Origin: Roseiflexus sp.
Lineage (GTDB): Bacteria > Chloroflexota > Chloroflexia > Chloroflexales > Roseiflexaceae
Direction: 5' to 3'
Assembly: GCA_025062325.1 (NCBI GenBank)
Contig: JANXAL010000015.1
Location: 1-64,000 of the forward strand
Length of the DNA: 64,000 nt
Shown here: piece by piece, positions 1 to 64,000 of the stretch
How positions within the stretch are numbered: position 1 is the first letter of the stretch
How the letters are laid out: each line of letters begins with the position of its first letter
Position numbers and translations under genes: made by a program
Notes under the pieces: generated by a model
Told to the model about the DNA's origin: nothing
The model's input: the letters and a program-made list of their open reading frames with translations, nothing else
Databases searched by the model: none

Positions 1-1983
1 CTCGGCGGAGCAACCGACACGCTGGCGCGTGAGGCGGCATTGCGCGAAGCAGCCATTCTCCAGGCGGCGCGCGACGAACTCCAGCAGGCGTTCAGCGCCG
101 AGGGACGGCGACATCTGCTGAACCCATTCGCCCCCGCTGCCGAGCGAAACGCTGAGGTCGTCGCTGTGCTGCGCCAGGCAATCGGACAACATCGTGCGCG
201 CGGCGGCCCACTGGCGCGCGTCCCGACCGATGACGAAACCCTGCTGGAAATTTTCGCTGCCACCCTCGGCTGGGGACCAGCGCAACGGTATCTCGACGAT
301 CCGCGCGTCAATGAGGTCAAAATTATCGGTCGGCGCATCCGCGTTCAGGAGAGCGGCAAACCCTTCGTGACCGTTGCGGAACAGTTTGCCACCGCTGCCG
401 AAGTGCGTGATCGCGCGATGCTGCTGGCATCGCTCATGGGCGTGCACCTCGACGCACAGAATCCGCAGGAAACGCTGCCTGCCGACCATGGAACGCGCAT
501 TCACGCAACCATTCCGCCGCGCATCCCGCCCGAAGATGGCGCGCTGATCTGCATCCGGCGCGGTCGGCGCGTCGCGTGGGATTTGAACGATGTTATGCAG
601 CGCGGCACATTCGACCGGCAGGTCTACGATCTGCTGCTGTTGCTGGCGCGGGCGCGCTGTTCCTTCTTGATTGCGGGACGAACGGGCAGCGGCAAGACAG
701 CGCTGCTTGAAGCGCTTGCCAACTCCTGGCCCGGCGATCCTCACATTCTGACGATCGAAGACCATATGCAGGAGATCCACATCCGGCGCGCCGATCTCTG
801 GACGCGCGAACAGGTCAATACCCAGCGCGACCCTGGCGCCTTCGGACGTGTTGCCAGAGAAGCGCTGCGCCAGACGCCCGATCTCCTCTGTCCTGGGGAA
901 ATCCGCGGCAACGAAGCGGGAGCGGTGCTGGCGCTAGTGCTCTCCGACCATCCAGTGATCACCACGCTGCACGCCCGCTCGTGCCGGGAAGCGGTGGAGC
1001 GCTTCGCCAGCTTCGCCGCCATGCCCGGCGCCTATATGTACGAAAACCGCCGCGCTGATGCGCTACGCGATGCCGCCAGCGGTTTCGATGTAGTGATCAA
1101 GCTCGACAACTGGGAAGAACTCGGTCTGCGCCTAATCACCGACATCGCGCTGCTGGACGGCGTTGTCGTGGAAGACGGCGCTCCCCGACCAGCCCTGGTT
1201 CCGCTGGCAAAGGTCGACATTCGCTCTGATGGACGGATTGCCTGGCAGTGCCGGGCAAGCGCCGGAGAAGGCGGTTTGCTGGAATGGCCAGAAGGTGATC
1301 AGACGCCTGCTTCGCTGCGCGAAAAACTGATTCGGGCGCGCGCGCTGGCGCAGGTGCGGCAGCATGCCACGACCCTCGACGCTGTTGCTGATGCCATTGC
1401 GCGCGCACAGACTCATACGCTGGCAGGTGCGCCAGCGCGCGCGCTGGCAGCGCTACGTAGCGCCTGGACGCAACGCCGAGACCCTCGACTGATCGGCGCG
1501 GCGCAGGATGTCCTGGGTCAGGCGCCAGGCATCTTTGCTGATGTCATCGAACAGGCAGGCGCCGAGGGGGCGGCATTGCAGCGCCTCATCGAAGCGAATC
1601 GCTGGCGTGATGCGCGCCTGGCGCTCGACGCAATCATGACCGACCTCGCCATCGCAGCGTATGCCGCGCCGCCAGGCGGCTGGGAAGCGATTGAGACCCG
1701 CATTCGCCAGGGTATTGCCGCTGAAACCGCTGCCGAAGAAGCGCGGATCGAAGCAGAGCGGGCGCTCGAACAGGGGCACGCCCGGCTTGCCGTTGACATG
1801 CTTGCCCGCTTCACTCCATCCAATCTGCCAATTACAATTGCGCTCCCGCTGATCCGTGTGCGCGAACGCGCAATGGAATACCTAGTGCAAGCAGGGCAGG
1901 GGTCCGAAGCTGCGCTCGCAACCGTGCGCGCCCAGCGCCGGGCACTGGAGATGAGCAGCGGATCGGACGCATGCTCGAATTGA
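1..1983 (+). CDS. CpaF/VirB11-like secretion ATPase (5' partial)
   Basis: ATPase of the type II/IV secretion superfamily, expected to be a cytoplasmic hexamer that powers pilus assembly or substrate transport. The frame is open to base 1 and the first in-frame start is a TTG at 40, so the true start probably lies upstream. Counting from that TTG, Walker A GRTGSGKT is at residues 213-220. It is followed by a His-box-like stretch and a Walker B-like GEIRG after PDLLCP. After the ATPase core, from about residue 430, there is an Ala/Arg-rich helical tail of about 200 residues that typical CpaF proteins lack. It heads an operon with TadB/TadC-like proteins (next gene 12 nt away) and VirB4/VirB6-like proteins. 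Family assignment is firm; the exact system is inferred. Confidence 0.88.
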   Translation, partial: LGGATDTLAREAALREAAILQAARDELQQAFSAEGRRHLLNPFAPAAERNAEVVAVLRQAIGQHRARGGPLARVPTDDETLLEIFAATLGWGPAQRYLDDPRVNEVKIIGRRIRVQESGKPFVTVAEQFATAAEVRDRAMLLASLMGVHLDAQNPQETLPADHGTRIHATIPPRIPPEDGALICIRRGRRVAWDLNDVMQRGTFDRQVYDLLLLLARARCSFLIAGRTGSGKTALLEALANSWPGDPHILTIEDHMQEIHIRRADLWTREQVNTQRDPGAFGRVAREALRQTPDLLCPGEIRGNEAGAVLALVLSDHPVITTLHARSCREAVERFASFAAMPGAYMYENRRADALRDAASGFDVVIKLDNWEELGLRLITDIALLDGVVVEDGAPRPALVPLAKVDIRSDGRIAWQCRASAGEGGLLEWPEGDQTPASLREKLIRARALAQVRQHATTLDAVADAIARAQTHTLAGAPARALAALRSAWTQRRDPRLIGAAQDVLGQAPGIFADVIEQAGAEGAALQRLIEANRWRDARLALDAIMTDLAIAAYAAPPGGWEAIETRIRQGIAAETAAEEARIEAERALEQGHARLAVDMLARFTPSNLPITIALPLIRVRERAMEYLVQAGQGSEAALATVRAQRRALEMSSGSDACSN

Positions 1984-1995
1984 AAGGACGTTGGA

Positions 1996-2946
1996 ATGAA
2001 GCCAGACTCAATTATCACACCAACCACAACACACCCCGAAACTGTATGGCTGGCGGATGTTCCGCCGCTGGCGGCAACAATCGCTGCCATCCTGCTGTTG
2101 ACCCTTCTGATGCGCAGCCGGTTGGGCGCAGCGCTCGATGCATATCTTGCGCGGCGGTTCACTCGTCCCGGCGCTGATCGCCTCGACCCTGCGCTGCGCT
2201 GGCATCCTCCAGTAATTGCGGCGTCGCGTCTGCTCGCCATTTGCATCGTCGCCTCCATCACGATCCTGGTTATCGTGAGCCGGATAGGACCGCTGCTTGT
2301 CGCTATCGTGCTGGCAGGACCGGCGACCGCGCTGCTCATCTGGGCGCTGCTCTGGTTTGAAGAGCAGCGCTACGTGAACCGCATCGACGCAGCCCTGCCA
2401 GCGACCGTCGGGCGGCTGGAGGCGCAGTTGCGCGCGGGAAGCGGTCTGCAACCCGCCATCGAGAAGGTCATCGCCGATATGCCTGCCTCACCGCTCAAAG
2501 CCGAGTGGTCGTGGTTCCTGGATCGGCTCGGGCAACCGCTCACTGCCGGATCGCTCGCCACTGCAACGACCGTGTGCGCTGCACTGCGCGCTCAGACGCC
2601 ATCCCGGCGCCACGCCACGTTTCTGAGCCATCTGGAGATCGCCATCGATCAGCCGCATGCCTCACTGGTGCAGCGGGTTCGTGCAGCATATGAAGCTATG
2701 CAGGCATCCGAACGCCGCACCAGTATGCTGGCGACAGAACTCGCTCAAATGCGCAATACCGGAATTGCCCTCTTCCTGATCAATGTCGGTATCGCGCTCT
2801 ACCTGTTCATCGTCCAGCACGAACGGTTTCTGAAGGCATACAGGAGCGATGTAGGCGTTCTTGTAGGAATAGGGCTGGCGCTGGTCGTTAGTGCGCCGCT
2901 CATTGGCGGCTACATGCTGGGACGGGCTGAGGACATCACCTATTGA
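1996..2946 (+). CDS. TadB-like T2SS-F family inner-membrane protein
   Basis: Predicted membrane platform protein (316 aa) of a Tad-like pilus or secretion machine, the usual partner of the CpaF ATPase. There are about five hydrophobic segments: one near residues 18-36, two adjacent ones near 75-115, and a C-terminal pair near 250-310. The cytoplasmic part between them (EEQRYVNRIDAALPATVGRL onward) has the T2SSF-like helical pattern. An AAAGGA ribosome binding site at about 1984 precedes the ATG. It lies 12 nt after the ATPase gene and is followed by a TadC-like gene, which is the Tad order A-B-C. Confidence 0.75.
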   Translation: MKPDSIITPTTTHPETVWLADVPPLAATIAAILLLTLLMRSRLGAALDAYLARRFTRPGADRLDPALRWHPPVIAASRLLAICIVASITILVIVSRIGPLLVAIVLAGPATALLIWALLWFEEQRYVNRIDAALPATVGRLEAQLRAGSGLQPAIEKVIADMPASPLKAEWSWFLDRLGQPLTAGSLATATTVCAALRAQTPSRRHATFLSHLEIAIDQPHASLVQRVRAAYEAMQASERRTSMLATELAQMRNTGIALFLINVGIALYLFIVQHERFLKAYRSDVGVLVGIGLALVVSAPLIGGYMLGRAEDITY

Positions 2947-2966
2947 TACCACCAGAGAGGCGTTCA

Positions 2967-3758
2967 ATGATCGATATTTTCATTGTATCGGGCGTCTGGA
3001 CGGCTTTCGTCGGCATCGCTGGCGTCCTGATCGCCGTGATTGGCATGGCGCAACTCGAACATGCGCGCGCGTTGGCAAGCGGGTTACGCACCCTGCCATC
3101 CCGCTGGGGGATGACCGGTCGGTTTGTACTGGGACACCTTGCGGCGCTGCCGCTCGCATCGGCGATTGTCCTGCTCATTGTATCTGCAGGGATTGACGGC
3201 GCGCTGCGCCTGCTCCTTGCAACCGTCGCATTTGCCATTTACCTGTATGTCGGCGTAATCATCCCGCGTAAACCGGTTACTGCCCGGCAGCGGGAACAGA
3301 AACGGCTGCGGCGTTTGACTCCGTCATTTGTCGCGTATGTGCGTGTAGCGCTCGCCGGATATGACCCTCCTCCGGCGCTCCTCGAGCGCTACCTGATGCG
3401 CCCTGATGACAAACATGCACCGATGCAGCGCGTCGTGGCTGATGCGCTGCGCCTGGTGCGCGATCACAGCGTGTTGCCGTTCGACGCACTGCGGCGCGTG
3501 GCGCGCGATCGGGGATGCCCTGAGTTGATCGACATCGCCGAGGCGCTGGCACAGGCCGAAGCAGAAGGTTCCGACCCGCACACCGTGTTGCTGGCGCAAG
3601 AGACGACGCTCAATCAAGTGCTCCACGATGAGTTCCGTCAGATGATCGAGCGGCGCAAACTCTACTTGCTCGCGCTTGCAGCCCTGGCAGTTGTCGGTGT
3701 GCTGGTGCAGATCATCTTCGTGATTGTGATGGGCAGCAACGTGATGGGACGCTTCTGA
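2967..3758 (+). CDS. TadC-like T2SS-F family membrane protein
   Basis: Second predicted membrane platform protein (263 aa), paired with the TadB-like gene. The ATG at 2967 is chosen because AGAGAGG sits 6 nt upstream; an in-frame TTG at 2943 would overlap the previous gene without a binding site. Hydrophobic segments lie near residues 3-25, 55-100 and 235-260. The region between carries the T2SSF-like sequence ALRRVARDRGCPELIDIAEA, which resembles the conserved helix in TadB/TadC. TadB/TadC pairs normally act with CpaF. Here the following genes are VirB-like instead of flp, rcpA or tadD, which is unusual. Confidence 0.72.
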   Translation: MIDIFIVSGVWTAFVGIAGVLIAVIGMAQLEHARALASGLRTLPSRWGMTGRFVLGHLAALPLASAIVLLIVSAGIDGALRLLLATVAFAIYLYVGVIIPRKPVTARQREQKRLRRLTPSFVAYVRVALAGYDPPPALLERYLMRPDDKHAPMQRVVADALRLVRDHSVLPFDALRRVARDRGCPELIDIAEALAQAEAEGSDPHTVLLAQETTLNQVLHDEFRQMIERRKLYLLALAALAVVGVLVQIIFVIVMGSNVMGRF

Positions 3759-3773
3759 ACCGGGGATTGAGCG

Positions 3774-4472
3774 ATGAAACCGTTTCGCCGCAACCGCTCG
3801 CGCCGCCGGGGTAAGCCGTTGAAGAAGAGCGCACAGCAACAGAGCGCGACTCATGCGCCGACGGCCAGTGATCGAGCGCTGTGCTGGCTGCTTGCCCGTC
3901 CGTCGCTCGATTGGTTACTGACCGCTGCGCTGCGCTATCCACGCATGCTGATGACCGCTGCCCTCGGCGTTGGCGCAGCGCTGGCAATCTGGCACATTGG
4001 CGCACTGCAGCCTGCGCCCGCAGACACGCCAAGTTTGATGCGCATCCCTAATGTGTCTGCGCCAGCAACATCGACTCCAGCAACGACAATCGCCGACGAT
4101 GTCGTGCAGTTTCTGGCAGCGTATAACCAGGCGAGCGCGCTGGCGGCGGCGCGGGGACAGGCGGCGTTGCTCGAACCCTACCTGGCGCCTGACAGTCCTG
4201 CCTGGCAGTCGGTGGCAGCGGAGTATGCACGGCGCGCCAGCGTCGGTGAGCGCCGCGACGCCTCCTTGGTGCGGTGGGGCGTTTTGCAGGGCGACATAAC
4301 CTCCGCCGGAGGCTGGGTCGATACCCAAGAGCAGTGGGATGTCGCCATTACCGTCGGCGGACGCATCGTCAGCAGCAGACGTGGCGTCCTGACGCGCAAT
4401 AGGTACTGGCTGCGCCGGGACGCTGATGGCTGGCGGATCGTCGATGCAGCGACAACCGAGGTGATCCGATGA
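3774..4472 (+). CDS. Single-pass membrane protein, VirB8/TcpC-like by position
   Basis: A 232-aa protein with a very basic N terminus, one transmembrane helix near residues 58-80, a short linker, and an extracytoplasmic domain of about 130 residues. The domain (AYNQASALAAARGQ... to ...YWLRRDADGWRIVDAAT) has the feel of an NTF2-like fold: an alpha-helical start, then strands ending in a Trp-rich WRI(V)D motif. VirB8 and TcpC of type IV secretion systems have this architecture and sit beside VirB6, as here. The domain assignment is my reading and needs a profile search. Its stop overlaps the next start (ATGA). Confidence 0.5.
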   Translation: MKPFRRNRSRRRGKPLKKSAQQQSATHAPTASDRALCWLLARPSLDWLLTAALRYPRMLMTAALGVGAALAIWHIGALQPAPADTPSLMRIPNVSAPATSTPATTIADDVVQFLAAYNQASALAAARGQAALLEPYLAPDSPAWQSVAAEYARRASVGERRDASLVRWGVLQGDITSAGGWVDTQEQWDVAITVGGRIVSSRRGVLTRNRYWLRRDADGWRIVDAATTEVIR

Positions 4473-6790
4473 GTGTGACAGAGAGACGTTTACAGAATGT
4501 CTCAGAAATGTCGATGCAAAGGCGGAAAGGCACAAAGCGTCGCAGTCGTGATGACATACCTTTGCGTCTTCGCGCCTTCGCGTCAGCTTGTTTGAGCAGA
4601 CCTCTTGTGTACGTGATTGTGGCAACGCTGATAATCATTCTGCCGACGCCGGTTCTTGCCGACGCGCCTGGCACCCGCGGCGATCCGCCGCAGCCGCAGG
4701 GTTCGATACAGCAGACAGGCGCTGCGCCTGCTGATACAGCTCACTGGCAAGGAGTGCAGCTCCTAGCGCCATCAGGCACGCCGCTGGATGCGCCCGCACC
4801 TTTCACAACTCTCGACACCGATTCGGCTGGCAGTTGGTTGTCGCGCAACCTCAACCCCGGCAACTGGGTGCTCGATGCCGGGATGGGCGTTGTAGCGGGG
4901 GTGATCGCCACCTTCGGCGAGACGGCTCAGCGCACAGCGCTGGTACTCCTCAACGCACGAGCGTCTGGTCACTGGACCATCATTCCTTCAAGCTGCAGTG
5001 ACAATGCTGCAACCAACTTCGTCTTCTGCACGCCATCGGCCCTCACCTACAACCATCCGGCAATGGCATCCATCTGGAGTGTAATGCGCGCCGTAGCGCA
5101 ACTGCTGGTCACACTCCTCTTTGTCGTGCGGATGAGTCGTCTGCTGGCGGAAGGTCAGCAGAGCCTGGCGACCGAAGGCAAAGGACTGCTATTGACCTTC
5201 ATCGGCGTTTCGCTGTTCATCAATTCGACGCAAGCGACGCTTGCCTTCATCATTGATCTCTTCAACGCCGTCAGCGATGCGCTCCTTTCACGAGCCGCAT
5301 TCGAGATGCCGACGCCGGTCAGGCTCGATCTGAATATCGGCGCGATGCTGATGTATGCCGTGTTCTGGCTGGTGATGGTGTGGTTGATCATCAAAAGCGC
5401 GTTCCGTGTGGTGTCTGTGATGGTGCTGGTCGGTCTTGCGCCGCTTGCGGGCGCGCTGTTGATGGATCGCTCGACATCGCCGCGCTTCTACGGCTGGCTC
5501 AACCGTCTCTTCGATCTCCTGATCGAACAGGTGGCGCTGGCGGCAACGATGATTGTCGCAGTGGCGCTGGTGTCGCCGCTGAGGGGCGGGGTGGTTGAGT
5601 CATTCACCGGATATGTGCTCGGTCTCCTCACACTGCTGGTAACAGTGCTCGGTTCGGAGAAGTTGACCGGCATGGCGCGCTCGGTGACCCAGGGCATGCC
5701 GCTGGTGACACGGCTGCAGAGCTACCTTTGGCGCAAAAGCGGAGTTGTTCCAAGAGCAGAGAACGCGGCAAAGTGGACAGCAAGACAGGCCGTGTCCGCT
5801 GCTGGCGAGTCGCTCATGCGTCTCGGCTTTGATCGTCGCTTCAGCCGGGCAGTGCGCGCGATGGTCAGACCAGGCGCGGACGCGGCCAGCGGACGTTCCG
5901 TTACAGCGCCTCGAACCGTCGATGGACGCGTGCCGTTTCAGATGCCTACAGCCGACAGCCGCACCCGGCGCAGGTACGACCGCCTGAAGGCGCAGATGCT
6001 TGCTGGCGATCAACCCGACCGGGCGCGGCGCGAGATGGCAGCGATCCACGCTCGAGGCATGCGCGCTCAGGCTGATGAAATCAAGAAGCGTATCGGCTTC
6101 AGAACTCCTGCGCAGGAAGCTCTGGCGAAGCGGCAGGCTGTCGCTGATCTGGAACGACGCGCTGCGCAGCAGGAGGCGTTTGCGAAAGGGCAATTGCATC
6201 CGCGTCCATCACCATGGAATGCCGAGCAACGCCAGCGTCGCCGTGCGATTGCGCGTGATACGTTGCTCGAAGTGCAGGCTGAACACAAAATTGAGCGCGA
6301 AAACACACTCGCGGCAATCCAGCGCGATGAACACGAGCTGCGCACTGCAGCGCCTGAACAGCGCGCCGCTATTATGGCGCGCATCCAGGAACGGCGGGCG
6401 CGCGTGGCGGAACTGACTCCCGCTGCAGGCATGACTGTTGCTGCAGCCACCCGCGCACACGCAGCGGCGCGTATGCGGCAGCGCCTGGCGGAGGAAGGGC
6501 TGGCCACGCCGCCACGCGCGCGCCGACCGTGGAAGATAGCATCACAATCGTCACCGCTCTATCACGCTGTCGGTACGGTTGAGCGTCCCGCTCCAGGAAT
6601 GAGTCGTCCCTCTATGCCACCTGCTCCCTCCCAACGGTGGGAAATGGCAAAACAATCGTTGCCGCCCTACTACGCCGTCATCGCCGCTGAACGCCGCACG
6701 CCAGGAACAGAGCATCCCTCTGCGCTGCCGACCGCTCCGCGTATGCGGGTTCCGCCGATGCGCCGCGAAGATGAACAGGAGCGCCGCTGA
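4469..6790 (+). CDS. VirB6/TrbL-like polytopic membrane protein with coiled-coil tail
   Basis: 773-aa membrane protein. A signal-like hydrophobic segment ends in ADA at about residue 65. A lumenal segment follows, then six to seven helices between about residues 205 and 430, and a long Arg/Ala/Glu-rich coiled-coil cytoplasmic tail (about 480-700). The tail ends with two similar Pro-rich repeats (QSSPLYHAV and QSLPPYYAV). This matches VirB6/TrbL proteins, which form the membrane channel of type IV systems. The ATG overlaps the upstream stop. Oddity: residues about 15-44 are encoded by a copy of a dispersed intergenic repeat (see 4492-4602). The signal-like segment follows directly, so the ancestral start may have been near L42 (TTG at 4592). 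Confidence 0.65.
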   Translation: MSVTERRLQNVSEMSMQRRKGTKRRSRDDIPLRLRAFASACLSRPLVYVIVATLIIILPTPVLADAPGTRGDPPQPQGSIQQTGAAPADTAHWQGVQLLAPSGTPLDAPAPFTTLDTDSAGSWLSRNLNPGNWVLDAGMGVVAGVIATFGETAQRTALVLLNARASGHWTIIPSSCSDNAATNFVFCTPSALTYNHPAMASIWSVMRAVAQLLVTLLFVVRMSRLLAEGQQSLATEGKGLLLTFIGVSLFINSTQATLAFIIDLFNAVSDALLSRAAFEMPTPVRLDLNIGAMLMYAVFWLVMVWLIIKSAFRVVSVMVLVGLAPLAGALLMDRSTSPRFYGWLNRLFDLLIEQVALAATMIVAVALVSPLRGGVVESFTGYVLGLLTLLVTVLGSEKLTGMARSVTQGMPLVTRLQSYLWRKSGVVPRAENAAKWTARQAVSAAGESLMRLGFDRRFSRAVRAMVRPGADAASGRSVTAPRTVDGRVPFQMPTADSRTRRRYDRLKAQMLAGDQPDRARREMAAIHARGMRAQADEIKKRIGFRTPAQEALAKRQAVADLERRAAQQEAFAKGQLHPRPSPWNAEQRQRRRAIARDTLLEVQAEHKIERENTLAAIQRDEHELRTAAPEQRAAIMARIQERRARVAELTPAAGMTVAAATRAHAAARMRQRLAEEGLATPPRARRPWKIASQSSPLYHAVGTVERPAPGMSRPSMPPAPSQRWEMAKQSLPPYYAVIAAERRTPGTEHPSALPTAPRMRVPPMRREDEQERR
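4492..4602. repeat. Dispersed 'CTTTGCGTCTTCGCGCC' repeat inside a coding sequence
   Basis: Copy of a roughly 100-bp dispersed element inside the VirB6-like gene. The left part GTCTCAGAAA and AAAGGCGGAAAGGCACAAAG is partly complementary to the right part CTTTGCGTCTTCGCGCCTTC. The right end is GTCAGCTTGTTTGAG. Other copies or half copies lie near 33092-33185, 36046-36136, 36260-36356, 42190-42236, 49096-49128 and 52656-52690, all intergenic. The frame stays open through the element. Boundaries are approximate, from eye alignment. Confidence 0.65.
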
Positions 6791-9642
6791 TGAGCGAGAG
6801 TGAACCGCAATCCGCAGCGCCATCACTGGCGCGAGACATCGCAGATGGCGCTGCGCGGCTGGCGGCGCGCCAGGCGGCAAAGCGCGCACTTGCAGCAGGC
6901 GGCAAGGCAGCCCTGAAGATTGGCGCCGTGGCCAGCGGCAAGGTCATCCTCATTGCAGCGCTGGTCGTTCTGGCAATCGTTCTGATCTGTGGTCTGGCAC
7001 TGGTGATCGCGGGCGCGCTTGGCACGATCTTTCAACACACAGCGCTCCCCTGGCCTGTGGCGCCGGACGTGCAACCCGACGGAACCTACCGCGCAGGCGG
7101 GTGGGCTATCTCCAGTCGCTTCGGCTGGCGCACGCATCCGGTCACTGGCCAGCCAGAGTTCCACGACGGCATCGACATTATCAGCCCGACTGGCGCGTGT
7201 CCCTTTGCGTATCGCTGTCTGCTCCCTGCCATGGTCGATGGTGTGGTCACCTATGTGGGGTGGGACGTGAACGGTGGACGCCATCCCGACCAGGAAGGCG
7301 GCGGGCAAATTATTGTGGTCGAAAGCAGCCGCGGCGCCTATCAGACGATCTATGCTCACCTGGAACCGTATCGTCTGCACGTGCAACTGCAAGGGCGGAT
7401 CATCGATGAGTACGGTCGTTACGACGAGTATGCCGATTACCAGCCGATCGGCGCCGGTGAACTCGTTCCCGACGTTGCCGACGGATCGATTGCTATCTCG
7501 TGTCAGGGCGATATGCCAACGTTTGCGCCGACGCGCAGCGGCGCGACGATCACGTTTCTCTACGACCGCCCCGCTAACTGTCGAACCACAGTGACGTGGG
7601 GGAAGCGCGGCGACGGCTGGCGCGGCTGGATCGCCGACGATCCGCCCGCAAACGCGCAGGGACAGGCGACGCTACGCTGGCAGACGCCGCTCCATGGCTC
7701 ACGCGGTGATCGCCGCGCCGGTGATGTGGCATTGCGCTTCCGCGCTCACCTCGTGCCGCCGCCACCCCCACCAACCCCGACCTCGATGCCGGTTGCACTA
7801 ACACCAGCAGCACATGCGCCCAGAATGACGCGGATGGTCCAGGCAGCGCAACCGGATGATCTGAACAGAAATCGGGACAGCCAAGCCTCGGCATGCCACT
7901 TGACCGGCGATGGCGGGCGCTGTGTGTGGCGGTTGGCGGATATTCCGGTTGCGCCTCGTCAGGACGCCTTCTGGAATAGGGGGTATGGAATGGGAAGTCT
8001 GCAACGCGCGTCTCACGCGACGTCTTTTGCTGCCCACGGCATTTCATCCTCCTCCAGTCCGACGCCGCAGCACAGCGCCCCATCATTTCTTTCCGCCAGC
8101 ATGAGCACGGTTGGATCCTACCAACTGCCGGTTGGCGGGCGCCGCCGGATTGCGTTTGTTGGCATAAGCAGCAACTGGCCCCTCGTCATCGAAGCGGATG
8201 CGGGCGAGCATCTGACTGTGCTGGACGTGACCCACGTCTCTAGCGGCGTGCAATGCTCATCGACCGCGCGCAGCGTGCGTTGCGATGCGCACGGACCGCA
8301 GGCGTTCTCGGTCGAGTTCGTGGTAGAGGTGCGCGCTAGCGCGCCGATGAACAGCATCCAGACCTTGCACGGCACGGTCCGTTCGCCGGTGCGCCAGACC
8401 ACCGCGACGCTTAACCTTCTTATCGATCCCTATGCCGTTACTCCCGGACCCTGGCCCCCGCCGACCCCCTTCCCCACAGCGACGCTGGCGCCGTATCCGC
8501 CGCCAGCGATTGCGACGGTTCCACCTCTTCCGCCGGAGATTATTCTCCCGGGGGTGACACCCATAGCCGGACCTCCGCCAGGACCGGGACAGGGACCAGG
8601 GCAATCGCCGCTGGCATGCCGACCGCAGGCGCTCGTGCCGTTGCCAGGTGTTATCAACGCCGCAGGAAACACAGCGAATATGGCGCTAGCGGAAGATGCA
8701 GCGCGCAGTTTTGCCGCTGTGCGCGCCGAGATCGCTATGGCAACCGGGCAGGACCCGCTGGCGCGCCTGGCGGATGCGCTGCGCACGCCGGAGTTTCGCT
8801 CGAGCAAGCCGGGGGTGGCGCTGATGTCGTGGCATATGACGGGAAGAGCAATTGATGTGGACACCAGCTTTCCCTGGCGACGGCTGCGCGACGGTCGAAT
8901 GTGGCGACTGTATATCAACACGACCGATATAACTGCCATCTTTGAGCGCCACGGCTGGAACCGCATTCCAGATCGCGCCGATTCACAGGAGTGGTGGCAC
9001 TATGAATATCACCCGAATGGCATTAGTTGGGCAAGCGCTATGCGCGAAGTCTGGCCCCTCCAGCGTTTGCAGGCAGCGTTTCCACAGATCAACTGGATCA
9101 GCGTTGGTTGTCAGCCGATGTCGCCGGATGGCGCCACGCCGCCACCCAGTGACACGCATGAACGCTGTGTGGCGGGCGCCCCCGCGTTTGCGCATGCCGT
9201 CGAAGCATTACCCGGCTGCGGTCCGCCAGTGCGTCTAGGGGATCGGGTGTATCAACTGGAGTCACCGTTGGGATTCGTCGGACTGACCGGGCAAACAACT
9301 GGACCGCACCTGCACCTGGGCGTGCGGCAGCGCGGATATGCAGGCGATTTCCCGATGATCAATGTCTGCACGCCGGAGTGGTTGCAGGGCATTCAGCCAT
9401 TGCCCGGCACGAACTGCTGGACGGACATGGTCGATCCGCTGGCATTCCTGCCGCTAGCGCCGCCGGACAATCTCGCTGGGCTGCCGGAGGGCGCTCCATA
9501 CCAGTTGCCGCCGCCAGATTATCCCGGTTCGCTCTACCGTGATCCGCGTCCTGGCGAACCACCAGTCGGTCAGTACTGGTCGCCCGACGCCGACGGCGGA
9601 CGGTATGGCGGCGGTAATCCGGGGCGGTCAGCATCACGGTGA
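6790..9642 (+). CDS. Peptidoglycan hydrolase: M23 peptidase with nested M15 (VanY-like) peptidase
   Basis: 950-aa cell-wall hydrolase, probably the VirB1-like enzyme that opens peptidoglycan for the machine. A transmembrane helix lies near residues 50-80. The M23 (LytM) domain is split. The first half holds HDGID (H125, D129) and YAHL (H190). The second half, from about residue 800, holds GPHLHLGV (H840, H842). Between them are beta-rich and Pro-rich segments and a D,D-carboxypeptidase of family M15: WHMTGRAIDVD (H682, D689) and EWWHYEYH (E734, H737). All zinc ligands of both enzymes are visible, so both may be active. The ATG overlaps the upstream stop. A Pro/Gly-rich tail follows the second M23 half. 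Confidence 0.85.
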   Translation: MSESEPQSAAPSLARDIADGAARLAARQAAKRALAAGGKAALKIGAVASGKVILIAALVVLAIVLICGLALVIAGALGTIFQHTALPWPVAPDVQPDGTYRAGGWAISSRFGWRTHPVTGQPEFHDGIDIISPTGACPFAYRCLLPAMVDGVVTYVGWDVNGGRHPDQEGGGQIIVVESSRGAYQTIYAHLEPYRLHVQLQGRIIDEYGRYDEYADYQPIGAGELVPDVADGSIAISCQGDMPTFAPTRSGATITFLYDRPANCRTTVTWGKRGDGWRGWIADDPPANAQGQATLRWQTPLHGSRGDRRAGDVALRFRAHLVPPPPPPTPTSMPVALTPAAHAPRMTRMVQAAQPDDLNRNRDSQASACHLTGDGGRCVWRLADIPVAPRQDAFWNRGYGMGSLQRASHATSFAAHGISSSSSPTPQHSAPSFLSASMSTVGSYQLPVGGRRRIAFVGISSNWPLVIEADAGEHLTVLDVTHVSSGVQCSSTARSVRCDAHGPQAFSVEFVVEVRASAPMNSIQTLHGTVRSPVRQTTATLNLLIDPYAVTPGPWPPPTPFPTATLAPYPPPAIATVPPLPPEIILPGVTPIAGPPPGPGQGPGQSPLACRPQALVPLPGVINAAGNTANMALAEDAARSFAAVRAEIAMATGQDPLARLADALRTPEFRSSKPGVALMSWHMTGRAIDVDTSFPWRRLRDGRMWRLYINTTDITAIFERHGWNRIPDRADSQEWWHYEYHPNGISWASAMREVWPLQRLQAAFPQINWISVGCQPMSPDGATPPPSDTHERCVAGAPAFAHAVEALPGCGPPVRLGDRVYQLESPLGFVGLTGQTTGPHLHLGVRQRGYAGDFPMINVCTPEWLQGIQPLPGTNCWTDMVDPLAFLPLAPPDNLAGLPEGAPYQLPPPDYPGSLYRDPRPGEPPVGQYWSPDADGGRYGGGNPGRSASR

Positions 9643-9708
9643 TCGCTCCCACATGAACCAGACCTGTCATCGAACATTCTCCTCTGCAATCTGAAAGGAG
9701 CTGGCACA

Positions 9709-10008
9709 ATGGAACCCATCATTTCAACTGTCGGTACAGCAGTGTCATCCATCCCTGCCGATCTGCTGCATCCCCTCGCTGATCCCCCGAAGTTCGACGG
9801 TTTGTTCAAGGCGTTGTTCGAGTGGCTGAAAAATATCATCACCGTCGCTGGCGGCTTCTTCCTGCTGATCGACATGGCGAAGCACATTTTCTCATCCCCG
9901 CGCGACCTGCGTGGTGCAGGCATCGATCTGGCAGTGTTCATCATCCTGCTAGTCGTTGCCAATCAGTCGTCAAGCATCGTTGCGTGGGCCATGGGGCTGA
10001 CCGGATAG
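9709..10008 (+). CDS. Small two-helix membrane protein (VirB2-like position)
   Basis: 99-aa protein with two hydrophobic helices, near residues 42-58 and 73-95, joined by a short basic loop (KHIFSSPRDLRGAG). The size and hairpin shape resemble VirB2/TrbC pilins or the small membrane subunits of Gram-positive type IV systems. No pilin-type cleavage site is obvious. AAAGGAG lies about 10 nt before the ATG. It lies 66 nt downstream of the hydrolase gene and 19 nt before the next gene. Function is inferred from position only. Confidence 0.5.
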   Translation: MEPIISTVGTAVSSIPADLLHPLADPPKFDGLFKALFEWLKNIITVAGGFFLLIDMAKHIFSSPRDLRGAGIDLAVFIILLVVANQSSSIVAWAMGLTG

Positions 10009-10027
10009 CCCGGAGAGGAGGAGCGAC

Positions 10028-10417
10028 GTGAGTGATTTCCTGAGCGTGGTTATGCCGCGTCGGTTGCGGTTGCACGCATCGGTGCAGATTGCCGGAATGC
10101 GCATGCCAGCGCGTGCGTTCCTGATGATTGTCGGTGTCGCGGCGATTGGAGGAATCGCCATCTCGCTCGGCGCCGAGATTGAACGCACAATCTGGATAAG
10201 CGGCGGACTGATTGTCGTTGGTCTAGCGATGCTGGAAGGGCGCGTTTGGGGACGGTCGTCCCGCGACGCTGTTGGCATTGTGTGGCGGCACCTGAACCGA
10301 CCGAAGCGCCTGCGCATGGGTCAGTTGCGAGTGACTCTTCCGACCGAAGAACGCTTGGCGCCAGCGCTGGCGCTTCAACCGCCGCGCTGGCAGCGCAGGG
10401 AGGATTCCCATGAGTGA
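10028..10417 (+). CDS. VirB3/PrgI/TcpE-like small membrane protein
   Basis: 129-aa protein with a short N-terminal cytoplasmic part, two adjacent transmembrane helices (about residues 29-50 and 54-70) and a basic C-terminal tail. VirB3, PrgI and TcpE proteins have this topology and are usually encoded directly before VirB4, as here (a VirB4 N-domain-like gene and then the VirB4 ATPase follow). It starts with GTG after GGAGAGGAGG. The stop overlaps the next gene by 8 nt, suggesting coupled translation. Homology is weak by eye; the call rests on topology and order. Confidence 0.52.
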   Translation: MSDFLSVVMPRRLRLHASVQIAGMRMPARAFLMIVGVAAIGGIAISLGAEIERTIWISGGLIVVGLAMLEGRVWGRSSRDAVGIVWRHLNRPKRLRMGQLRVTLPTEERLAPALALQPPRWQRREDSHE

Positions 10418-11081
10418 CAACGAACTGCGCGCTGCAATCCCGCAACGTATCGTGCGCGGCGCCATCCTGCGCTCCGACGGACGCGCCGTCGGACTGGTCG
10501 GCGGTGGCGCGCCTGCGTGGGATTTGCGCTCGCGCGAAAGCCGGGCGCGCCTGGCAGAGACGTATCACCGCATTCTGCTGGCGCAGGACTCACCGGTGGA
10601 TATATATATCGTTGACGGACCGCCCGATCTGGAACGAGAACTAACCGAACTCTATCGGCGTAGCAGTCAGTCGGCCCATCCGACATTGACCGCCATTCTT
10701 GACGAGATCGCGGAGTATCTGGAGGAGTGCGCCAGCGCAACGGTTAGCCGTCATCGACAGACAATCTGGGCAGTCGCCGGTCGCGAACCATCGGCGCTTC
10801 CGGCTAGCGCCAGAAACTGGCTGTCGGGATCATTCCGAAGCGCGAACGGCGCCGTCCCACTGATACGCGACACCCCACTGCTGGCGGAGGCGGTCGAACG
10901 GGCGCGGCGGCTGGCAGATGCGCTGGCATCGCTCGGCGGAACGCCTCCGCCCCGCCTGCTCGAAGCCGAAGAGATCGCACGACTGTGGTTTCGCCTGATC
11001 GATCCGGTGCGTGCATCGCGCTACCCGTTGCAGGGCGCCCTACTCGAGCGAATCCGTCTGATCGTGAACGCGAGTCGATGA
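10410..11081 (+). CDS. Protein resembling a detached VirB4 N-terminal domain
   Basis: 223-aa soluble protein without membrane segments. Its N-terminal half (IPQRIVRGAILRSDGRAVGL, then ...ETYHRILLAQDSPVDIYIVD) follows the pattern of the N-terminal domain of VirB4/TraC ATPases: a strand, 'DG' and a strand, then a helix, then a strand ending in 'piqiyv'. The ATPase gene 12 nt downstream begins close to the next VirB4 segment. I therefore read this as a VirB4 split over two genes, or a separate adaptor derived from that domain. Start overlaps the upstream gene. No other motif is recognised. Confidence 0.45.
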   Translation: MSDNELRAAIPQRIVRGAILRSDGRAVGLVGGGAPAWDLRSRESRARLAETYHRILLAQDSPVDIYIVDGPPDLERELTELYRRSSQSAHPTLTAILDEIAEYLEECASATVSRHRQTIWAVAGREPSALPASARNWLSGSFRSANGAVPLIRDTPLLAEAVERARRLADALASLGGTPPPRLLEAEEIARLWFRLIDPVRASRYPLQGALLERIRLIVNASR

Positions 11082-11093
11082 AAGCGAGGCTGT

Positions 11094-12947
11094 ATGTCGC
11101 TACGAGACGCTCTCTCCCGGCCGATTATTGAGCCGATACGCCGCCGCACGGCTGATGTGACGTTCTTTACCGGCGCCACAACGCTACCGACACTGCTAGC
11201 GCCCGACGGGATCGACAGGCGCTGGAGTCATATGGTGCAGGTGGGCGACTCGTTTATCACCGCGCTGGAGGTGCGCGCATTCCCGCCAGCGCTTGCGCTG
11301 GCGTGGCTCGATGATCCGGCGTTAGGTCTGGATGGCGCGGGCATCACGGTGCATCAGCACCTGGTTCCTATCCCCGACGCGCTCGCCCGTCGCTGGCTGG
11401 CGCGCAGCGAAGATGCGGCGCTTGGCACGCTGGCTGGCGACGCACAGGCGGGCACGCACTTCGACGCCGAAGCGCAGCAAGGCATTGAAGCAGCAGCAGC
11501 GCTGCGCCACGATCTGACCGCCGGAACAGATCGTTTATTCCAGATAGCGATCACAATCACGGTTGCAGCGGCCACTCCCGAGGAACTGGCAGCGCGCGTC
11601 GACCGGGTACGGCTTGCTGCCGCCCAGCGGGGCATCCTGCTGGGCAGTATGCAATTTCAACAGTGGGAAGGGTATCTCGATGCCCTGCCGCTGGGACGAA
11701 CCCCCGCCGGACTGTTGCACGACGCCAGCGGGCGCGCCGCTGCGATGGGCATGCCCACAGCGTCGCCAGGCCTGACGCGGCGCGGCGGTTTGCCGATTGT
11801 CTGGGGAGAACACCCGCGCAGCGGCGCGCCCGTCGTGTATGATCGCTGGCAGGCGACCAATCCGCATATGCTCATTGTCGCTGAGTCGGGGAGCGGTAAA
11901 ACGTACACCATGGGCGGGTTGCTGGCGCAAGAACTGGCGCTCGGCGAGGATGCGCTGCTCATTCTCGACCCGAAGCGTCAGGAGTATCGCGCACTGACGA
12001 TGGCGCTTGGCGGAGCGTACATTTCGCTCTCAAGCCGCGCCGGGTACCACATCAATCCGCTGGAACTGCCGCCGCTCGCGCCCGAACGTGCGCGCACCGT
12101 TGCAGCCCTGGAAGAAGACCTGCTGGCGCAGCGGATCAGTGTCATCAAGGCCTTGATCACCCGCGAGCTGAAGGCACAGGGCACCCATGTCGATGCAACC
12201 GGCGCAGCCGCGATCCAGGACGCCATTGCCGCAGCCTATGCTGCACGCGGCATCAGCAGCGATCCGCGCACATTCATGCAGCCAATGCCGACCTTTAGCG
12301 ACGTGCAGCAGCGCCTGGCGGAGATTGCGCCCGACCTGGCGCGCGCAATGGCGCTGTTCACGCGCGGCATTATCGGTGATCTGTTCAACCATCCGTCGAA
12401 TGTGCCGACCGATAACCCGTTGCTGGCGATCGATCTCTGGACATTGCTCCAGAGCAACGACGAAACCCTGGCGCGCCTCTTGCCGGTAATCGTGATGGAT
12501 TTTTTCGTCACCACTGCGATCAATCGTCCGACTGGGCGACGCAGCCACCTGGTGCTCGACGAGGCGCACGCGCTGCTGCACTCGGAAGCGGGCGCCCGCA
12601 CCCTGCAGATGATATTCCGCATCGGGCGCAGCCTTCAGTTCAAAGCAACCGTTATCACTCAGAGCCTCGACGATCTGGACGAGAGTGAACAAACGCGCGT
12701 GTTACTGGAAAATGCGCGCACCAAACTCATTCTGGGGCTGAACCAGGACTCAGATGCGGTCAACCGGGCAGCCGCCATTTTACGGCTGAACGATGAGGAA
12801 GCGGCGTATCTGGCGACATGCCGGATCGAGCGCGGCATCGGCGCAACGGCGTTGCTGCTGGCTGATGGGGAACGCACGCCACTGTTCATTCCACGATGGC
12901 CCGACGCAATCCATCGGATTGTGACCGGCGCAGGGAGCGAGCGATGA
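11094..12947 (+). CDS. VirB4/TraG-type type IV secretion ATPase
   Basis: 617-aa ATPase of the HerA/VirB4 superfamily that energises type IV secretion or conjugation machines at the cytoplasmic membrane. Walker A ESGSGKT is at residues 264-270 and Walker B HLVLDEAH has D489-E490. The motif LILDPKRQEY, typical of VirB4/TraC, lies between them. The C-terminal ARTKLILGLNQDSDAVNRAA also fits. The first 240 residues are the usual non-ATPase part, shorter than in full VirB4; the missing piece may be the upstream 223-aa protein. The stop overlaps the next ATG (ATGA). Confidence 0.88.
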   Translation: MSLRDALSRPIIEPIRRRTADVTFFTGATTLPTLLAPDGIDRRWSHMVQVGDSFITALEVRAFPPALALAWLDDPALGLDGAGITVHQHLVPIPDALARRWLARSEDAALGTLAGDAQAGTHFDAEAQQGIEAAAALRHDLTAGTDRLFQIAITITVAAATPEELAARVDRVRLAAAQRGILLGSMQFQQWEGYLDALPLGRTPAGLLHDASGRAAAMGMPTASPGLTRRGGLPIVWGEHPRSGAPVVYDRWQATNPHMLIVAESGSGKTYTMGGLLAQELALGEDALLILDPKRQEYRALTMALGGAYISLSSRAGYHINPLELPPLAPERARTVAALEEDLLAQRISVIKALITRELKAQGTHVDATGAAAIQDAIAAAYAARGISSDPRTFMQPMPTFSDVQQRLAEIAPDLARAMALFTRGIIGDLFNHPSNVPTDNPLLAIDLWTLLQSNDETLARLLPVIVMDFFVTTAINRPTGRRSHLVLDEAHALLHSEAGARTLQMIFRIGRSLQFKATVITQSLDDLDESEQTRVLLENARTKLILGLNQDSDAVNRAAAILRLNDEEAAYLATCRIERGIGATALLLADGERTPLFIPRWPDAIHRIVTGAGSER

Positions 12948-14242
12948 TTATTGCCGGGTATCGTATCAATCTGGACGCGCTGCTGGCGCGCGTCGTTTAT
13001 CGCTGGCATTGGAAGATCGCGCTCGCTGTAGTTGCCGCCGGAGCACTGATCGGCATTGCGAGCGGTGTCATTCCTCCCTTCTGGCGCGGTCGCGCTAACC
13101 TCCAGGTGCGGGCTGCGCCAGAGGCGCGCATCACAATTGATGGACGCCCCTGGAGTGGCGACGTGTATGCGGGCGAGCATACCGTCGCTGCGACTCTGCC
13201 GGATGGACGACGCTCCTGGGTGCGCCTGACGCTGCAACCGGGAGAAACGGTCGCGCTCGATCTTCCGCCTGGACTGCTGCTGCCAAAGACGCATCGGGTG
13301 CCGTCCGCCGCTCCCGGCATGCGGCTCACAGCAATCTGGCGCGCCGGTGACTCGTGGCGCGTGCAAAGCGTTGCTCCGCCGCCTGTGGAGACCAGTGCAA
13401 AAGACGCCGGGGAGGATATGCCGGCAACACACACTATTGCTATTGGTACGTCAGGGATCGAGCGATTGACCACGATCGACGCCTACCGCGGGCGCGCTGA
13501 TGTGCTGACCGTCGATGGCACACGCTACGAGGCGGCGTATGAGCCGGCTCAGCCGGGCAGCCGCCAGGAGAGCAGGATTATCGTGCGCGGCTGGGAGCAT
13601 ATGACTGTCACGGTTGTCGGGGATGTATCACTCGTGAGATTTGCGCCGGACGGTCAGGCGCTGTTGCTGGCGGAACGCACAGTGGCTGGCGAACACGTCC
13701 GGTACCTCACGCCAGATGCGTCGCCAGTCGCAGTCGTTGCGCTTCCCGGCGAGATCACTGGGGTTGCCTGGCATCCGTCGGGTAACGCAGTGCTGATCGC
13801 CAGTCGCGACGGCACGCGACGCGCTCTGACCCTGGCGCGCCTGCGTCCAACGCCGGTTGCAGCGGTCGTTGCCGAGCCTGCCGCCGACGGATTGCCCCCT
13901 TATGCCTGGAGCAGCAATGAGCTGGTATGGATTACGCCAGACGACGCGGGAAGACCACAGATGTGGCGCGCCAGCCTCGACACACTGCTTCCCGAACGCC
14001 AGATGCCGCTTGAGGCGCGGGCAATCATGCGACTGGCGGATGGTACGCTTCGCGTTGTGTTGCTCCGGGATGGTGAAGTCATCATTGGTCGTCTGGACGG
14101 TGAACGGTTCATCGGCGAAACGACGATAGCAGGAGTGCCAGCGCGCGCAGACCTGGCTGGCGAATGGTATGGGAACGAGCTGCTGCTCCGAAGCGGGAAT
14201 GACGCCTGGTTGATCACCATCGTAGAAGGAGAAGGCAGATGA
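12944..14242 (+). CDS. Membrane-anchored PEGA plus beta-propeller-like protein
   Basis: 432-aa protein whose ATG at 12944 overlaps the VirB4 stop; a longer frame from 12896 is a shadow. A cytoplasmic start is followed by one helix (about residues 28-48), a PEGA-like surface domain (about 55-105, with ITIDGRPW and AGEHTVAATLPDG) and a region with TolB/WD40-like repeats (FAPDGQALLLA, WHPSGNAVLIASRDG). It is probably extracytoplasmic and may bind cell-wall material or another surface part of the machine. Not a known VirB subunit. The next gene overlaps by ATGA. Confidence 0.62.
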   Translation: MIIAGYRINLDALLARVVYRWHWKIALAVVAAGALIGIASGVIPPFWRGRANLQVRAAPEARITIDGRPWSGDVYAGEHTVAATLPDGRRSWVRLTLQPGETVALDLPPGLLLPKTHRVPSAAPGMRLTAIWRAGDSWRVQSVAPPPVETSAKDAGEDMPATHTIAIGTSGIERLTTIDAYRGRADVLTVDGTRYEAAYEPAQPGSRQESRIIVRGWEHMTVTVVGDVSLVRFAPDGQALLLAERTVAGEHVRYLTPDASPVAVVALPGEITGVAWHPSGNAVLIASRDGTRRALTLARLRPTPVAAVVAEPAADGLPPYAWSSNELVWITPDDAGRPQMWRASLDTLLPERQMPLEARAIMRLADGTLRVVLLRDGEVIIGRLDGERFIGETTIAGVPARADLAGEWYGNELLLRSGNDAWLITIVEGEGR

Positions 14243-16146
14243 GCGCACCGCGGATCGAAACACTGCTGGTCAGTCTTGTTGTGCTGATTGCTACCGGGAT
14301 CGCGCTGGCAGCAGCATACGCTCCCCCCATTCCCCGGCACCTGCGGGCAGGAGCGACTCAGGAGGCGTTGCGCAAAACGAGAGACGCATCGACTGCGCCG
14401 CATCTCCGGCAGCATAGCGACGATCGCGCAACCGCACCCGACGCAGTATCGTGGATCACTGATGCCGCCGCCCGGCAGATCGCCGGTATTGACGCTTACA
14501 GACAGATCGCTGCGCCTCTCATGAGCGGCATCGTGGCGTTGATGCTAGCGATTATCGGAGTGCGGCGCAGGCAACGCACGACTCCGGCACAGCAATCCAT
14601 CCCTCTACGGGAACCAGTCGTGAGCGCTCGACGCCGGAACACCATTGCACGAGATATTTCACATATGTGGACAAACTCCATGCATCGCGTAGCAATGTTC
14701 CCTAGCGCATATCGGAGAGCGCTGGGCCAGATCGAGGTTTTCGCGCGGTTCTGGAAGTGGAGAGCCGCAAGGGATCCACGTTCTGGCGGTTCCCTGCATC
14801 GTCTTATCCGTTTCAGACATCAGCGCGCCCCGGCGCTCTCCTTTCCGCTTGTGGAGGCAGGAGAGCAGGGAGATCTTACGGGATCGGGCTCTTTGGACAC
14901 GCTTCTCAGTCATATTGCCCGTTTTGGGCATCAGGACGACCGACCTTCCCCTTCTCCGCTTATGGAAGAAGAGAAGCCGGAGGATGAAGGAAAAAAGGCG
15001 TCGGATTGCGAAAAACACGCTGCTCCACCGGAGAACGCGGAAGAGGGCCAACCCAATGACCAGGCAGCCGACAATCGTTGGGTAATAGCAGCGTTGCAAC
15101 CATCCAATGCGCGACCCGAACCCGACGCCGCAGAAGTTCATCAATCCGTTACGACCGACAACGCTGCGGCAGCAGTTGCTGCCGTCCTGGACATTTACAA
15201 ACAACGGGGATTGGCGCAAAGTGAGGTCGTGTTTGCCGAGGCGAGCGCTGAGCGCCAGCAGGCGCAGGTGCGCCTGACAGTCATCGCCCACCCGGACGAA
15301 GCCAGGGCGCTTGAGGATCTGCCCGCACAGGTGGAGATGACCTTACCCGGATCCAAGGCGCAGTGGCAACGTACTATGCGAGCGCAGTCAGTGCTGACAA
15401 TCACTATGCACAGAGATATTCCTGCGAAGCAGGGCAGTCATCTGCTTCTGCCGGTTGCGCGCCATCAATCAGGTTCACGCCTGCCCATCATCAACCGCAG
15501 TGCGCCAGCAGTCTCATTTCTGCCGCTGCACACCTGGCGCCATGTCGGGTTCTGCGGCGGCAAAGCCATCGAAAGCGCCAGTGCTGCACTTATCGACCTG
15601 TTGTACGTTGAGGCGCCGAATGCGCTCGCCGTGACCATCATCGACCAGGGACAGATCAGTTCATTCTGCAAAGGAATGCCGCACGTTGTGCCGCTGCCCG
15701 GCGAGGCGGCGGATTCGTTGATTGCTCTTGGACGCGCTGCCCGTTCCTGTTCGTTCTCTGGCGCGACAATGCGGCCGCTGTTGATCATTATCGTGGAGCC
15801 AAGCGCGACGCTGCTGAGCATATATGATGATCTTACCGCTCGCCTGCTGCGGCGCCCAGGCGCGCCGGTATATACCATGCTGGTGCAGTCTCATCTGCCG
15901 AATGGCGCACGACGACCGCATCCCTCCTTTCCCGTTGTTATCACCAGTGGCGGAACAGCGCCATCGACAGGTGCAGGTTATGCGCTTCCACCAGAAACGG
16001 TGCGAATTCTTACTCGGCACATCCGCCTTGAACGCCAATGCTATGCCTACGATGCAACGCGTCTAGCAGCGCTGACCGCGCTGCTGCGCGTCAGTACTGC
16101 TGAACCGCTTCTCCCGACGGCATGGGACGCTCTGGGCATATCTTGA
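14239..16146 (+). CDS. FtsK/VirD4-like membrane protein with degenerate ATPase motifs
   Basis: 635-aa protein with two N-terminal helices (about residues 8-30 and 88-107), a low-complexity linker and a C-terminal FtsK-like domain. The domain keeps the FtsK order: an approach strand HVGFCGGKA, a long helix, an AVTIIDQ strand and a second strand LLIIIVEP. The P-loop is broken: the first Gly is missing and the Ser/Thr after K442 is A443. Walker B D-E is replaced by E520-P521. It is therefore likely an ATPase-dead relative of TcpA/VirD4 coupling proteins, perhaps a structural receptor. Residues about 169-264 are encoded by antisense copies of a dispersed repeat. Confidence 0.6.
   Translation: MSAPRIETLLVSLVVLIATGIALAAAYAPPIPRHLRAGATQEALRKTRDASTAPHLRQHSDDRATAPDAVSWITDAAARQIAGIDAYRQIAAPLMSGIVALMLAIIGVRRRQRTTPAQQSIPLREPVVSARRRNTIARDISHMWTNSMHRVAMFPSAYRRALGQIEVFARFWKWRAARDPRSGGSLHRLIRFRHQRAPALSFPLVEAGEQGDLTGSGSLDTLLSHIARFGHQDDRPSPSPLMEEEKPEDEGKKASDCEKHAAPPENAEEGQPNDQAADNRWVIAALQPSNARPEPDAAEVHQSVTTDNAAAAVAAVLDIYKQRGLAQSEVVFAEASAERQQAQVRLTVIAHPDEARALEDLPAQVEMTLPGSKAQWQRTMRAQSVLTITMHRDIPAKQGSHLLLPVARHQSGSRLPIINRSAPAVSFLPLHTWRHVGFCGGKAIESASAALIDLLYVEAPNALAVTIIDQGQISSFCKGMPHVVPLPGEAADSLIALGRAARSCSFSGATMRPLLIIIVEPSATLLSIYDDLTARLLRRPGAPVYTMLVQSHLPNGARRPHPSFPVVITSGGTAPSTGAGYALPPETVRILTRHIRLERQCYAYDATRLAALTALLRVSTAEPLLPTAWDALGIS
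14760..15025 (-). repeat. Two antisense copies of the 'CCCCCTTCTCCC' dispersed element inside a gene
   Basis: Read on the minus strand, 15020-14905 aligns by eye with the element seen at 43801-43905 and 33965-34075: GACGCC, a T-run, TTCATCCT, a pyrimidine-rich stretch, GCGGAGAAGGGG, then GTCCTGATGCC.AAAACGGG. A second copy lies at about 14875-14765, with CCCTGCTCTCCTGCC, GCGGAAAGG, CTGATGTCTGAAACGG and GGAACCGCC. Both are diverged, and the host reading frame remains open. Confidence 0.6.
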
Positions 16147-16172
16147 CAATCCGACAAAGATAGTGCTACACT
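16143..16172 (+). promoter_or_regulatory. Sigma-70-type promoter for rex
   Basis: TTGACA at 16143-16148 and TACACT at 16167-16172 with an 18-nt spacer. The -35 hexamer overlaps the stop codon of the preceding gene. Transcription would start near 16180, leaving a leader of about 65 nt before the rex GTG. Confidence 0.6.
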
Positions 16173-16243
16173 TCACATACTTCGTGGATCGGGCCTTTTG
16201 CCGTACAGCGCGTGTATAGTAACAAGTCGGTACGGAGGTCTAC

Positions 16244-16906
16244 GTGGATCGGATGGAAGGACCCCCTGATGTTGTTATCCGGCGGTTGCCATTGTATGCT
16301 CGCAGTCTTCGCTATCTTCTCCAGGAAGGCGTGGAGTCCGTTTCCTCGCAGGAACTGGGTGACCGCATCAACGTCACGGCCGCACAGATACGCAAAGATC
16401 TCTCCTATTTTGGCGAGTTCGGGAAACAAGGCATTGGCTACGATGTTCGCAAGTTGCTCCGGCAGATTGAGGATATTCTTGGGCTGACCCAGGAATGGCC
16501 CGTGGCGCTCGTCGGCATTGGGCATCTTGGTGAAGCCATTGCCCGATACGAAGGCTTCCGTCAGCAGGGCATTCGGATTGCAGGATTGTTCGACAACAAT
16601 CCCGCAAAGATCGGCAAGGTCATCGATGGCATGACCATCCAGAGTTTCGATGAAGCGGAACGAGTCATTCGAGAGCAGGGCATCCAGCTCGCAATTATTG
16701 CGGTCCCGGCGCGTAGCGCCCAGGAAGTTGCGGATCGTCTGGTGATGGCTGGCGTGCGCGCCATTCTGAGTTACGCCCCGACCGTACTCCAGGTGCCCGA
16801 AGGCGTCTGGGTGCGTTATATCGATCCGGTTGCCATCCTCCACAGTATGACGTACTATCTCGCACGCGACCTCGCGGGCGCACGCCATAATAATCCCGAG
16901 ATGTGA
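16244..16906 (+). CDS. rex: Redox-sensing transcriptional repressor Rex
   Basis: 220-aa repressor that senses the NADH/NAD+ ratio and controls fermentation and respiration genes. The N-terminal winged helix (about residues 12-60) contains the Rex signature [15 protein letters not shown] (52-66). The Rossmann NAD-binding motif GIGHLG is at 91-96, and the C-terminal helix with YYLARDL mediates dimerisation. Length is typical. GTG at 16244 is chosen because GGAGG lies 5 nt upstream; the same GGAGG-N5-GTG arrangement recurs in this window (guaB, SDR). Monocistronic with its own promoter. No clear Rex operator is seen in its own leader. Confidence 0.96.
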
Positions 16907-17713
16907 GCAGGAAGCTGCCAATGGGGCATTTTCCTGGCAAGAGGCTCTTCCGTACTGAACGGCGCCCCGAAAACTGCCCGACAACCTGCATCTTCATGGA
17001 CTGCCTGAAAACTGGCCGTCGCCGCTGGTGCGCCTGCGACAGATGTTGGCATCTCATTGGGTGTACTATCGCCGAGCAGCATGCCACGGTCGCATGCAAG
17101 CCAGCGGTCATCGCACTTGCGCTAGCGCGCGCAGCGCTTGGCTTGCTGGCTTCATGACGAGACATAGTTATGCAGCCCTCGAGATGCACCTGAGCACGAT
17201 GCCGGAAGATAATCCGCCCTCCTGACCACCATAACAACTCAAAGCCCTCAAGATGCACCTGATTGCGACGCTGGAAGGCGTAGAGCGCGCCAGCCTGAAC
17301 AGGAGACGCCTCGCACACGTGTTCTGTCATCTGTAACCGATCTGTAACTGTCGCGCACTACGCTCAGCCTACGCTAGAAGTTTTGCCGCTCAAACAGTGT
17401 CCGCCCCGCGTATGATGCTTGTTGCGCTATGCCCGCGAGCGTGCGATATGCCTCCACTAGCTTGAACATCTGTGCCAACGGCTTTTTATTCGCCTAGCGC
17501 GTGCGTTGCATGCGTCGAGAGGGCGCGCTTTTATCCAAAGCAGCAGAGGGGAGAGTATGAAAGCGGCGAATAACATCCTCTGGAGCGACGCTTTCCCGCT
17601 CGCTTCGAAACAGCGAGCACGCTGCCACATTGGAGAACCTCAGCACACACTTACCTGTAGGCTGTGCGCTGTATATCCCTTACGGCATAGAAGCTCATAT
17701 GGAGGAGGTCATC
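16907..17713. other. Intergenic region without a convincing gene
   Basis: About 800 nt between rex and the transporter. It carries a direct repeat: CCCTC(G/A)AGATGCACCTGA at 17176-17193 and 17245-17262, each followed by a further similar stretch ending in GGAAG, 69 bp apart. Short open frames here have no ribosome binding site or recognisable product. No convincing promoter for the transporter was found, although it presumably lies in the last 300 nt. Confidence 0.5.
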
Positions 17714-19117
17714 ATGAAACCTGCTCGCCTGCTCAAGTTCCTGACCCTGCTCGCTGCCCTGATCCTGGCGGCATGCGGCGCTCCCGCAACCCCGACTCCC
17801 ACGCCGCCGCCAGCGGCACCCGCTCCAACCCCTGAACCGACACAACCCGCAACGCCTGTGCCAACGCCGGAACCGACCAAAGAGGCGGTCTCCACACGCC
17901 TGACGTGCGCCGAACCGGTGAAGGTGGGATTGATTACAGATGCCTCTGGATCTCTTGCGATCTACGGTGCGCATATTTTGCGCTCATTTATGCTTGGCAT
18001 GGAGTACATGGCTGGCGCACCCGGTTCGGCTGGCGAGAAGTTCGACTTCAATGCCACGAAGGAGAACACCTTCAAGGTGGACGACTGTGAGATTCAGATC
18101 TTCGTGCGCGATGATGCCAGCAATCCGCAGAACACTGCTACCATCGCCCGCGAACTGATCGATGTCAACAAGGTCAACATTCTGGTTGGAACCGTCTCTT
18201 CGGGCGCGACCGCCACGCTGCAGGGCATCGCTTTCGAGAACAAAATCCCGCTCATCGTGGCGCCTGCCGCTGCCAATGATATTACCGGCAAGGATTTCAA
18301 TATTTACACCTTCCGCGTCAGTCGCAACAACTATCAGGATGCCATGAACGTCTGCACGTACCTCACCAAGCAGTATAAGAAGTTCGTGCAGATCGCGCCG
18401 GATTATGCCTTTGGGCGCGGATCGGCGGCGGCGTTCCGCGATGCCTGCGGGGCGCTTGGAGGCGAGTTCGTGGTCGATGATATTTTCGCCCCCGCCGATA
18501 CTACTGACTTTACGCCGTACATGGAGCGGATCCTCAACTCAGGCGCGGAAGCGTACATCGTCACCTGGGCGGGTTCCGGCTTTGTGCCGCTTTTCCAGGC
18601 AGCAAAGGACCTCGGTGTGAATGAGAAAATGAGTTTGGCTTCCGCGTTCATCGATAATGCCTTGATGCCGGTCTTCTTTGGCGATGCAGTCGGTTCAACC
18701 AGCGGCATCATCTACCACTATACCGTCCCCAAAAATCCTGCAAACGACTTCCTTGTCGCCAACACGAAGCCACGCTATGGCGTCAACCCTGATATTTTCG
18801 ACGCCGACGGCATGAATGCAGCTATCCTGCTGGTTGAGGCGCTGCGCAAGACCGGAGGCGATGTCAGTGGCGAGGCGCTGATCAAGGCAATGGAGGGTAT
18901 GTCGTTCGAAGGACCGAAGGGAACGGTGTATATCCGACCAGAGGACCACGTCGCCATCCAGGATATGTACATTCTCAAACTGACCAACCTGACCGACCCG
19001 GATGCGAAGTTCTACGAGTACGTCGCTACGAACCGTCCTGAGCCGCCATGCCTGCTCCCTGAAAATCTCAAGGCGCGGTGCGGGAACCTGCCTTATGGCA
19101 GTCTAAGCGGGAAGTAG
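17714..19117 (+). CDS. Branched-chain amino-acid type ABC transporter, substrate-binding lipoprotein
   Basis: 467-aa periplasmic-type binding protein of the Leu/Ile/Val family (type I fold). The ATG at 17714 follows GGAGGAGG and gives a clean lipoprotein signal ending LILAAC, with lipidated C21. A Pro/Thr-rich linker (about 24-57) tethers the domain, as is common in Chloroflexota. The mature part has the family pattern KVGLITDASGSLAIYGAH and an ATIARELIDVNKVNILVG strand-helix. It precedes two ATPases and two permeases. The substrate could be an amino acid, amide or urea; the sequence does not decide. Confidence 0.9.
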   Translation: MKPARLLKFLTLLAALILAACGAPATPTPTPPPAAPAPTPEPTQPATPVPTPEPTKEAVSTRLTCAEPVKVGLITDASGSLAIYGAHILRSFMLGMEYMAGAPGSAGEKFDFNATKENTFKVDDCEIQIFVRDDASNPQNTATIARELIDVNKVNILVGTVSSGATATLQGIAFENKIPLIVAPAAANDITGKDFNIYTFRVSRNNYQDAMNVCTYLTKQYKKFVQIAPDYAFGRGSAAAFRDACGALGGEFVVDDIFAPADTTDFTPYMERILNSGAEAYIVTWAGSGFVPLFQAAKDLGVNEKMSLASAFIDNALMPVFFGDAVGSTSGIIYHYTVPKNPANDFLVANTKPRYGVNPDIFDADGMNAAILLVEALRKTGGDVSGEALIKAMEGMSFEGPKGTVYIRPEDHVAIQDMYILKLTNLTDPDAKFYEYVATNRPEPPCLLPENLKARCGNLPYGSLSGK

Positions 19118-19361
19118 GCATCTCTGTCTGCCAGCGCTGCTGCGGGGTCTGCAGCGTTTCCTGAAGATTGACGCAAAGCGTTTTTTGCAACGGTCAGGCA
19201 GTACGCGCGGACGCGCCGCCCGTATGCTACCACACTGGAGTGCGCGGTCAACCTTTGTACGAAACTGCCGTGACGCCCGCAGAAGCGCTGGTTACCTCCA
19301 GTCTTCCTGATGCGGTACAATTGAAGCGCCGCTGTCGAACGCAGGTGCTCTGGATAGCGCC

Positions 19362-20132
19362 ATGGAAACCGATATTATTCTCGAAACCCGGAATCTGACC
19401 AAAGCCTTCGGCGCACTGGTAGCCGTGGACAATGTGAGCATCAAAGTGCGCAAGCATTCGCTCCACGCGATTATCGGACCCAACGGCGCCGGAAAAACAA
19501 CGTTTTTCAACCTGTTGAGCGGCAATCTCGAACCAACCAGCGGGCAGGTGCTGTTCAAGGGGCGCGACATTACCCGCCAGCCGGTCCACCGCACGATCCA
19601 TTGCGGTATTGGTCGGTCCTTTCAGATCACGAATATCTTCCCCAACCTTACCGTCTTCGAGAACATCCGTCTGGCAGCGCAGGCGACGGGCAGGGACAAC
19701 TTCCGATTCTGGCGTCCGGCGTCGCATTTCAAGCAGTATGAGGCGCGCACGTGGGAAGTAATCGAAAAAGTCGGTCTGAAAGAGCGCACCTTCGTGCCTG
19801 CCCGCACGCTGCCGCACGGTGATCAGCGCAAACTAGAGTTGGGCATGATCCTGGCGCCAGACCCGGAATTGCTGCTGCTTGATGAACCGACGGCAGGCAT
19901 GGCTGCCGAGCAGGTGCCCGAACTGATTGCGCTCATTCGGGAGATTCAGAGCAGCGGCAATAAGACCGTGATGCTGGTAGAGCACAACATGAACGTCGTC
20001 ATGAGCGTTTCTGATACCATTACCGTGATGCATCAGGGGCGGGTGCTGGCGGAGGGAACGCCGGCTGACATCGCGGCGAACGAAGAGGTGCAGACCGCCT
20101 ATCTGGGCGGGTTGTACAAATTGAATGCGTGA
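19362..20132 (+). CDS. livG: Branched-chain amino-acid type ABC transporter ATPase LivG
   Basis: 256-aa ATPase subunit. Walker A GPNGAGKTT is near residue 40. A LivG-type insertion with HRTIHCGIGRSFQITNIFPN follows, with the Q-loop in IGRSFQ, and Walker B LLLLDEPTAGM. The C-terminal YLGG is typical of LivG. The signature motif is divergent: LPHGDQRKLELG in place of LSGGQ-like, which LivG proteins tolerate (LSYGQQR). The gene follows the binding protein after 244 nt, so it may have its own transcript or be read through. Next gene is 9 nt away. Confidence 0.92.
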   Translation: METDIILETRNLTKAFGALVAVDNVSIKVRKHSLHAIIGPNGAGKTTFFNLLSGNLEPTSGQVLFKGRDITRQPVHRTIHCGIGRSFQITNIFPNLTVFENIRLAAQATGRDNFRFWRPASHFKQYEARTWEVIEKVGLKERTFVPARTLPHGDQRKLELGMILAPDPELLLLDEPTAGMAAEQVPELIALIREIQSSGNKTVMLVEHNMNVVMSVSDTITVMHQGRVLAEGTPADIAANEEVQTAYLGGLYKLNA

Positions 20133-20141
20133 CCTAAGCCA

Positions 20142-20846
20142 ATGACGCCGATCCTCGAACTCCGCGACATCCACACGTTTATCGGGCAGTACCATATCTT
20201 GCAGGGGGTGAGTTTCACCGCGCCGCACGGCGCCATCACTGCCCTGTTGGGGCGGAACGGGGCAGGGAAGACCACGACCCTCAAGACGATTATGGGGTTG
20301 ACGCCGCCGCGTGTGGGTGAGATCCGCTTTGAAGGGCGCCGGATCGATGGGAAGCGCCCCTTTGAGATCGCCGCGCTGGGGATTGGCTTTGTGCCGGAGC
20401 ATCGCGCCATTTTCCGCGATCTCACCGTCGAAGAGAACCTGAAGATTGCCGAACGCAAGAAAGGGGATTACGCCCGCAAGCAGGAGATGATCTTCTCGCT
20501 CTTCCCCGATCTCAAGCGGTTGATCCATCTGCGTGGCGCGAATCTGTCGGGCGGGCAACAGCAGATGCTGGCGATCGCGCGGGCGCTGGTGGCAGATAAT
20601 CGCCTGCTGTTGATCGATGAACCAAGCGAAGGGCTTGCGCCGGTGGTCATTGAAGGATTGATGGGCGCCATTCGCCAGTTGACTGCCGACAGCACCGTGA
20701 TCCTGGTGGAACAGAATTTTCTGGTGGCCAGTCAACTGGCGGAACATTATGTCATCATCGAAGAAGGGCGCTCGGTAAAAAGCGGACGCATGCAGGACCT
20801 GGTAAACGATAGGGCAGCGATTCACCGCTATTTAGGGGCGGCATGA
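20142..20846 (+). CDS. livF: Branched-chain amino-acid type ABC transporter ATPase LivF
   Basis: 234-aa second ATPase subunit. Walker A GRNGAGKTT near residue 38, Q-loop FVPEHRAIF, signature LSGGQQQM near 141, Walker B LLLIDEPSEGLAP and a switch His replaced in the VEQN motif, as is usual for LivF. Length is normal. It sits between livG and the permease genes, all in the same direction with 9-10 nt gaps, consistent with one operon. LivG and LivF form the ATPase heterodimer under LivH/LivM. Confidence 0.93.
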   Translation: MTPILELRDIHTFIGQYHILQGVSFTAPHGAITALLGRNGAGKTTTLKTIMGLTPPRVGEIRFEGRRIDGKRPFEIAALGIGFVPEHRAIFRDLTVEENLKIAERKKGDYARKQEMIFSLFPDLKRLIHLRGANLSGGQQQMLAIARALVADNRLLLIDEPSEGLAPVVIEGLMGAIRQLTADSTVILVEQNFLVASQLAEHYVIIEEGRSVKSGRMQDLVNDRAAIHRYLGAA

Positions 20847-20856
20847 GAGGCGGCTC

Positions 20857-22416
20857 ATGGAACAGATGGCGGCGCTTGTTCGCAAAAACCTGGTGTTGAT
20901 CCTCACCCTGGCGGTCATGCTGGCGCTTTTTGCTGCCGCTGCGAGCGGCATGAGCCAGCAGGATTTCGTAATCACGCTGCTGCGCGGTCTGGCGGTGGGG
21001 GCGCTGACGTTCCTGGTGGCGTCCGGCTTTTCGCTTATTTTTGGATTGCTGGACGTGCTCAACCTGGCGCACGGCACGCTCTTCATGATCGGCGCCTACA
21101 TCGGCTGGACGGTGTATGTGCGACCTGATACGTTTGTGGATGTGTTGACGCCGCTGGCGCTGATCATCAGCGGATTTACGCTGCGAGATGTCTGGGCGCT
21201 CCTGGCAAGGCGCGTACCGCTGTCCGGCATGTGGGGGCGGGTGGCGCCGTGGCTGGCGATTGCACCCGGCGCTCTGATTGGCTTCGGCGTGATGCGCGGC
21301 TACCCGATCGCATCCTGGAGTCTGGAAAACTACGCCGAAAGCCCGGTCACGTTTTCCTTCCTTGCCGGACAGGGGCAGCGCGTGATCCCTGCGCCTGCCG
21401 CTTTCGGCGATGCCTCGCCGCTGATGGCGTTCGGCGGGTTGATCCTGGCGAGTATGCTGGTAGCGTTCGGAATGACGCTGTTACGGCGAGGTGAAACGCT
21501 GACGGGGTCGCGGTTGACGTGGCGTAGTTTTGCGTCCTTTGTTGCTCTGGTTATCGGAGGCCTGGTCGTGTTCGCCGTCAATGAGCCGCTGACAGCGTGG
21601 TTGTTTGCGCTGGATACGAACTGGCTGTTTCTGATCGCTGTCCTGGTGGCGGTGTTGAGCGGCATGGGGCTTGGCGCACTGATGGAGATGACGCTGATCC
21701 GACCGCTGTATGTGCGCCCGATCTATCAGTTGATGCTGACGCTGGGACTGAGCGCCATCGGGATCGAGATGGTGCGCGCGATCTGGGGACGGCCCGAATT
21801 CACCATGCCCAAGCCAGCGCTGTTTGCCGGAAGCGGAGCAGGATGCCCGGCGGAGTCGCTCGTGCTAGCGCTTCAAAATAGTTGTTCGACAATGATCTTT
21901 TTTGGCGGGCGCATTCGCGTCTACAATGAGATCTTCGTTCCCCTGGTCGGGCTAGCGGTTCTGATTGCGGTCTGGTTGCTGCTCCGGCGCACCCGCCTCG
22001 GCATGATCATTCGCGCTGGCGTGCAGGATCGGGAGATGGTCGAGGCACTGGGGATCAATGTTCGGCGGGTATTCACCATGGTGTTCGCGCTGGGCGTTGG
22101 ATTAGCGGCACTGGGAGGCGTGCTGGCGGCGCCGTCGATCGGGCTTTCCAACACCATGGGCGAAAGTTTTCTCCTCAATGCGCTGATTGCGCTGGCGGTC
22201 GGCGGGCTGACCAGTTACCCCGGTGCGGCGATTGGTTCGCTGCTGGTCGGGATGCTGCAGCAGTTCATCATCAAATATGGTCAGATTGGCATTGTCATCC
22301 CGTTTACTGAGATCGTATTCAAGCCCTCGCCGCCATTGGTGCCAGCGTCCACCATTCTGCTCATGGTGATCATTTTGCTCATTTTGCCCAACGGTCTGCT
22401 TGGCAGGAAGGAATAA
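20857..22416 (+). CDS. livH: Branched-chain amino-acid type ABC permease LivH, enlarged
   Basis: 519-aa permease, much longer than the usual LivH of about 300 residues. The N terminus (GLAVGALTFLVASGFSLIFG, then LNLAHGTLFMIGAY) and the C-terminal half (from about residue 260, MEMTLIRPLYVRPIYQLM and the cytoplasmic EAA-like GVQDREMVEALGIN) are canonical. Between about residues 90 and 260 lies an insertion with roughly four additional hydrophobic helices and a polar loop. It starts 10 nt after livF. The insertion may add a scaffold or substrate gate; its role is unknown. Confidence 0.88.
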   Translation: MEQMAALVRKNLVLILTLAVMLALFAAAASGMSQQDFVITLLRGLAVGALTFLVASGFSLIFGLLDVLNLAHGTLFMIGAYIGWTVYVRPDTFVDVLTPLALIISGFTLRDVWALLARRVPLSGMWGRVAPWLAIAPGALIGFGVMRGYPIASWSLENYAESPVTFSFLAGQGQRVIPAPAAFGDASPLMAFGGLILASMLVAFGMTLLRRGETLTGSRLTWRSFASFVALVIGGLVVFAVNEPLTAWLFALDTNWLFLIAVLVAVLSGMGLGALMEMTLIRPLYVRPIYQLMLTLGLSAIGIEMVRAIWGRPEFTMPKPALFAGSGAGCPAESLVLALQNSCSTMIFFGGRIRVYNEIFVPLVGLAVLIAVWLLLRRTRLGMIIRAGVQDREMVEALGINVRRVFTMVFALGVGLAALGGVLAAPSIGLSNTMGESFLLNALIALAVGGLTSYPGAAIGSLLVGMLQQFIIKYGQIGIVIPFTEIVFKPSPPLVPASTILLMVIILLILPNGLLGRKE

Positions 22417-22419
22417 GAG

Positions 22420-23505
22420 ATGACGCCGTCCGCTCCTTCCTTTGTGCAACAGCATCGCATTGCGCTGATCAGTCTGCTGGCGCTGATTCTTCTGCCGTTC
22501 ATCGTCGGAGTCTTCGAGGGCGCGTCACCGCTGGAGGTGTGGTCGAATCGGAGTGGCGCGTCGAAGTTCATCCAGGGGCTTGCGATTGAGATTTTTATTC
22601 TGGCATTGTATGCCCTGAGTTACGACCTGATCTTTGGCTTTACCGGTCTGCTGTCGTTCGGGCATAGCATGTTCTTCGCCGTCGGCGCGTACCTGACTGG
22701 CATTGCGCTGAAGAGCTTTGGGCTGAACCTGTGGCAGACGTTTGGGCTGCTGATGGTGGCAGCCGTTGCGCAGGCGCTGCTGTTTGGCATTGTGCTGCCG
22801 CGCGTGAAGGGTATCACTTTTGCGCTGGTCACGTTGGGGATGTCCAGCGTGTTTCACATTGTGATCATGTCGCGCGAACTGGGCGATTATACCGGCGCAG
22901 ACGTAGGGTTGCAGGGAGTGATCGTCCCGGACTTCATCAGCCCGGCGACGGAGCGCCTGCGCCTGTATTTTGTTGCGCTGACGATACTGGTCCTGTTTTA
23001 TCTGCTCTACCGCCGGTTCGTCGACTCGCCGACGGGACGGGTGTGCAAGGCGATCCGCGAGAATGAGGGCCGTGCGCAGATGCTGGGGTACAACACGTTC
23101 CTGTTCAAACTCGCGGCGCTGATCCTCTCCTCAATCACGGCGGCGATCGCTGGCGCACTCCATACGATCTACCAGCCGATTGTCAGCCCCGACATTTCTG
23201 GATTGGGGTTCACTGTCACGGCGCTGCTCATCATCCTGATCGGCGGCGTGGGGACGCTCAATGGCGCGCTGGTCGGCGCAGCGATCTTCCGTCTGCTCGA
23301 TTTCGGATTGCGGCGCTACCTGGGAGAGAGCGCCAGTTTCATCAATGGCGCGATCTATGTGCTGATCGTCCTCTTCCTCCCCTACGGCATCGTGGGGACG
23401 TGGCAGCTCAAAGCCTCGCTAACGTTCCAGCAGATGCGTCAGGGGTGGCGGCATTTACTTGAGCTGTTTGGATTGGACAGAGTGCGTCATGTGTCAAAAG
23501 AATAG
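22420..23505 (+). CDS. livM: Branched-chain amino-acid type ABC permease LivM
   Basis: 361-aa second permease of the pair, with eight to nine helices. Recognisable LivM features are the DLIFGFTGLLSFGHSMFFA N-terminal motif and the cytoplasmic coupling loop RVCKAIRENEGRAQMLGYN near residue 205. AAGAGATG at the start lies 4 nt after the livH stop, so the two are almost certainly co-translated. It ends the operon. No clear intrinsic terminator follows; the downstream spacer is filled with a heptamer repeat. Confidence 0.93.
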   Translation: MTPSAPSFVQQHRIALISLLALILLPFIVGVFEGASPLEVWSNRSGASKFIQGLAIEIFILALYALSYDLIFGFTGLLSFGHSMFFAVGAYLTGIALKSFGLNLWQTFGLLMVAAVAQALLFGIVLPRVKGITFALVTLGMSSVFHIVIMSRELGDYTGADVGLQGVIVPDFISPATERLRLYFVALTILVLFYLLYRRFVDSPTGRVCKAIRENEGRAQMLGYNTFLFKLAALILSSITAAIAGALHTIYQPIVSPDISGLGFTVTALLIILIGGVGTLNGALVGAAIFRLLDFGLRRYLGESASFINGAIYVLIVLFLPYGIVGTWQLKASLTFQQMRQGWRHLLELFGLDRVRHVSKE

Positions 23506-23506
23506 A

Positions 23507-23584
23507 GTGATGAGTGACGAGTGACAAGTGACGAGGGATGAGTGACGAGGGATGAGTGATGAGTGACGAGGGATGAGTGACAAG
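23507..23584. repeat. Heptanucleotide tandem repeat (GATGAGT/GACGAGG type)
   Basis: About eleven consecutive 7-bp units of the type GA(T/C)GAG(T/G), with occasional GACAAGT, start right after the livM stop. The same unit reappears at 52570-52645. It resembles the heptamer STRR repeats known from cyanobacteria. The rest of the 23585-23818 spacer shows no gene. Confidence 0.8.
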
Positions 23585-23818
23585 CATCCTCTTGCCGCTC
23601 ATGTTCCCGTTGGCGCGCGGGCGTCGCACCCGCGTGAGCAATTCCGTTTTAGGCGGCTGGCGGAACCATCACCCGCCATAGTGAAGCTGCTCGATCAACT
23701 GCTCTTGACGGTTGATCCTGAACATGGTACAAACGGGCTATCACACGTCACTCCGCGCATGCCGAACATGTGTTAGAATGTCTACACGATTTCGTGCTCA
23801 TATTCAGTGAGCGCCCGT

Positions 23819-25000
23819 ATGTCTAGCCTGACCTTCTACGAATTCTTCGCTGGCGGCGGCCTTGCGCGGATCGGTCTAGGACCGCAGTGGACCTGCCTGT
23901 TTGCCAACGACATCGACGACAAGAAAGCGGAGACGTACCGACGCAACTTCTCCGGCGCGCCGGAGCTGGTCGTTGCGGATATTCATCGCGTGACGACGGA
24001 TATGCTTCCGGGTCGTGCGCTGCTCGCGTGGGCGTCGTTCCCCTGTCAGGATCTGTCGCTCGCGGGGAAAGGCGGCGGGCTGCGCGCCGGGCGCAGCGGC
24101 ACGTTCTGGCCATTCTGGGACCTGATCACTGCACTTGACCTCGAGGGGCGCGCAGTGCCCATCATTGCTATCGAAAACGTCGTTGGTCTGCTCACCTCGA
24201 ACAAAGGACACGATTTTCACGAGTTGGTCGCTGTCATTGCCGCGCAGGGATATCGTCTGGGAGCGATGGTTATTGACGCTGTGCATTTCGTTCCTCAGTC
24301 GCGGCCACGGCTCTTCATCGTTGCAGTCAAGGATGACGCGACAATACCGGATGCATTGATCACGCCCACGCCGCACGCAGTATGGCATCCGGTCTCGATT
24401 GTTCGCGCCTATCGTCATCTCGCGCCGCCTCTACGCGACTCATGGGTTTGGTGGAACCTTCCTTCGCCTGAACGGGCGCCGCTTCACCTGCGCGATGTGA
24501 TCGACCCTGCGCCGACAGGCGTCGCCTGGCATAGCCCCGAAGAAACGCAGCGCCTTCTGTCGCTGATGTCCCCGGTTAATCTTGCCAAAGTGCGTCACGC
24601 GCAGTTAACCGGTCGTTTGCACATTGGAACGATCTACAAGCGAACGCGCATTCAGGATGGAGTCAAGCGCCAGCGCGCGGAAGTGCGGTTCGATGGCGTC
24701 AGCGGGTGTTTGCGGACGCCGGCTGGCGGTTCGAGCCGGCAGACAATTCTGGTGGTCGAGGGGGACGTCGTCCGCTCGCGACTGCTTTCGGTGCGCGAAG
24801 CGGCGCGGTTGATGGGCTTGCCCGACAGTTACTGGTTGCCTGAACGCTACAATGATGGGTATCATGTGATGGGTGATGCGGTTGTCGTGCCAGTCGTTTC
24901 GTGGCTGGAGCAACATATTCTTCGTCCGCTGGCGACATCTATTGTACAAACCAGGGAGGTCCCCGTTCATGTCAGCGCGTCAACCGGTTATTCTCTGTGA
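23819..25000 (+). CDS. DNA (cytosine-5-)-methyltransferase
   Basis: C5-cytosine DNA methyltransferase of a type II restriction-modification system (393 aa from ATG 23819; GTG 23807 is an alternative and neither has a good binding site). Motif I FYEFFAGGGLARIGL is at the N terminus, motif IV catalytic FPCQDLSLAGKGGG has C76, motif VI is ENV (about 119-121), motif VIII is QSRPR, and the variable target recognition region is followed by motifs IX-X (LSVREAARLMGLPDSY, GDAVVVPV). The endonuclease gene overlaps its 3' end and vsr follows. Recognition sequence cannot be read from the protein. Confidence 0.95.
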   Translation: MSSLTFYEFFAGGGLARIGLGPQWTCLFANDIDDKKAETYRRNFSGAPELVVADIHRVTTDMLPGRALLAWASFPCQDLSLAGKGGGLRAGRSGTFWPFWDLITALDLEGRAVPIIAIENVVGLLTSNKGHDFHELVAVIAAQGYRLGAMVIDAVHFVPQSRPRLFIVAVKDDATIPDALITPTPHAVWHPVSIVRAYRHLAPPLRDSWVWWNLPSPERAPLHLRDVIDPAPTGVAWHSPEETQRLLSLMSPVNLAKVRHAQLTGRLHIGTIYKRTRIQDGVKRQRAEVRFDGVSGCLRTPAGGSSRQTILVVEGDVVRSRLLSVREAARLMGLPDSYWLPERYNDGYHVMGDAVVVPVVSWLEQHILRPLATSIVQTREVPVHVSASTGYSL

Positions 25001-25844
25001 GTTATCCAGAGATACAAAGGATCTGATTGACGATTATGTCGAAGCGCTGAAAGCGAAGGCGCCGTCGATTGGTCGCCGTCGCCATGGCATGAATAAGAAT
25101 GAATTCTGGCGATCTGGTCTCTTTCGAGCGGCAATTGAACAGCTGCGCGGTACACAGGCAGCCACAATACACGAAAAGCGCAAGTTTGTTGAGAACGTTC
25201 TCGGTTTTTTGAAGAAGCAAAGCAAGATAACGGATTGGAAATTCAGCGGTTCAGGCGAGCGACACGACTATGAAGTTCACATTGGCGATCGCATCTGTGT
25301 TATTGAGGCAAAAGGCTGCCTGGACGGAAACAATACCAATATTTTTCAACGTCCTGCAAATGCGGATGAGTTTATCATCTGGTCACTCTGTCAGAATCCT
25401 GGATCAGACCCTCGACATAATGCCTGGTCGGGCATACACACACGGCTGAGCGCCGAAATCATTCACAGAAAGGAGCGAGTTGACGGCTTAATTATCTGGG
25501 ATATGCTCTGCGGTACGAAAGGTCGCGTCTGTCCCAAGTTGACTGGAAAGCCCGAACGTGCTACTGAGATAGATGGCATTCAGGTTCCTCCTCCGTGTTT
25601 GTATCTCTTCCCCAGAACCATTCCCGACGCTCGTAACAATCCCAAACCGGCTTGCTGGGACATCGATGATGTTAAGTTTTTGAAAATACTCTATGATGCA
25701 TTCCGGTGCGATGCTCAGGATGTCGTCAAAATTGGCATTGAGGTGCGGATGTCAGGTCCTAATGTTGAACGAAAAACTATCTGGGAGCGCGATGGCATTA
25801 TAGTCACCAAATCAAAGTGGACGGAGATCAAGCGAGCGCGATAA
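24969..25844 (+). CDS. Probable type II restriction endonuclease
   Basis: 291-aa protein whose ATG at 24969 lies inside the methyltransferase 3' end (32-nt overlap). A longer upstream extension of this frame is a shadow. A candidate PD-(D/E)xK core is visible: D100 in RHDYEVHIGD and E113-A-K115 in CVIEAKG. Sequence between a methyltransferase and vsr strongly suggests the cognate endonuclease, and rapid divergence explains the lack of an obvious family. Base composition is visibly more AT-rich than in flanking genes, a sign of transfer. Specificity is unknown. Confidence 0.72.
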   Translation: MSARQPVILCELSRDTKDLIDDYVEALKAKAPSIGRRRHGMNKNEFWRSGLFRAAIEQLRGTQAATIHEKRKFVENVLGFLKKQSKITDWKFSGSGERHDYEVHIGDRICVIEAKGCLDGNNTNIFQRPANADEFIIWSLCQNPGSDPRHNAWSGIHTRLSAEIIHRKERVDGLIIWDMLCGTKGRVCPKLTGKPERATEIDGIQVPPPCLYLFPRTIPDARNNPKPACWDIDDVKFLKILYDAFRCDAQDVVKIGIEVRMSGPNVERKTIWERDGIIVTKSKWTEIKRAR

Positions 25845-25847
25845 GTC

Positions 25848-26258
25848 ATGCCGGATGTTTTTCAGCCAGAAGAGCGCAGTCGCATTATGGCGAAGGTTCG
25901 CGGCGAAAACACCTCGCCGGAACGGTTGGTGCGCTCGCTGGTCCATAAGATGGGATATCGGTTTCGGCTCCATCGCAAGGATCTGCCCGGCAAGCCGGAC
26001 ATTGTTCTGCCGCGTCACAAGAAGGTCATCTTCGTTCACGGCTGTTTCTGGCATCAGCACGAAGGGTGCCCCCACGCCGCGCGTCCAACGAGCAACACGG
26101 AGTATTGGAATAAAAAACTTGATCGCAACGTGATCCGCGACCGGGAACATCTGCAAAAACTGGAATATCTCGGCTGGAGTGTGTTGATCGTTTGGGAATG
26201 TGAAACGCGCGATCACGAAAAGCTGCTCGAAAAACTGCAAGGGTTCCTGACTTCCTGA
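25848..26258 (+). CDS. vsr: Very short patch repair endonuclease Vsr
   Basis: 136-aa nicking endonuclease that starts repair of T:G mismatches arising from deamination of 5-methylcytosine. The Vsr signature is complete: D51 in GKPDIVLP, then VHGCFWHQHEGC with the zinc-site Cys/His residues (C66, H71, C74) and aromatic wedge residues F67-W68, and catalytic H69. Length is typical. It lies 3 nt after the endonuclease stop, so it belongs to the same operon and serves the site methylated by the upstream enzyme. Confidence 0.96.
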   Translation: MPDVFQPEERSRIMAKVRGENTSPERLVRSLVHKMGYRFRLHRKDLPGKPDIVLPRHKKVIFVHGCFWHQHEGCPHAARPTSNTEYWNKKLDRNVIRDREHLQKLEYLGWSVLIVWECETRDHEKLLEKLQGFLTS

Positions 26259-26580
26259 TGCCTCATCACATCTATCCCGTCCCTGCTATTATCGAGATGC
26301 CGCTGCACGAGATCGTCGAGCAGCGGCGCGTGGCGCAGATTGCGAGCGGAGCGGCGCTCGCGGCTGCGGTGCACGCCGGGTTGCGCCTGCCCGCCGTGTG
26401 GAGCGCCGAACCGCGTGAAGCGAGCGAGCTGTGCTCTGAGGGCTTTTCTTCGGGTCACGCCGGAGCCGAAGCGATTTGTTGCCTGAACTGCGTGAAGCGA
26501 GCGAGCTGTGCTCTGAGGACCCGGCGCAGGCCGCGCGTGCTGAAACGGAGGTGATCTATGGCATGACGGCGAGCGGCTGA
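26258..26580 (+). pseudogene. Small ORF broken by a 77-bp duplication
   Basis: An ATG overlaps the vsr stop (TGATG), so this small frame looks translationally coupled to the restriction operon. Product not recognised. The frame contains a 34-bp direct repeat (26408-26441 and 26485-26518, one mismatch) whose 77-bp spacing shifts the frame. Without the duplicated unit, residue 51 onward would read EPREASELCSE and continue in the other frame to a stop at 26578-26580 (...AETEVIYGMTASG). As it stands, the original frame ends at 26554 with a basic nonsense-like tail. I read it as a recently damaged gene; it could also be a short accessory peptide. Confidence 0.45.
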
Positions 26581-26909
26581 TGCGGTGAAGCATGTCGCAA
26601 AGTGACACGGCTTGCTGTTGATGTTGATCCCGACTATGCATCTTGGTCGATGCCTATATTGCGCCATCTTGGTCAGCGGTATGGCGCGAGAACCGTCGGT
26701 CGGCGGATGCAATGCCAGACGGATGCGCATGCTGAAGATAGAGTAGCGGAGTGGGCATTGAAACAGTCCTTTCGGATGATTAAACGCCCAAGGGCGCACT
26801 GATGTGCGCCCTTGGGTATCTCCCTGTTACAACCGGCGTTCACCGCGCGGCGTTCACCGTTTGCCCGCCTTTAACCTTTCCGCCTGCAACCCCTCTCACC
26901 TTGCGCCTG
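26581..26909. other. Intergenic region between the RM island and the suf operon
   Basis: About 330 nt at the convergent junction. The only structure I can support is the 13-bp inverted repeat at 26787-26816. A short open frame across 26602-26802 has no binding site and ends in that hairpin, so I do not call it. Confidence 0.5.
26787..26816 (-). terminator. Hairpin ending the suf operon (possibly bidirectional)
   Basis: A perfect 13-bp inverted repeat, CCCAAGGGCGCAC / GTGCGCCCTTGGG with a 4-nt loop, lies about 95 nt past the sufB stop. On the minus strand it is followed only by CGTTTAATC, a weak U-tract, so termination efficiency is uncertain. It sits between convergent operons. Confidence 0.55.
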
Positions 26910-28325
26910 CTATCCAACCGACCCCTCCATCTCGAGCTGGATGAGGCGGTTGAGTTCGACAGCGTACTCCATTGGCAGTTCGCGCGTGAACGGCTCCATA
27001 AAGCCGAGCACAATCATCGACAGCGCATCGGTCTCGCTGATGCCGCGGCTCATCAAGTAGAACAGTTGCTCCTCGCCAATGCGCCCGACGGTCGCCTCGT
27101 GCGCCAGGGTGCAGCGGTCTTCCTCGATCTCGATGTACGGGATCGTGTCGGATGCCGACTTCTCATCGAGGATGAGCGCATCACAGTTCACATTGATCTT
27201 CGCGCCAGTTGCACCCGGCAGCACCTTTGCCAGACCGCGGTACGTCGTCTTGCCGCCATTCTTCGAGACCGACTTGTTCGTGATGCGGCTGGTTGTGTCC
27301 GGCGCGATGTGGATCATCTTAGCGCCAGCGTCCTGGTGCTGCCCCTTGCCAGCATACGCTACCGAGAGCACCTCGCCGCGCGCGCCGCGCCCCATCAGGT
27401 AGACCGACGGATACTTCATCGTCAGGCGCGAGCCGATGTTGCCATCGACCCACTCCATTGTCGCCTCTTCGTAAGCGACAGCGCGCTTGGTCACCAGGTT
27501 GAAGATATTGTTCGCCCAGTTCTGGATGGTTGTATAACGGCACTTGCCGCCTTTCTTCACAATAATCTCGACCACCGCCGAGTGCAGCGAGTTGGTGCTG
27601 TAGATCGGCGCCGTGCATCCTTCGATGTAGTGTACTGATGCGCCTTCTTCGACGATGATCAGGGTGCGCTCAAACTGCCCCATGCGTTCAGCATTGATGC
27701 GGAAGTACGCCTGGAGCGGAATATCGACGTGAACCCCCGCTGGCACGTACACGAACGACCCGCCCGACCAGACCGCCGTGTTCAGTGCGGCGTACTTGTT
27801 GTCCGCCGCCGGAACCACTGTGCCAAAGTACTGCTTGAAGATCTCCGGGTACTCCTTTAGAGCGGTGTCGGTATCGAGGAAAATGACCCCCTTCTTCGCC
27901 CATTCCTCGCGCAGCGAGTGATAGACGACCTCTGACTCGTACTGCGCGCCGACGCCAGCCAGAAACTTACGCTCCGCTTCGGGAATGCCCAACCGCTCGA
28001 ACGTCTGCTTAATCTCTGGCGGCACAGCGTCCCAGTCGGTCTGTGGGCGTTCGCCAGCGCGCACGAAGTAGTGAATGTCGTCATAGTTCAGTTCTGCCAG
28101 TTCCGGGTTCGCCCACATGCCGACCAGCGGCGTCGGCTTCTTGCGGAAGATCTCGAGCGCCTGCAATCGGCGCTTGAGCATCCACTCCGGCTCACCCTTC
28201 ATCCCCGACAGTTCACGCACAACCTTTTCATTCAAGCCCTTCTCGGACTTGTAAATATATCGCTCTTCGTTGCGGAACGCATACTTCGAGTAATCGAAAT
28301 CCAGATTCGTTGCAGTGACAGCCAT
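26910..28325 (-). CDS. sufB: Fe-S cluster assembly scaffold SufB
   Basis: 471-aa SufB, which forms the SufBC2D scaffold where Fe-S clusters are built. The family hallmarks [32 protein letters not shown]-type region, [25 protein letters not shown] and the C-terminal ...[14 protein letters not shown]...LGFMEPF are present. ATG at 28325 is chosen because GGAGAGGAG lies upstream; a GTG at 28334 would absorb that site. It is the last gene of the operon, 24 nt after sufU, an unusual place since sufB is usually first or next to sufC. Confidence 0.97.
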
Positions 28326-28349
28326 TGGTTGCACTCCTCTCCCAAAAGG

Positions 28350-28751
28350 TTATTCGATCTCATCATCCTGGGGTGCATGACCCACGCCATACAACCCTGC
28401 TTTCAGTGTTTTGAGCGGAAGCAGTGCGCATTTGATGCGCACCGGATTATGGCTCAATGGGATGCCGATTAACGTCAGAAGTTGTTCCTTGCTGAACCGC
28501 TTCGCTTGCTCAACCGGCATCCCGACGATTTCATCGGTCAGCATCGAAGCAGCCGCCTGGCTGATCGCACAGCCGCGACCGTCGAAGCGCGCATCAGTGA
28601 TAATGCCGTTTTCAATCCGCAGATCGATCCGCACCCGGTCACCGCACAATGGGTTATGTTCCTCGGCGCTGATATCGGGATGGTCGAGACGACCGCGACG
28701 ACGCGGATGTTTGTAGTGTTCAAGAATGAGTTCGCGATACAGATCGTCCAT
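28350..28751 (-). CDS. sufU: SufU/IscU-like scaffold or sulfur-transfer protein
   Basis: 133-aa SufU, which accepts sulfur from SufS as a zinc protein. The three ligand cysteines are C36 (CGD), C61 (GRGCAISQA) and C108 (IKCALLPL); the RDxGx insertion typical of SufU (against IscU) is present as the extended region before the last Cys. ATG at 28751 matches the conserved N terminus MDDLYRELILEHYK. A GTG at 28760 overlapping the sufS stop is an alternative. It follows sufS with near-zero spacing, the normal sufS-sufU coupling. Confidence 0.93.
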   Translation of the reverse strand: MDDLYRELILEHYKHPRRRGRLDHPDISAEEHNPLCGDRVRIDLRIENGIITDARFDGRGCAISQAAASMLTDEIVGMPVEQAKRFSKEQLLTLIGIPLSHNPVRIKCALLPLKTLKAGLYGVGHAPQDDEIE

Positions 28752-28756
28752 CCCTA

Positions 28757-30001
28757 TCACCCAAACAGTGTGCGCGCCTTGTGTAGGGCGGCAACCAGTC
28801 GATCAACCTCTTCTGGAATGTTGTACAGGTAGAATGATGCTCGCGTGGTGGCAGGAATATTGTAGTGCGCATGCAGCGGTTGTGCGCAGTGATGTCCGGC
28901 GCGCACAGCAATCCCCTCGCTATCGAGCACTGCCGCGACATCGTGGGGATGCACGCCGTCGAGCGTGAAACTCACTGCGCTGCCGCGCATCTCGGTGGTT
29001 GTCGGACCGTACACCCGCAGCCCTTTGACCTCCCGCAGGCGTTCGAGCGCATACCCTAGCAACTCGCGCTCGTGGGCGTGGATTCGATCCATCCCGATCT
29101 CTTGCAGGAAATCGACCGCCTCACCGAGCGCAATCGCTTCGGCAATCGCTGGCGTGCCCGCCTCGAAGCGCGCCGGAACATCGGCGTAGGTCGATTCGTA
29201 CAGCCCCACCACCTTGATCATCGAACCGCCGCCGAGGAACGGCGGCATCTGATCCAGGATTGCGCGTCGTCCCCACAGCACGCCAATGCCGGTTGGACCG
29301 CACATCTTATGCCCGCTGAACGCCAGGAAATCGATATCGAGCGCCTGAACGTCCACCGGCATATGCGGCACGCTCTGTGCGCCGTCCACCAGCACGAGCG
29401 CACCAACGGCATGCGCGCGCCGTGCAATCTCCGCCACCGGATTGATCGTCCCCAGCACATTCGATTGCTGGGTAATCGCCACTAAGCGCACCCCTTCCAG
29501 TTGCGCGTCCAGATTGTCCAGCACCAGGCGACCCTCGCCGTCGATTGGCAGAAACTCCAGTTTTGCGCCGGTGCGCTGTGCTAGCATCTGCCATGGCACC
29601 AGGTTCGAGTGGTGCTCCATGATACTCAGTAGAATGCGATCCCCCTCGCGCAGGTTGGCGTCGCCCCAGCTGCGCGCCACCAGGTTAATCGCCTCGGTCG
29701 TATTGCGCACGAAGACGATCTCGCGCTGGCTGCGGGCATTGATAAAACGCGCCACCTTGCCGCGCGCCCGCTCGAAGGCGAACGTCGCCTCTTCGCTCAG
29801 ACGATAGATGCCGCGATGGACGTTAGCGTTGTAGCGCCGATAATAATCTTCTAAGCAATCGATCACACGGCGCGGTTTTTGCGACGACGCCGCGCTATCG
29901 AGAAACGCCAGCGCTTTGCCGTTCACCGACTGATTGAGGATCGGGAACTCTCGCCGCAGCGCGACAATATCGAACAGGCTCAGGGTGGTGCTTGCTGTCA
30001 T
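28757..30001 (-). CDS. sufS: Cysteine desulfurase SufS (group II)
   Basis: 414-aa PLP enzyme that removes sulfur from cysteine to give alanine and a persulfide passed to SufU. PLP lysine is K232 in FSGHKMCGPTG, and the catalytic cysteine is C372 in RAGHHCAQPLH. The N-terminal DIVALRREFPIL and the STAASS-like LDSAASSQKP are characteristic of SufS. Length is normal. It is separated from sufD by a 313-nt gap containing two hairpins, while sufU follows immediately, so transcription of sufS-U-B may be partly independent of sufR-C-D. Confidence 0.96.
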   Translation of the reverse strand: MTASTTLSLFDIVALRREFPILNQSVNGKALAFLDSAASSQKPRRVIDCLEDYYRRYNANVHRGIYRLSEEATFAFERARGKVARFINARSQREIVFVRNTTEAINLVARSWGDANLREGDRILLSIMEHHSNLVPWQMLAQRTGAKLEFLPIDGEGRLVLDNLDAQLEGVRLVAITQQSNVLGTINPVAEIARRAHAVGALVLVDGAQSVPHMPVDVQALDIDFLAFSGHKMCGPTGIGVLWGRRAILDQMPPFLGGGSMIKVVGLYESTYADVPARFEAGTPAIAEAIALGEAVDFLQEIGMDRIHAHERELLGYALERLREVKGLRVYGPTTTEMRGSAVSFTLDGVHPHDVAAVLDSEGIAVRAGHHCAQPLHAHYNIPATTRASFYLYNIPEEVDRLVAALHKARTLFG

Positions 30002-30314
30002 TGGCGCACCTAATCATTAACAAAATAATCTAGCGCTCGCCCTGCGCCCGACGGCTGATGAGGATTAAGATAGTCCGGCATTCCTGGATGCTGCGGGCTG
30101 AACCCCTCGATCAGGACGTGAAAGCCCTGCTGGAGCTTCCACGTCCTGATAGAGAACGCGCCACCTGGCCGCACGGGTCTACCGGATGTATTCAATGTTC
30201 ATAAGCCGCGGGCTGCGGTTGCGCAGCCTGCCTTCGCGAGCTATACCGAACGTATGCACGGACGAATATGGAACGACGCCCTGCGCATACCACGCCGTTC
30301 CATGACTTCGCATA
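30002..30314 (-). other. Gap inside the suf operon with two inverted repeats
   Basis: No gene is seen. An imperfect hairpin lies at 30110-30150: 11-bp arms ATCAGGACGTG / CACGTCCTGAT, extended by a mismatch and AAGC/GCTT around a 9-nt loop. A second inverted repeat ATGGAACG / CGTTCCAT spans 30268-30303. These could be RNA processing or attenuation elements that set sufD to sufS ratios, or a decayed insertion. No promoter with good hexamers is visible. Confidence 0.5.
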
Positions 30315-31532
30315 CTAAATCTTCGCCTCGATCATCTCCGCAATGCGCTGGCGCAGCGCATCGTTGGGAATGCGGTCGAGCACCGGCTCGAAGAACCCCA
30401 TGACAATCAGGTGGATGGCTTCATCACGCGGGATGCCGCGCGAGCGCATATAAAACAACTGCTCCTCATCCACCTCGCCGCTGGTCGAGGCATGCCCAGC
30501 CTTGGCGACGTCGTTGGTGTCAATCATCAGACCAGGGATAGAGTCGCTGCGCGCCTTCGGCGACAGATGCAGCGCGTGCTCCTCAAGGCGCGACACCGTT
30601 GCGCGGCTCTGGCGTTCAATCTTGATCATCCCGTCGAAGGTCGTATAACTCTGGTCCTTCACAACGGTCTTGAAGTCCATATGCCCTTCGGTTTTCGCGC
30701 CGATATGGCGGAGCCAGGGCGCTGTCAACAGATTCTGATGATCGGCGGCGAACGTCGCCGCTACCCACTCGACGCGCGATCCATCCCCTTCGAGCGCAGT
30801 TTCCGCTTCGATATGCTGGACACGCGCCCCCAGGTTCACCGCTGCCCACTCGAGCGCCGCCCCATGCCCGACACGCGCCTTCTGTGCGCCGATATGGTAC
30901 ACATCCTCACCCCACGTCTGCACTGCAACGAAGCGCAGGGTCGAGTTATTCCCCAGGAAGATCTCGGTCACCGGCGCTGCGAATGCCTGATCAGACGCAG
31001 CAACCGAGTGATACTCCTCAACAAACGTTACGCTAGCGCCGTCGTCAAGGATGATCAGGTTGCGCGGTATGACCGCTCCGCCGGGGATCGGCATCGCAAA
31101 CACTACTGTCAGCGGCAATTCAACGCTGACATTCTTCGGCACATAGAGGAAGACGCCATCCTTCCAGAGAGCCGCGTTGAGCGCCAGGAACTTATGGCGC
31201 GTCGGCTCGATGGCGGCGCCAAGGTGTTGTCGGATGATCGCCTCATGAGTGTGAAGCGCCTGTGCCAGCGTGGTAAACGCCACCCCTTGCTCTGCCAGGT
31301 CTTCTTCCTGATAGAGACTGGTTGCGGCGGTGTCAGCGGCGGCGATCACCTGCTCCGGCTTGAACTTCGACAGATCGGTGCGACGCCAGTAGGGCGGTTC
31401 AGCCGAGGCGAAGAACCGCCACGCCTCAGCGCGCTGCTCTGTGAGCCACGCTGGCTCACCCGCAGCCCGCGAAATTTCAACCACCAGGGCGTCGCTGATT
31501 TCACCGAGTGGAGGAAGCGTCTTCATAGTCAC
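30315..31532 (-). CDS. sufD: Fe-S cluster assembly protein SufD
   Basis: 405-aa SufD, partner of SufB in the SufBC2D scaffold, needed for iron entry. It has the SufB/D beta-helix pattern ([25 protein letters not shown]) and the conserved C-terminal [18 protein letters not shown]...[12 protein letters not shown]. It starts with GTG at 31532, overlapping the sufC stop (GTGA), with GAGGAGG 10 nt upstream; ATG at 31526 is an alternative. The N-terminal W-rich substrate region ([13 protein letters not shown]) is typical. Confidence 0.96.
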
Positions 31533-32332
31533 GCGCTTGCGACCTCCTCGCGGAGGAAGTCGTACCCCTTCTCTTCGAGCTCGAGCGCCAGTTCGGGTCC
31601 GCCCTCGCGCACAATCCGACCGTCCATAAGCACCGACACAAAATGCGGCTTGATGTAATTCAGCAAGCGCTGGTAGTGCGTAATCACCATCACTCCCATA
31701 TCCGGATGCTGCGCATAGAGCGTATTGACCCCTTGCGCGACGATCTTCAGCGCATCGATATCAAGCCCCGAGTCAGTCTCGTCCATAATCGCCATCTTCG
31801 GCTCCAGCATCGCCATCTGCAAAATCTCGATGCGCTTCTTCTCGCCGCCGGAGAAGCCCTCGTTCAGATAACGACGGGCGAAACTCTCATCGATGCCAAG
31901 CGCCGCCATCTGCTCGCGCAACTGCTTGCGAAACTGCGCCATTGGAATCGCAGTTTCCTTCGGGTCCTTCCCCTCCTCGGCGCGATGCGCATTGATCGCA
32001 GCGCGCAGGAAATTCGCCACCGTCACCCCTGGAATAGCGACCGGGTACTGGAAAGCGAGGAAAAGACCGAGCTTCGAGCGCTCATCCGGCTCGAGTTCGA
32101 GAATATTATGCCCCCGGTACCACACTTCGCCACCGGTGACCGTGTAGCCGGGATGTCCCATCAGCGTGTATGCCAGCGTACTCTTGCCGCTGCCGTTTGG
32201 TCCCATGATGGCGTGAATGGTACCAGCTTTGACCGTCAGGTTGACTCCCTTGAGGATCTCTTTGTCCTCAACGCTAACGCGCAGATCCTTGATGACCAGA
32301 TCGCTGTTCAATGCCGAAACTCCTGTGCTCAT
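31529..32332 (-). CDS. sufC: Fe-S cluster assembly ATPase SufC
   Basis: 267-aa ABC-type ATPase that drives conformational change of SufBD. Walker [11 protein letters not shown] near residue 44, signature [10 protein letters not shown] and Walker [13 protein letters not shown] are all intact, and the SufC-specific length is normal. The ATG at 32332 has no good binding site upstream, while a GGAG inside the frame precedes a TTG a few codons later, so the true start may be internal (near NSDLVIKDL). It follows sufR after 30 nt and overlaps sufD. Confidence 0.96.
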
Positions 32333-32362
32333 ATATAAACGGAACGACCAATACGCGCAGCG

Positions 32363-32992
32363 CTAGTCCGAAGACCGCGCAATCTGGAAATGACAACTGC
32401 GACGCCCTTCGCGGATCGTGCCTTCGATTTCCACCCGCTCGCCAAGCACCTGTTCGAGCATGCGGCGCTCCATGGTGCACACTCCGGCGTGCTCCCGCGC
32501 CACATCGTGGTACGGACAGGCGAAAACCTGTATGGCGCCATCCGGCGTGACTTCGACCGGAATGCCGCGCGCTTCGAGCGTGACACGCAACCGCGCTAGA
32601 CGCTCCTCCACATCATTGCCGACGACCTGTCCGCGATACTCTTCCGCCAGGCGTTGCCCGACCGCTTCGAGCAGCGCATTGAGGCGCTCTTTCCCCTCGC
32701 GGCTGGCAATCTCACGCAGCAGCAGCGTGACCAGCGTATCGTACTCCTTCGGGAACAGGTCTTCAGCGCGCGACGTCAGCGAGTAGACTAGCCTGGGCCG
32801 CCCCGGGCCGCCGCGCGCCTGCCGCGTCGCCAGCAACCCTTTTGCCTCGAGATGCGCCAGGTGCTCGCGCACTGCCGTCGTGCTGATGCCCAACAACTCT
32901 TCCAGGTCCTTGATTGTCGCTTCGCCATGACGCCGCAGGTAGGTCAGAATCTTCCCTGCTGGCGAGTCTTCGGTATACTGCGCCAATGTCAT
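32363..32992 (-). CDS. sufR: SufR-like Fe-S sensing transcriptional regulator
   Basis: 209-aa DeoR/ArsR-type winged-helix regulator. The N-terminal HTH (ATIKDLEELLGISTTAVREHLAHLEAKGLL) is followed by a dimer region and C-terminal cysteines in FACPYHDVAREHAGVCTMER and RSCHF, which is the SufR cluster-binding pattern (three Cys). SufR binds a [4Fe-4S] cluster and represses suf genes when clusters are plentiful. ATG at 32992 follows GGAGG; the longer frame would absorb that site. First gene of the operon, placed 28 nt after the promoter, so autoregulation is likely. Confidence 0.9.
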   Translation of the reverse strand: MTLAQYTEDSPAGKILTYLRRHGEATIKDLEELLGISTTAVREHLAHLEAKGLLATRQARGGPGRPRLVYSLTSRAEDLFPKEYDTLVTLLLREIASREGKERLNALLEAVGQRLAEEYRGQVVGNDVEERLARLRVTLEARGIPVEVTPDGAIQVFACPYHDVAREHAGVCTMERRMLEQVLGERVEIEGTIREGRRSCHFQIARSSD

Positions 32993-33019
32993 CGCATCAT
33001 TCCTCCACACTTACTCTGC

Positions 33020-33048
33020 AGTATACCAGACGATTGTGCTATTGTCAA
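33020..33048 (-). promoter_or_regulatory. Sigma-70-type promoter of the suf operon
   Basis: On the minus strand TTGACA (33048-33043), 17-nt spacer, TATACT (33025-33020): an almost perfect housekeeping promoter. The start point near 33013 leaves only about 20 nt before the sufR ATG. The strong promoter under a SufR-type repressor fits a derepressible stress operon. No obvious palindromic operator is seen by eye. Confidence 0.85.
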
Positions 33049-33091
33049 TAAAAACAGAAGAAACCGCGAATATTGAGAGCGGCGCAGAGAG

Positions 33092-33185
33092 CTCAAGGAT
33101 CGATGCGAAGACCCAAAGGCGCCAAGCCTCACCCTCAGCTTTATCTCTGCGTCCCGGCGCCTTTGCGTTAGCCTTTCTCAGAAAG
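33092..33185. repeat. Dispersed 'CTTTGCGT' element copy
   Basis: Intergenic copy between sufR and the SDR gene. GCGAAGACCCAAAGGCGCC on the left is complementary to GGCGCCTTTGCGTTAGC on the right, and the right end is TTTCTCAGAAA. It is the same family as the copy embedded at 4492-4602. Confidence 0.65.
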
Positions 33186-33188
33186 GCT

Positions 33189-33893
33189 CTATAGCCTTCC
33201 GGCGATGTGTCCGACGGTCAACTCCTCAACGACGACGTGCGGAGGGTATTCCGCCAGGCTGGCAATCGCGGCGGCAACGTCCGCCGGTTGCAGCATCGCT
33301 GCGCGGTTCCAGTTGCCGGGAAGATCGTCCCACAGTCCGGTATCGGTTGCGGCTGGCAGCACCGCGGTGACGCGCACGCCATAAGGGCGCAGTTCTTCCC
33401 GTACCGCGCCGAGCAACCCCAACGCGCCATGCTTGGCAGCGCAATAAGCGGACCAGTTCGGGAAGACCTGGCGCGCCGCCACTGAGGCGACGTACACCAG
33501 CAACCCGCCGTTATGCATGAACGGCGTTGCATGCTTGCAGATCAGGAAGAGGCTCGTCAGGTGAACGCGCACCTGCTCCTCCCAATGGGCCTGGCTGATC
33601 TGCGTGACCGGTGCAATATACGCACCGCCGACGCTGTGGACAAGCAGGTCGATCCGTCCCGTCGCTGCGGTCGTCTGGTCGACCAGGCGACGGACATCAT
33701 CCTCGATAGTAACGTCGCACGGCGCGACGACTGTCGAGGCGCCAGCGGCGCGCGCTTCGGCGGCAACCTCTTCAAGCAGGAAAACCGAGCGCGCTGCCAG
33801 GGTCATAGTCACGCCAGGCGCTGCGAGCGCCAACGCTGTTGCCCGCCCAATGCCCCGGCTGGCGCCGGTGATGAGGATGGTTTTTAGAGCCAC
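33189..33893 (-). CDS. Short-chain dehydrogenase/reductase (SDR)
   Basis: 234-aa classical SDR. The nucleotide-binding motif TGASRGIG is at residues 9-16, NAG-like segment is replaced by HSVGG, catalytic Ser is S137 and the YxxxK pair is Y150/K154. A 3-oxoacyl-ACP reductase or sepiapterin reductase-like activity is possible; folE and PTPS genes lie just upstream on the same strand, so a pterin-reductase role is conceivable but unproven. GTG at 33893 is chosen because GGAGG lies 5 nt upstream and an upstream ATG would contain that site. Confidence 0.9.
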   Translation of the reverse strand: MALKTILITGASRGIGRATALALAAPGVTMTLAARSVFLLEEVAAEARAAGASTVVAPCDVTIEDDVRRLVDQTTAATGRIDLLVHSVGGAYIAPVTQISQAHWEEQVRVHLTSLFLICKHATPFMHNGGLLVYVASVAARQVFPNWSAYCAAKHGALGLLGAVREELRPYGVRVTAVLPAATDTGLWDDLPGNWNRAAMLQPADVAAAIASLAEYPPHVVVEELTVGHIAGRL

Positions 33894-33940
33894 AATGTCC
33901 TCCATAGGTCGAGCACTCCCAGGGGAGCGCCCCTCTCACA

Positions 33941-34130
33941 CGTGGAGCGTTTTTGGGAGCGATGGATGTTTTTCCGCGTCCCGACGCTTGTTTCCCCTCA
34001 TCCCCCCGACCCCCTTCTCCCACAAGGGGAGAAGGGGGCGTTGAGGCGTCCTGTTGCCCAGAGCAGGTACCGCAACGTGAGGGCTTGCTGGAAAACCCTC
34101 CCCCGGCGAGGGCGCCCCTACGAGGGCGTG
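33941..34130 (+). repeat. Dispersed 'CCCCCTTCTCCC...GGGGAGAAGGGGG' element
   Basis: About 190 nt between the SDR gene and folE. It contains GACGCTTGTTTCCCCTCATC, then the stem CCCCCTTCTCCC / GGGGAGAAGGGGG, then GTCCTGTTGCCCAGAG. A second short hairpin with CCTCCCCCGGCGAGGG follows. The same order of blocks is found at 43801-43905 and, antisense, inside the gene at 14239-16146. Confidence 0.7.
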
Positions 34131-34159
34131 CACCCCGCATGACCGTTGCCTGCGCCCGA

Positions 34160-34837
34160 TCAGTCGCGTTCGATATGCGCCATGAATTCGCTGCGCGTCT
34201 TCGGATCGTCGCGGAAGACGCCGCGCATCGCCGAGGTGACCATGGTCGCGCCTGCCTTCTTGACGCCGCGCATTACCGCACACATGTGTACGCCTTCAGC
34301 GACGACCGCTACGCCGAGCGGTTCGATCCGCTGATTGATGAAATCGGCAATCTGCACCGTCATCCGCTCCTGCACCTGCAGACGCCGCGCAAACATCTCA
34401 ACGATGCGCGGAATCTTGCTTAATCCCAGGACCCTTCCGTTGGGAATGTAGGCAACATGCACTCGTCCCATGAAGGGGAGCAAGTGGTGCTCGCATAGAC
34501 TGGCAAACTCGATATTCTTGACGAGCACCATTTCATCATAGCCGACGCTGAAGATCGCTTCGTTGATCAGCGCATCTGGATCAATGTGGTACCCGGCAGT
34601 CAGTTCCGCGTACATTCTGGCGACGCGCGATGGCGTCTTCAGTAGACCCTCGCGATTAGGATTTTCGCCGATCTGCTTCAGAATAACCCGCACAGCTTCT
34701 TCAATCGCCGGATCGGAGTGATAACTCACCCCTTCGAGTTTACCGCGCCCTTGAATAATGAGCGGTTCGTACTCACGCTCGTCGATATCCGCGAGTGCGC
34801 GGTCGTGGTAACCGTTGTTGCCGTTGTGGTATGTCAT
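34160..34837 (-). CDS. folE: GTP cyclohydrolase I
   Basis: 225-aa FolE (type IA), converting GTP to 7,8-dihydroneopterin triphosphate for folate, and here probably also for queuosine or biopterin. Zinc ligands C115 and H118 (CEHH) and C186 (VHMCAVMRG) are in place, with the conserved GKLSKI-like [24 protein letters not shown]. The N-terminal 35 residues are a variable extension. A PTPS gene lies 288 nt upstream on the same strand and an SDR downstream, an arrangement that fits a pterin group. Confidence 0.97.
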
Positions 34838-35125
34838 AGGACTCGTTCCTCAATACTCGATCATCATCTCGGACACTGTAAGGGCGGGTCTGAGACCCGC
34901 CCTTACGCGATGGCGCCTCGTGCAGTCATGGCGCATTGCATGGCGGCTCGCGCCGACCCGCCCGTGCACGATGGCGTCTCATAAGGACAGCGGAGGCTCA
35001 GGCGTGACGTGGCTCAATGGGACATGGATTTAGGCGGATAGAATTCTCACGGATATGTCGGCATGAAAGGCGATCAATCCGTGCAAATTTCGATCCGCAG
35101 AAATCCGTGCGCTCCCCTTCGGCGA
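34838..35125. repeat. Hairpin repeat GTAAGGGCGGGTC and decayed repeat between folE and PTPS
   Basis: A perfect 13-bp inverted repeat with a 3-nt loop lies at 34878-34906 (GTAAGGGCGGGTC / GACCCGCCCTTAC). A related but longer inverted repeat is at 42554-42601. The rest (35030-35110) holds diffuse 'ATCCGTG' motifs like those at 42390-42490. No gene. Confidence 0.7.
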
Positions 35126-35962
35126 TCATGCTAGGCGTGCAGCCAACGATGCGCCTGGTCCGGCATACTCGAAGACATTCTTGCGCGTTTCCCACAGTTT
35201 GAGATGGCGCAGCCGCCCCTTGAAGCGCGGCGCGAGTTCCTCCCACAAGTAGATCACAATATTCTCGGCAGTGGAAGGTTGCGCGGCAAACGCAGCTATT
35301 TCGCGGTCAAGATGCCGATAGTCGAGCTGGTCAAGTACGCTGCGCACCGTCCGATCCATGACTGTCAGGTCCATCACCATGCCCGTGCCAGGATCGACGG
35401 GACCAGCAATGCTCACCTCAAGCATATACGTATGCCCGTGCCCATTTGGATTGTTGCACTTGCCGTAGATTGCCAGATTCTCTTCATCGGAGAGCGCCGG
35501 CGAGTGCAGCCGGTGTGCAGCCGAGAAGGTGTACGCGCGCGTGAGGGTCGTTTCGTCTGCACCGTCGTACTCCGCCCACAGGTCGCTGGTCTCGTACAAA
35601 CGCAACCGTGCCAGGCGCGCGGTATGCGGCAAACGCGCCGCAATCAATCGCCACAACACCCGCACCATGTTCTCTGTCGTTGGCAATTGATCGCGAAAGT
35701 AGGGCGTATCCTCATTCAGATGCTTATGGTCGAACTCTTCCAACACCTCTGACACCAGCGCTTTGAGTTCGGTCATGTTCATTACCATCCCAGTGCGCGG
35801 GTCAATATCGCCGGTAATCGTCACATCAAGCGTATAATTGTGCCCATGACCATATGGATTGGCGCATGGACCAAAGACACGCCTATTTTCCTCAGCGCTC
35901 CAATCGGATCGCCAGTAGCGGTGCGCCGCTGAAAACTCGAATCGACGAGTCGCGTAAACCAT
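35126..35962 (-). CDS. Tandem 6-pyruvoyl-tetrahydropterin synthase / QueD-like protein
   Basis: 278-aa fusion of two PTPS/QueD domains. Domain 1 (residues 1-135) has zinc ligands H14, H39, H41, catalytic C33, the D78-H79 pair and E124. Domain 2 (about 141-270) has H150, H175, H177, C169, D214 and E258. However, the catalytic His after the Asp is Y215 (LDYRHLD instead of LDHKxL). Single-domain PTPS is about 120-140 residues. The pair may act as an internal pseudo-dimer with two distinct active sites. It sits upstream of folE, which makes its substrate. Whether the product is 6-carboxytetrahydropterin or 6-pyruvoyl-tetrahydropterin cannot be read. Confidence 0.9.
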   Translation of the reverse strand: MVYATRRFEFSAAHRYWRSDWSAEENRRVFGPCANPYGHGHNYTLDVTITGDIDPRTGMVMNMTELKALVSEVLEEFDHKHLNEDTPYFRDQLPTTENMVRVLWRLIAARLPHTARLARLRLYETSDLWAEYDGADETTLTRAYTFSAAHRLHSPALSDEENLAIYGKCNNPNGHGHTYMLEVSIAGPVDPGTGMVMDLTVMDRTVRSVLDQLDYRHLDREIAAFAAQPSTAENIVIYLWEELAPRFKGRLRHLKLWETRKNVFEYAGPGASLAARLA

Positions 35963-36380
35963 AGCGTGTTCCCCTTCCTTGTTCTCAGCCTCACAGGTCG
36001 GTTGCGCTCAGCCCAGGCTCAACCGCGCTGCGGCATTGCTTGCAAAGATTGGCGCGAAGACGCAAGGGCGCGACGCCTTGCCCTCAGGACAACACACCTT
36101 CGCGTCTCCGCACCGCTGAGTCAGCCTTTCTGAACACCCTCCAGAAGTGATAGAGGGACGCAGATGTCTCGGGTGCAGAGTGTACACAACAAATGTCTCG
36201 CCTTTCGAGCGAAACCGGGCTTTCGCTCTCTACACATCTCACTCAAGGAGTCCACTTACAGCACGTCTCAGAAAGACCTATGCTGTGACGCAAGCCCTTG
36301 CAATGTCTGCGCCACCAATGCGTCTTCGCGTCTTTGCGTCGGCTTCTCGGCGTAACGATACAATCCCTGCGCGGGTTCTG
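35963..36380. repeat. Intergenic region with at least two dispersed repeat copies
   Basis: The 418-nt spacer holds a copy at about 36046-36136 (GCGAAGACGCAAGGGCGCG ... CCTTCGCGTCTCCGC, end TCAGCCTTTCTGA). A second lies at about 36260-36356 (ACGTCTCAGAAAGAC ... GCGTCTTCGCGTCTTTGCGT). No gene seen. Confidence 0.65.
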
Positions 36381-37568
36381 TCAAGGATGGCGAGCGGCGC
36401 TAGCATCGAGCGCAGACTTCATCCGTTCAAGCCCTTCTATGAGCAACGCGCGCGGACAACCGAAGTTAAGACGGACAAACCCTTCGCCCCCGGCGCCGAA
36501 TGGCTTTCCATCGTTCAGCGCCACTTTTGCTTCGCGGCGGAAAAACTCGCACGGATTGCCCTCAATACCTGCCTCCCGGCAATCGAACCACGCCAGATAG
36601 GTCGCCTGCGGGACAGTCGTCCTGATCTGCGGCATCTGTTCGATCACAAAGTGTGTCACGACATCACGATTTGCCGTCAGATAGGCGAGCAAATCTTTCA
36701 GCCAGTCGTCGCAATTGCGATACGCCGCCTCCATTGCTGCCAGCGCAAAGGAGTTAAGCCAGGGCACGATGCCATCCATCGCGGCTATGAGGCGCTTGCG
36801 CAGGTCCGGATTGGTCACAATCGCAAAACTGGCTTTGAGCCCAGGGATGTTAAACGTTTTGCTGGGCGCCATCAGGGTGATGGTGCGAGCGGCGATTTCG
36901 GGCGCGAGCGTGGCGATCGGCGTATGACGCGTATCGCCGAGCAGCAGATCGCAGTGAATCTCGTCGGAGCAGATAATCAGATTGTGCTGTTCGCAAAACG
37001 CTGCCATCTTTATCAGATCCTCACGGCTATACGCTTCGCCGGTTGGATTGTGCGGATTGCACAGAATAAACAGGCGTGTGCGATCGTTCACAACCGCTTC
37101 CATGCGCTCGTAATCTACGCGATATGCGAACGTCCGACCATGCGGAACAAGCGCCAGCTCCGCCATCTGCACCACCCGCTGCTGGTTGGTCGGAGCCGTG
37201 AGGAACGGCGGATAGACCGGCGTCTGCACCAGCACGCCGTCGCCTGTTTCTCCAATAGCGCGGCAGACGGCATTGAGACCGGTCACCAGGCTAGGGATGT
37301 AGACGATCTGATCTGGTGTGACGTCCCACTGGTAGAGACGGTGCATTCGTTCACAGATACATTCGCCAAGCGCACGTGACGGCAATTCATAGCCGAAGTC
37401 GCCCATATCAACACGGGCGCGCAGCGCGGCGAGTATCGGCGGCGGCGCCGGGAAGTCCATATCTGCCACCCACATCGGCAGCACATCGTCACCGTAGAAC
37501 GTCCACTTGACGCTTCCAGTGCGGCGACGATCAAAGACCTGGTCGAAATCGTAGGGCATAGACGGCAT
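36381..37568 (-). CDS. PatB/MalY-type cystathionine beta-lyase or aminotransferase
   Basis: 395-aa PLP enzyme of fold type I, class II aminotransferase branch. The PatB/MalY start (FDRRRTGSVKW, LPMWVADMDFPAPPPI) is diagnostic. The PLP lysine lies in APSKTFNIPGLK, with HNPTG (CNPHNPTGEAYS) and CSDEIHCDL. Such enzymes cleave cystathionine or cysteine conjugates to release pyruvate, ammonia and a thiol. ATG follows AAAGGA with 3 nt spacing. Flanked by spacers on both sides, so probably monocistronic. Confidence 0.93.
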   Translation of the reverse strand: MPSMPYDFDQVFDRRRTGSVKWTFYGDDVLPMWVADMDFPAPPPILAALRARVDMGDFGYELPSRALGECICERMHRLYQWDVTPDQIVYIPSLVTGLNAVCRAIGETGDGVLVQTPVYPPFLTAPTNQQRVVQMAELALVPHGRTFAYRVDYERMEAVVNDRTRLFILCNPHNPTGEAYSREDLIKMAAFCEQHNLIICSDEIHCDLLLGDTRHTPIATLAPEIAARTITLMAPSKTFNIPGLKASFAIVTNPDLRKRLIAAMDGIVPWLNSFALAAMEAAYRNCDDWLKDLLAYLTANRDVVTHFVIEQMPQIRTTVPQATYLAWFDCREAGIEGNPCEFFRREAKVALNDGKPFGAGGEGFVRLNFGCPRALLIEGLERMKSALDASAARHP

Positions 37569-37836
37569 GATTCCTTTCAGCGACGGTATCTTTTAGGCGG
37601 TTGGAAAGATTATTTCTTAATAAGAGCAACGGTGCGACGACCGGGATGCAGGATTCTTTAGCACGCCTTTGTTGAGATTGTATTGTAATACCTGATGTGT
37701 GCACCATCTGAAAATCCATGAGGAACATATTGTACTATAACGCCTGTTCGCCAGGACCTGATAACAGGATCATAGACAGAGAAAACCTGTCAGATGCGAT
37801 ACCGCTCAATGCCCTGGAATGGAGGAGGAGCAAACG

Positions 37837-38832
37837 GTGGCGGCAAAAATCCTGGTAGCAGACGATAACCCAGCCATGCGTGAAGCGATCGTCCGCTTTG
37901 TTGAAGCAGAAGGCTACACGGCGATAGCGGCGCGCGATGGACGTGAGGCGCTGACGCTGGCGCTGGAAGAACTGCCAGACCTAGTGCTGCTCGACGTAAC
38001 GATGCCGGAATACGATGGCTTCGAAGTGTGCCGTCGGTTGAAAGAGGATCCGCGCACTGCGCTCATTCCCATCACGATGCTGACAGTGCTCGATGCCCCG
38101 GAGCATCGCTGGCGCGGCATCGAGGCCGGCGCCGACGACTTTCTGACTAAACCGTTCGATGAGCGCCTGCTTCGCGCCCGCATCCAGTCGCAATTACGCA
38201 CCAAACGCCTGACCGACCAGCTAGAGCGCACAGAGAGTGTCATCTTCGCGCTCGCGCTAGCGGTTGAGGCGAAGGATATGTACACCGAGGGGCATCTCTG
38301 GCGTCTGGCGCACTATGGTGAGCAACTTGCGATTGCCGCCGGTCTGGGACACGACGTCCGACGCGCCGTATGGCGGGGCGGATTGCTGCACGACATCGGC
38401 AAAATTGGTGTGGCAGACAGTATCCTGCGCAAGCCAGCGCCCTTGACGCCCGAGGAGTATGCGCAGATCAAGCAGCATCCTGAGTGCGGCGCGCGCATCA
38501 TTGCTCCCATGCGCTTTGCACGTGATGTGGCCCCAATCGTGCGCGGGCACCATGAGCATTGGGACGGCAGCGGTTATCCGTACGGACTGCGGGGTGAGGA
38601 GATCCCGATAGGCGCCCGTATCATCGCTATTGTCGACGCTTACGATGCAATGACCACGGATCGTCCATACCGACGGGCGCTCTCACCCGAGCACGCCATC
38701 CAGCGGCTGCGCGCGCGAAGCGGGATTCAATGGGACCCGGATCTGACGGCGTTGTTTATCACGCTGGTTGAGCGAAAACAATTGGCGACACCCGACGATG
38801 CTGGCATGGCGCACCATATCTCTGCAGTGTGA
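37837..38832 (+). CDS. Response regulator with HD-GYP phosphodiesterase domain
   Basis: 331-aa two-domain protein. The REC domain (1-120) has D9/D10, the phosphoacceptor D53 and K105. The HD-GYP domain (about 135-320) has H185-D186 (LLHDIGKIG), HHE at 238-240 and DGSGYP at 243-248, which are the residues of cyclic-di-GMP phosphodiesterases. GTG at 37837 is chosen because GGAGGAGGAG lies 6 nt upstream; the ATG at 37819 would include that site. No sensor kinase is adjacent, so it is an orphan regulator. Phosphorylation probably sets the phosphodiesterase activity. Confidence 0.95.
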   Translation: MAAKILVADDNPAMREAIVRFVEAEGYTAIAARDGREALTLALEELPDLVLLDVTMPEYDGFEVCRRLKEDPRTALIPITMLTVLDAPEHRWRGIEAGADDFLTKPFDERLLRARIQSQLRTKRLTDQLERTESVIFALALAVEAKDMYTEGHLWRLAHYGEQLAIAAGLGHDVRRAVWRGGLLHDIGKIGVADSILRKPAPLTPEEYAQIKQHPECGARIIAPMRFARDVAPIVRGHHEHWDGSGYPYGLRGEEIPIGARIIAIVDAYDAMTTDRPYRRALSPEHAIQRLRARSGIQWDPDLTALFITLVERKQLATPDDAGMAHHISAV

Positions 38833-38833
38833 G

Positions 38834-38890
38834 GAGCGAATGCGGCAGCGAAGAAGCGAATGAAAGAACGGGGCAGCGAATAAGAGCGTC
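38834..38890. repeat. Short AGCGAAT-type tandem repeat
   Basis: Purine-rich run with repeated GCGAAT and GCAGCGAA words after the HD-GYP gene. It is the reverse-complement family of the 20-bp repeat at 52727-52812 (CATTCG.TTATTCGCTGACC). Confidence 0.5.
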
Positions 38891-39013
38891 ACCTCTGGGC
38901 CTCTGTGGTTCTACCACCGGCGAAACGAAAGGCGCTGGCGAATGTGAATGGCGCAGACCTCAAGGGTTGGACACGTTTCCACCTGCAACCTGCCACCCTT
39001 CCGCCTTCAACGT

Positions 39014-39817
39014 TCAACTCTCCTCCCGTAATCGCCAGATAATCCACAGCCCCGCCATGCCTGCCAGCGCGACAATCACCTCAGGGATCAGAATGGCTGC
39101 CGTGCCTTGCAACTCGAACGCAGGCGCGACTCCCACAGCCAGTAGATTGACCAGCGTATGCGCTGCAACTGCCAGCCAGAGCCACCATATCTGCCCGCGC
39201 TGAAAGACCTGCACCACCATCACCGAAAGCGCCACGTGGACCGGCAGCGTCCAGAGGCGTTCCCATGCTCCGACGAGCGGCAGCCAATCGGGTTGCGCAG
39301 CGACAGCGGCTAACTGCTGGCGCGCTAGTTCCCGCTGCTCATCTGTCAACGGCAGCGCCGCTCGATCGACCGCGCTTAACGCCAGAAGATTGATCAATCC
39401 CAGCAGCGTCAGACCGGCGACCAGCACCGTCGACTCCAGGCCGCCATGCCCCAGACCGTACATCACCGCGCGCGACCATGTCCGCTCTTCGCGAAACAGC
39501 CAGCGATACCCCACATACCGGCCGATCTCCTCGGCAAGCCCGGCAGTCAGCGCCAGCGCTGTCAGCCAACCGAAGAGGAGCGGACGCGATGCCTGCAACT
39601 GGGGCGCTAGCGCCCCTTGGATCGCCAGTACTATCGGAACGCGGCTGATCAACTGGAAGAGCAGAAAGATGATGGCGCCGTATGCGAAATAGCGCCAGGA
39701 AACGTGCAGCCTGCGGTTGATGAACCAGGCGACTGCTGGCGGGAAGAGCGCCTCGAACAGAACGGCGACAATCGTTGCGGCGACTCGCCAGGCACTTATC
39801 TGAAGAGAAGGCTCCAT
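39014..39817 (-). CDS. YhfC-like intramembrane metalloprotease family protein
   Basis: 267-aa protein with about seven transmembrane helices. Motifs EEIGRYVGYRW, YGLGHGGLES and AAHTLVN match the YhfC family, a relative of the CPBP/Abi intramembrane proteases, in which Glu-Glu and His residues are the expected active site. Substrate unknown. The ATG abuts the stop of the upstream gene on the same strand, so it is translationally coupled to the following-described membrane protein and downstream of pepA. Confidence 0.75.
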   Translation of the reverse strand: MEPSLQISAWRVAATIVAVLFEALFPPAVAWFINRRLHVSWRYFAYGAIIFLLFQLISRVPIVLAIQGALAPQLQASRPLLFGWLTALALTAGLAEEIGRYVGYRWLFREERTWSRAVMYGLGHGGLESTVLVAGLTLLGLINLLALSAVDRAALPLTDEQRELARQQLAAVAAQPDWLPLVGAWERLWTLPVHVALSVMVVQVFQRGQIWWLWLAVAAHTLVNLLAVGVAPAFELQGTAAILIPEVIVALAGMAGLWIIWRLREES

Positions 39818-40666
39818 TCAACGCAATGTTACATAAACGACCGCCAGCAGCATCACACTCCCTAGCACGCCATACTCCCAGATCACGCGACGGGTCAGTG
39901 TTCCCTCGAGATGCCCCTGCAGCAGACCAGTGATAATGTAGAACAACACCAGCAGCAGCGTTCCACCTATCAAAAACGACGCCGCCCAGTAGTTGAGCGC
40001 CCAGGTCGCCTCTGCCAGCGTCAGTCCCACAAGCAACGACAGGGTGAACAAGTTGCGCGCCGATGTCTGTGAGAGCAACGCATACGCTAGGAGCGTAGCG
40101 CTAACGCCGATCAACGTGGCAGAATAAAGGGTGCGCATACGGGCATAATAGACCGCGCTGAAGACCCCGAACGCCAGCAGCAGCGCCATCGCCTGCAGCG
40201 CCAGCCGCGCGCCCTGCCGCACGTTGGCGCGGCGATCAAGCGAGTAATGCTGCGCCACCAGCGAGCCAAACAGAAACCCGCCGGCGGCAATCAACGCCAG
40301 GACGAATGCCAGCGTTTCGAGGCTGGCGCTGAACAGGCGAAAGAAGGCGAAAGACGCAATGATCGCAAACGATGGCAGGATCCAGAAGGATGGCGCTAGT
40401 TCAATCTGCACAATGCGCAGATTCACGGTTGGCAGCGATCGCGTCTGCATCTGCGGATGTGCACGAATGAAGATATCAGCGCCGGTGCTGGCAATCACCA
40501 CTAGCGACGCGATCAGCAGCCACGAGACGGTAATGCTGGGGAAGTCGCCGCCAAAGCGTGCGCGCAGAATATACGGGTTGACGTCGATCAGAAAGACGAC
40601 TGCCAGCCCGAGCAGCGCTAGCAGCACCAACGACACAATTCGATCATACCGTGGTGCAGGGTTCAT
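39818..40666 (-). CDS. Polytopic membrane protein of unknown function
   Basis: 282-aa protein with about eight hydrophobic helices and no signal peptide or soluble domain. The ATG at 40666 is preceded by GAGAGGGGGG, and it starts 11 nt after the pepA stop; the longer frame upstream (to 40927) is antisense shadow inside pepA. I do not recognise the family. It lies between pepA and the YhfC-like gene, all in one direction with minimal spacing, so the three form one transcript. Confidence 0.8.
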   Translation of the reverse strand: MNPAPRYDRIVSLVLLALLGLAVVFLIDVNPYILRARFGGDFPSITVSWLLIASLVVIASTGADIFIRAHPQMQTRSLPTVNLRIVQIELAPSFWILPSFAIIASFAFFRLFSASLETLAFVLALIAAGGFLFGSLVAQHYSLDRRANVRQGARLALQAMALLLAFGVFSAVYYARMRTLYSATLIGVSATLLAYALLSQTSARNLFTLSLLVGLTLAEATWALNYWAASFLIGGTLLLVLFYIITGLLQGHLEGTLTRRVIWEYGVLGSVMLLAVVYVTLR

Positions 40667-40677
40667 ACGCCCCCCTC

Positions 40678-42144
40678 TCACTTCTGAGTCCAGTCGCGCA
40701 ACGCCTGGACCAGCAGGCGCACGCCGACGCCGGTGGCGCCTTTGGGCTGATACGCCTTGGATTTCGAGTCGGTCCACGCCGTTCCGGCAATATCGAGATG
40801 CGCCCAGGGATAGTCGCCGACAAAAGACTGGAGAAATGCAGCCGCCGTAATTGCGCCTGCCTGCCGCCCAGCAGAGTTGCGCACATCGGCGATATCGCTC
40901 TTGACCATCTCGCGGTATGGTTGCCACAGCGGCAATTGCCAGGCGCGCTCGCCAGCCGCCTCGCCGGCGCGCAGCAACCGTTGCGCCAGTGCATCGTCAT
41001 TTGCAAACAGACCAATCGCGTGCGGACCGAGCGCCACGCTGATCGCGCCAGTCAGCGTGGCAAGATCGATGATCGCTGAGGGATGGTAGCGTTGCGCGTA
41101 GGTCAGGGCGTCCGCCAGCACAATTCGTCCCTCGGCGTCGGTGTTCAGCACCTCAATCGTCTTACCGCTTAGGGTCTTCAGAATGTCGCCGGGGCGATAC
41201 GCTGACCCGTCGGGCATATTTTCCGCAGCGCCGATTAACGCCACGACGCGCAGCGGCAGTTGCAGCTCCGCAATCGCGTGCAGCGCGCCCAGCACTGCTG
41301 CCGCGCCGCTCATGTCCATCTTCATCGCGTCCATGTTTTCGGCAGGCTTAATCGAGATCCCGCCTGAGTCAAATGTCATCCCCTTGCCCACCAGGCAGAC
41401 GGTGAGCGCATCGGCATACTGCGCCCCGTAGTCAATGACGATAAAGCGCGGCTCATTTGCTGAACCCCGTCCGACAGCGAGAATGCCGCCGAATCCCTGC
41501 TCGCGCATCTCCGTCGGACCCAGCACCGTGATAGGCAGGCCGAACGCAGTGGCAAGTTCCTGCGCGCGTTCCGCCAGGCGCGCCGGAGTCAGATCGTTTG
41601 GGGGAAGGTTTGCCAGGTCGCGCGCTAGATTCACACCTCGCGCCACCGCATCGCCGCGCGCAACGCCGCGCGCCGCTTCTTCCTCAGCATCCCCCGGCGT
41701 CAGTAAAGTCAGTTCATCGACCTCGTGGCGATCTTCTGGCTTGAGGTCGGTCTTGTACTCCAAAAAACGGTACGATCCAAGCAGGCTGCCCTCGGCGATG
41801 GCAGCAGCAACTGCTTCAGCAGGATGATCAGGCACACCGGGCAAGGCAAACGCACATCGCTCAACCTTCAATTCTCGCGCACGCTGCGCGGCAATGGCCG
41901 CAACTTCACGCACCTGATCGAGATCAGGCGATGAACGCCTGCCAAGCCCGATCAACAACACCCGTCGCGCAGGAAGAGCGTCGCGCGGGTAGATCAAAAG
42001 CGTCTGCTTCGCCTTGCCCGACCAGTCACCCGGTTCGATCAGATCAGCCAGCGGCGACGGCAGCGGCTCCTCTTCCCACGAAGTGAGGACCAGCAGGTCG
42101 GTTGCAGTAGCCAGTGGATCGCCAGCAGCAGCGGTTACACGCAT
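40678..42144 (-). CDS. pepA: Leucyl aminopeptidase (M17)
   Basis: 488-aa cytosolic aminopeptidase with two metal ions. The M17 core VGKGMTFDSGGISIKP and NTDAEGRIVLADAL contains the metal-binding Lys, Asp and Glu residues. A variable N-terminal domain of about 170 residues precedes it, as in PepA. GGAG lies 7 nt before the ATG. Such enzymes remove N-terminal leucine and other residues during protein turnover, and some also bind DNA. First gene of the three-gene transcript with the two membrane proteins. Confidence 0.97.
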   Translation of the reverse strand: MRVTAAAGDPLATATDLLVLTSWEEEPLPSPLADLIEPGDWSGKAKQTLLIYPRDALPARRVLLIGLGRRSSPDLDQVREVAAIAAQRARELKVERCAFALPGVPDHPAEAVAAAIAEGSLLGSYRFLEYKTDLKPEDRHEVDELTLLTPGDAEEEAARGVARGDAVARGVNLARDLANLPPNDLTPARLAERAQELATAFGLPITVLGPTEMREQGFGGILAVGRGSANEPRFIVIDYGAQYADALTVCLVGKGMTFDSGGISIKPAENMDAMKMDMSGAAAVLGALHAIAELQLPLRVVALIGAAENMPDGSAYRPGDILKTLSGKTIEVLNTDAEGRIVLADALTYAQRYHPSAIIDLATLTGAISVALGPHAIGLFANDDALAQRLLRAGEAAGERAWQLPLWQPYREMVKSDIADVRNSAGRQAGAITAAAFLQSFVGDYPWAHLDIAGTAWTDSKSKAYQPKGATGVGVRLLVQALRDWTQK

Positions 42145-42619
42145 GTGAGAACTCCTATGCTCAGTGTAGAGTGTGACTAAAAAGCACTGATTGCGAGACT
42201 TTGCGTCTTCGCGTCAGCTTTATTTGAGAAACGCCAGAGAACGCCACGCTGACGCCATGCAAACTCCGTTTCGAGAACGGAGGGATATTATACCATCAGC
42301 GCCGCAGAAGCGCATTAGACGCTTGACTCCAAGTGAGGGTGCAATCGCTATAGCGGGATGTTTGGGCGCTCCGATTGGCATCGTTGGAGCGCACGGATTG
42401 CCGCAGATTGAGACGAACTCGCACGGAATTGATTGCTTTCAATCGCGAGCAAATCTGTGCCATCCGTTACCTCTGCGTCAATCCGTGTTCCCGCTATGCC
42501 GCGTTGTGTCGGGGTTCTGGGTAATCGACGCTTACTATCCTAACGCGGACAACGTAAGGGCGGGTCTGAGACTCGCCTGCAGGTCTGAGACCCGCCCCTA
42601 CTGTTACTGCGCCATCCCG
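42145..42619. repeat. Repeat-filled spacer upstream of the CopZ-like gene
   Basis: Contains a partial dispersed element (42190-42236, GACTTTGCGTCTTCGCGTCAGC, ending TTTGAGAAACGCC) and decayed 'ATCCGTG' repeats at about 42390-42490. A long inverted repeat lies at 42554-42601 (GTAAGGGCGGGTCTGAGAC / GTCTGAGACCCGCCCCTAC). No gene; the longer open frame here is the upstream shadow of the CopZ-like gene. Confidence 0.6.
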
Positions 42620-42648
42620 TTGACGCTCTCAACCGAACAGGATATACT
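42620..42648 (+). promoter_or_regulatory. Sigma-70-type promoter of the CopZ-like gene
   Basis: TTGACG at 42620-42625, 17-nt spacer, TATACT at 42643-42648. The start would lie near 42655, giving a 50-nt leader. No clear CueR- or CsoR-type operator between the hexamers. Confidence 0.78.
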
Positions 42649-42703
42649 CTTACGCCGTGCGAGTTACGTCGCGTCTCACGGTGCGTGCAGAAAGGACAGA
42701 GAG

Positions 42704-42919
42704 ATGATCAGCGATCAGTTTCGTGTGCCGGGAATGTCCTGTCAGCATTGCGTCAACGCCATTACCAGAGCGGTTAGCGCGCTGCCCGGGGTGCGTCAGG
42801 TGGTCGTCAACCTTGGCGACAAGAGCGTGCGTGTCGATCACGACCAGCGGGTGACCGCTGATGATCTCATTCGGGCCATCAACGACGCCGGGTATGATGA
42901 GGTGGCGATTCTGGTGTAG
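42704..42919 (+). CDS. Heavy-metal-associated (CopZ-like) protein
   Basis: 71-aa single HMA domain with the metal-binding GMSCQHC (C13, C16) and the ferredoxin-like pattern (VRQVVVNLGDKSVRVDHD). Such small proteins are cytosolic copper or zinc chaperones that pass metal to P-type ATPases. ATG at 42704 with AAGGA upstream; a longer open frame from 42191 is not coding. No ATPase or regulator gene is adjacent, so its partner must lie elsewhere. Confidence 0.93.
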   Translation: MISDQFRVPGMSCQHCVNAITRAVSALPGVRQVVVNLGDKSVRVDHDQRVTADDLIRAINDAGYDEVAILV

Positions 42920-42922
42920 AGA

Positions 42923-43651
42923 CTACCTCACGCCCGCGCCGAACCGGTCGAGAAGTTCCTGCATTTCTTTCCTGTCCGGATTGTCCTGGCCTACCGGTCG
43001 AATAACGATCAGACGAGGATTAACGTTGCTGCTATGCCAGATGTAGAGCCGGTGCGTCACCTCTCCTGTCGCCAGGTCCGGCATATTCAGGACACGTCTG
43101 GCAGGCGCGCCTGCAACGACAGTTTCCTCTACGGTGACGGCTTTCTGCCGTTCTTGCGGAAGCGCTGCAATCTCGGATGCCACCCAGGCATCCAACGTCG
43201 CAACGTCGCCTGAAGGAGAAATGCCCGGGGGAAGTATCGGCACGTCGAAGGAAATGCGATAGCGATGAGCGTTGTAGGTTCCTTCCAGGCTTAAAGAGCC
43301 TGCGTAGACGCCAGCATCGTTGATCGTCCAACCCTGTGGGTATTCAATATTCCAGACATCGCCGAACTGCTGACGTGTCCACTGCACGGTTGACTCGCGT
43401 GACTCTGCCGTTGGCGTGGAAACCGCTACAGGCATCATGGGCAGTGTCGCGGGCTCAGAGATCCGCATCGGCGCACTTGCAGGCGTCTGCAGCGTTTCAA
43501 TCACGGCAACCAGTGTCGTTGCGTTTGTTGCCGGAGTTGCGGTAGGCGCCAAGGGACTAATGCGAGTAGATGACATTGGAGAGGTGCAGGCAGTGAGTAC
43601 CAGCATCGTGGCGAGACTGAACGCCACGATCCGCGGGAACACTGTGTCCAT
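42923..43651 (-). CDS. Lipoprotein with PsbP-like domain
   Basis: 242-aa exported lipoprotein. Signal peptide with lipobox LTAC (lipidated Cys near residue 22), a Thr/Pro/Ala-rich linker to about residue 90, then an alpha/beta domain with WNIEYPQGWTINDAG. That motif and the layout ('YPxGW' near the start and a C-terminal helix) resemble PsbP/Mog1-like domains common in Chloroflexota lipoproteins. AAAGG lies 7 nt before the ATG. It converges with the CopZ-like gene with a 3-nt gap. Specific function unknown. Confidence 0.8.
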   Translation of the reverse strand: MDTVFPRIVAFSLATMLVLTACTSPMSSTRISPLAPTATPATNATTLVAVIETLQTPASAPMRISEPATLPMMPVAVSTPTAESRESTVQWTRQQFGDVWNIEYPQGWTINDAGVYAGSLSLEGTYNAHRYRISFDVPILPPGISPSGDVATLDAWVASEIAALPQERQKAVTVEETVVAGAPARRVLNMPDLATGEVTHRLYIWHSSNVNPRLIVIRPVGQDNPDRKEMQELLDRFGAGVR

Positions 43652-43734
43652 AGCATTGCCTTTCTAACGTAAGTCGGCGCGCGTCCTGTCAGAAGCATAA
43701 GGCGCCTGTTGATTGCAGACTATGATAGACGTGT

Positions 43735-44240
43735 GATGTGGGTCTGACGCCTTTCTCCCCTCGTCCCCCTGCTCGCAAGTGCAGATATGTTTGGAGTGCG
43801 ATGGAGGTTCGCCGCGTCCTGACGCCCTTTTCCCCCTCATCCCCCTGCCCCCTTCTCCCACCAGGGGAGAAGGGGGAGTTGGGCCGCCCTGTTGCCTGAA
43901 ACGGTCGATGCACCGCCAGAGCTCGCAGAAAACTCTACACTTGCGAAATCCCCCCTGCCCCCTTCTCCCGCTCCCCGCATCCGGGGGGTTGGGGAAGATT
44001 CGACTGACATCTGCACCCCGCAACTCTCCCGCTCCCCGCATGCGGGGGATTGGGGACGATGCGGGACGTTTGTGATAACACCAGTGCTCCCGCTCCCCGC
44101 ATGCGGGGGATTGGGGGGAGAATGGGGAGAGGGCATCCTGCTGCCTGAAACGGGTATACGACGGGAGGGCGCGCCAAAATTCCACATTTGTGAGAGAGAG
44201 TTGGGGCATCCCAGTGTCCAAAACAAAGGCGGAAATTCCC
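43735..44240 (+). repeat. Compound dispersed element with two copies and hairpin array
   Basis: First copy at about 43785-43945: GACGCCC, TTTTCCCCCTCATC, the stem CCCCCTTCTCCC / GGGGAGAAGGGGG, CTGTTGCCTGAAACGG, then AAAACTCTACACTTGCGA. A second copy starts with CCCCCTGCCCCCTTC at 43951, is interrupted by a three-unit hairpin array (43965-44117), and resumes with CTGCTGCCTGAAACGG at about 44138 and AAAATTCCACATTTGTGA at about 44175. The whole 43652-44406 spacer holds no supportable gene. Confidence 0.7.
43965..44117 (+). repeat. Three-unit 61-bp hairpin array with CRISPR-like geometry
   Basis: Three 31-bp units with palindromic core CCCCGCATGCGGGG (core variant CCCCGCATCCGGGG in the first) begin at 43965, 44026 and 44087. 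The period is exactly 61 bp and the two intervening segments are 30 bp each. The unit resembles type I-E repeats in size and core. No cas gene is in the window, the two spacers look partly alike, and the array sits inside a dispersed element, so I do not call it a CRISPR. Confidence 0.6.
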
Positions 44241-44406
44241 AGGGTCAGGGGCGTTCCAGCCAGCAACTTTGGGGTGTCGGAGGCGATGCTGACGGTGCCG
44301 CTGTTGCGGCACCGTTGCGAGGCGACGTTCGACGTCTTTGTAGACGACGATCGTGCGCCCCCATGTATCCGCACATCCTCCACCTTCGCACATTCAACGT
44401 CCGACG

Positions 44407-45963
<1,557 letters not shown>

Positions 45964-46036
45964 TCATTGATTGGCAGATGACAGCGAATCAGCAGTCGTA
46001 CTCCAACGGTCGCTTTCAACGATGCCATAGCATCAT

Positions 46037-46065
46037 AGTATACTCACGGCATCCGGGATCGTCAA
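46037..46065 (-). promoter_or_regulatory. Sigma-70-type promoter of guaB
   Basis: TTGACG (46065-46060), 17-nt spacer, TATACT (46042-46037) on the minus strand. It lies just beyond the stop codon of the upstream gene and gives a leader of roughly 150 nt that contains the terminator-like hairpin. Confidence 0.82.
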
Positions 46066-46073
46066 TGTCTGAG

Positions 46074-47798
46074 TCAGCCCGATTGCGCTGGTACGTTGAT
46101 TCGGTATACTTGCCCGGTGAGATTATGCGCCAACGGGACAGGCGATCCAATCGCGGCGAGTTCGCCCCATCGTCGCGCATCGGCAGCGATCGCATCACGC
46201 CGCCCGCTCACATAATAGACTGTATCGAACCCCGCAGCGCCCAACCGTTCGATAAGATAATCAAGATCAGCGCCGTCATCAATCAGAAAAATCATGCGCT
46301 TGTCATAAAAGATCGGCGCCAGCAGCGGCGGACCATACCAGGTGTCGGTGATAATCGCTGCGGCTCCGCTTTGCGCAACTGTCGTGAGCAATGTATGGTT
46401 TGCCATATTGAAGTCGCGCAACTGGCGCAAACCTGCATATTGTGACAGCAAGGCAACGAAGAGTAAAATGGCGGTAACACCTGCAACCGCTGCGCCAGCC
46501 GCGGGTTGGCGCAGCCATGAGCGCGCGCGCCAGAAGCCCGCAATTGTCAGCGCTGGCAATGCTGGCAATAGCATGCGCGGACCCCATTGCGCACCGCCGT
46601 CGGGCAGCGGCGCCAGCCAGGCCAGCGTGATAAACGTCAACCCGAAGGCTGTCAGAATCAAAGGGGCATCCACACGATCTGATCGCTCATCCGGGACAAC
46701 CGGGAAACAACAGAGCAGCACTGCAGGAAAGGTGATCAGCAGCGTTGTTTGCAGCCCGCCGCGCGGCGTCATTTGAATGATGGCAGCAATCGCAATCGCC
46801 AGGACGACGGTGAGCGCGAATCCAATATTCGCCACGCTGTATGCGCGCCACATTGCCGTGATGAGGGCGATCATCACCATTATGATCACCGAGCCAACCA
46901 GAACAGGCTCGTCCTGGGGCGCGATCAGGAGATCAGCCCATGCTAGGCGCATCATCAACGGATCGCTCGTTCCCTGATACTGCGCGGCGCCAGCAACCAG
47001 CACATGGGGACCGACCACGGCGCCGAATGTGATCTGGTTGTAGATCAGCAAGGGCAGCACGCCAGCGATCGCACCGACGCCAATCCAGCTGGCGGCGCGC
47101 AGCGCCCGTGAACGCCGGGTAAGAAGGACTGCGCCAATCAGCGCTGGCGCCGCCAGAACGGTTTCATTGCGCAACCATACCGCCGCGCCAATGGCGATGC
47201 CAGCGCCAAAGAGCCAGCGCCGCTCATTGCGATGATACCCTTCCAGAGCCAGCCAGAGAGCCAGGGTCACCAGCAGGGTCGCGGGGAGATGTTCCCAGAA
47301 AATGACGCTGTAAAACAGCAGCGGCGATGTCAATGCCAACGCCAGTGCCGCCAGAAGCGCTCCTCGCGGACCAAGCAGCGGACGGGCAATGCGAACACAG
47401 ATCACCGACAGCGCGGCGAGGGAAACCAGCGGCAACAGGTATAACCCGGCAAAGCCGAAGAAAAAGAAAGGGACGCTGCTCATCAGGGCGAAGGCGTCCG
47501 AAAACATTGCGTAGGTCTGCTTACCGCGCTGAAAATATTGCCCTCGTAACGGACTGACCCTGCCGTCCGGGTCGATCGCCGCACCGGGGTAGATCAGCGC
47601 ACTGCTGCTGAATTTGTTCAGCAATAGACTCTGTACCTGAATCAGCTTCACGCCCTGATCGCTGGACCAGAATCCGTTGAGCGGGCCGACATATCCGAAA
47701 AGCAATGCGGCGGCAACGAACAGCGGCAACAGGAACGCGACAGCTTCCGGCCAGCAGTGCGCGAACGAAAAGCGTCTTCTCAGCGAGGTTCTGTGCAT
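46074..47798 (-). CDS. GT-C-like polytopic membrane glycosyltransferase (putative)
   Basis: 574-aa protein with about twelve transmembrane helices and a C-terminal soluble tail of about 110 residues. An early extracytoplasmic loop with FWSSDQGVKLIQVQSL has the acidic residue found in the first loop of GT-C enzymes (PMT/ArnT type), which use lipid-linked sugars. ATG at 47798 is chosen over a TTG four codons earlier; no good binding site is seen for either. It ends in the guaB promoter region. Substrate unknown. Confidence 0.65.
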   Translation of the reverse strand: MHRTSLRRRFSFAHCWPEAVAFLLPLFVAAALLFGYVGPLNGFWSSDQGVKLIQVQSLLLNKFSSSALIYPGAAIDPDGRVSPLRGQYFQRGKQTYAMFSDAFALMSSVPFFFFGFAGLYLLPLVSLAALSVICVRIARPLLGPRGALLAALALALTSPLLFYSVIFWEHLPATLLVTLALWLALEGYHRNERRWLFGAGIAIGAAVWLRNETVLAAPALIGAVLLTRRSRALRAASWIGVGAIAGVLPLLIYNQITFGAVVGPHVLVAGAAQYQGTSDPLMMRLAWADLLIAPQDEPVLVGSVIIMVMIALITAMWRAYSVANIGFALTVVLAIAIAAIIQMTPRGGLQTTLLITFPAVLLCCFPVVPDERSDRVDAPLILTAFGLTFITLAWLAPLPDGGAQWGPRMLLPALPALTIAGFWRARSWLRQPAAGAAVAGVTAILLFVALLSQYAGLRQLRDFNMANHTLLTTVAQSGAAAIITDTWYGPPLLAPIFYDKRMIFLIDDGADLDYLIERLGAAGFDTVYYVSGRRDAIAADARRWGELAAIGSPVPLAHNLTGQVYRINVPAQSG

Positions 47799-48027
47799 GG
47801 CGAACGGCAATGGTGCTTCTATCCGGCATCACCTGATGGGTTGCAGCAAGACGTAGCATTCGTTCTGACAGCATCTCGTCGCACCAGAGCGCAGCCGGGC
47901 ATCGAGGGTCGGGATGATGCGTGCGTTCTGAGGCTCAGTCGTTCGTGGTTCCCAGTTCTCTCCCAAATGCTACGAAACCGCCCCCTTTCGGAGACGGTCT
48001 CGCACATCAGCAATGGATGGTATGATC

Positions 48028-48101
48028 TGGTACGGGAGACGGGAATCGAACCCGTGACTTGAGCTTGGAAGGCTCTCGCGTTACCACTACGCCACTCCCG
48101 C
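48028..48101 (-). tRNA. tRNA-Gly (anticodon TCC)
   Basis: On the minus strand the acceptor arm GCGGGAG pairs with CTCCCGT (one G-U), D arm and T arm (GGGTTCGATTCCC) fold normally, and the anticodon loop is CTTCCAA. Discriminator A is followed by a genome-encoded CCA. It reads GGA and related glycine codons. Confidence 0.95.
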
Positions 48102-48150
48102 GTTGCATTCTGATTCTAATCAGGTCTGGCAGAGTCGTCAAGAGGTGTCG

Positions 48151-49080
48151 ATGCTTCTTACGGTCACTCCCAATCCAGCCATTGACCGCCTGCTCATCGT
48201 TCCCGGCTTTCGCCACAGCGATGTATGCCGCGTTGCCGAGCGGATCGACTCGGCAGGCGGAAAAGGGTTCAACGTCACACGTGCGGCGCGCACCCTGGGT
48301 GTTCCGGTACGCACGTGCGCTCTGCTTGGAGGCGAGAACGGCAGGCAGATTGCCGCGCTAGCGCAGGCGGAAGGTCTTGAGGGCGCCTGGAGCTGGCTCA
48401 GCGCTGGCGAGTCGCGCATCTGCCTGCTGATCACCGACCCCGACGCCCGCGATCACCTCACGATCAACGAAACCGGTCCAACGGTCACTCCTGCCGACTG
48501 GACCGCATTTATGGAATTAGTCTGGAAACAGGCGCGCGGTGCTGCGTTCGTTGCAATCTCCGGCAGCGTTCCACCTGGCGTGACACCGGGGCAGTACCTC
48601 GAACTAGTGCGCGGTCTGCCTTTAGAGACCTTCGTGTGCATCGACACTAGCGGTCCGACCCTGGCAGCCGCACTCGATCTACCCGTTGATCTGCTGAAGA
48701 TCAACGTGCATGAACTGAGCGCCGCGCTTGGGCAAACGATCTCCACACCAGACGAAGCGCGCGCTGCTGCGGTTGAAGTAGTGCAGCGCGGTCCACTGCG
48801 GGTGATTGTCACGCTTGGCGCGCAGGGGGCAGTGGCGATTGACGCGCGCGGCGCCTGGTACGCACGCACGCCGCCGCTCGATCCGATCAGCCCGGTGGGC
48901 AGCGGCGATGCTGCGCTGGCGGGGGTCATTGCAGTGCTGCACACTGGCGGCTCGCTCGCTGAGGCGTTACGCATGGGAGTTGCGTGCGGCGCTGCAAATA
49001 CTTTGGTCGTCGGCGCCGGACGCATGCGCCGCGACGATGTGGCGCGGTTGCTTGCTGCAACGGATCTAAGGACGCTTTAG
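48151..49080 (+). CDS. PfkB-family sugar kinase (1-phosphofructokinase/tagatose-6-phosphate kinase-like)
   Basis: 309-aa kinase. The start [13 protein letters not shown] and [15 protein letters not shown] are the substrate and N-terminal signature of the FruK/LacC group, and GSGD at 250-253 holds the catalytic base D253. It probably phosphorylates a sugar phosphate at C1 or C6. The ATG at 48151 starts 50 nt past the tRNA on the other strand, with AGAGGTG as the binding site. No PTS or fru genes are adjacent, so the substrate cannot be narrowed. Confidence 0.9.
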
Positions 49081-49208
49081 CGGATGCGCAGCACGATTAA
49101 CGCAAAGGTGCGAAGACACAAGAGCGAATAGCGATCGGTTGCGACAACATGCACATTTGAGCATTCGCACTAATCAAAAGATGCTGGAGCGCCAGTTCAG
49201 AGGTGGAA

Positions 49209-49217
49209 TGGTATACT
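49209..49217 (+). promoter_or_regulatory. Extended -10 promoter element before the MoxR gene
   Basis: TGGTATACT (TG-N-TATACT) at 49209-49217. A clear -35 is lacking, as is usual for extended -10 promoters. The start would be near 49224, giving a 30-nt leader. A half copy of the CTTTGCG dispersed repeat lies upstream at 49096-49128. Confidence 0.5.
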
Positions 49218-49255
49218 ACCAGTATTCTGGAACATCTGTATATGGAACCTCTGGC

Positions 49256-50227
49256 ATGGAAGACGTCAAGACAATCGTCGAACGGATTGCGGCCAACGTC
49301 GAGCAGGTGATCATCGGGAAGCGCCGCGCCATTGTGCAGGTGTTGATCGCGCTGCTCTGCAAGGGGCACGTGCTCCTCGAAGACGTACCCGGCACCGGTA
49401 AGACAATGCTCGCCAAGGCCGTTGCACGCTCGATTGGCTGCAGTTTCAAGCGTATCCAATTCACCCCTGATTTGTTGCCATCCGACGTCACGGGCGTCTC
49501 CATCTTCAACCAGCGCACCCAGGAATTCGAGTTCCGCCCTGGTCCAATTCTTGCGCAAATTGTGCTGGCAGATGAGATTAACCGCGCGACGCCAAAGACC
49601 CAAAGCGCGCTGCTCGAAGCCATGGAGGAACGGCAGATCACAGTCGATGGCGTCACCTATCCGCTGCCGCAACCCTTTCTGGTGCTAGCGACACAAAACC
49701 CTATCGAGTACGAAGGAACCTTTCCCCTCCCCGAAGCGCAGCTTGACCGCTTCTTCATGCGCATTCACCTGGGCTACCCGGAGCGGAAAGACGAGATCGC
49801 CATTCTGCGTCGTCAGCGTCAGTCGCATCCAATCGAGACATTGACACAGGTAGCTGCCGCCGAGGAACTGATCAATCTGCAAGAACGCATCAAGTCGGTC
49901 TACGTTGACGAGCTGATCGAGGAGTATATTGTCTCGATCGTCGCCGCCACTCGCCACCACGAGGACGTCTACCTTGGCGTCAGCGCACGCGGTTCACTGG
50001 CGCTCTACCGGGCTGCGCAGGCGCAGGCGGCGATCCTCGGGCGCGACTATGTCATTCCCGACGATGTCAAGGCGCTGGCGGAGCCGGTGCTGGCGCATCG
50101 CCTGATCATCAACCCTTCGGCGCGTATTCGCAATATTAGCGCAGCGGATGTTATTTCAGACGTGTTGCAGGCGATGGCCGTACCAGGCGCACGCGCCGGA
50201 CGTCGTTTCGAGCGCATGGCGCAGTGA
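49256..50227 (+). CDS. MoxR-type AAA+ ATPase
   Basis: 323-aa MoxR chaperone ATPase, which usually remodels or activates partner proteins with von Willebrand factor A domains. Walker A DVPGTGKT is at 43-50, Walker B ADEINRA has D106-E107, and sensor 1 is LATQNPIE. The C-terminal lid with [15 protein letters not shown] is typical. ATG at 49256; an upstream in-frame extension is probably not used. Unusually, no VWA or DUF58 gene follows; instead the next gene points the other way. Confidence 0.93.
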
Positions 50228-50229
50228 TG

Positions 50230-50913
50230 CTATCTAAGGCGTTGCTGGCGAGCGATGCCGGGCGCCGTCCCTTCGGCCGTATGCCGCAGGAAGAGCAATC
50301 CGGCTTCCATTCGGTTGCTCACCTTCAGCTTTGCCAGAATGTTGCTCACGTGCTTCATCGCCGTGTTGTAGGTAATGTCGAGCCGTGCAGCGATCTCTCG
50401 ATTCCCCAATCCTTCAGCGATCAGTTGCAGAATCTCCAGTTCGCGGGAAGTCAGTTCGCTCAAGCTGGCGACCGGACCGCTGATCGCTGGCGGACGCGCT
50501 GCACGGCGCAACACCTCGGCGGGAAAAAGCAACTGCCCCTCTTGCAAGCGTTGGACTGCGTGCAGGTATGTTGCTGCCTCAAGTTCCTTCGACAAACATC
50601 CGGAGGCGCCAGCGAGAAATGCCTGACTCTGCAATTCTAGCGCTTCGTGTTCATATGCCGTCAGCAACAGAATAGCCGTCTGCGGTTGCAGCGTGTTCAG
50701 CATGTGAACATACTCAAAGACATCCCCGCCCGGCAGATATCGATCCATGATGATGATTTCTGGCTCAGCGTCGATCATGCAGCGGTCGAGACTTTCGAGC
50801 GAGTCCGCCTCACCAACGACGACATGCCCTGCGCTGCGTAAATGGTGCGCCAGGCTCTGTCGAAACAGATGCTGCTGATCGGCAAGCACAATACGCGCGC
50901 GCCGCGAAGCCAT
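50230..50913 (-). CDS. NarL/FixJ-type response regulator
   Basis: 227-aa regulator with a receiver domain (phosphoacceptor in IIIMDRYLPGG, near residue 57; conserved Lys in CLSKEL) and a C-terminal LuxR-type HTH (LTSRELEILQLIAEGLGNREIAARLDITYNT...). The second acidic residue of the usual DD pair is Gln (LADQQ), seen in some members. It converges with the MoxR gene with a 2-nt gap. Its cognate kinase is not adjacent. The next plus-strand gene starts 290 nt away; that spacer holds nothing I can name. Confidence 0.93.
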   Translation of the reverse strand: MASRRARIVLADQQHLFRQSLAHHLRSAGHVVVGEADSLESLDRCMIDAEPEIIIMDRYLPGGDVFEYVHMLNTLQPQTAILLLTAYEHEALELQSQAFLAGASGCLSKELEAATYLHAVQRLQEGQLLFPAEVLRRAARPPAISGPVASLSELTSRELEILQLIAEGLGNREIAARLDITYNTAMKHVSNILAKLKVSNRMEAGLLFLRHTAEGTAPGIARQQRLR

Positions 50914-51204
50914 AGTGCGTCCTCATCCATCGTCAAGAGCAGGATCAAAGACTCTGGGAGAAAGAGTATGCCAGACTTCCCGCTATCGCTCGCTACTCTT
51001 ACTCTCATATCCCTGCTGACATGTAGAGAAATAGCATGCTGTATCTCCTGTTGTCACCCCTCAACTCATCAGTTTCCCGGTACCTGAACTCAGTAATAGC
51101 CGACTTCCCTATTTCTGGAATGAAAAATACACAAACTCATCATAGCATCCGATTTCCCGCGCGTGCTATGGTAGATACGCACATTCTAGCGAGATTTCAC
51201 TGCA

Positions 51205-52461
51205 ATGACAGTCGCAATCAACACATCTATTCGCTCTCCGAACTACGGATCGCGTAGGGGTCGATCCATTTCGATGATTGTGCTCCACGCGACAGCAGGC
51301 TCGGCGCGCAGCGCGCTAGCGTGGTTGACCAACCCGGCAGCGCGTGTCTCGGCGCACTATCTGATCGACAAGGCGGGGCAGATCTATCGTCTCGTCCCCG
51401 ACGAGTATGCCGCCTGGCATGCCGGGCGCGCCGAATGGCGCGGCGAGACGGCGATCAATGAAATATCGCTCGGTATTGAGCTTGAGAATGCCAACAACGG
51501 CCACGATCCCTACCCAATGGCGCAACTGAACGCGCTCGTCGATCTTACGCGCGAAAAAGTCGCGCAGTATCGCATCGCGCCCGACATGGTCGTGCGGCAT
51601 CTAGATATTGCGATCCCGCGAGGTCGCAAAAATGATCCTGCTGGCTTTCCCTGGGTTGAGTTCCTGCGCCGTATCTTTCCCGATCCTCCTGTTACCGTAC
51701 CGGAACGTCCAATGCCGCCAGCCAGGCGCGCCACCTTCAGCCAGATCCTGCTCAGCGAAGCATACCGCCAGGTTGGCGCAGTCGAATGGCCCGACTGGGC
51801 GATGACTCGCACAGCGCGCGTGACAGGGCTTGGATTGCCGGTCGCTCCCTCATTCGAGGTGACCGTCGCGGGGCGCAACTACATCGGGCAATCGTTCGGG
51901 CGCGAGACGCTGGTCAGCCCGATTGCCGAATGGAAGCGCGTCGACCGGTTGAGTATGCTGGCTGCGCCAGAACATCAACCGCTGCGCGAGGCGTTGTTGC
52001 AGGCGATCTATGCCCAAGCCGGCGAGACCTATCGCCCGGATTGGGCTTTTCATCAGTATGCGCTGCGCGAACCGGTCGGACCGCCGTTGAGCGCCAGTTT
52101 TCGGGTGCGGGTTGGCGCTGAGGAGTGGTCAGCGGCGATCTACGCACTCGATGTGTTGTACAGTCCGGTCGGTCGCTGGAAAGAGATCCATCATCTCAGC
52201 ACCTTGATCGACGAGCGCAGCGAGCGCGATCCGCTGGCGCAGGCGTTGCTGGAACGGCTCTATGAACGGGCAGGCAGCCAATGGCGACCGATGTGGCCCT
52301 CCCAGCAATACGCACTCCGCGAGCGCCTGGGAGCGCCGCTGGGACCGAGTTTTCGGGTGTCATTCGATGGCCGCGATTATGTGGCAGAGGCCTTTGCACT
52401 TGATGTGCTCTATTGTGTGATTGGTGAATGGGAGAACGTGCAGCGACTGAGAGATCTGTGA
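51205..52461 (+). CDS. N-acetylmuramoyl-L-alanine amidase with three C-terminal repeats
   Basis: 418-aa protein. Residues 1-165 form an Amidase_2/PGRP-type domain: zinc ligands H28, H132 and D144, with E91/E93 as possible catalytic support and the family sequence AHYLIDKAGQIYRLV. Residues about 178-418 are three similar repeats of about 80 residues, each with a 'PxWA' start, PxxPSF(R/E)V, a short beta hairpin and a WK.hxxLS-type end. They are probably cell-wall or carbohydrate-binding. No signal peptide is visible, so export or a cytoplasmic recycling role remains open. Confidence 0.85.
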   Translation: MTVAINTSIRSPNYGSRRGRSISMIVLHATAGSARSALAWLTNPAARVSAHYLIDKAGQIYRLVPDEYAAWHAGRAEWRGETAINEISLGIELENANNGHDPYPMAQLNALVDLTREKVAQYRIAPDMVVRHLDIAIPRGRKNDPAGFPWVEFLRRIFPDPPVTVPERPMPPARRATFSQILLSEAYRQVGAVEWPDWAMTRTARVTGLGLPVAPSFEVTVAGRNYIGQSFGRETLVSPIAEWKRVDRLSMLAAPEHQPLREALLQAIYAQAGETYRPDWAFHQYALREPVGPPLSASFRVRVGAEEWSAAIYALDVLYSPVGRWKEIHHLSTLIDERSERDPLAQALLERLYERAGSQWRPMWPSQQYALRERLGAPLGPSFRVSFDGRDYVAEAFALDVLYCVIGEWENVQRLRDL

Positions 52462-52645
52462 GGCACGAGGCGCGAGGCACGGGGCAGGAGGCGAGAGGCG
52501 CGAGGCAAGGGGCACGAGGCAAGGGGCATGAGGCGTGAGGTAGGAGGCAAGAGGCAGGCGGCGCGAGGCGCGACACGTGATGAGTGACGAGTGATGAGTG
52601 ACGAGGGATGAGTGACGAGTGACGAGGGATGAGGGATGAGTAATT
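52461..52645. repeat. Heptanucleotide tandem repeat (GAGGCGC then GATGAGT type)
   Basis: More than twenty consecutive 7-bp units: first GAGGC(G/A)N and GGGGCAN types, then GATGAGT/GACGAGG types like those at 23507-23584. It starts right at the amidase stop. A further CTTTGTG/GCGCC fragment lies at 52656-52690. Confidence 0.8.
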
Positions 52646-52726
52646 CGAGGAGAGCCCTGCGCCTTCGCGCCTTTGTGTGAGTGAGGCGCGAGACAAGAGG
52701 TGAGAGGCAAGAGGCACCTGTAGTTG

Positions 52727-52812
52727 CGATCATTCGTTGCCATTCGTTTATTCGCTGACCCATTCGTTTATTCGTTGACCCATTCGTTCATTCGCTAACG
52801 CATTCGTTTCGA
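52727..52812. repeat. 20-bp tandem repeat CATTCGTTTATTCG
   Basis: About three and a half units of 20 bp (CATTCG.TTATTCGCTGACC type) directly before the GAF-domain gene start. It may carry the promoter or a binding site, but none is clear. Confidence 0.7.
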
Positions 52813-52821
52813 GGCTCAACT

Positions 52822-54195
52822 ATGTTCATCCCATTGCAGCACAAAGAAGCCATTTCCTCCGGCGATGCAGAATTATCTCAAGAGCATCGCGCCCGGCGTC
52901 TCCCCAGAGAGCGGCGAGAACCCCGCTTTGGCGACTACAGCGCTGCACTCTTTCGGATAGTTCTGCTACTGATCTGCAGCGTCGAACTGATCCTGTACAA
53001 CGTATCGCACCCGGCTGCACCGATGCTTAGCCTTGCCCTGGCAATCGCTCTCAGTGCGCTGGTCGCCGGGTTGATCTCTGCTGCGCCATGGTGGACGCTC
53101 CTAGTCGCCGACGGTGTTGCAATCGGTGCGCTCGTGCTAGCAACCGGCGGCGCCACAAGCCCAATGCTTGTCCTTGCGCCAGCGCTGGTCATTCAGAGCA
53201 GTTTGTCCGTCGAGGAGCGCGACACGTTTGCCTCCGCTGGCATTGGCGCGCTCATTGTGTTGCTCATCGCTGCGCTCGATCCGGCGCGGACAGGCAACCT
53301 GCTGATCGAAATTGCGGCAGTGCATGTCATCGTAAGCATTGCCGCAGTCTGGGGGGCGCGGCAGGCGCGCCTGGCGCTGACCCGCCTGCACGATGATCTT
53401 GCCCTGCGGACACGCCTGGACCAGGATCGCGACGAGGCGCGACGCGCACTTGAGTGGCAGCGTCAGAACCTTGCGTTACTCAGCGCCTGCGCCTCGCTCG
53501 ATGATCTGACACGGTGCGCTATTGAGCGCGCTGCCGCGATAACCGGTGCGTCAGCATCACTGGAAGATGCGCAGGCGCCTGTCTCCTTCGCCCGGCACAC
53601 GCTCGACATTCCCGGCGTAGGACGTCTGGTTGTGCGTTGCACTCTCGCCGAACTCAGCCGTGCGCAACGCGATGCGCTCGAGCATCTGGCTGCAACCGCG
53701 GCGCAACGCGCCATTGCACTGCAATCCATTGCCATGCTGGAACGTCACCGCCATGCCCTGATGGCGCTGTGGGAAGGCGCCGGGATGCTGCGCGCCGCTC
53801 CTGACCTCAATGCCACGCTGCTGGATGTCTGCCAGCGCATTGCCGCTGCGCTCGATATGGACTGGATGGCGCTGATCGGTCCCGATGAACGCCAGACGCC
53901 CGCGCCACTCCTGATCGCACGCGGGCGCGAGCAGGGTTCATCGCCGCGTCTGCAACCAGCGCACTTCCGCCTGGCTGCTGAAGTGCTGCGCAGCGGACGA
54001 TTGCTCGTGCGCGTTGAGCAAAAGCGGACACTGGCATTCCTGCCGGTGCGCGTGGCAGGCGAACCGTCGCTTGTGCTGGCGGCGCGCGGCGCCGTGGACG
54101 ATGCTGCAGTGCAGGCGCTCCTGCTGTTGCTCGGCGATCTGATCGGCGAACGGTTGATGAGTTGCGCGCCCTCTGAAGAACGACATCACCACTAA
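52822..54195 (+). CDS. Membrane protein with two GAF-like domains
   Basis: 457-aa protein with four to five N-terminal helices (about residues 42-185), a coiled-coil linker rich in Arg/Asp (about 195-220) and two soluble domains with GAF-like layout (about 225-310 and 325-445). No kinase, cyclase or phosphodiesterase motif follows, so it senses or regulates through a partner. The N terminus has many charged residues before the first helix. It is followed 15 nt later by a small membrane protein, so these two may act together. Confidence 0.65.
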   Translation: MFIPLQHKEAISSGDAELSQEHRARRLPRERREPRFGDYSAALFRIVLLLICSVELILYNVSHPAAPMLSLALAIALSALVAGLISAAPWWTLLVADGVAIGALVLATGGATSPMLVLAPALVIQSSLSVEERDTFASAGIGALIVLLIAALDPARTGNLLIEIAAVHVIVSIAAVWGARQARLALTRLHDDLALRTRLDQDRDEARRALEWQRQNLALLSACASLDDLTRCAIERAAAITGASASLEDAQAPVSFARHTLDIPGVGRLVVRCTLAELSRAQRDALEHLAATAAQRAIALQSIAMLERHRHALMALWEGAGMLRAAPDLNATLLDVCQRIAAALDMDWMALIGPDERQTPAPLLIARGREQGSSPRLQPAHFRLAAEVLRSGRLLVRVEQKRTLAFLPVRVAGEPSLVLAARGAVDDAAVQALLLLLGDLIGERLMSCAPSEERHHH

Positions 54196-54210
54196 GCCAT
54201 GGAGTTTTCA

Positions 54211-54528
54211 ATGACCACAACCATCCAGATTGGTATGGCCGTCACTCTGTTCATTACCGGCATCGGCATGCTGATCTGTGGCCTGGTGATCATTATGACG
54301 CGCGAATATCAGGAAGCAATGCGATCGCTGGCGGGGCAATCGTCGCGTCTGAGCAGCAAGGCGCTGGCGGACATCGGCGTTCAGGCGGCGCTCGACGGAG
54401 CGGCGCATCTGCTCGAAGCGATTACCCGTCTGGTGCAGACCGCTGTTGGCATCGGCGCATTTCTCTGTCTGCTGGGCACGATTATCTGCGGGCTGGCGTT
54501 CTGGATGATGATGATGATCAACGCATAA
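54211..54528 (+). CDS. Small two-helix membrane protein
   Basis: 105-aa protein with a helix at each end (about residues 8-30 and 78-103) and a conserved-looking amphipathic middle (SLAGQSSRLSSKALADIGVQAALDGAAHLLEAITRL). The second helix ends in a Met-rich tail. ATG at 54211 has GGAG 6 nt upstream; ATG at 54199 is possible. It lies between the GAF gene and the NACHT-TPR gene with short gaps (15 and 49 nt), suggesting co-transcription. Product not recognised. A membrane effector or anchor role is conceivable. Confidence 0.7.
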   Translation: MTTTIQIGMAVTLFITGIGMLICGLVIIMTREYQEAMRSLAGQSSRLSSKALADIGVQAALDGAAHLLEAITRLVQTAVGIGAFLCLLGTIICGLAFWMMMMINA

Positions 54529-54577
54529 CGCACGTTTCCCGGGTGCGCTGCCGGACGAACCAGTGGCGAGGGAATAT

Positions 54578-57500
54578 ATGGCAGTACAACTCGCTGGTTG
54601 GGTGCATAGGTATCTCGAAGCCCTCTGTGCACAGCCGCATTTTAGCGCCGCGCGGACGGTCGCACCGCTCTGGCTGGCATCCGACGCCGGTCATTCCTCT
54701 GAGACGGGAACGCCAATCTCTGCGCCGATGACTATTCAAATGGCGGCAGAAATCTTTCCGCGCCTGGCGCTGATCGGTCCGGCAGGCGCCGGAAAAACGA
54801 CGACCCTGCGCGCACTGGCGGTTGGTCTAGCAGAGGCGTTCCTTTCCGGCAACAGCCGCATGGTATGGAGCAGCGCCAACGCGCCGCTTCCGCTCTATCT
54901 CGAACTTGCCCGCTTCCAGGGGAGTATTGAAGCGACCCTGACGGCAGCGTTCGGGATCGGAGCGCCACCGCCGCTCGACGAACTGGCACGTGAGCGTCCG
55001 CTCCTCTTCCTGCTTGACGGACTGGACGAACTACCGCCAGCTTCGCAACTGACCAGCCTGGCGGCGCTGAGCCATGCTCTGGCGGCAACCGGCGCTCAGA
55101 CGCGCTGGATCTGCACGTGTCGCAGCGAGCACCTGGGGTTGTTCCGCCCCTGGTTGAACGGCGCCGAGGTGCGCACGTTGCAACCGCTCCGTCCGCGCGA
55201 CGTGATTGCCCAGGTGCAGCGTCAGATTGGCGATGTAGCGGCTGCCTGGGTGCAACGGAATGACGACATTGTTCATCTGGCGACCTGTCCGCGCTGGCTC
55301 GCTGCGCTCATCGAAGCGCGCGACGCGCTGACCGCGCCGATCCAGAGCCGCGGACAGCTCCTGGCGACCTGGATGCCCGCTATTGTAACGGCGGCGCTAA
55401 CGGCGCACCCACGCCAGATCACGGCATCACAGGCGGTGGATGCCCTGATCGATATCGCCCGCCTGCTCGATCAGCAAGGACAAGACAATCTCTCCTTCGA
55501 CAGCGCAATCACCGCTGTCGAAGTCAGCGCCTATGCACCCGACATGCACCTCACCACTGGCACGCTGCGTCAGCCAGCGCCGATACATGGGCAGACCTTG
55601 CGCGCCGCAACCGGCGAAGCCGCGCTGCTGGCGCTCATCGACGCTGGCATTCTCACCTTTGACGCTGAACGACGCACGATTGGCTTTCGACATCCCATAC
55701 TGCGCTCGTTTGCCCAGGCGTTGCTGCTGGCGCGCATCCGACCTGATCAGTGGCCTTCCGCCATTCTGAGCCGCGCCTGGACGGACGCCGTGATCTTCGC
55801 CTACGGCCTGTCCGAGGATCGCAATGCTGTGGTGCGGCGCCTGCTGGCGGCTGGCGCGGTCGGATTGACAGCGCGCTGCCTGATTGATGCCGAGGATCCT
55901 GCCCACTACGATGAGCTGCTTGAGCGGAGCGGCTCGCTGACGCCGCCGTTGCGCGTGATGATCGCCGATGCCTTTGCGGCGGAAGGGCTGGATCGCGCGG
56001 CGCTGGAGCAACTGGAGCGCGCTGGCAACGAAGGGTACGACGAAGCCGGACTCTTCGGGCGCCTGGGCGATCTCTACAGCCGCTCCGGTCAGTGGCGGCT
56101 GGCGCGCGTAGCTTATGAGCAGGCGCTGGCGCGTGAAGCCGATGATCTGCGCTACCGCCAGCAACTCGGCGTTGTGTGCAGCCGAATGGGTGAGCTGGAA
56201 CAGGCGGCGGCGGCGCTGGAAACCGTGCTCGATGCGCAGCAAAAGCGTTCGGCAGCCGCCGCGCACGAACTGGGACACGTCTACCTGCAACAGGGGCGCT
56301 TTGCGCGCGCGCTGGAGGCATATCGCCATGCGGTGCAGCAACAGCCTGGCGAACCAACGTACCGGCGCAGCATGGCAGCCGCGCTGCGCCGCCTGGGACG
56401 CCTTGACGAGGCGGAAGCAGAACTGTGCGATCTGATCGCTGCGTCTGGCGGCGATGCGGCAACGTATGCGGAACTCGGCGAGGTCTACGCCGATGCCAGC
56501 CGCTTCACGGAAGCAGTTGAACGTTATGCCCGCGCTGTTGCGCTCCGCCCCGACGACCCGACCCTGTATGCGCGTCTGGGGCAGTTGCGCCGCAACATCG
56601 GCGATCTGCCAGGGGCGCGGGCTGCGCTGCAACAAGCAGTCGAACTCAATTCCTCAAACGCGGCGCTGCAGGACGAGTTAGGACAGGTGCTCGAAGCGTG
56701 CGGCGAGATGGAGAGCGCGCTGGCGGCATACCGTGCGGCTGTCTCGCTCGATCCGCAGTGCGCCGCGTATCACCGACGCCTGGGAGCGCTCCTGCGCGAT
56801 TGCGGCGACTACGACGGCGCCGCAGCAGCGCTGCGCACTGCGCTCGAGCTGCGACCAGACAGCGCCGAGACCTATAGCGAACTGGCGGAGTTGTTATGGC
56901 GCGCTGGCGCTACCGAACAGGCGCTCGACGCTTACCGTCGCGCATACGCACTCGCTCCGGACTCACCTGATCACGCGCGCGCGCTGGGACTGGCCTACCG
57001 CCGCCTTGGGCGCGCGCGCGACGCCGAGCGCCTGTTGCGCGAGGCGCTGGCGCTGGCGCCGGATCGCGCCGATCTCCATTATGACTATGGCGTGGCTGCC
57101 GAAGCCCTCGAGCAATGGGATACAGCGCTTGCGGCTTACGAACAGGCGGCGGCGCTCGACCCGCAACGCGCCGATTATGCGCGCGCTGCCGGTGCGCTCC
57201 TTCTGCGCCGCGGCGACCTGGCGCGGGCGCGTCGGTTGCTAGCGGCTGCTCTGCGCCGCGCCCGTCGTGATCCTGAAACTCTGTTCCAGGTAGGAATGCT
57301 CCACGCTGCCGCTGGGGACTGGCATCTGGCAGCGCGATCCTTTCAACGCGCCGCACGTTCGAGCGGCAGTGCGCGACACGAAAGCGCACTGGGCAGGGCA
57401 TATCTGCATCTCGGTATGGCGAATGAAGCCTGCACGGCTTTCGAGCGCGCACTTCTCCTGTACCCTGATGACGCTGAAACACTTGAGGCCTATCAATCTG

Positions 57501-60500
57501 CGCTGGAAATGTGCGGTCGCCTTGAAGCGGCATACGCAGTCGGGCGGCAGGTGGCGCGCCTCGCGCCGGGGAATGCAGCCATCCAGCAGCGCGTCGGCAG
57601 TCTGGCGCTGCGCCTGGGTCGCGTGAACGAGGCGCTAGAATTGCTTGATCGCGCTGTAGCGCTCGACTCGTATCTGGTCGCGGCGCACCTGGAGCGGAGC
57701 CGGGCGCTCCTTGCCGCCGGACGGGCGGAGGCGGCGCTGGCAGCCGCGCAGCAGGCGTGCGCTCTCGCTCCCGATCAGGCGCAACCAATGGTGCTGGCGG
57801 CTGAAGCGCTCATTGCGCTTCGACGTGACGACGAGGCGCGCCCGTTGCTGGAACAGGCGCTGGCGCTCGATGCGACGCTTCTACCTGCCTGCGTTGCGCT
57901 ACGCGATCTCCTGGCACGCACCGGCAATCTTGCTGCAGCCGTAAGCATGGCGCAGCGCGTCGCGGCGCTCGCGCCCGACGATGCATCCCATCACGCGCAA
58001 CTGGGTGAGCTGTTTCTGACAACAGACAACCCAGCGCAGGCGGAACAGTCGCTGCACCACGCACTCCGCCTGACTGCCGGCATCGACAAAGAAGAACAGC
58101 GCAACTGGATGAGCGCCCGCATCTATGCACTGCTCAGTCGCACTCGCGCCCGAGTCGCGGATTGGGAACGGGCAATCGCGTATGCGCGCGCAAGCGTTGA
58201 GTATGCGCCAGGCGAGAGCGAGCACCATGCGCTGCTTGCTGAAGCGCTGGAGGGCGCTGGCGATCTTGCAGCGGCCATTGCGGAACTGGAAATCGCCGCT
58301 GCTGCTGAACCCGAGCGCATCGACTGGCAGCAGCGTCTAGGGCGACTCCTCTACCGCACTGGCGACTACACCAGGGCGCTCCACACGCTGCGTCGCGCGG
58401 TCGCAGGTTCCGGCGCCGCTGAGGATTACCACGCGCTTGGCATGTGCCTGCGCGCACTCGACAATCTCCCCGCTGCCGCTGAAGCGCTTGAACAGGCGTT
58501 GCGTCTGCGCCCCGACGCTGCATCCTGGCGCGTCGAACTGGGGCTTGTGCATCTGGAGCGCGGCTGGCACGGCGAAGCCCTGGCAGAACTCAATCAGGCA
58601 ATTGCAACCGCCCCTGATCTGCCGGATGCGTGGCGCGCCCGCGCCCGTGCGTTCCTGGCGATCGATCAGGTCGACAATGCGCGCGCCAATCTGATTGAGG
58701 CGCTAAGACGCAACCCGCGCGACGCCGAGAGTTACGCGCTGCTCGCCGAAACCCTGATCGACCTCGGGCACACGTCTCAGGCGCTCGAGAGCGCCCGACG
58801 CGCGGTGGCGCTGCATCCTGATAATCCGCACTATCGGCGCGCGCTGGCGCGGGCGCTGCGCGCCAGCGGTCAGCGCGCCGAAGCTGCCGAACACCTCAGC
58901 CGCGTGATCAGCGATGCCAGCCCGGCGCAGTGGTGGGAAGAACTTGCCGACGATCATCTGGCGCTCGGCGATCTCCCCGCGGCTCGCGCAGCGCTCGAAC
59001 GCGCCGTTGCTGCAGCGCCCGATCACGCCGCGATGCGCTTCCGCCTTGGCGACGTGCTGCTACGGCTTGGTGAACCAGCCGCTGCGGTCGAGCAACTGCG
59101 CGTCGCTATCGCCCGCCGGTCCGACTACGCCGCTGCGCATGCCCGTCTCGCTGAGGCGCTGATCACCAAAAACGATGGCGACTACGGCGATGCTGCGGTC
59201 GAAGCAGCGCGACTCGCCGTTGCGCTGGAAGGGCGCTGCGCTGATCACTGGCGGGTGCTCGGCGCTGTCTTGCGCGCGCAGGGCGCCCTAGACGACGCCG
59301 TTGACGCGCTGCAGCGCGCCCACGAGCTCGATCCCGAATCGGCGCCCGCCGCATTCCTGCTAGGCCTGACACTGCTCGAACAGAATAACCCGGCGGCAGC
59401 CGTCGCCCCACTCGCTGCGGCAGTCGCAGCAGCGCCAGAGAACGCAGCGCACCACGGCTACCTGGGCATCGCGCATCGTTCGATGGTCGCACCCCTCGTC
59501 GAACCGGACGAATTGCGCGCCGTGCCAACCAGCCATCGCGCGGCGCTGACGATTGCGCGGCGTTCGTTACAGCAGGCGATCACCCTCGATCCGCGCCGCG
59601 CGCGCTGGTGGTACGAACTTGGGCTAGTCGAGCAGCAATCCGCCAACCACGCACCTGCTGTCGAAGCATTCGAGCGCGCAATAGCGCTGCTGGACAACCA
59701 ACCTGCCAGCGAGCCAGCATGCATCTACCCCTCGCCCGCCGATGTTGAACAAACCGCGATCCTGCGCAGCCGCGCCCTCTCACTCTACCTGATCGGTCGC
59801 CTCGACGCAGCGCGCGCCGATCTTGAGGCGCTGATCGCCCGTGATGCGGCGCTTCCGTCGGACCGGTACCTGCTGGGACGCATTCTCCTTGATGGCGGCG
59901 ATGCCGCTGCCGCACGCGCTGAACTGACCGTTGCCGCTGCAGGCGACCCATCGCACGCGCCGGCGCGCCTGTTCCTCGGATGCGCCTGCCTGGCGTTGAA
60001 TGAGCCGCTTGCCGCCATCGAAGCCATCGAACAGGCGGCCAGCCTGCGCCCCGATCACGCACCAACGGCCGCCGCTCTCAGCCAGGCATACGCCGCCGCC
60101 GGTCGGCGCGAACGCGCCATCGCTGCTGCCCAACGCGCCGTGCGACTCGATGCGTCCGTCGGCGCGCACCACCATCTGCTGGCGACCCTCTACGCCGCCA
60201 GCGGCCGCTTCCAGGAAGCGCGCGCAGCCCTGATCAACGCGCTGACCCTGCAACCCGACGTTGCCGCCTGGCACGCGGAAATGGGCGACATCTGCGAGCG
60301 CATGGGCATGATCGACGCAGCCCGCAGCGCCTATGCGCGTGCGGTGCACCTGGCGCCCGACCAGGCTGACTACCGGTATGCGCAGGCGCGTCTGCTCCGG
60401 CAGCAGGGGCGCATCGACGAGGCGCGTCAGGTTTTTGAGGAGGCGTTGAAACGCGAACCGCACCAGGGCGCCTGGCACTACGAACTGGCAGAACTTCTCC

Positions 60501-61363
60501 GCCAGCATCACGACCCGTCGGCTATCGACCATTATGTTGCCGCCGTACAACTCGCGCCCGATGAGCCGCGCCACTGGCTAGGGCTGGTCGAAGGGCTGCT
60601 GGAGCGCAACGAGCACGACGTCGCACAGGAAACCGTCGAACGGGCGCTGCTCAGGTTCAGTGACAACCCCGCGCTGCATGCTGCGGCTGGCGCTATCCAG
60701 GAGGCGCAGGGCGACATCGAGCGTGCAGCATGGCACTACGAGCGCGCCCTCGAGCGTGATCCGCAAAACGCCAGGTACTGCTGGCGACTGGGACGCGCGC
60801 AGCTCGAACTGGGCAACCTGGACGCCGCTCGCGAGTTGCTCGAGCGCGCGCTGGCGCTGGATCCCGGCTCGGCGGACGCACACGCGACCATTGCGCGCCT
60901 CTTCGCACTCGAAAACGATGGCCGCGCTGCTCTAATCCACAGCCAGCGCGCCGCCGAACTGCGCCCCGACGATCCAGCGATCCAGATTCAACTGGCAGAA
61001 GCGCTTGCGCACATGCGACGCTTCGAGGAGGCGCGTCAGGCGCTTGAGCGCGCCTTGCAACGTGCGCCATCCGACCCTGAACTGCTGGCGCGCTACGGCG
61101 AGATGGCATTGACGGTCGGGTTGCACCACGAAGCGTTGAACGCCTTCGAGCGCGCCATCGCGCAGCGCCCTGACGAACCGCGATACCACTTCCTGGCCGG
61201 GCGCGCACATCGCCGGTTGAAACAGTACAGTCGCGCGATCGAACGCTTCCGCCGCGCTGTCAGGCTCCGTCCAGGCTACAGCGAGGCGGTGATTGAACTG
61301 AGCACCCTCGGACCACTGGCGTTCGTGGCGCAGCATTTGCGTGGCGAAAGCGATGCTGCGTAG
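54578..61363 (+). CDS. Giant NACHT (STAND) NTPase with about 50 TPR repeats
   Basis: 2261-aa signalling protein. The N-terminal NACHT NTPase has Walker A GPAGAGKT (67-74) and Walker B LLFLLDGLDELP (D147, with D150-E151 in the second acid cluster), plus the TCRSE sensor-like segment. After a winged-helix-like region (to about 460), residues about 470-2240 are TPR-type helix pairs with the usual A-x-x-(Y/L)-x-x-A-L pattern. No enzyme domain is visible, so the effector must be another protein. ATG at 54578 is preceded by GAGGGA; GTG 54563 is less likely. The next two genes (microprotein and caspase-like protease) share the operon. Confidence 0.9.
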   Translation: MAVQLAGWVHRYLEALCAQPHFSAARTVAPLWLASDAGHSSETGTPISAPMTIQMAAEIFPRLALIGPAGAGKTTTLRALAVGLAEAFLSGNSRMVWSSANAPLPLYLELARFQGSIEATLTAAFGIGAPPPLDELARERPLLFLLDGLDELPPASQLTSLAALSHALAATGAQTRWICTCRSEHLGLFRPWLNGAEVRTLQPLRPRDVIAQVQRQIGDVAAAWVQRNDDIVHLATCPRWLAALIEARDALTAPIQSRGQLLATWMPAIVTAALTAHPRQITASQAVDALIDIARLLDQQGQDNLSFDSAITAVEVSAYAPDMHLTTGTLRQPAPIHGQTLRAATGEAALLALIDAGILTFDAERRTIGFRHPILRSFAQALLLARIRPDQWPSAILSRAWTDAVIFAYGLSEDRNAVVRRLLAAGAVGLTARCLIDAEDPAHYDELLERSGSLTPPLRVMIADAFAAEGLDRAALEQLERAGNEGYDEAGLFGRLGDLYSRSGQWRLARVAYEQALAREADDLRYRQQLGVVCSRMGELEQAAAALETVLDAQQKRSAAAAHELGHVYLQQGRFARALEAYRHAVQQQPGEPTYRRSMAAALRRLGRLDEAEAELCDLIAASGGDAATYAELGEVYADASRFTEAVERYARAVALRPDDPTLYARLGQLRRNIGDLPGARAALQQAVELNSSNAALQDELGQVLEACGEMESALAAYRAAVSLDPQCAAYHRRLGALLRDCGDYDGAAAALRTALELRPDSAETYSELAELLWRAGATEQALDAYRRAYALAPDSPDHARALGLAYRRLGRARDAERLLREALALAPDRADLHYDYGVAAEALEQWDTALAAYEQAAALDPQRADYARAAGALLLRRGDLARARRLLAAALRRARRDPETLFQVGMLHAAAGDWHLAARSFQRAARSSGSARHESALGRAYLHLGMANEACTAFERALLLYPDDAETLEAYQSALEMCGRLEAAYAVGRQVARLAPGNAAIQQRVGSLALRLGRVNEALELLDRAVALDSYLVAAHLERSRALLAAGRAEAALAAAQQACALAPDQAQPMVLAAEALIALRRDDEARPLLEQALALDATLLPACVALRDLLARTGNLAAAVSMAQRVAALAPDDASHHAQLGELFLTTDNPAQAEQSLHHALRLTAGIDKEEQRNWMSARIYALLSRTRARVADWERAIAYARASVEYAPGESEHHALLAEALEGAGDLAAAIAELEIAAAAEPERIDWQQRLGRLLYRTGDYTRALHTLRRAVAGSGAAEDYHALGMCLRALDNLPAAAEALEQALRLRPDAASWRVELGLVHLERGWHGEALAELNQAIATAPDLPDAWRARARAFLAIDQVDNARANLIEALRRNPRDAESYALLAETLIDLGHTSQALESARRAVALHPDNPHYRRALARALRASGQRAEAAEHLSRVISDASPAQWWEELADDHLALGDLPAARAALERAVAAAPDHAAMRFRLGDVLLRLGEPAAAVEQLRVAIARRSDYAAAHARLAEALITKNDGDYGDAAVEAARLAVALEGRCADHWRVLGAVLRAQGALDDAVDALQRAHELDPESAPAAFLLGLTLLEQNNPAAAVAPLAAAVAAAPENAAHHGYLGIAHRSMVAPLVEPDELRAVPTSHRAALTIARRSLQQAITLDPRRARWWYELGLVEQQSANHAPAVEAFERAIALLDNQPASEPACIYPSPADVEQTAILRSRALSLYLIGRLDAARADLEALIARDAALPSDRYLLGRILLDGGDAAAARAELTVAAAGDPSHAPARLFLGCACLALNEPLAAIEAIEQAASLRPDHAPTAAALSQAYAAAGRRERAIAAAQRAVRLDASVGAHHHLLATLYAASGRFQEARAALINALTLQPDVAAWHAEMGDICERMGMIDAARSAYARAVHLAPDQADYRYAQARLLRQQGRIDEARQVFEEALKREPHQGAWHYELAELLRQHHDPSAIDHYVAAVQLAPDEPRHWLGLVEGLLERNEHDVAQETVERALLRFSDNPALHAAAGAIQEAQGDIERAAWHYERALERDPQNARYCWRLGRAQLELGNLDAARELLERALALDPGSADAHATIARLFALENDGRAALIHSQRAAELRPDDPAIQIQLAEALAHMRRFEEARQALERALQRAPSDPELLARYGEMALTVGLHHEALNAFERAIAQRPDEPRYHFLAGRAHRRLKQYSRAIERFRRAVRLRPGYSEAVIELSTLGPLAFVAQHLRGESDAA

Positions 61364-61400
61364 GGAGCAAACATCTCTATCAGACACAAGGAGGCACACG

Positions 61401-61487
61401 ATGGGTCTCGAAACATACGAAGTTCCATTTCCCAACCCGCATCCGCCTGACCCGGAACCCGATCCGCCGCCGGATTGGAACGCATAA
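61401..61487 (+). CDS. 28-residue acidic proline-rich microprotein
   Basis: A tiny frame with an ideal ribosome binding site: AAGGAGG at 61388-61394, six nt before the ATG. It encodes 28 residues with ten prolines, six acidic residues and no Lys or Arg; residues 9-26 read PFPNPHPPDPEPDPPPDW. It lies between the NACHT-TPR gene (38 nt) and the protease gene (48 nt). Not recognised. The strong site and the unusual composition argue for real translation; possible roles are protease substrate, peptide trigger or inhibitor of the neighbours. It is too short for standard gene callers. Confidence 0.6.
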   Translation: MGLETYEVPFPNPHPPDPEPDPPPDWNA

Positions 61488-61534
61488 CACGTTTTGTGCA
61501 TGTCTGACGCACGTTGAAAAGGAAACGTTCCGCT

Positions 61535-64000
61535 ATGACTACTGCCGAGTCGTCGTTGGAGACCGTTGAATTGCCGCATCTGGCGCGCGCCATTGAGCTG
61601 GCGCTGCGGCTGGGGGACGCCGGCGCCGCCTGGCGCGCAGCGCACGCGCTCCGGCGCGTGTTTCCTGAAGCAATCGCCACGCAGGTCTGGCTGGGGCAGG
61701 CGTTGCTCGACGCCGGAAACGCCGCTGTCGCAGTGGACTATTTCCGGCGTGCGCTGCGCCTGAACCCGCTCGATGCCGTTGCCTGGGCAGGGCTGGCGGG
61801 CGCGCTGGCGCGCACCGGGCAGGAGAAGGCGGCGGCCGCGGCGTTGAGTCGCGCGGCGCTGCACGATCCGCTTGGCAGCGCCGCGCTTGCGCCCGGCATC
61901 GCACCCGAACAATCCTCCGCTGGCAGAGGCATCGAATATCTGCGCCGGGGTCTCGCTGAACTGGCGGTTGCTGAGCTTGCGACCGCGCTCGCACGTTTCC
62001 CGCGCCGCGACGATCTGCGCCTGTACTATATCGAAGCATTGCGCCGCAGCGGTGATCCGGCTGGCGCGCGTCTCGCATATGCACAACTCACGTCGCCGGA
62101 CGCCGGTCATCTTCCGGCGCTCCTCGTGCGCGCCGCGCTGCACGAGAACGAGATAGCAGCACGGCAGCGCTGCGCAGCATACGACCCCGACGGTCGCCTG
62201 ACGCGCCGCTTCTTTGCGCCCGAAACTCCTCCCTGGACGCTTCCGCCGCCGCCCGCCGTGCACTGGCACGAGGAGTTTGATCCGATGCTGCCGTATCTGG
62301 AACACCCACCAGCACAGCGGGCATCGACCGAGACCGCCAGCGACTATACCCACGCCACCCGGCCCATGGCAGCGCCAAAACGTTTCCCGGAAACAAGCGT
62401 CCCGCAGCATCCCGCGACGGAAGGCGTCAACGGACAGGAAGCTGCACCACACCCGTCGGTTGCATACGAACGCCACGCCACGCAACCGGAGAGCGCTGCC
62501 GATCCAGAGGTCAAGAACTTCATCGCTACAGCGGAGCGAGTGCGCCAGCGCCTGATCGACGCCAGCGCAGCGCCAAAACCGCTTCTGCCGTATGCCGATA
62601 GCCGGACATTCACCCAGATAGTGCTGTCATCACGCGCGGCATTGCACCAGCGTTTCGGCGCCGACGGGTTTGCAGCGCTGGATCGGCGGTTGCGGCAGTA
62701 CGCGACGGCGTTGCAACGACGTGGCGTGATGGCGCATATCTGCTACTGTGACGACGCAGACTCACTGCGACTTGAGGATGGCGTCGCTACCGCACCCGTT
62801 GCGGCTGAGGCAGGAGCGCTGCGCGATCTGCTGCGCACCCTTTCCGGCGCGCTCGCTGAACGCGGGCGAGCGCTGGGCGCCGCGCTGATCATCGGCGGCG
62901 ACGAGATCGTGCCATTCCACCGTCTGCCCAACCCGCTGCCCGACGATGACATCGTCGTTCTCTCCGACAACCCGTATGCCACCGACGACCCGGCATACAT
63001 CGCGCCGCAACGCATGGTTGCACGCCTTCCCGACGGCAACTCCGGCGATCCATCTCTGCTGTTTGCCCAGCTTGACCGGATGACGGCATACCACTACGGC
63101 AGTCGCCCACAAGCGAACCGATCGCGCCGGTTCTTCGGTCGACGCCGGGCGCACGATGCGCCCGAACTGGACATCTGGAGCGCCGGGTACTGCGCCGAAA
63201 TCTGGAAAGACGTGTCGCGCGCCGTGCTCGACGCGCTCACAGCCGACGCGCCGCTCACCTCAAGCCCGCCGCACCTCGCCGAAACCCTCGATCTGCGCGC
63301 GCTGCACAACCGGCGATTGCTCTACTTCAATCTCCACGGCGCTGCCGGGCTGCCCAACTTCTACGGGCAGCCCGACACCGTCTGGCCCGGCGCGGCGACG
63401 CGCCTGCCGGTGGCGCTGCGCCCCAATCAGGTTGACGCGGATATGGCTGATGGCGTGCTGATCCTGAGCGAAGCATGCTATGGTGCCGAAATCATCGGAC
63501 GCACCGTTGATACCTCCATCCCGCTGCGCGCGCTAGCGCGCGGCGCGCTCGCCGTCGTCGGCGCGACGGTCAACGCCTACGGCAGCCTGAGCGATCCCCT
63601 GATCGGCGCCGACCTCCTGTTCCAGCACATACTGAAGCATCTGGCGCGCGGCGAGCCGATCGGTCGCGCGCTCCACCAGGCGCGGATCGAATTTGCACAG
63701 GAGATGTACCGCCGCCAGGGGTTCCTCGACGATGTGGACATCAAGACGCTGATTGAATTTGTGCTCCTCGGCGATCCGTGGGGCGCACTCTACGATGCCG
63801 ACATCGAACCAAAACCGTGGAACGCCGACCGCACGATCGTGGCGCTGGAGCGGATGCCAAAGCCGCGCGCGTGCGTAGTGCTCGACGAGGCGGAAGCGCC
63901 GCGCGATGCGTTGCAGCGCGCCCGCGCCGTCTTGCGCCGGGTGCTGCCGCACGGCGCTGCGCTGCCGCTGCGCATCACCGCACAGCTCAACCCGCGCCGC
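61535..64000 (+). CDS. TPR plus C25/caspase-like cysteine protease (3' partial)
   Basis: 822 residues are encoded before the window ends, with no stop. Residues about 5-210 are TPR-like helices. From about 440 there is a C25 (gingipain-like) caspase-fold domain. A strand-loop ALIIGGDEIVPF, then SDNPYATDDP and a glycine-rich 'RLPDG' segment precede the catalytic dyad: H601 in YFNLHGAAG and C648 in ILSEACYGAE. LGDPWGALYD closes the fold. Such proteases are effectors of regulated cell death or conflict systems in filamentous bacteria. Start ATG at 61535 with GGAAA upstream. The TPRs suggest direct contact with the NACHT-TPR protein. Confidence 0.82.
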   Translation, partial: MTTAESSLETVELPHLARAIELALRLGDAGAAWRAAHALRRVFPEAIATQVWLGQALLDAGNAAVAVDYFRRALRLNPLDAVAWAGLAGALARTGQEKAAAAALSRAALHDPLGSAALAPGIAPEQSSAGRGIEYLRRGLAELAVAELATALARFPRRDDLRLYYIEALRRSGDPAGARLAYAQLTSPDAGHLPALLVRAALHENEIAARQRCAAYDPDGRLTRRFFAPETPPWTLPPPPAVHWHEEFDPMLPYLEHPPAQRASTETASDYTHATRPMAAPKRFPETSVPQHPATEGVNGQEAAPHPSVAYERHATQPESAADPEVKNFIATAERVRQRLIDASAAPKPLLPYADSRTFTQIVLSSRAALHQRFGADGFAALDRRLRQYATALQRRGVMAHICYCDDADSLRLEDGVATAPVAAEAGALRDLLRTLSGALAERGRALGAALIIGGDEIVPFHRLPNPLPDDDIVVLSDNPYATDDPAYIAPQRMVARLPDGNSGDPSLLFAQLDRMTAYHYGSRPQANRSRRFFGRRRAHDAPELDIWSAGYCAEIWKDVSRAVLDALTADAPLTSSPPHLAETLDLRALHNRRLLYFNLHGAAGLPNFYGQPDTVWPGAATRLPVALRPNQVDADMADGVLILSEACYGAEIIGRTVDTSIPLRALARGALAVVGATVNAYGSLSDPLIGADLLFQHILKHLARGEPIGRALHQARIEFAQEMYRRQGFLDDVDIKTLIEFVLLGDPWGALYDADIEPKPWNADRTIVALERMPKPRACVVLDEAEAPRDALQRARAVLRRVLPHGAALPLRITAQLNPRR

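Follow-up and report, generated by a model that had tools for sequence, protein, structure and literature searches.

Gene content of the locus

The window, a stretch of 64,000 nucleotides from a Roseiflexus contig, opens with a run of 12 co-directional ORFs at positions 1-16146, all on the + strand and tightly packed in a genome of the Roseiflexus type. Adjacent genes are separated by gaps of 12-66 bp or overlap by 1-8 bp, with 4-bp overlaps occurring four times, and Shine-Dalgarno-like sequences precede most of the starts. As the contig begins at base 1, the 5' end of the first gene is missing. In the list below and in the text, hhalign probabilities come from shallow profiles and are low, and rank and coverage alone were used in reading them. 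The genes are, in order:

1..1983, +, CpaF/TadA-family secretion ATPase (T2SSE), 5' end lost (Pfam T2SSE, 2.3e-25; TIGR03819, 1.6e-36; PDB CpaF, 1.2e-19)
1996..2946, +, TadB-like inner-membrane platform protein (weak hhalign similarity, gene position)
2943..3758, +, TadC-like inner-membrane platform protein (hhalign against a plasmid TadC group, probability 83, 123 columns)
3774..4472, +, VirB8/TraM-like protein with one TM helix and an NTF2-like domain (AlphaFold fold, Foldseek)
4469..6790, +, VirB6/TrbL-like polytopic protein with a long cytoplasmic tail (Pfam TrbL, 0.005)
6790..9642, +, membrane-anchored peptidoglycan hydrolase (Pfam M23, 1.6e-9, two stretches; M15_4, 0.019, weak)
9709..10008, +, VirB2-like protein of 99 aa with two TM helices (size, topology, position)
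10028..10417, +, PrgI/VirB3-like small membrane protein (hhalign rank, position)
10410..11081, +, TrsD-like protein, a detached VirB4 N-terminal domain (hhalign, start of the VirB4 profile match)
11094..12947, +, VirB4 ATPase (NF045971, 2.7e-58; TIGR00929, 4.6e-24; PDB 4ag5, 1.5e-17)
12944..14242, +, membrane-anchored protein, possibly PEGA-like with a beta-propeller (weak WD40, 0.016)
14239..16146, +, fast-evolving membrane protein with weak FtsK-like resemblance (dN/dS 0.34)

A preliminary description of this DNA had placed a Tad set and a type IV secretion (T4SS) set within one operon; the run is real, with 12 of 12 ORFs present, and both the gene identities and the layout bear out a single operon. 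All genes of the locus are under purifying selection (dN/dS 0.07-0.34), and the ORFs are intact in those joined loci that were read.

The profile matches of the first gene confirm it as a CpaF-like ATPase, and full-length orthologues are present in L050, L061 and L054. The TadB-like protein has no Pfam match of its own; its orthologue in genome G007 covers the T2SSF profile with a weak E-value of 0.49, and its top hhalign template, though weak, is TadB. The order CpaF-TadB-TadC is constant in 17 Tad loci. Of the TadB/TadC-like pair described earlier, TadC is upheld by its match to the plasmid TadC profile, and TadB is suggested by weak similarity and gene order. In relatives, six genes lie upstream of the region equivalent to the window, and these complete a nine-gene Tad operon (DUF11 surface protein, TadE, TadG, CpaB, second CpaF or CpaF2, CpaE/TadZ, CpaF, TadB, TadC). 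CpaE and pilin genes had been anticipated upstream of base 1, and CpaE, TadE and TadG are indeed seen there, the matches being above the cut-off for CpaB (SAF, 7e-12), CpaE (ParA/CbiA, 5.4e-9) and TadE (2.7e-5); these are taken from relatives, as CpaB, CpaE and TadE/TadG of the window's own genome lie beyond the contig end. Scanning of the Tad loci turned up no Flp-like small ORF that could encode the Flp major pilin. Prepilin peptidase (PF01478) gave one match per genome in six genomes, including G007, unlinked to the operon. In agreement with the preliminary description, the cluster has no recognisable secretin or VirB7/9/10-like protein; absence of a secretin is expected if Roseiflexus castenholzii has no outer membrane (PMC7332563). 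Roseiflexus also carries, on another contig, a second locus with a T2SSE gene and two T2SSF genes, and hence the R. castenholzii pilus may originate from that second locus.

Among the T4SS genes, the claimed VirB4 is established by its NF045971 and PDB 4ag5 matches, and its P-loop GxGK and DEA residues are invariant in A1. It aligns to NF045971 only from profile position 189 onward, and the TrsD-like protein encoded just ahead of it has as its top hhalign template a plasmid protein located between PrgI and VirB4 (168 columns, probability 18); the TrsD-like HMM in turn matches the gene immediately ahead of VirB4 in L074 (0.0011). The VirB6 assignment also holds: TrbL is matched in the window and in G003 (0.001), and distant Chloroflexota homologues picked up by the window VirB6 HMM match TrbL_4 at 1.8e-14 and 8.6e-16. 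For the VirB8-like protein it is the fold that agrees with the earlier claim. AlphaFold predicts three helices followed by four strands, with pLDDT of the domain mostly 70-90, and the Foldseek matches are NTF2-like domains that include pIP501 TraM (4ec6) at rank 6; the NTF2 fold is a common one, and the match has no sequence-level support. The hydrolase stands as a cell-wall hydrolase but not as a VirB1-type transglycosylase, given its M23 and weak M15 domains, and it is a putative functional counterpart of VirB1. Position and topology, along with weak hhalign matches, point to the VirB2- and VirB3-like proteins. The former has TM helices at 43-61 and 66-84, a dN/dS of 0.074, and small two-TM plasmid proteins as its top, weak hhalign match. 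The top template of the latter is the plasmid PrgI group (79 columns, with a weak probability of 7.5), and its gene lies two genes ahead of VirB4, the same placing as that of PrgI on a Geobacillus plasmid. With regard to the possible PEGA-like protein, a protein encoded ahead of VirB6 in G188 matches PEGA (3.9e-7) and PD40 (3e-8).

The last gene had been taken for an FtsK/VirD4-like ATPase. We reject this assignment: the protein has no Pfam match and no Walker A motif in the alignment, its predicted fold is of low confidence and retrieves no convincing relative in a fold search, and the true VirD4-type ATPase is encoded elsewhere. The latter, in which both Walker motifs, A and B, are intact, was detected in every joined genome searched, a set that leaves out G002; its gene lies within the operon in genera g3 and g6 and is unlinked to it in Roseiflexus.

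Joining of the Tad and T4SS modules

The Tad operon occurs alone and complete in two sister families, where TadC is its final gene, and the sister genomes with this stand-alone operon are mostly without a VirB4 match. Conversely, Chloroploca has the T4SS cassette unlinked to Tad and close to integrase-like ORFs. Among these relatives the two are joined only in Roseiflexaceae, in four genera, and the full gene order is kept in the genomes of genus g1 examined, in G009, G007 and G013, and over the split contigs of G010. The flanking genes vary among the joined loci while the Tad-T4SS linkage persists across the four genera. Tad and VirB4 trees have the same topology for the joined loci, and in the Tad tree an ultrafast bootstrap (UFBoot) value of 96 separates joined from stand-alone operons. 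Because the junction is restricted to Roseiflexaceae and the two trees agree, we favour a single joining event in the ancestor of part of this family, followed by vertical co-inheritance as a unit. The preliminary description had offered a choice between a hybrid machine and two machines in one operon. The shared operon stands, and as Tad is found alone in two families and the T4SS without Tad in Chloroploca, the favoured origin is from two separable modules, that is, two machines sharing an operon. Accidental neighbourhood, which a synteny survey was to settle, does not fit a junction kept in four genera despite differing flanks and with matching trees, and a functional link between the two halves is likely on these comparative grounds. 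Locus order, trees and purifying selection all indicate long vertical descent, and we accordingly reject a recent mobile element.

Co-location of Tad and T4SS genes, earlier considered unusual, is not unique to these bacteria. It recurs in G188, which belongs to another Chloroflexota lineage, and on plasmids of Embleya (Actinomycetota), Alicyclobacillus and Geobacillus (Bacillota). On the Embleya plasmids, pAACI01 of Alicyclobacillus and pGspE55-1 of Geobacillus, genes for CpaB, TadZ, CpaF, TadB, TadC and pilin-like proteins lie within about 20 kb of VirB4, and part of them also have PrgI and hydrolase genes. These loci differ from the window in being plasmid-borne and in the order of their modules, and their VirB4 proteins are about 25-27% identical to that of the window. 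The Geobacillus 19348 and Alicyclobacillus 19296 genes, which adjoin VirB4, were dropped as VirD4 candidates, as their products have several TM helices and no Pfam match; they may be VirB6-like. Our literature search found no paper on Roseiflexus with a T4SS, or on Tad with VirB4/VirB6 in Chloroflexi.

Proposed function and its alternatives

We propose that the locus is a chromosomal Tad-pilus operon joined to a monoderm-type T4SS cassette, co-inherited with it and serving in pilus-assisted DNA transfer between cells, a reading to which we would give an even chance. The Tad operon, joined head to tail with the cassette (VirB8-like, VirB6, hydrolase, VirB2-like, PrgI-like, TrsD-like, VirB4 and two accessory proteins), would assemble and retract a pilus of TadE/TadG-type pilins, processed by the single prepilin peptidase encoded elsewhere. 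The pilus might then draw cells or filaments together, the hydrolase would open the wall, and the VirB6, VirB8-, PrgI- and VirB2-like proteins would form a channel powered by VirB4, with the VirD4-type ATPase, unlinked in Roseiflexus, supplying the substrate, so that DNA could pass from cell to cell. There are published precedents for a pilus acting with a T4SS in DNA transfer (PMC12857230, PMC9905601, PMC11868833), and the mode of working would be akin to that of the Sulfolobales Ups pili with Ced, or of the PAPI-1 type IV pilus with VirB4/VirD4, differing from both in the use of a Tad pilus and of a single transcription unit. A relaxase of the PF03432 family is absent from the 11 genomes searched. 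In the joined genomes Replic_Relax is mostly absent or represented by weak 76-position matches, none of them convincing; the one full match, in G010, is on a different contig from the joined locus. Hence the DNA-processing step is either missing or unrecognised. The presence of the Tad module without a T4SS in sister families means that physical interaction of the two is not obligatory. It appears rather doubtful that the two cooperate physically as one chromosomal DNA-exchange machine, a bacterial counterpart of Ups and Ced fixed in the filamentous Roseiflexaceae. Still more daring is the suggestion that the T4SS half might build, or be related to, the septal channels, genetically uncharacterised, that cryo-tomography has revealed between cells of R. 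castenholzii (PMC7332563).

The main competitor, possible though clearly behind DNA transfer, is that two independent machines share a transcript, Tad for adhesion or surface motility and the T4SS for a separate transfer, without cooperation of their products. The existence of each module without the other in relatives, and the sister genomes that mostly have Tad and no VirB4 match, are in keeping with it, as are the Tad genes and septum-anchored pili reported from all three of R. castenholzii, C. aggregans and Viridilinea, for which pili a role in motility has been proposed (PMC7332563). However, it accounts poorly for linkage through changes of flanking genes, for the matching trees, and for the fact that Tad and T4SS genes are also paired in G188 and on plasmids. 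Uptake of DNA, with the Tad pilus capturing it, the T4SS-like channel importing it and ComEC acting at the membrane, seems improbable. Micrococcus luteus, in which transformation requires Tad genes (PMC4322843), offers a parallel, Ced too imports DNA (PMC11868833), the joined locus is the sole T2SSE match in G007, and 10 genomes, all of the 11 searched but the draft G005, have ComEC. Yet ComEC also occurs where the T4SS and Tad are unlinked, in genomes of Chloroploca, and the conserved VirD4-type ATPase suggests export of a substrate instead.

That no relaxase of the two families tested was found, and that the locus sits on the chromosome and has descended vertically, would also suit a T4SS half that sends effectors or toxins into neighbouring cells, with the pilus serving in contact only. 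We consider this more improbable again, since no effector-like gene was recognised in the operon or adjoining it and the plasmid relatives indicate DNA transfer. The same relaxase result, the plasmid-borne relatives of the cassette and the integrase-like ORFs near it in Chloroploca could be explained by the remains of a conjugative plasmid or integrative element that has lost both mobility and function; intact ORFs, constraint on every gene, conserved P-loop residues and an unchanged gene order in several genera make this very improbable. Joint action of the halves, as our preferred reading of DNA transfer has it, can be tested by comparing Roseiflexus, where they are joined, with Chloroflexus-type bacteria, with Tad alone, and with Chloroploca, where the T4SS is unlinked to Tad.

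Comparison with known systems

The components of the cassette resemble those of the monoderm MPF_FATA/FA and Patescibacteria T4SSs, which have VirB4, VirD4, VirB6, VirB8, PrgI/VirB3, a hydrolase and TrsD (PMC12102498, PMC12857230). The Roseiflexaceae locus is set apart from these by the attached full Tad operon, the M23-type hydrolase and the absence of a convincing relaxase of the two families tested, and Roseiflexus further by an unlinked VirD4. On a linear plasmid of Cutibacterium acnes, likewise a monoderm, a tad locus adjoins genes for FtsK, VirB4 and a VirB8/TcpC-like protein (TcpC); it differs in being plasmid-borne, and Tad and conjugation are described there as neighbouring loci, with transfer being putative (PMC5696575). 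PAPI-1 of Pseudomonas and the IncI plasmids combine a type IV pilus set with VirB4/VirD4 on a single element, and the transfer of PAPI-1 requires the type IV pilus (PMC12857230). However, these elements are mobile, belong to diderms and carry a type IV pilus rather than Tad, whereas the Roseiflexaceae locus is chromosomal, vertically inherited, and encodes VirB6 along with VirB8-like and PrgI-like proteins.

Chimeras of pili and T4SSs are an emerging theme, the known bacterial cases being mobile elements that have type IV pili or ESX systems; a recent nomenclature review makes no mention of Tad or Chloroflexi (PMC12857230). In the Sulfolobales, Ups and Ced likewise bring together a type IV filament ATPase, platform and pilins with chromosomal homologues of VirB6, VirB2 and VirB4, and work without a plasmid relaxase (PMC9905601, PMC11868833). 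They are archaeal and made up of separate gene sets, whereas in Roseiflexaceae a bacterial Tad operon is joined to a T4SS with PrgI-like, TrsD-like, VirB8-like and VirD4-type members. If our proposal is correct, this locus would join the archaeal Ups/Ced as a second domesticated pilus-plus-T4SS system, chromosomal and vertically inherited in a phylum of multicellular phototrophs.

Components of the twelve-gene operon

The window (bases 1-64000 of the 64683-base contig C136, from a 4.73-Mb genome) opens with a single co-directional run of genes that are 12-66 bp apart or overlap by 1-8 bp; the reading frames, their spacing and their start signals all bear out the twelve-gene operon of the preliminary description. 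The Tad and type IV secretion system (T4SS) modules are 15 bp apart, and a Rex-like regulator gene lies 97 bp downstream of the operon end. The features are:

1-16146 (+), operon running from CpaF to the last gene
6790-9642 (+), hydrolase with M23 and a weak M15-like stretch
14239-16146 (+), last gene

The first gene is securely CpaF, and VirB4, which is 93-95% identical to its close relatives, is equally secure. By profile match, this VirB4 lacks the N-terminal part resembled by TrsD, a known monoderm T4SS protein similar to the VirB4 N-terminus (PMC12102498). Profile comparison supports TadC, and relatives support VirB6. The TadB assignment rests on its place in the gene order, on its topology and on a weak match to T2SSF over the full length in G007, a member of Roseiflexaceae genus g3. 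A predicted NTF2-like fold, for which the top matches include pIP501 TraM, supports VirB8 but does not prove it, because NTF2 folds are common. For the candidate PrgI-like, TrsD-like and VirB2-like proteins, the assignments come from gene position and from profile matches that ranked best but were weak. The last gene had been read as FtsK/VirD4-like, and neither identity was supported by Pfam, alignment or fold searches. In the hydrolase, two M23 stretches lie several hundred residues apart with a weak M15 carboxypeptidase-like match between them, a layout that looks like one hydrolase inserted in another.

The contig starts at base 1, and the genes upstream of CpaF are known from relatives' loci. 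In G003, G004, G001, G009 and G007, CpaF is preceded by genes for CpaE/TadZ, CpaB (SAF), TadG-like, TadE-like and DUF11-type surface proteins, with a second CpaF upstream in the first four. No Flp pilin was found in the Tad loci scanned; a single prepilin peptidase is encoded elsewhere in each of six genomes, including G007, whose joined locus holds its only T2SSE match. In G003, a calcineurin-like phosphoesterase whose sequence is that of an SbcD/Mre11-like nuclease is encoded near the Tad operon (L050, 1437-2690, minus strand).

Joined and separate modules

The joined order is seen in the Roseiflexaceae genera g1 (Roseiflexus), g5 and g3, and in g6 across two contigs that fit together. For the joined loci the concatenated-Tad and VirB4 trees agree, as ((Roseiflexus, G009), (G010, (G007, G013))), and the unrooted Tad tree separates joined from stand-alone Tad (UFBoot 96). 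The operon stays intact while its flanks vary (Rex in g1 and g5, other genes in G007), and all genes are under purifying selection (dN/dS 0.07-0.34, window versus G005). For the joined operon, gene content, order, co-inheritance and selection are established. One joining event is the simplest reading, not a proof, because the trees are unrooted. G010, of genus g6, has a pair of Tad sets and a pair of T4SS cassettes; one Tad set and one cassette are joined, and the others apparently stand apart (L219, L220, L057, L085).

Each module also occurs on its own. The same nine-gene Tad operon is present in five genomes of a sister family (G026, G029, G032, G035, G038), and G031 and G037, of a third family, have eight or nine of its genes; unrelated genes follow TadC in G029, G035 and G038, loci for which all genes were listed, and T4SS family HMMs gave no match beside any of the Tad operons of these two families. 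Conversely, Candidatus Chloroploca has VirB6, hydrolase, PrgI-like, TrsD-like, VirB4 and propeller genes without adjoining Tad genes; integrase-like ORFs and a VirD4-type gene near this cassette (L067, L068) suggest an integrative element.

In G188, from another Chloroflexota lineage, Pfam-supported CpaB, TadZ, CpaF, TadB, TadC, TadE and TadG genes precede, in the same orientation, those for a PEGA/propeller protein, a VirB6 of TrbL type and VirB4. This VirB4 groups with other lineages, so the joining in G188 appears separate from that in Roseiflexaceae. T2SSE lies about 10 kb or less from a VirB4 match in several further Chloroflexota genomes (e.g. G059, G080, G193, G217, G245, G257), Embleya, Alicyclobacillus and Geobacillus plasmids carry Tad and T4SS sets about 20 kb or less apart, and one such case, the linear plasmid of C. 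acnes, has been published (PMC5696575). From these cases, the pairing is recurrent. In the Tad operon of the Geobacillus plasmid, a surface protein with RCC1 repeats separates CpaF from TadB (L138, 6303-9497).

Candidate DNA-transfer genes

A VirD4-type ATPase is encoded within the joined operon of G007 and of G010, and at an unlinked locus in G009 and in each of the five Roseiflexus genomes that were searched. It is a homologue of an Embleya plasmid protein annotated for T4SS DNA transfer, and the copies read have the P-loop AGMGAGKS/T and LIIDE/LVIDE. In two Roseiflexus genomes the unlinked gene (L156, 9272-12804; L157, 8638-11975) has a small gene before it and an HU-like gene after it. PF03432 relaxases were found in none of 11 genomes, and ComEC in ten. 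Among the joined genomes, G010 has a Replic_Relax match, on a different contig from the joined locus; the others gave none or only weak partial ones. The weak partial match in the window is at 32726-32947 (minus strand); G001 and G003 have likewise such matches, at other loci.

Pili and comparison with known systems

The Tad and T4SS gene set in one operon is real and had been largely rightly described. Its interpretation as a hybrid or two machines is partly supported: two modules joined in one long-lived unit stand, and their cooperation is likely but unproven; we infer that they are transcribed together, that they function together and that the substrate is DNA. In R. castenholzii, pili anchored at the septum have been attributed to Tad genes, an outer membrane is apparently absent and the septal channels have an unknown genetic basis, with VirB genes not mentioned in that paper (PMC7332563). 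G000 (C130, L116) and G003 (L119) each have another Tad-like locus, with T2SSE and a pair of T2SSF genes; with such a locus in the same genome, the pili are therefore not assignable to the joined operon from sequence. The closest analogies are the Ups pili with Ced DNA import of the Sulfolobales and, on the Pseudomonas island PAPI-1, the type IV pilus with VirB4/VirD4; the joined operon is a variant of this already known pilus-plus-T4SS theme.

Follow-up and report, generated by a model that had tools for sequence, protein, structure and literature searches.

Gram-positive T4SS use membrane-anchored, multi-domain hydrolases of the VirB1 type (PMC12857230). One of these, PrgK, contains LytM, muramidase, and CHAP domains, of which the LytM and CHAP domains are described as regulatory, and the LytM part may be non-catalytic in some VirB1-like hydrolases (PMC12857230). 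The locus described here lies in a 64,000-nucleotide stretch of Roseiflexus sp. DNA, which is referred to as the window. It encodes, within an export operon, an M23 domain that carries an M15-bearing insert and that is conserved and under selection (Table 1).

Table 1. Features of the operon and of the nested M23/M15 protein, with positions in the window
Feature	Position (nt)	Strand	Evidence
T2SSE (TadA/VirB11-type) ATPase	40..1983	+	Pfam T2SSE 2.2e-25; synteny
Two membrane proteins of 316 and 271 aa that resemble TadB/TadC in position and appearance	1996..3758	+	No Pfam match above cut-off; synteny
TrbL/VirB6-like membrane protein, 773 aa	4469..6790	+	Pfam TrbL 0.0054, below cut-off; synteny
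Nested M23/M15 protein, ORF of 950 aa	6790..9642	+	Orthologues in Roseiflexus
Predicted membrane anchor, residues about 52-80	6943..7029	+	Long run of hydrophobic residues; helix at 50-80 in the first, weak model
M23 N-half (M23-N), residues 106-196, with H125, D129, and H190	7105..7377	+	Own M23 profile; Pfam
Insert between the M23 halves, 617 residues (197-813)	7378..9228	+	Flanking profile matches adjoin at position 80
Beta-rich (Ig-like) module 1, residues about 231-323	7480..7758	+	Conservation and predicted strands
Ig-like module 2, residues about 431-548	8080..8433	+	Pilin/adhesin Ig-like structure matches, Z up to 15.8
M15 (VanY-like) domain, residues 609-770, with H682, D689, E734, and H737	8614..9099	+	Motif and profile comparison
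M23 C-half (M23-C), residues 814-892, with H840 and H842	9229..9465	+	Own M23 profile; Pfam
Conserved C-terminal tail, residues 893-950, QLPPP...GQYWSP	9466..9639	+	Conservation; dN/dS 0.06
VirB4/TraG-type ATPase, 617 aa	11094..12947	+	Pfam P-loop_TraG 6.8e-13; synteny, tree

The Pfam M23 model (PF01551) matched the nested protein with 38.3 bits against a cut-off of 28.7, and the match fell into two stretches, which flank an M15_4 match below its threshold. When the two pieces were scanned apart, residues 91-197 corresponded to positions 2-55 of the 96 profile positions, and residues 804-897 to positions 57-92. A second profile, which we built from 27 contiguous M23 homologues, aligned its positions 7-80 with residues 106-196 (E 6e-14) and its positions 80-116 with residues 814-851 (E 1e-7). 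Because both matches meet at profile position 80, the halves border on each other at a single point of the fold, and the residues between them constitute an insert, which contains two beta-rich (Ig-like) modules, proline-rich linkers, and the M15 domain. In ordinary M23 domains, the insertion point falls after the YxHL strand and before the segment that leads to HxH. As judged from the sequence, the match of the two pieces to complementary parts of the profile is far beyond chance. The preliminary description had proposed an M15 peptidase nested inside a split M23 peptidase, and the complementary M23 pieces that flank M15 confirmed this arrangement. The part of the protein outside the N-terminal anchor region is predicted to lie outside the membrane.

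The ligands HxxxD, H, and HxH are present in this order in the nested protein and were aligned with those of the 27 contiguous M23 domains. All nine predicted catalytic and zinc residues, which had been assigned in the preliminary description to the same positions as in Table 1, were the same in the window protein as in all five orthologues compared (53-87% identity). Every ligand column was uniform in unguided MAFFT alignments with the 27 contiguous M23 domains and 14 viral M15-like domains, and likewise in the alignment used for folding (A6), which included 12 of the M15-like domains. The dN/dS ratios among four close Roseiflexus sequences were 0.09 for M23-N, 0.08 for M15, and 0.09 for M23-C, indicating that both M23 halves are constrained as strongly as M15. 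The ratios among the same sequences were 0.42 for the first linker, 0.28 for the short spacer before M23-C, and 0.13 for the proline-rich linker before M15.

A first AlphaFold2 model, calculated from six orthologues only, had a mean pLDDT of 36 and was unusable. A second model was calculated for residues 86-904 using a 45-row alignment that included contiguous M23 homologues, and its mean pLDDT was 64.5, with 94-97 in the core blocks of M15, about 80-86 in M23-C, and about 53-83 in M23-N, so that the confidence for M23-N is only moderate. The comparison by VIA-align matched this model with the LytM domain of DipM (7qrl_C; Z 14.8, 128 residues, 2.3 A, 31% identity), ShyA (6ue4_B; Z 13.8, 130 residues), 3slu_B and 6muk (Z 13.3 each), and the zinc peptidase 2gu1 (Z 13.0). 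The M23 structure matches span model residues 1-806 (start at 1, end at 804-806), a range that gives the first and last matched residues only. Since 128-130 aligned residues extend from model residue 1 to residues 804-806, one half alone would be insufficient, and the halves appear to pack together. In the model, both M23 halves thus form one LytM fold, a packing that the contiguous M23 domains in the alignment would favour. With this proviso, the proposed check by structure prediction gave the expected result, and a model in which the two halves fail to form one fold, named beforehand as a refuting outcome, did not occur. The Foldseek rows against the PDB were dominated by the Ig-like module, and M23 structures surfaced through VIA-align only. 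The M15 region was modelled confidently; the Ig-like module filled the list, and the rows shown included no M15 structure, which does not in itself speak against M15. The earlier proposal of a domain insertion with all ligands retained is supported by sequence, selection, and the structure model, and the nested architecture, with M15 inside one M23 domain, is well supported.

Three small genes lie between the gene for the nested protein and that for the VirB4/TraG-type ATPase, and two more genes follow the latter. The operon also encodes a 232-aa membrane protein, which is VirB8-like by guess only. The gene order was kept in L021, L024, L025, and L085-L088, and partly in L083. No relaxase or transfer substrate was found among the operon proteins scanned. 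What had been called a secretion operon is a real operon, but it is a T4SS/Tad-like hybrid whose function as a T4SS or in conjugation is putative. Operon proteins of 448 and 635 aa, encoded at 12896-16146 (+), gave no Pfam match above the cut-off; the former showed weak WD40-type matches, and the latter reads like a degenerate ATPase. Elsewhere in the window are genes for a C-5 cytosine-specific DNA methylase (23807-25000, +), for a 418-aa N-acetylmuramoyl-L-alanine amidase (Amidase_2; 51205-52461, +), which is a second kind of wall hydrolase and lies outside the operon, and for a 2266-aa STAND-like protein that combines a NACHT-type NTPase domain with a very long TPR array (54563-61363, +).

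Matches to the nested protein were detected in 14 of 82 Chloroflexales genomes, including all six Roseiflexus genomes and two weakly matching ones in which M15 alone is shared. In a 400-genome sample of the phylum, the matches outside Chloroflexales were only weak and at the level of single domains; close relatives were found only in Chloroflexales. The relatives occur in three states. In Roseiflexus and G009, one gene encodes all ligands. In G007 and G013, one gene encodes an intact M15 motif and the M23 ligands are lost, and the one-gene form of G010 (contig C351) lacks the first His of HxH. In G010 (contig C702; L083) and G057 (L081), two genes occupy the same place in the operon. The missing C-half in G073 was set aside, since the contig enters unrelated AT-rich sequence after M15.

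The two-gene form is absent from the preliminary description. The product of its gene A carries a membrane anchor and contains the M23 N-half, with HEG[IL]D and YGHL, as well as a beta module, which corresponds to module 1 of the nested protein, and a proline-rich tail. The gene B product has a signal peptide of its own, and its further parts are a linker, M15, the M23 C-half containing HLH, and the tail; in G057, the linker includes a DUF11 domain at the place that corresponds to Ig-like module 2. Beta module 1 is followed by a proline-rich linker within the insert, and it is in this linker that the two genes are broken apart. The stop of gene A in L083 is at 4312 and the start of gene B at 4330; the two open frames of L081 are separated by about 400 bases that contain stops in every frame. 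The two-gene form is not attributed to a frameshift or an assembly error, because two divergent loci show a stop, a second start, and a signal peptide. A scan of the two-gene loci with the M23 profile detected no contiguous M23 domain. In a tree of VirB4 proteins, the one-gene and two-gene operons formed two sister clades with full support. No nested form was found around distant Chloroflexota VirB4 genes, where the scan gave one contiguous M23 match (G439, L181), so that there is no outgroup for polarity.

The G010 bin (contigs C702, C115, C351, and C304) contains one-gene and two-gene operons together, and its two-gene operon groups with another family in the VirB4 tree, which points to transfer or bin contamination. 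In contig C147 of G057, about 10 kb of other sequence lies between gene B and the VirB4 gene, as if inserted at the gene end. The 3' end of gene B is duplicated there about 2.5 kb downstream (L081, 6291-6417 and 8816-8942; 128 bases, 87% DNA identity), and the duplicated segment encodes 41 aa that are 98% identical to the tail of gene B of G010.

Because a segment of 77 residues such as M23-C would hardly be an M23 peptidase alone, joint assembly of the products of genes A and B is the simplest reading of the two-gene form. The M23 zinc site would then be completed in trans from an anchored N-half and a secreted M15/C-half, wall opening would be switched on only where both meet, and the nested chain of Roseiflexus would be a fused version of the same device. 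We hold this proposal tentatively, at slightly less than even odds. The two-gene loci might instead be decaying remnants in which the leftover M23 halves of A and B never meet, as frameshifted or deleted remnants of gene B in G028 and G063 attest to loss within the same family and the complete two-gene loci numbered just two, of which one comes from a MAG with a one-gene operon as well. Decay is nevertheless somewhat unlikely: the two loci are divergent (80% identity between their gene B products) and keep every M23 and M15 ligand, they have their own signal peptides, their dN/dS ratios are low over both halves (0.04-0.09 for M23-N and 0.12 for M23-C, with 0.10 for M15), and the two-gene operons constitute a fully supported clade of their own.

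No relative with a lost M15 motif was found, though some lose M23 ligands. The loss of M23 ligands with retention of the M15 motif indicates that the enzymatic function of M23 can be dispensed with, and the pattern suggests that M15 is indispensable; M15 is the retained part, and M23 can degenerate into a scaffold. It had also been anticipated that homologues might carry M15 as a plain C-terminal domain with a complete M23 elsewhere; proteins that lack M23 and carry M15 at their C-terminus do exist, but the operons examined yielded no complete M23. The losses in G007 and G013 and the partial loss in G010:C351 raise the alternative that M23 is nothing more than a folded scaffold or a wall-binding module, its ligands serving zinc-stabilised folding or wall binding, and that M15 is the sole active enzyme. 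The LytM domain of PrgK, described as regulatory, and inactive VirB1 homologues, proposed as adhesins, provide parallels. This alternative is unlikely, since the five M23 ligands are invariant in Roseiflexus, in G009, and in both complete two-gene loci, the dN/dS ratios of the M23 halves are as low as that of M15, and HxH includes the presumed catalytic base, which would be superfluous in a purely structural site.

The middle domain appears to be a divergent, VanY-like M15 domain. The residues of its SxHxxGxAxD and ExWH motifs were invariant in 12 relatives, including a short secreted form (L084), a multi-domain form with SH3-like domains (L091), and propeller-carrying forms (L092 and L093). 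In the latter two, which are from Roseiflexus relatives, TolB-like propeller repeats are followed by the same M15 subfamily (L092, 227-1969; L093, 2626-4506). The score with Pfam M15_4, which is one of several M15 models, was 16-19 bits and remained below the curated cut-off of 25. A profile comparison of eight orthologues with six VanY-family proteins of related genomes gave a probability of 95% over both motifs; wider sets gave 89-90% over the first motif, and M15_4 proteins of the same order gave a probability of 0.6-49%. A sequence search of the PDB with the M15 profile yielded nothing useful, a phage collection contained no match to M15, and a plasmid collection gave one M23-like match only. 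That the domain is another small metal-binding fold with a chance motif, as the M15_4 scores, the lack of a solved structure found by sequence, and the structure rows filled by one module without an M15 structure might suggest, is very improbable in view of the complete motif kept in all 12 relatives, the VanY comparison across both motifs, and the motif columns shared uniformly with viral M15-like proteins.

In summary, we assign a probability of roughly 0.68 to the reading that the nested protein is an anchored wall hydrolase of a T4SS/Tad-like machine, in which an Ig-like/M15 module has been inserted in a loop of M23, with assembly from two genes in the sister clade and with M15 as the retained part. 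Under this reading, Ig-like domains and the M15 module would have been inserted into one M23 loop, and the M23 halves at both ends of the chain would fold into one zinc site, as in the model. The anchored protein would sit at the export machine, where M15, tethered at both ends, could reach out by means of flexible linkers. By analogy with their families, M15 may trim or cut stem peptides and M23 may cut cross-links, and the two together would probably open a gap in the wall locally for the export machine; such dual activity, already proposed in the preliminary description, is a prediction. In the sister clade, the insert is broken into two genes, and the M23 site there could assemble only if the anchored half were joined by the half that is exported separately.

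Wall hydrolases endanger the cell that produces them, and their action has to be limited to the right place and moment. An M23 domain able to accommodate a hydrolase-bearing insert of 617 residues, and seemingly occurring in nature as a pair of complementing gene products, would exemplify a split-enzyme design for safety and would offer a natural split M23 for study. The nested protein is also a candidate wall-opening factor for a little-studied export machine of Chloroflexota. Cryo-tomography of Roseiflexus castenholzii suggests that its thin peptidoglycan layer is exposed, that an outer membrane is absent, and that channels cross the septa (PMC7332563).

The M23 domains of DipM (LytM, 7qrl), ShyA (6ue4), NMB0315 (3slu), and the Vibrio zinc peptidase (2gu1) have the same pattern of HxxxD, H, and HxH, and they share the fold that the domain adopts in the model, with about 31-35% identity over 128-130 aligned residues. 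However, the known M23 domains are contiguous, whereas the nested protein has 617 residues and a second hydrolase between the YxHL strand and HxH, and some relatives encode the halves as separate proteins. Searches of the open-access literature brought up no account of an M23 domain that is nested or split, which is weak evidence of novelty. The nested M15 shares the SxHxxGxAxD and ExWH motifs with VanY and other M15 peptidases; unlike VanY, it belongs to a divergent subfamily below the M15_4 cut-off and is located inside another peptidase. PrgK (pCF10), TraG (pIP501), and Orf14 (Tn916) are membrane-anchored with several extracellular wall-acting domains and are encoded together with VirB4- and VirB6-like genes. 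The nested protein would resemble them in these respects: its anchor is predicted from the sequence, and its operon has a clear VirB4-like gene and a TrbL/VirB6 match below the cut-off. A scan of the nested protein for SLT, muramidase, and CHAP domains gave no Pfam match. A VirB1-like role in wall opening may be considered by analogy, and with respect to the Gram-positive VirB1-like hydrolases, the nested protein would be at most an analogue: in PrgK, TraG, and Orf14, the domains are other enzymes arranged in tandem, whereas in the protein described here they are nested.

Follow-up and report, generated by a model that had tools for sequence, protein, structure and literature searches.

Between the gene of a NACHT-TPR protein and that of a TPR protein of the peptidase C25 family, the window (the whole stretch of 64,000 nucleotides of Roseiflexus sp. 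DNA that was analysed) carries a small gene, the features of which are collected in Table 1. Comparison with related sequences makes it secure, as far as the gene is concerned, that it encodes a real, narrowly distributed and strongly conserved microprotein of the NACHT-TPR/C25 gene pair; for the mechanism of the peptide our confidence is at best moderate. With 87 nt, the open reading frame (ORF) falls under the 90 nt that are the usual minimum of gene callers, and it illustrates that a gene below this length cut-off can outdo its large neighbours in conservation.

Table 1. Position of the peptide gene, of its signals and of the neighbouring genes in the window
Feature	Position	Strand	Basis or remark
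457-aa membrane protein, upstream, same orientation, syntenic	52822..54195	+	Synteny
109-aa DUF7139 small membrane protein, syntenic first gene of the set	54199..54528	+	Pfam DUF7139, E 1.1e-7
NACHT-TPR giant protein, about 2261 aa	54578..61363	+	Pfam NACHT, E 1.6e-8; many TPR families; start by homology
Shine-Dalgarno AAGGAGG, 6-nt spacer to ATG	61388..61394	+	Purine-rich equivalent in all relatives
Peptide gene, 28 aa, MGLETYEVPFPNPHPPDPEPDPPPDWNA	61401..61487	+	Kept ORF; core nearly invariant
Invariant core PFPNPHPPDPEPDPPPDW	61425..61478	+	Identical in G000, G001, G002, G003, G005 and G009
TPR and peptidase C25-family protein, 868 aa, extends beyond the window end	61535..64000	+	TPRs, family PF01364, motifs

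The first-pass annotation, made on the window sequence only, had described the neighbours as a sensor ATPase and a protease. Both assignments stand, the first through the Pfam NACHT match and the second through the family rather than the window copy: PF01364 (Peptidase_C25) recognises 7 of the 21 proteins of the family, at best with E 1.8e-15, whereas the copy in the window lies below the threshold of this model. The catalytic motifs of the family, of the NLHG and SEACYG type, are present, with H-G invariant and C nearly invariant, and a search by sequence gave no PDB match for the C25 domain. The genomes with the peptide sequence, free or fused, are that of the window (G000), four others of the same genus (G001, G002, G003 and G005), one of a sister genus (G009) and one of a third genus (G010). 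In G002 the C25 protein is 99% identical to that of the window, the DUF7139 gene occupies the same place in G001 and G009, and the surroundings of the gene set are syntenic in Roseiflexus and G009.

The ORF runs in the window from an ATG at 61401 to a TAA at 61485-61487; its end had been placed at 61494, i.e. 7 nt too far. The other features listed by the first-pass annotation were found as described: the AAGGAGG and its 6-nt spacing, and a translation, MGLETYEVPFPNPHPPDPEPDPPPDWNA, with 10 Pro, 6 Asp/Glu, no Lys or Arg and a C-terminal DWNA, for a net charge of -6. The Shine-Dalgarno is also, as had been claimed, better than those of the two large genes (AAGGA at about 12 nt from the ATG at 61535 downstream; GAGGG close to the ATG at 54578 upstream). 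A strong Shine-Dalgarno precedes only 3 of the 400 ORFs of the window that begin with ATG and encode 20-40 aa, the peptide ORF included, and it alone among the 400 combines at least 8 Pro and at least 5 Asp/Glu with the lack of Lys and Arg. This composition, which was thought to differ from that of random sequence, indeed does so, being found in none of the ORFs of 40 simulated windows (third-order Markov). A peptide of this kind is expected to be extended and polyproline-II-like, and a globular fold is not expected for about 28 residues.

In each of G001, G002, G003, G005 and G009, the two large genes likewise enclose this small ORF, complete with an ATG, a Shine-Dalgarno and a stop codon. 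Loss of frame, start and binding site in related loci had been named as the sign of a spurious gene, and the opposite was found, all three being conserved. Comparison of synonymous and nonsynonymous changes among relatives, which had been suggested as a check, revealed a strong synonymous excess: over a core of 60 nt the lineages show 8-12 differences, every one at codon position 3, with pS of 0.5-0.8 and pN of about 0.02. At similar pS, the pN of the adjoining protease is 0.14-0.21, and the peptide core is thus under far stricter constraint. Between G000 and G009, 11 of 12 changes are synonymous (binomial P of about 8e-7 in the absence of selection), and the sole replacement, Glu/Asp, is at the edge of the core. 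In contrast, the intergenic DNA on both sides of the ORF cannot be aligned between relatives, and in G005 the ORF remains intact in spite of insertions on both sides. The conserved frame, start, Shine-Dalgarno and stop, the synonymous pattern and the unalignable flanks therefore argue that the gene is real. Together with a fusion in G010 described below, they strongly support, short of direct detection of the product, the view of the ORF as a genuine protein-coding gene. Since the sequence is short and strongly conserved one could think of a DNA or RNA element instead, but this is very improbable and we exclude it because of the codon pattern, to which are added the upkeep of start, Shine-Dalgarno and stop, the in-frame fusion and the lack of an Rfam match.

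Two observations on the same region may be mentioned. In G005 (L008 / L103), the upstream insertion is of about 90 nt or more, and the downstream one, of a few hundred nt, contains repeated GGCTTCAGCC-like segments. An antisense ORF of 517 aa (60932-62485, minus strand), which spans the three genes, was considered and rejected: the overlapping frame is open, but it is not conserved, and since it is broken in relatives we regard it as a GC-rich mirror frame of the coding strand.

Searching with an exact degenerate DNA pattern, we found the core motif in 7 of the 158 genomes of the class, in one copy each and always at the same locus, while the reversed control pattern gave no match in these genomes. 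A second pattern, derived from the acidic half of the peptide, pointed to the same locus only in the nine genomes searched. A slightly looser pattern, applied to 84,980 species, matched 54 stretches, of which only those of Roseiflexaceae encode the peptide; the others were rejected as unrelated frames or low-complexity sequences, and viral matches as unrelated to the peptide. The NACHT-TPR/C25 pair extends further: in genera g3 and g8 and in family f2 the pair is present and the core motif absent, and the peptide is therefore not essential to the protein pair. As a separate observation, the operon is missing entirely from a nearly complete Roseiflexus genome and from that of another family member (G004 and G006, both nearly complete), where peptide, C25 gene and NACHT-TPR gene are all absent; the operon is therefore dispensable.

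On one contig of the metagenome-assembled genome (MAG) G010, the peptide ORF reads without a stop, and in frame, into the N-terminus of the TPR-C25 protein (MITATSHPATPFPDPHPPDPGPEPPPWDTTDAVQLRRVIELALRLGD...). The fused gene keeps its own Shine-Dalgarno, AGGAGG before the ATG, and its version of the core is PFPDPHPPDPGPEPPPW. Stop-codon readthrough from peptide into C25 was considered for the free form and rejected, the two frames being different in G000 and G009. In the peptidase tree, the genomes with a free peptide form one clade (100/99); the tree orders neither G010 against g3 and g8, nor fusion against fission. The situation resembles that of 'Rosetta stone' pairs, in which a small subunit is separate in some lineages and joined to its partner in others: Roseiflexus and G009 have a free peptide, whereas in G010 it forms the N-terminal part of the TPR-C25 protein, the difference being that here the subunit has only about 28 residues and no expected globular fold.

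The gene, the selection acting on it, its restriction to one locus and the fusion (on that one contig of one MAG) are established, and from this point on we may only propose. When a short motif exists on its own in one lineage but as a segment of a protein in a second, motif and protein usually act together; the protein concerned is here the TPR-C25 protease, and the operon common to the TPR-C25 and NACHT-TPR proteins links the peptide also to the second partner. The natural fusion thus supports a tie of the peptide to the TPR assembly, and the peptide probably works inside the complex of NACHT-TPR sensor and C25 protease. More precisely, and tentatively, since we give it slightly less than an even chance, we see in it an acidic polyproline subunit, or linear-motif clip, of the pair. 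Made as a small extended proline-rich chain, it would most likely dock in a TPR surface, an option that the first-pass annotation had raised, perhaps in the basic TPRs at the C-terminus of the NACHT-TPR protein; docking would join or regulate sensor and protease. In G010, this segment is held covalently within the protease N-terminus. Binding, docking site and regulatory effect are what we infer here. The candidate dock for an acidic peptide is the pair of TPRs that closes the NACHT-TPR array, both basic and highly conserved: the last 68 residues of this protein are among its most conserved and its most basic (net +6), with identities of 97, 87, 68 and 72% to G003, G009, G007 and G010, respectively. 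This basic C-terminus is conserved also in g3, which is without the peptide. A search of the literature found no mechanism reported for the pairing of a NACHT-TPR sensor with a C25-family protease, and the peptide could offer a short and synthesisable handle on the communication between the two.

A bolder extension of the docking proposal, which we regard as rather unlikely, is that acidic polyproline microproteins of this kind form a new family and serve as an obligatory third component bridging the bacterial NACHT-TPR sensor and C25 peptidase; the segment would stay at the gene junction, and in g3 an acidic tail of the sensor might take its place. The g3 NACHT-TPR proteins (L011 in G007 and L012 in G013) end with an acidic Pro-containing tail of about 37 residues, with DDEPE[DE]PYDPIDERP, the sequence of which is DDEPEDPYDPIDERP. 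It sits exactly at the position of the Roseiflexus peptide gene; we would treat the two as a parallel, homology not being demonstrated.

The strongest rival to a docking role is that of a polyproline-stall leader: translation of PPD and DPPPDW would stall ribosomes in an EF-P-dependent manner and in this way set the expression level of the C25 gene that follows, the peptide being inactive once released. Strong stall contexts are PPP runs as well as prolines that Asp precedes or Trp/Asp follows (PMC4176338), and the peptide contains PPD and DPPPD. Moreover, DPPPD does not vary among the free copies, EPPPW is retained in the fused one, and the gene lies 27-47 nt upstream of the C25 start. We nevertheless consider this explanation unlikely. 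Between peptide ORF and C25 gene there is no terminator-like site or attenuator, the RNA structure is no stronger than that of shuffled sequences (z 0.44), Rfam again gave no match, and the spacer cannot be aligned between genera. Invariance extends past the stall motif into the first half of the core. The G010 fusion, where the peptide forms part of the protease chain, and the large insertion in the G005 spacer weaken the leader reading further.

Another possibility is that the peptide acts on the active site of the C25 protease, which it would occupy as a pseudosubstrate or inhibitor, or by which it would be cut as a substrate. The adjacency of the genes, the propeptide-like position of the natural fusion, N-terminal to the protease, and the retention of the D-W step in all free copies are consistent with it. 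However, the characterised, canonical C25 peptidases cut after Arg or Lys, and the conserved core has neither. Pro follows each of the Asp residues except that preceding Trp, and in G010 the order of D and W is swapped. The first-pass suggestion that the peptide could be cleaved by its neighbour is therefore not supported, and we hold the whole explanation to be improbable.

It is quite improbable that the peptide is set free as a signal or effector once the sensor fires, in the way of the acidic, RxD or FxSxx peptides of the VMAP-ternary systems of actinobacteria. In favour of it, VMAP-ternary systems, too, have a gene for a small peptide together with those of a peptidase and of an NTPase-TPR protein (PMC7159879 section 24), and the VMAP-/FtsH-ternary modules, in which the peptide is sometimes acidic, occur in multicellular-type bacteria (Kaur et al. 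2020, PMC7159879). But the VMAP-ternary precursors diverge fast, a conserved C-terminal peptide being cut off by a metallopeptidase (PMC7159879), whereas here the whole core is invariant, and the peptide has no FxSxx, RxD or four-acidic-residue C-terminal motif. The present set has C25 instead of a zincin and NACHT instead of an AP-ATPase; metallopeptidase, radical-SAM gene and vWA/VMAP partner are all absent from the gene set scanned. Finally, covalent fusion as in G010 fits poorly with a signal that is released, except if a cut frees it.

Two minor observations concern the C25-family proteins themselves. The homologues of genus g12 (L132 and L133; G037 and G055) contain in-frame stops, and may therefore be decaying or recoded copies. 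In the Roseiflexaceae copies, the linker that follows the TPRs, at about residues 235-262, contains a proline motif of its own that is conserved, DPDGxLTRxFFAPExPPWxLPxxPxxxW.
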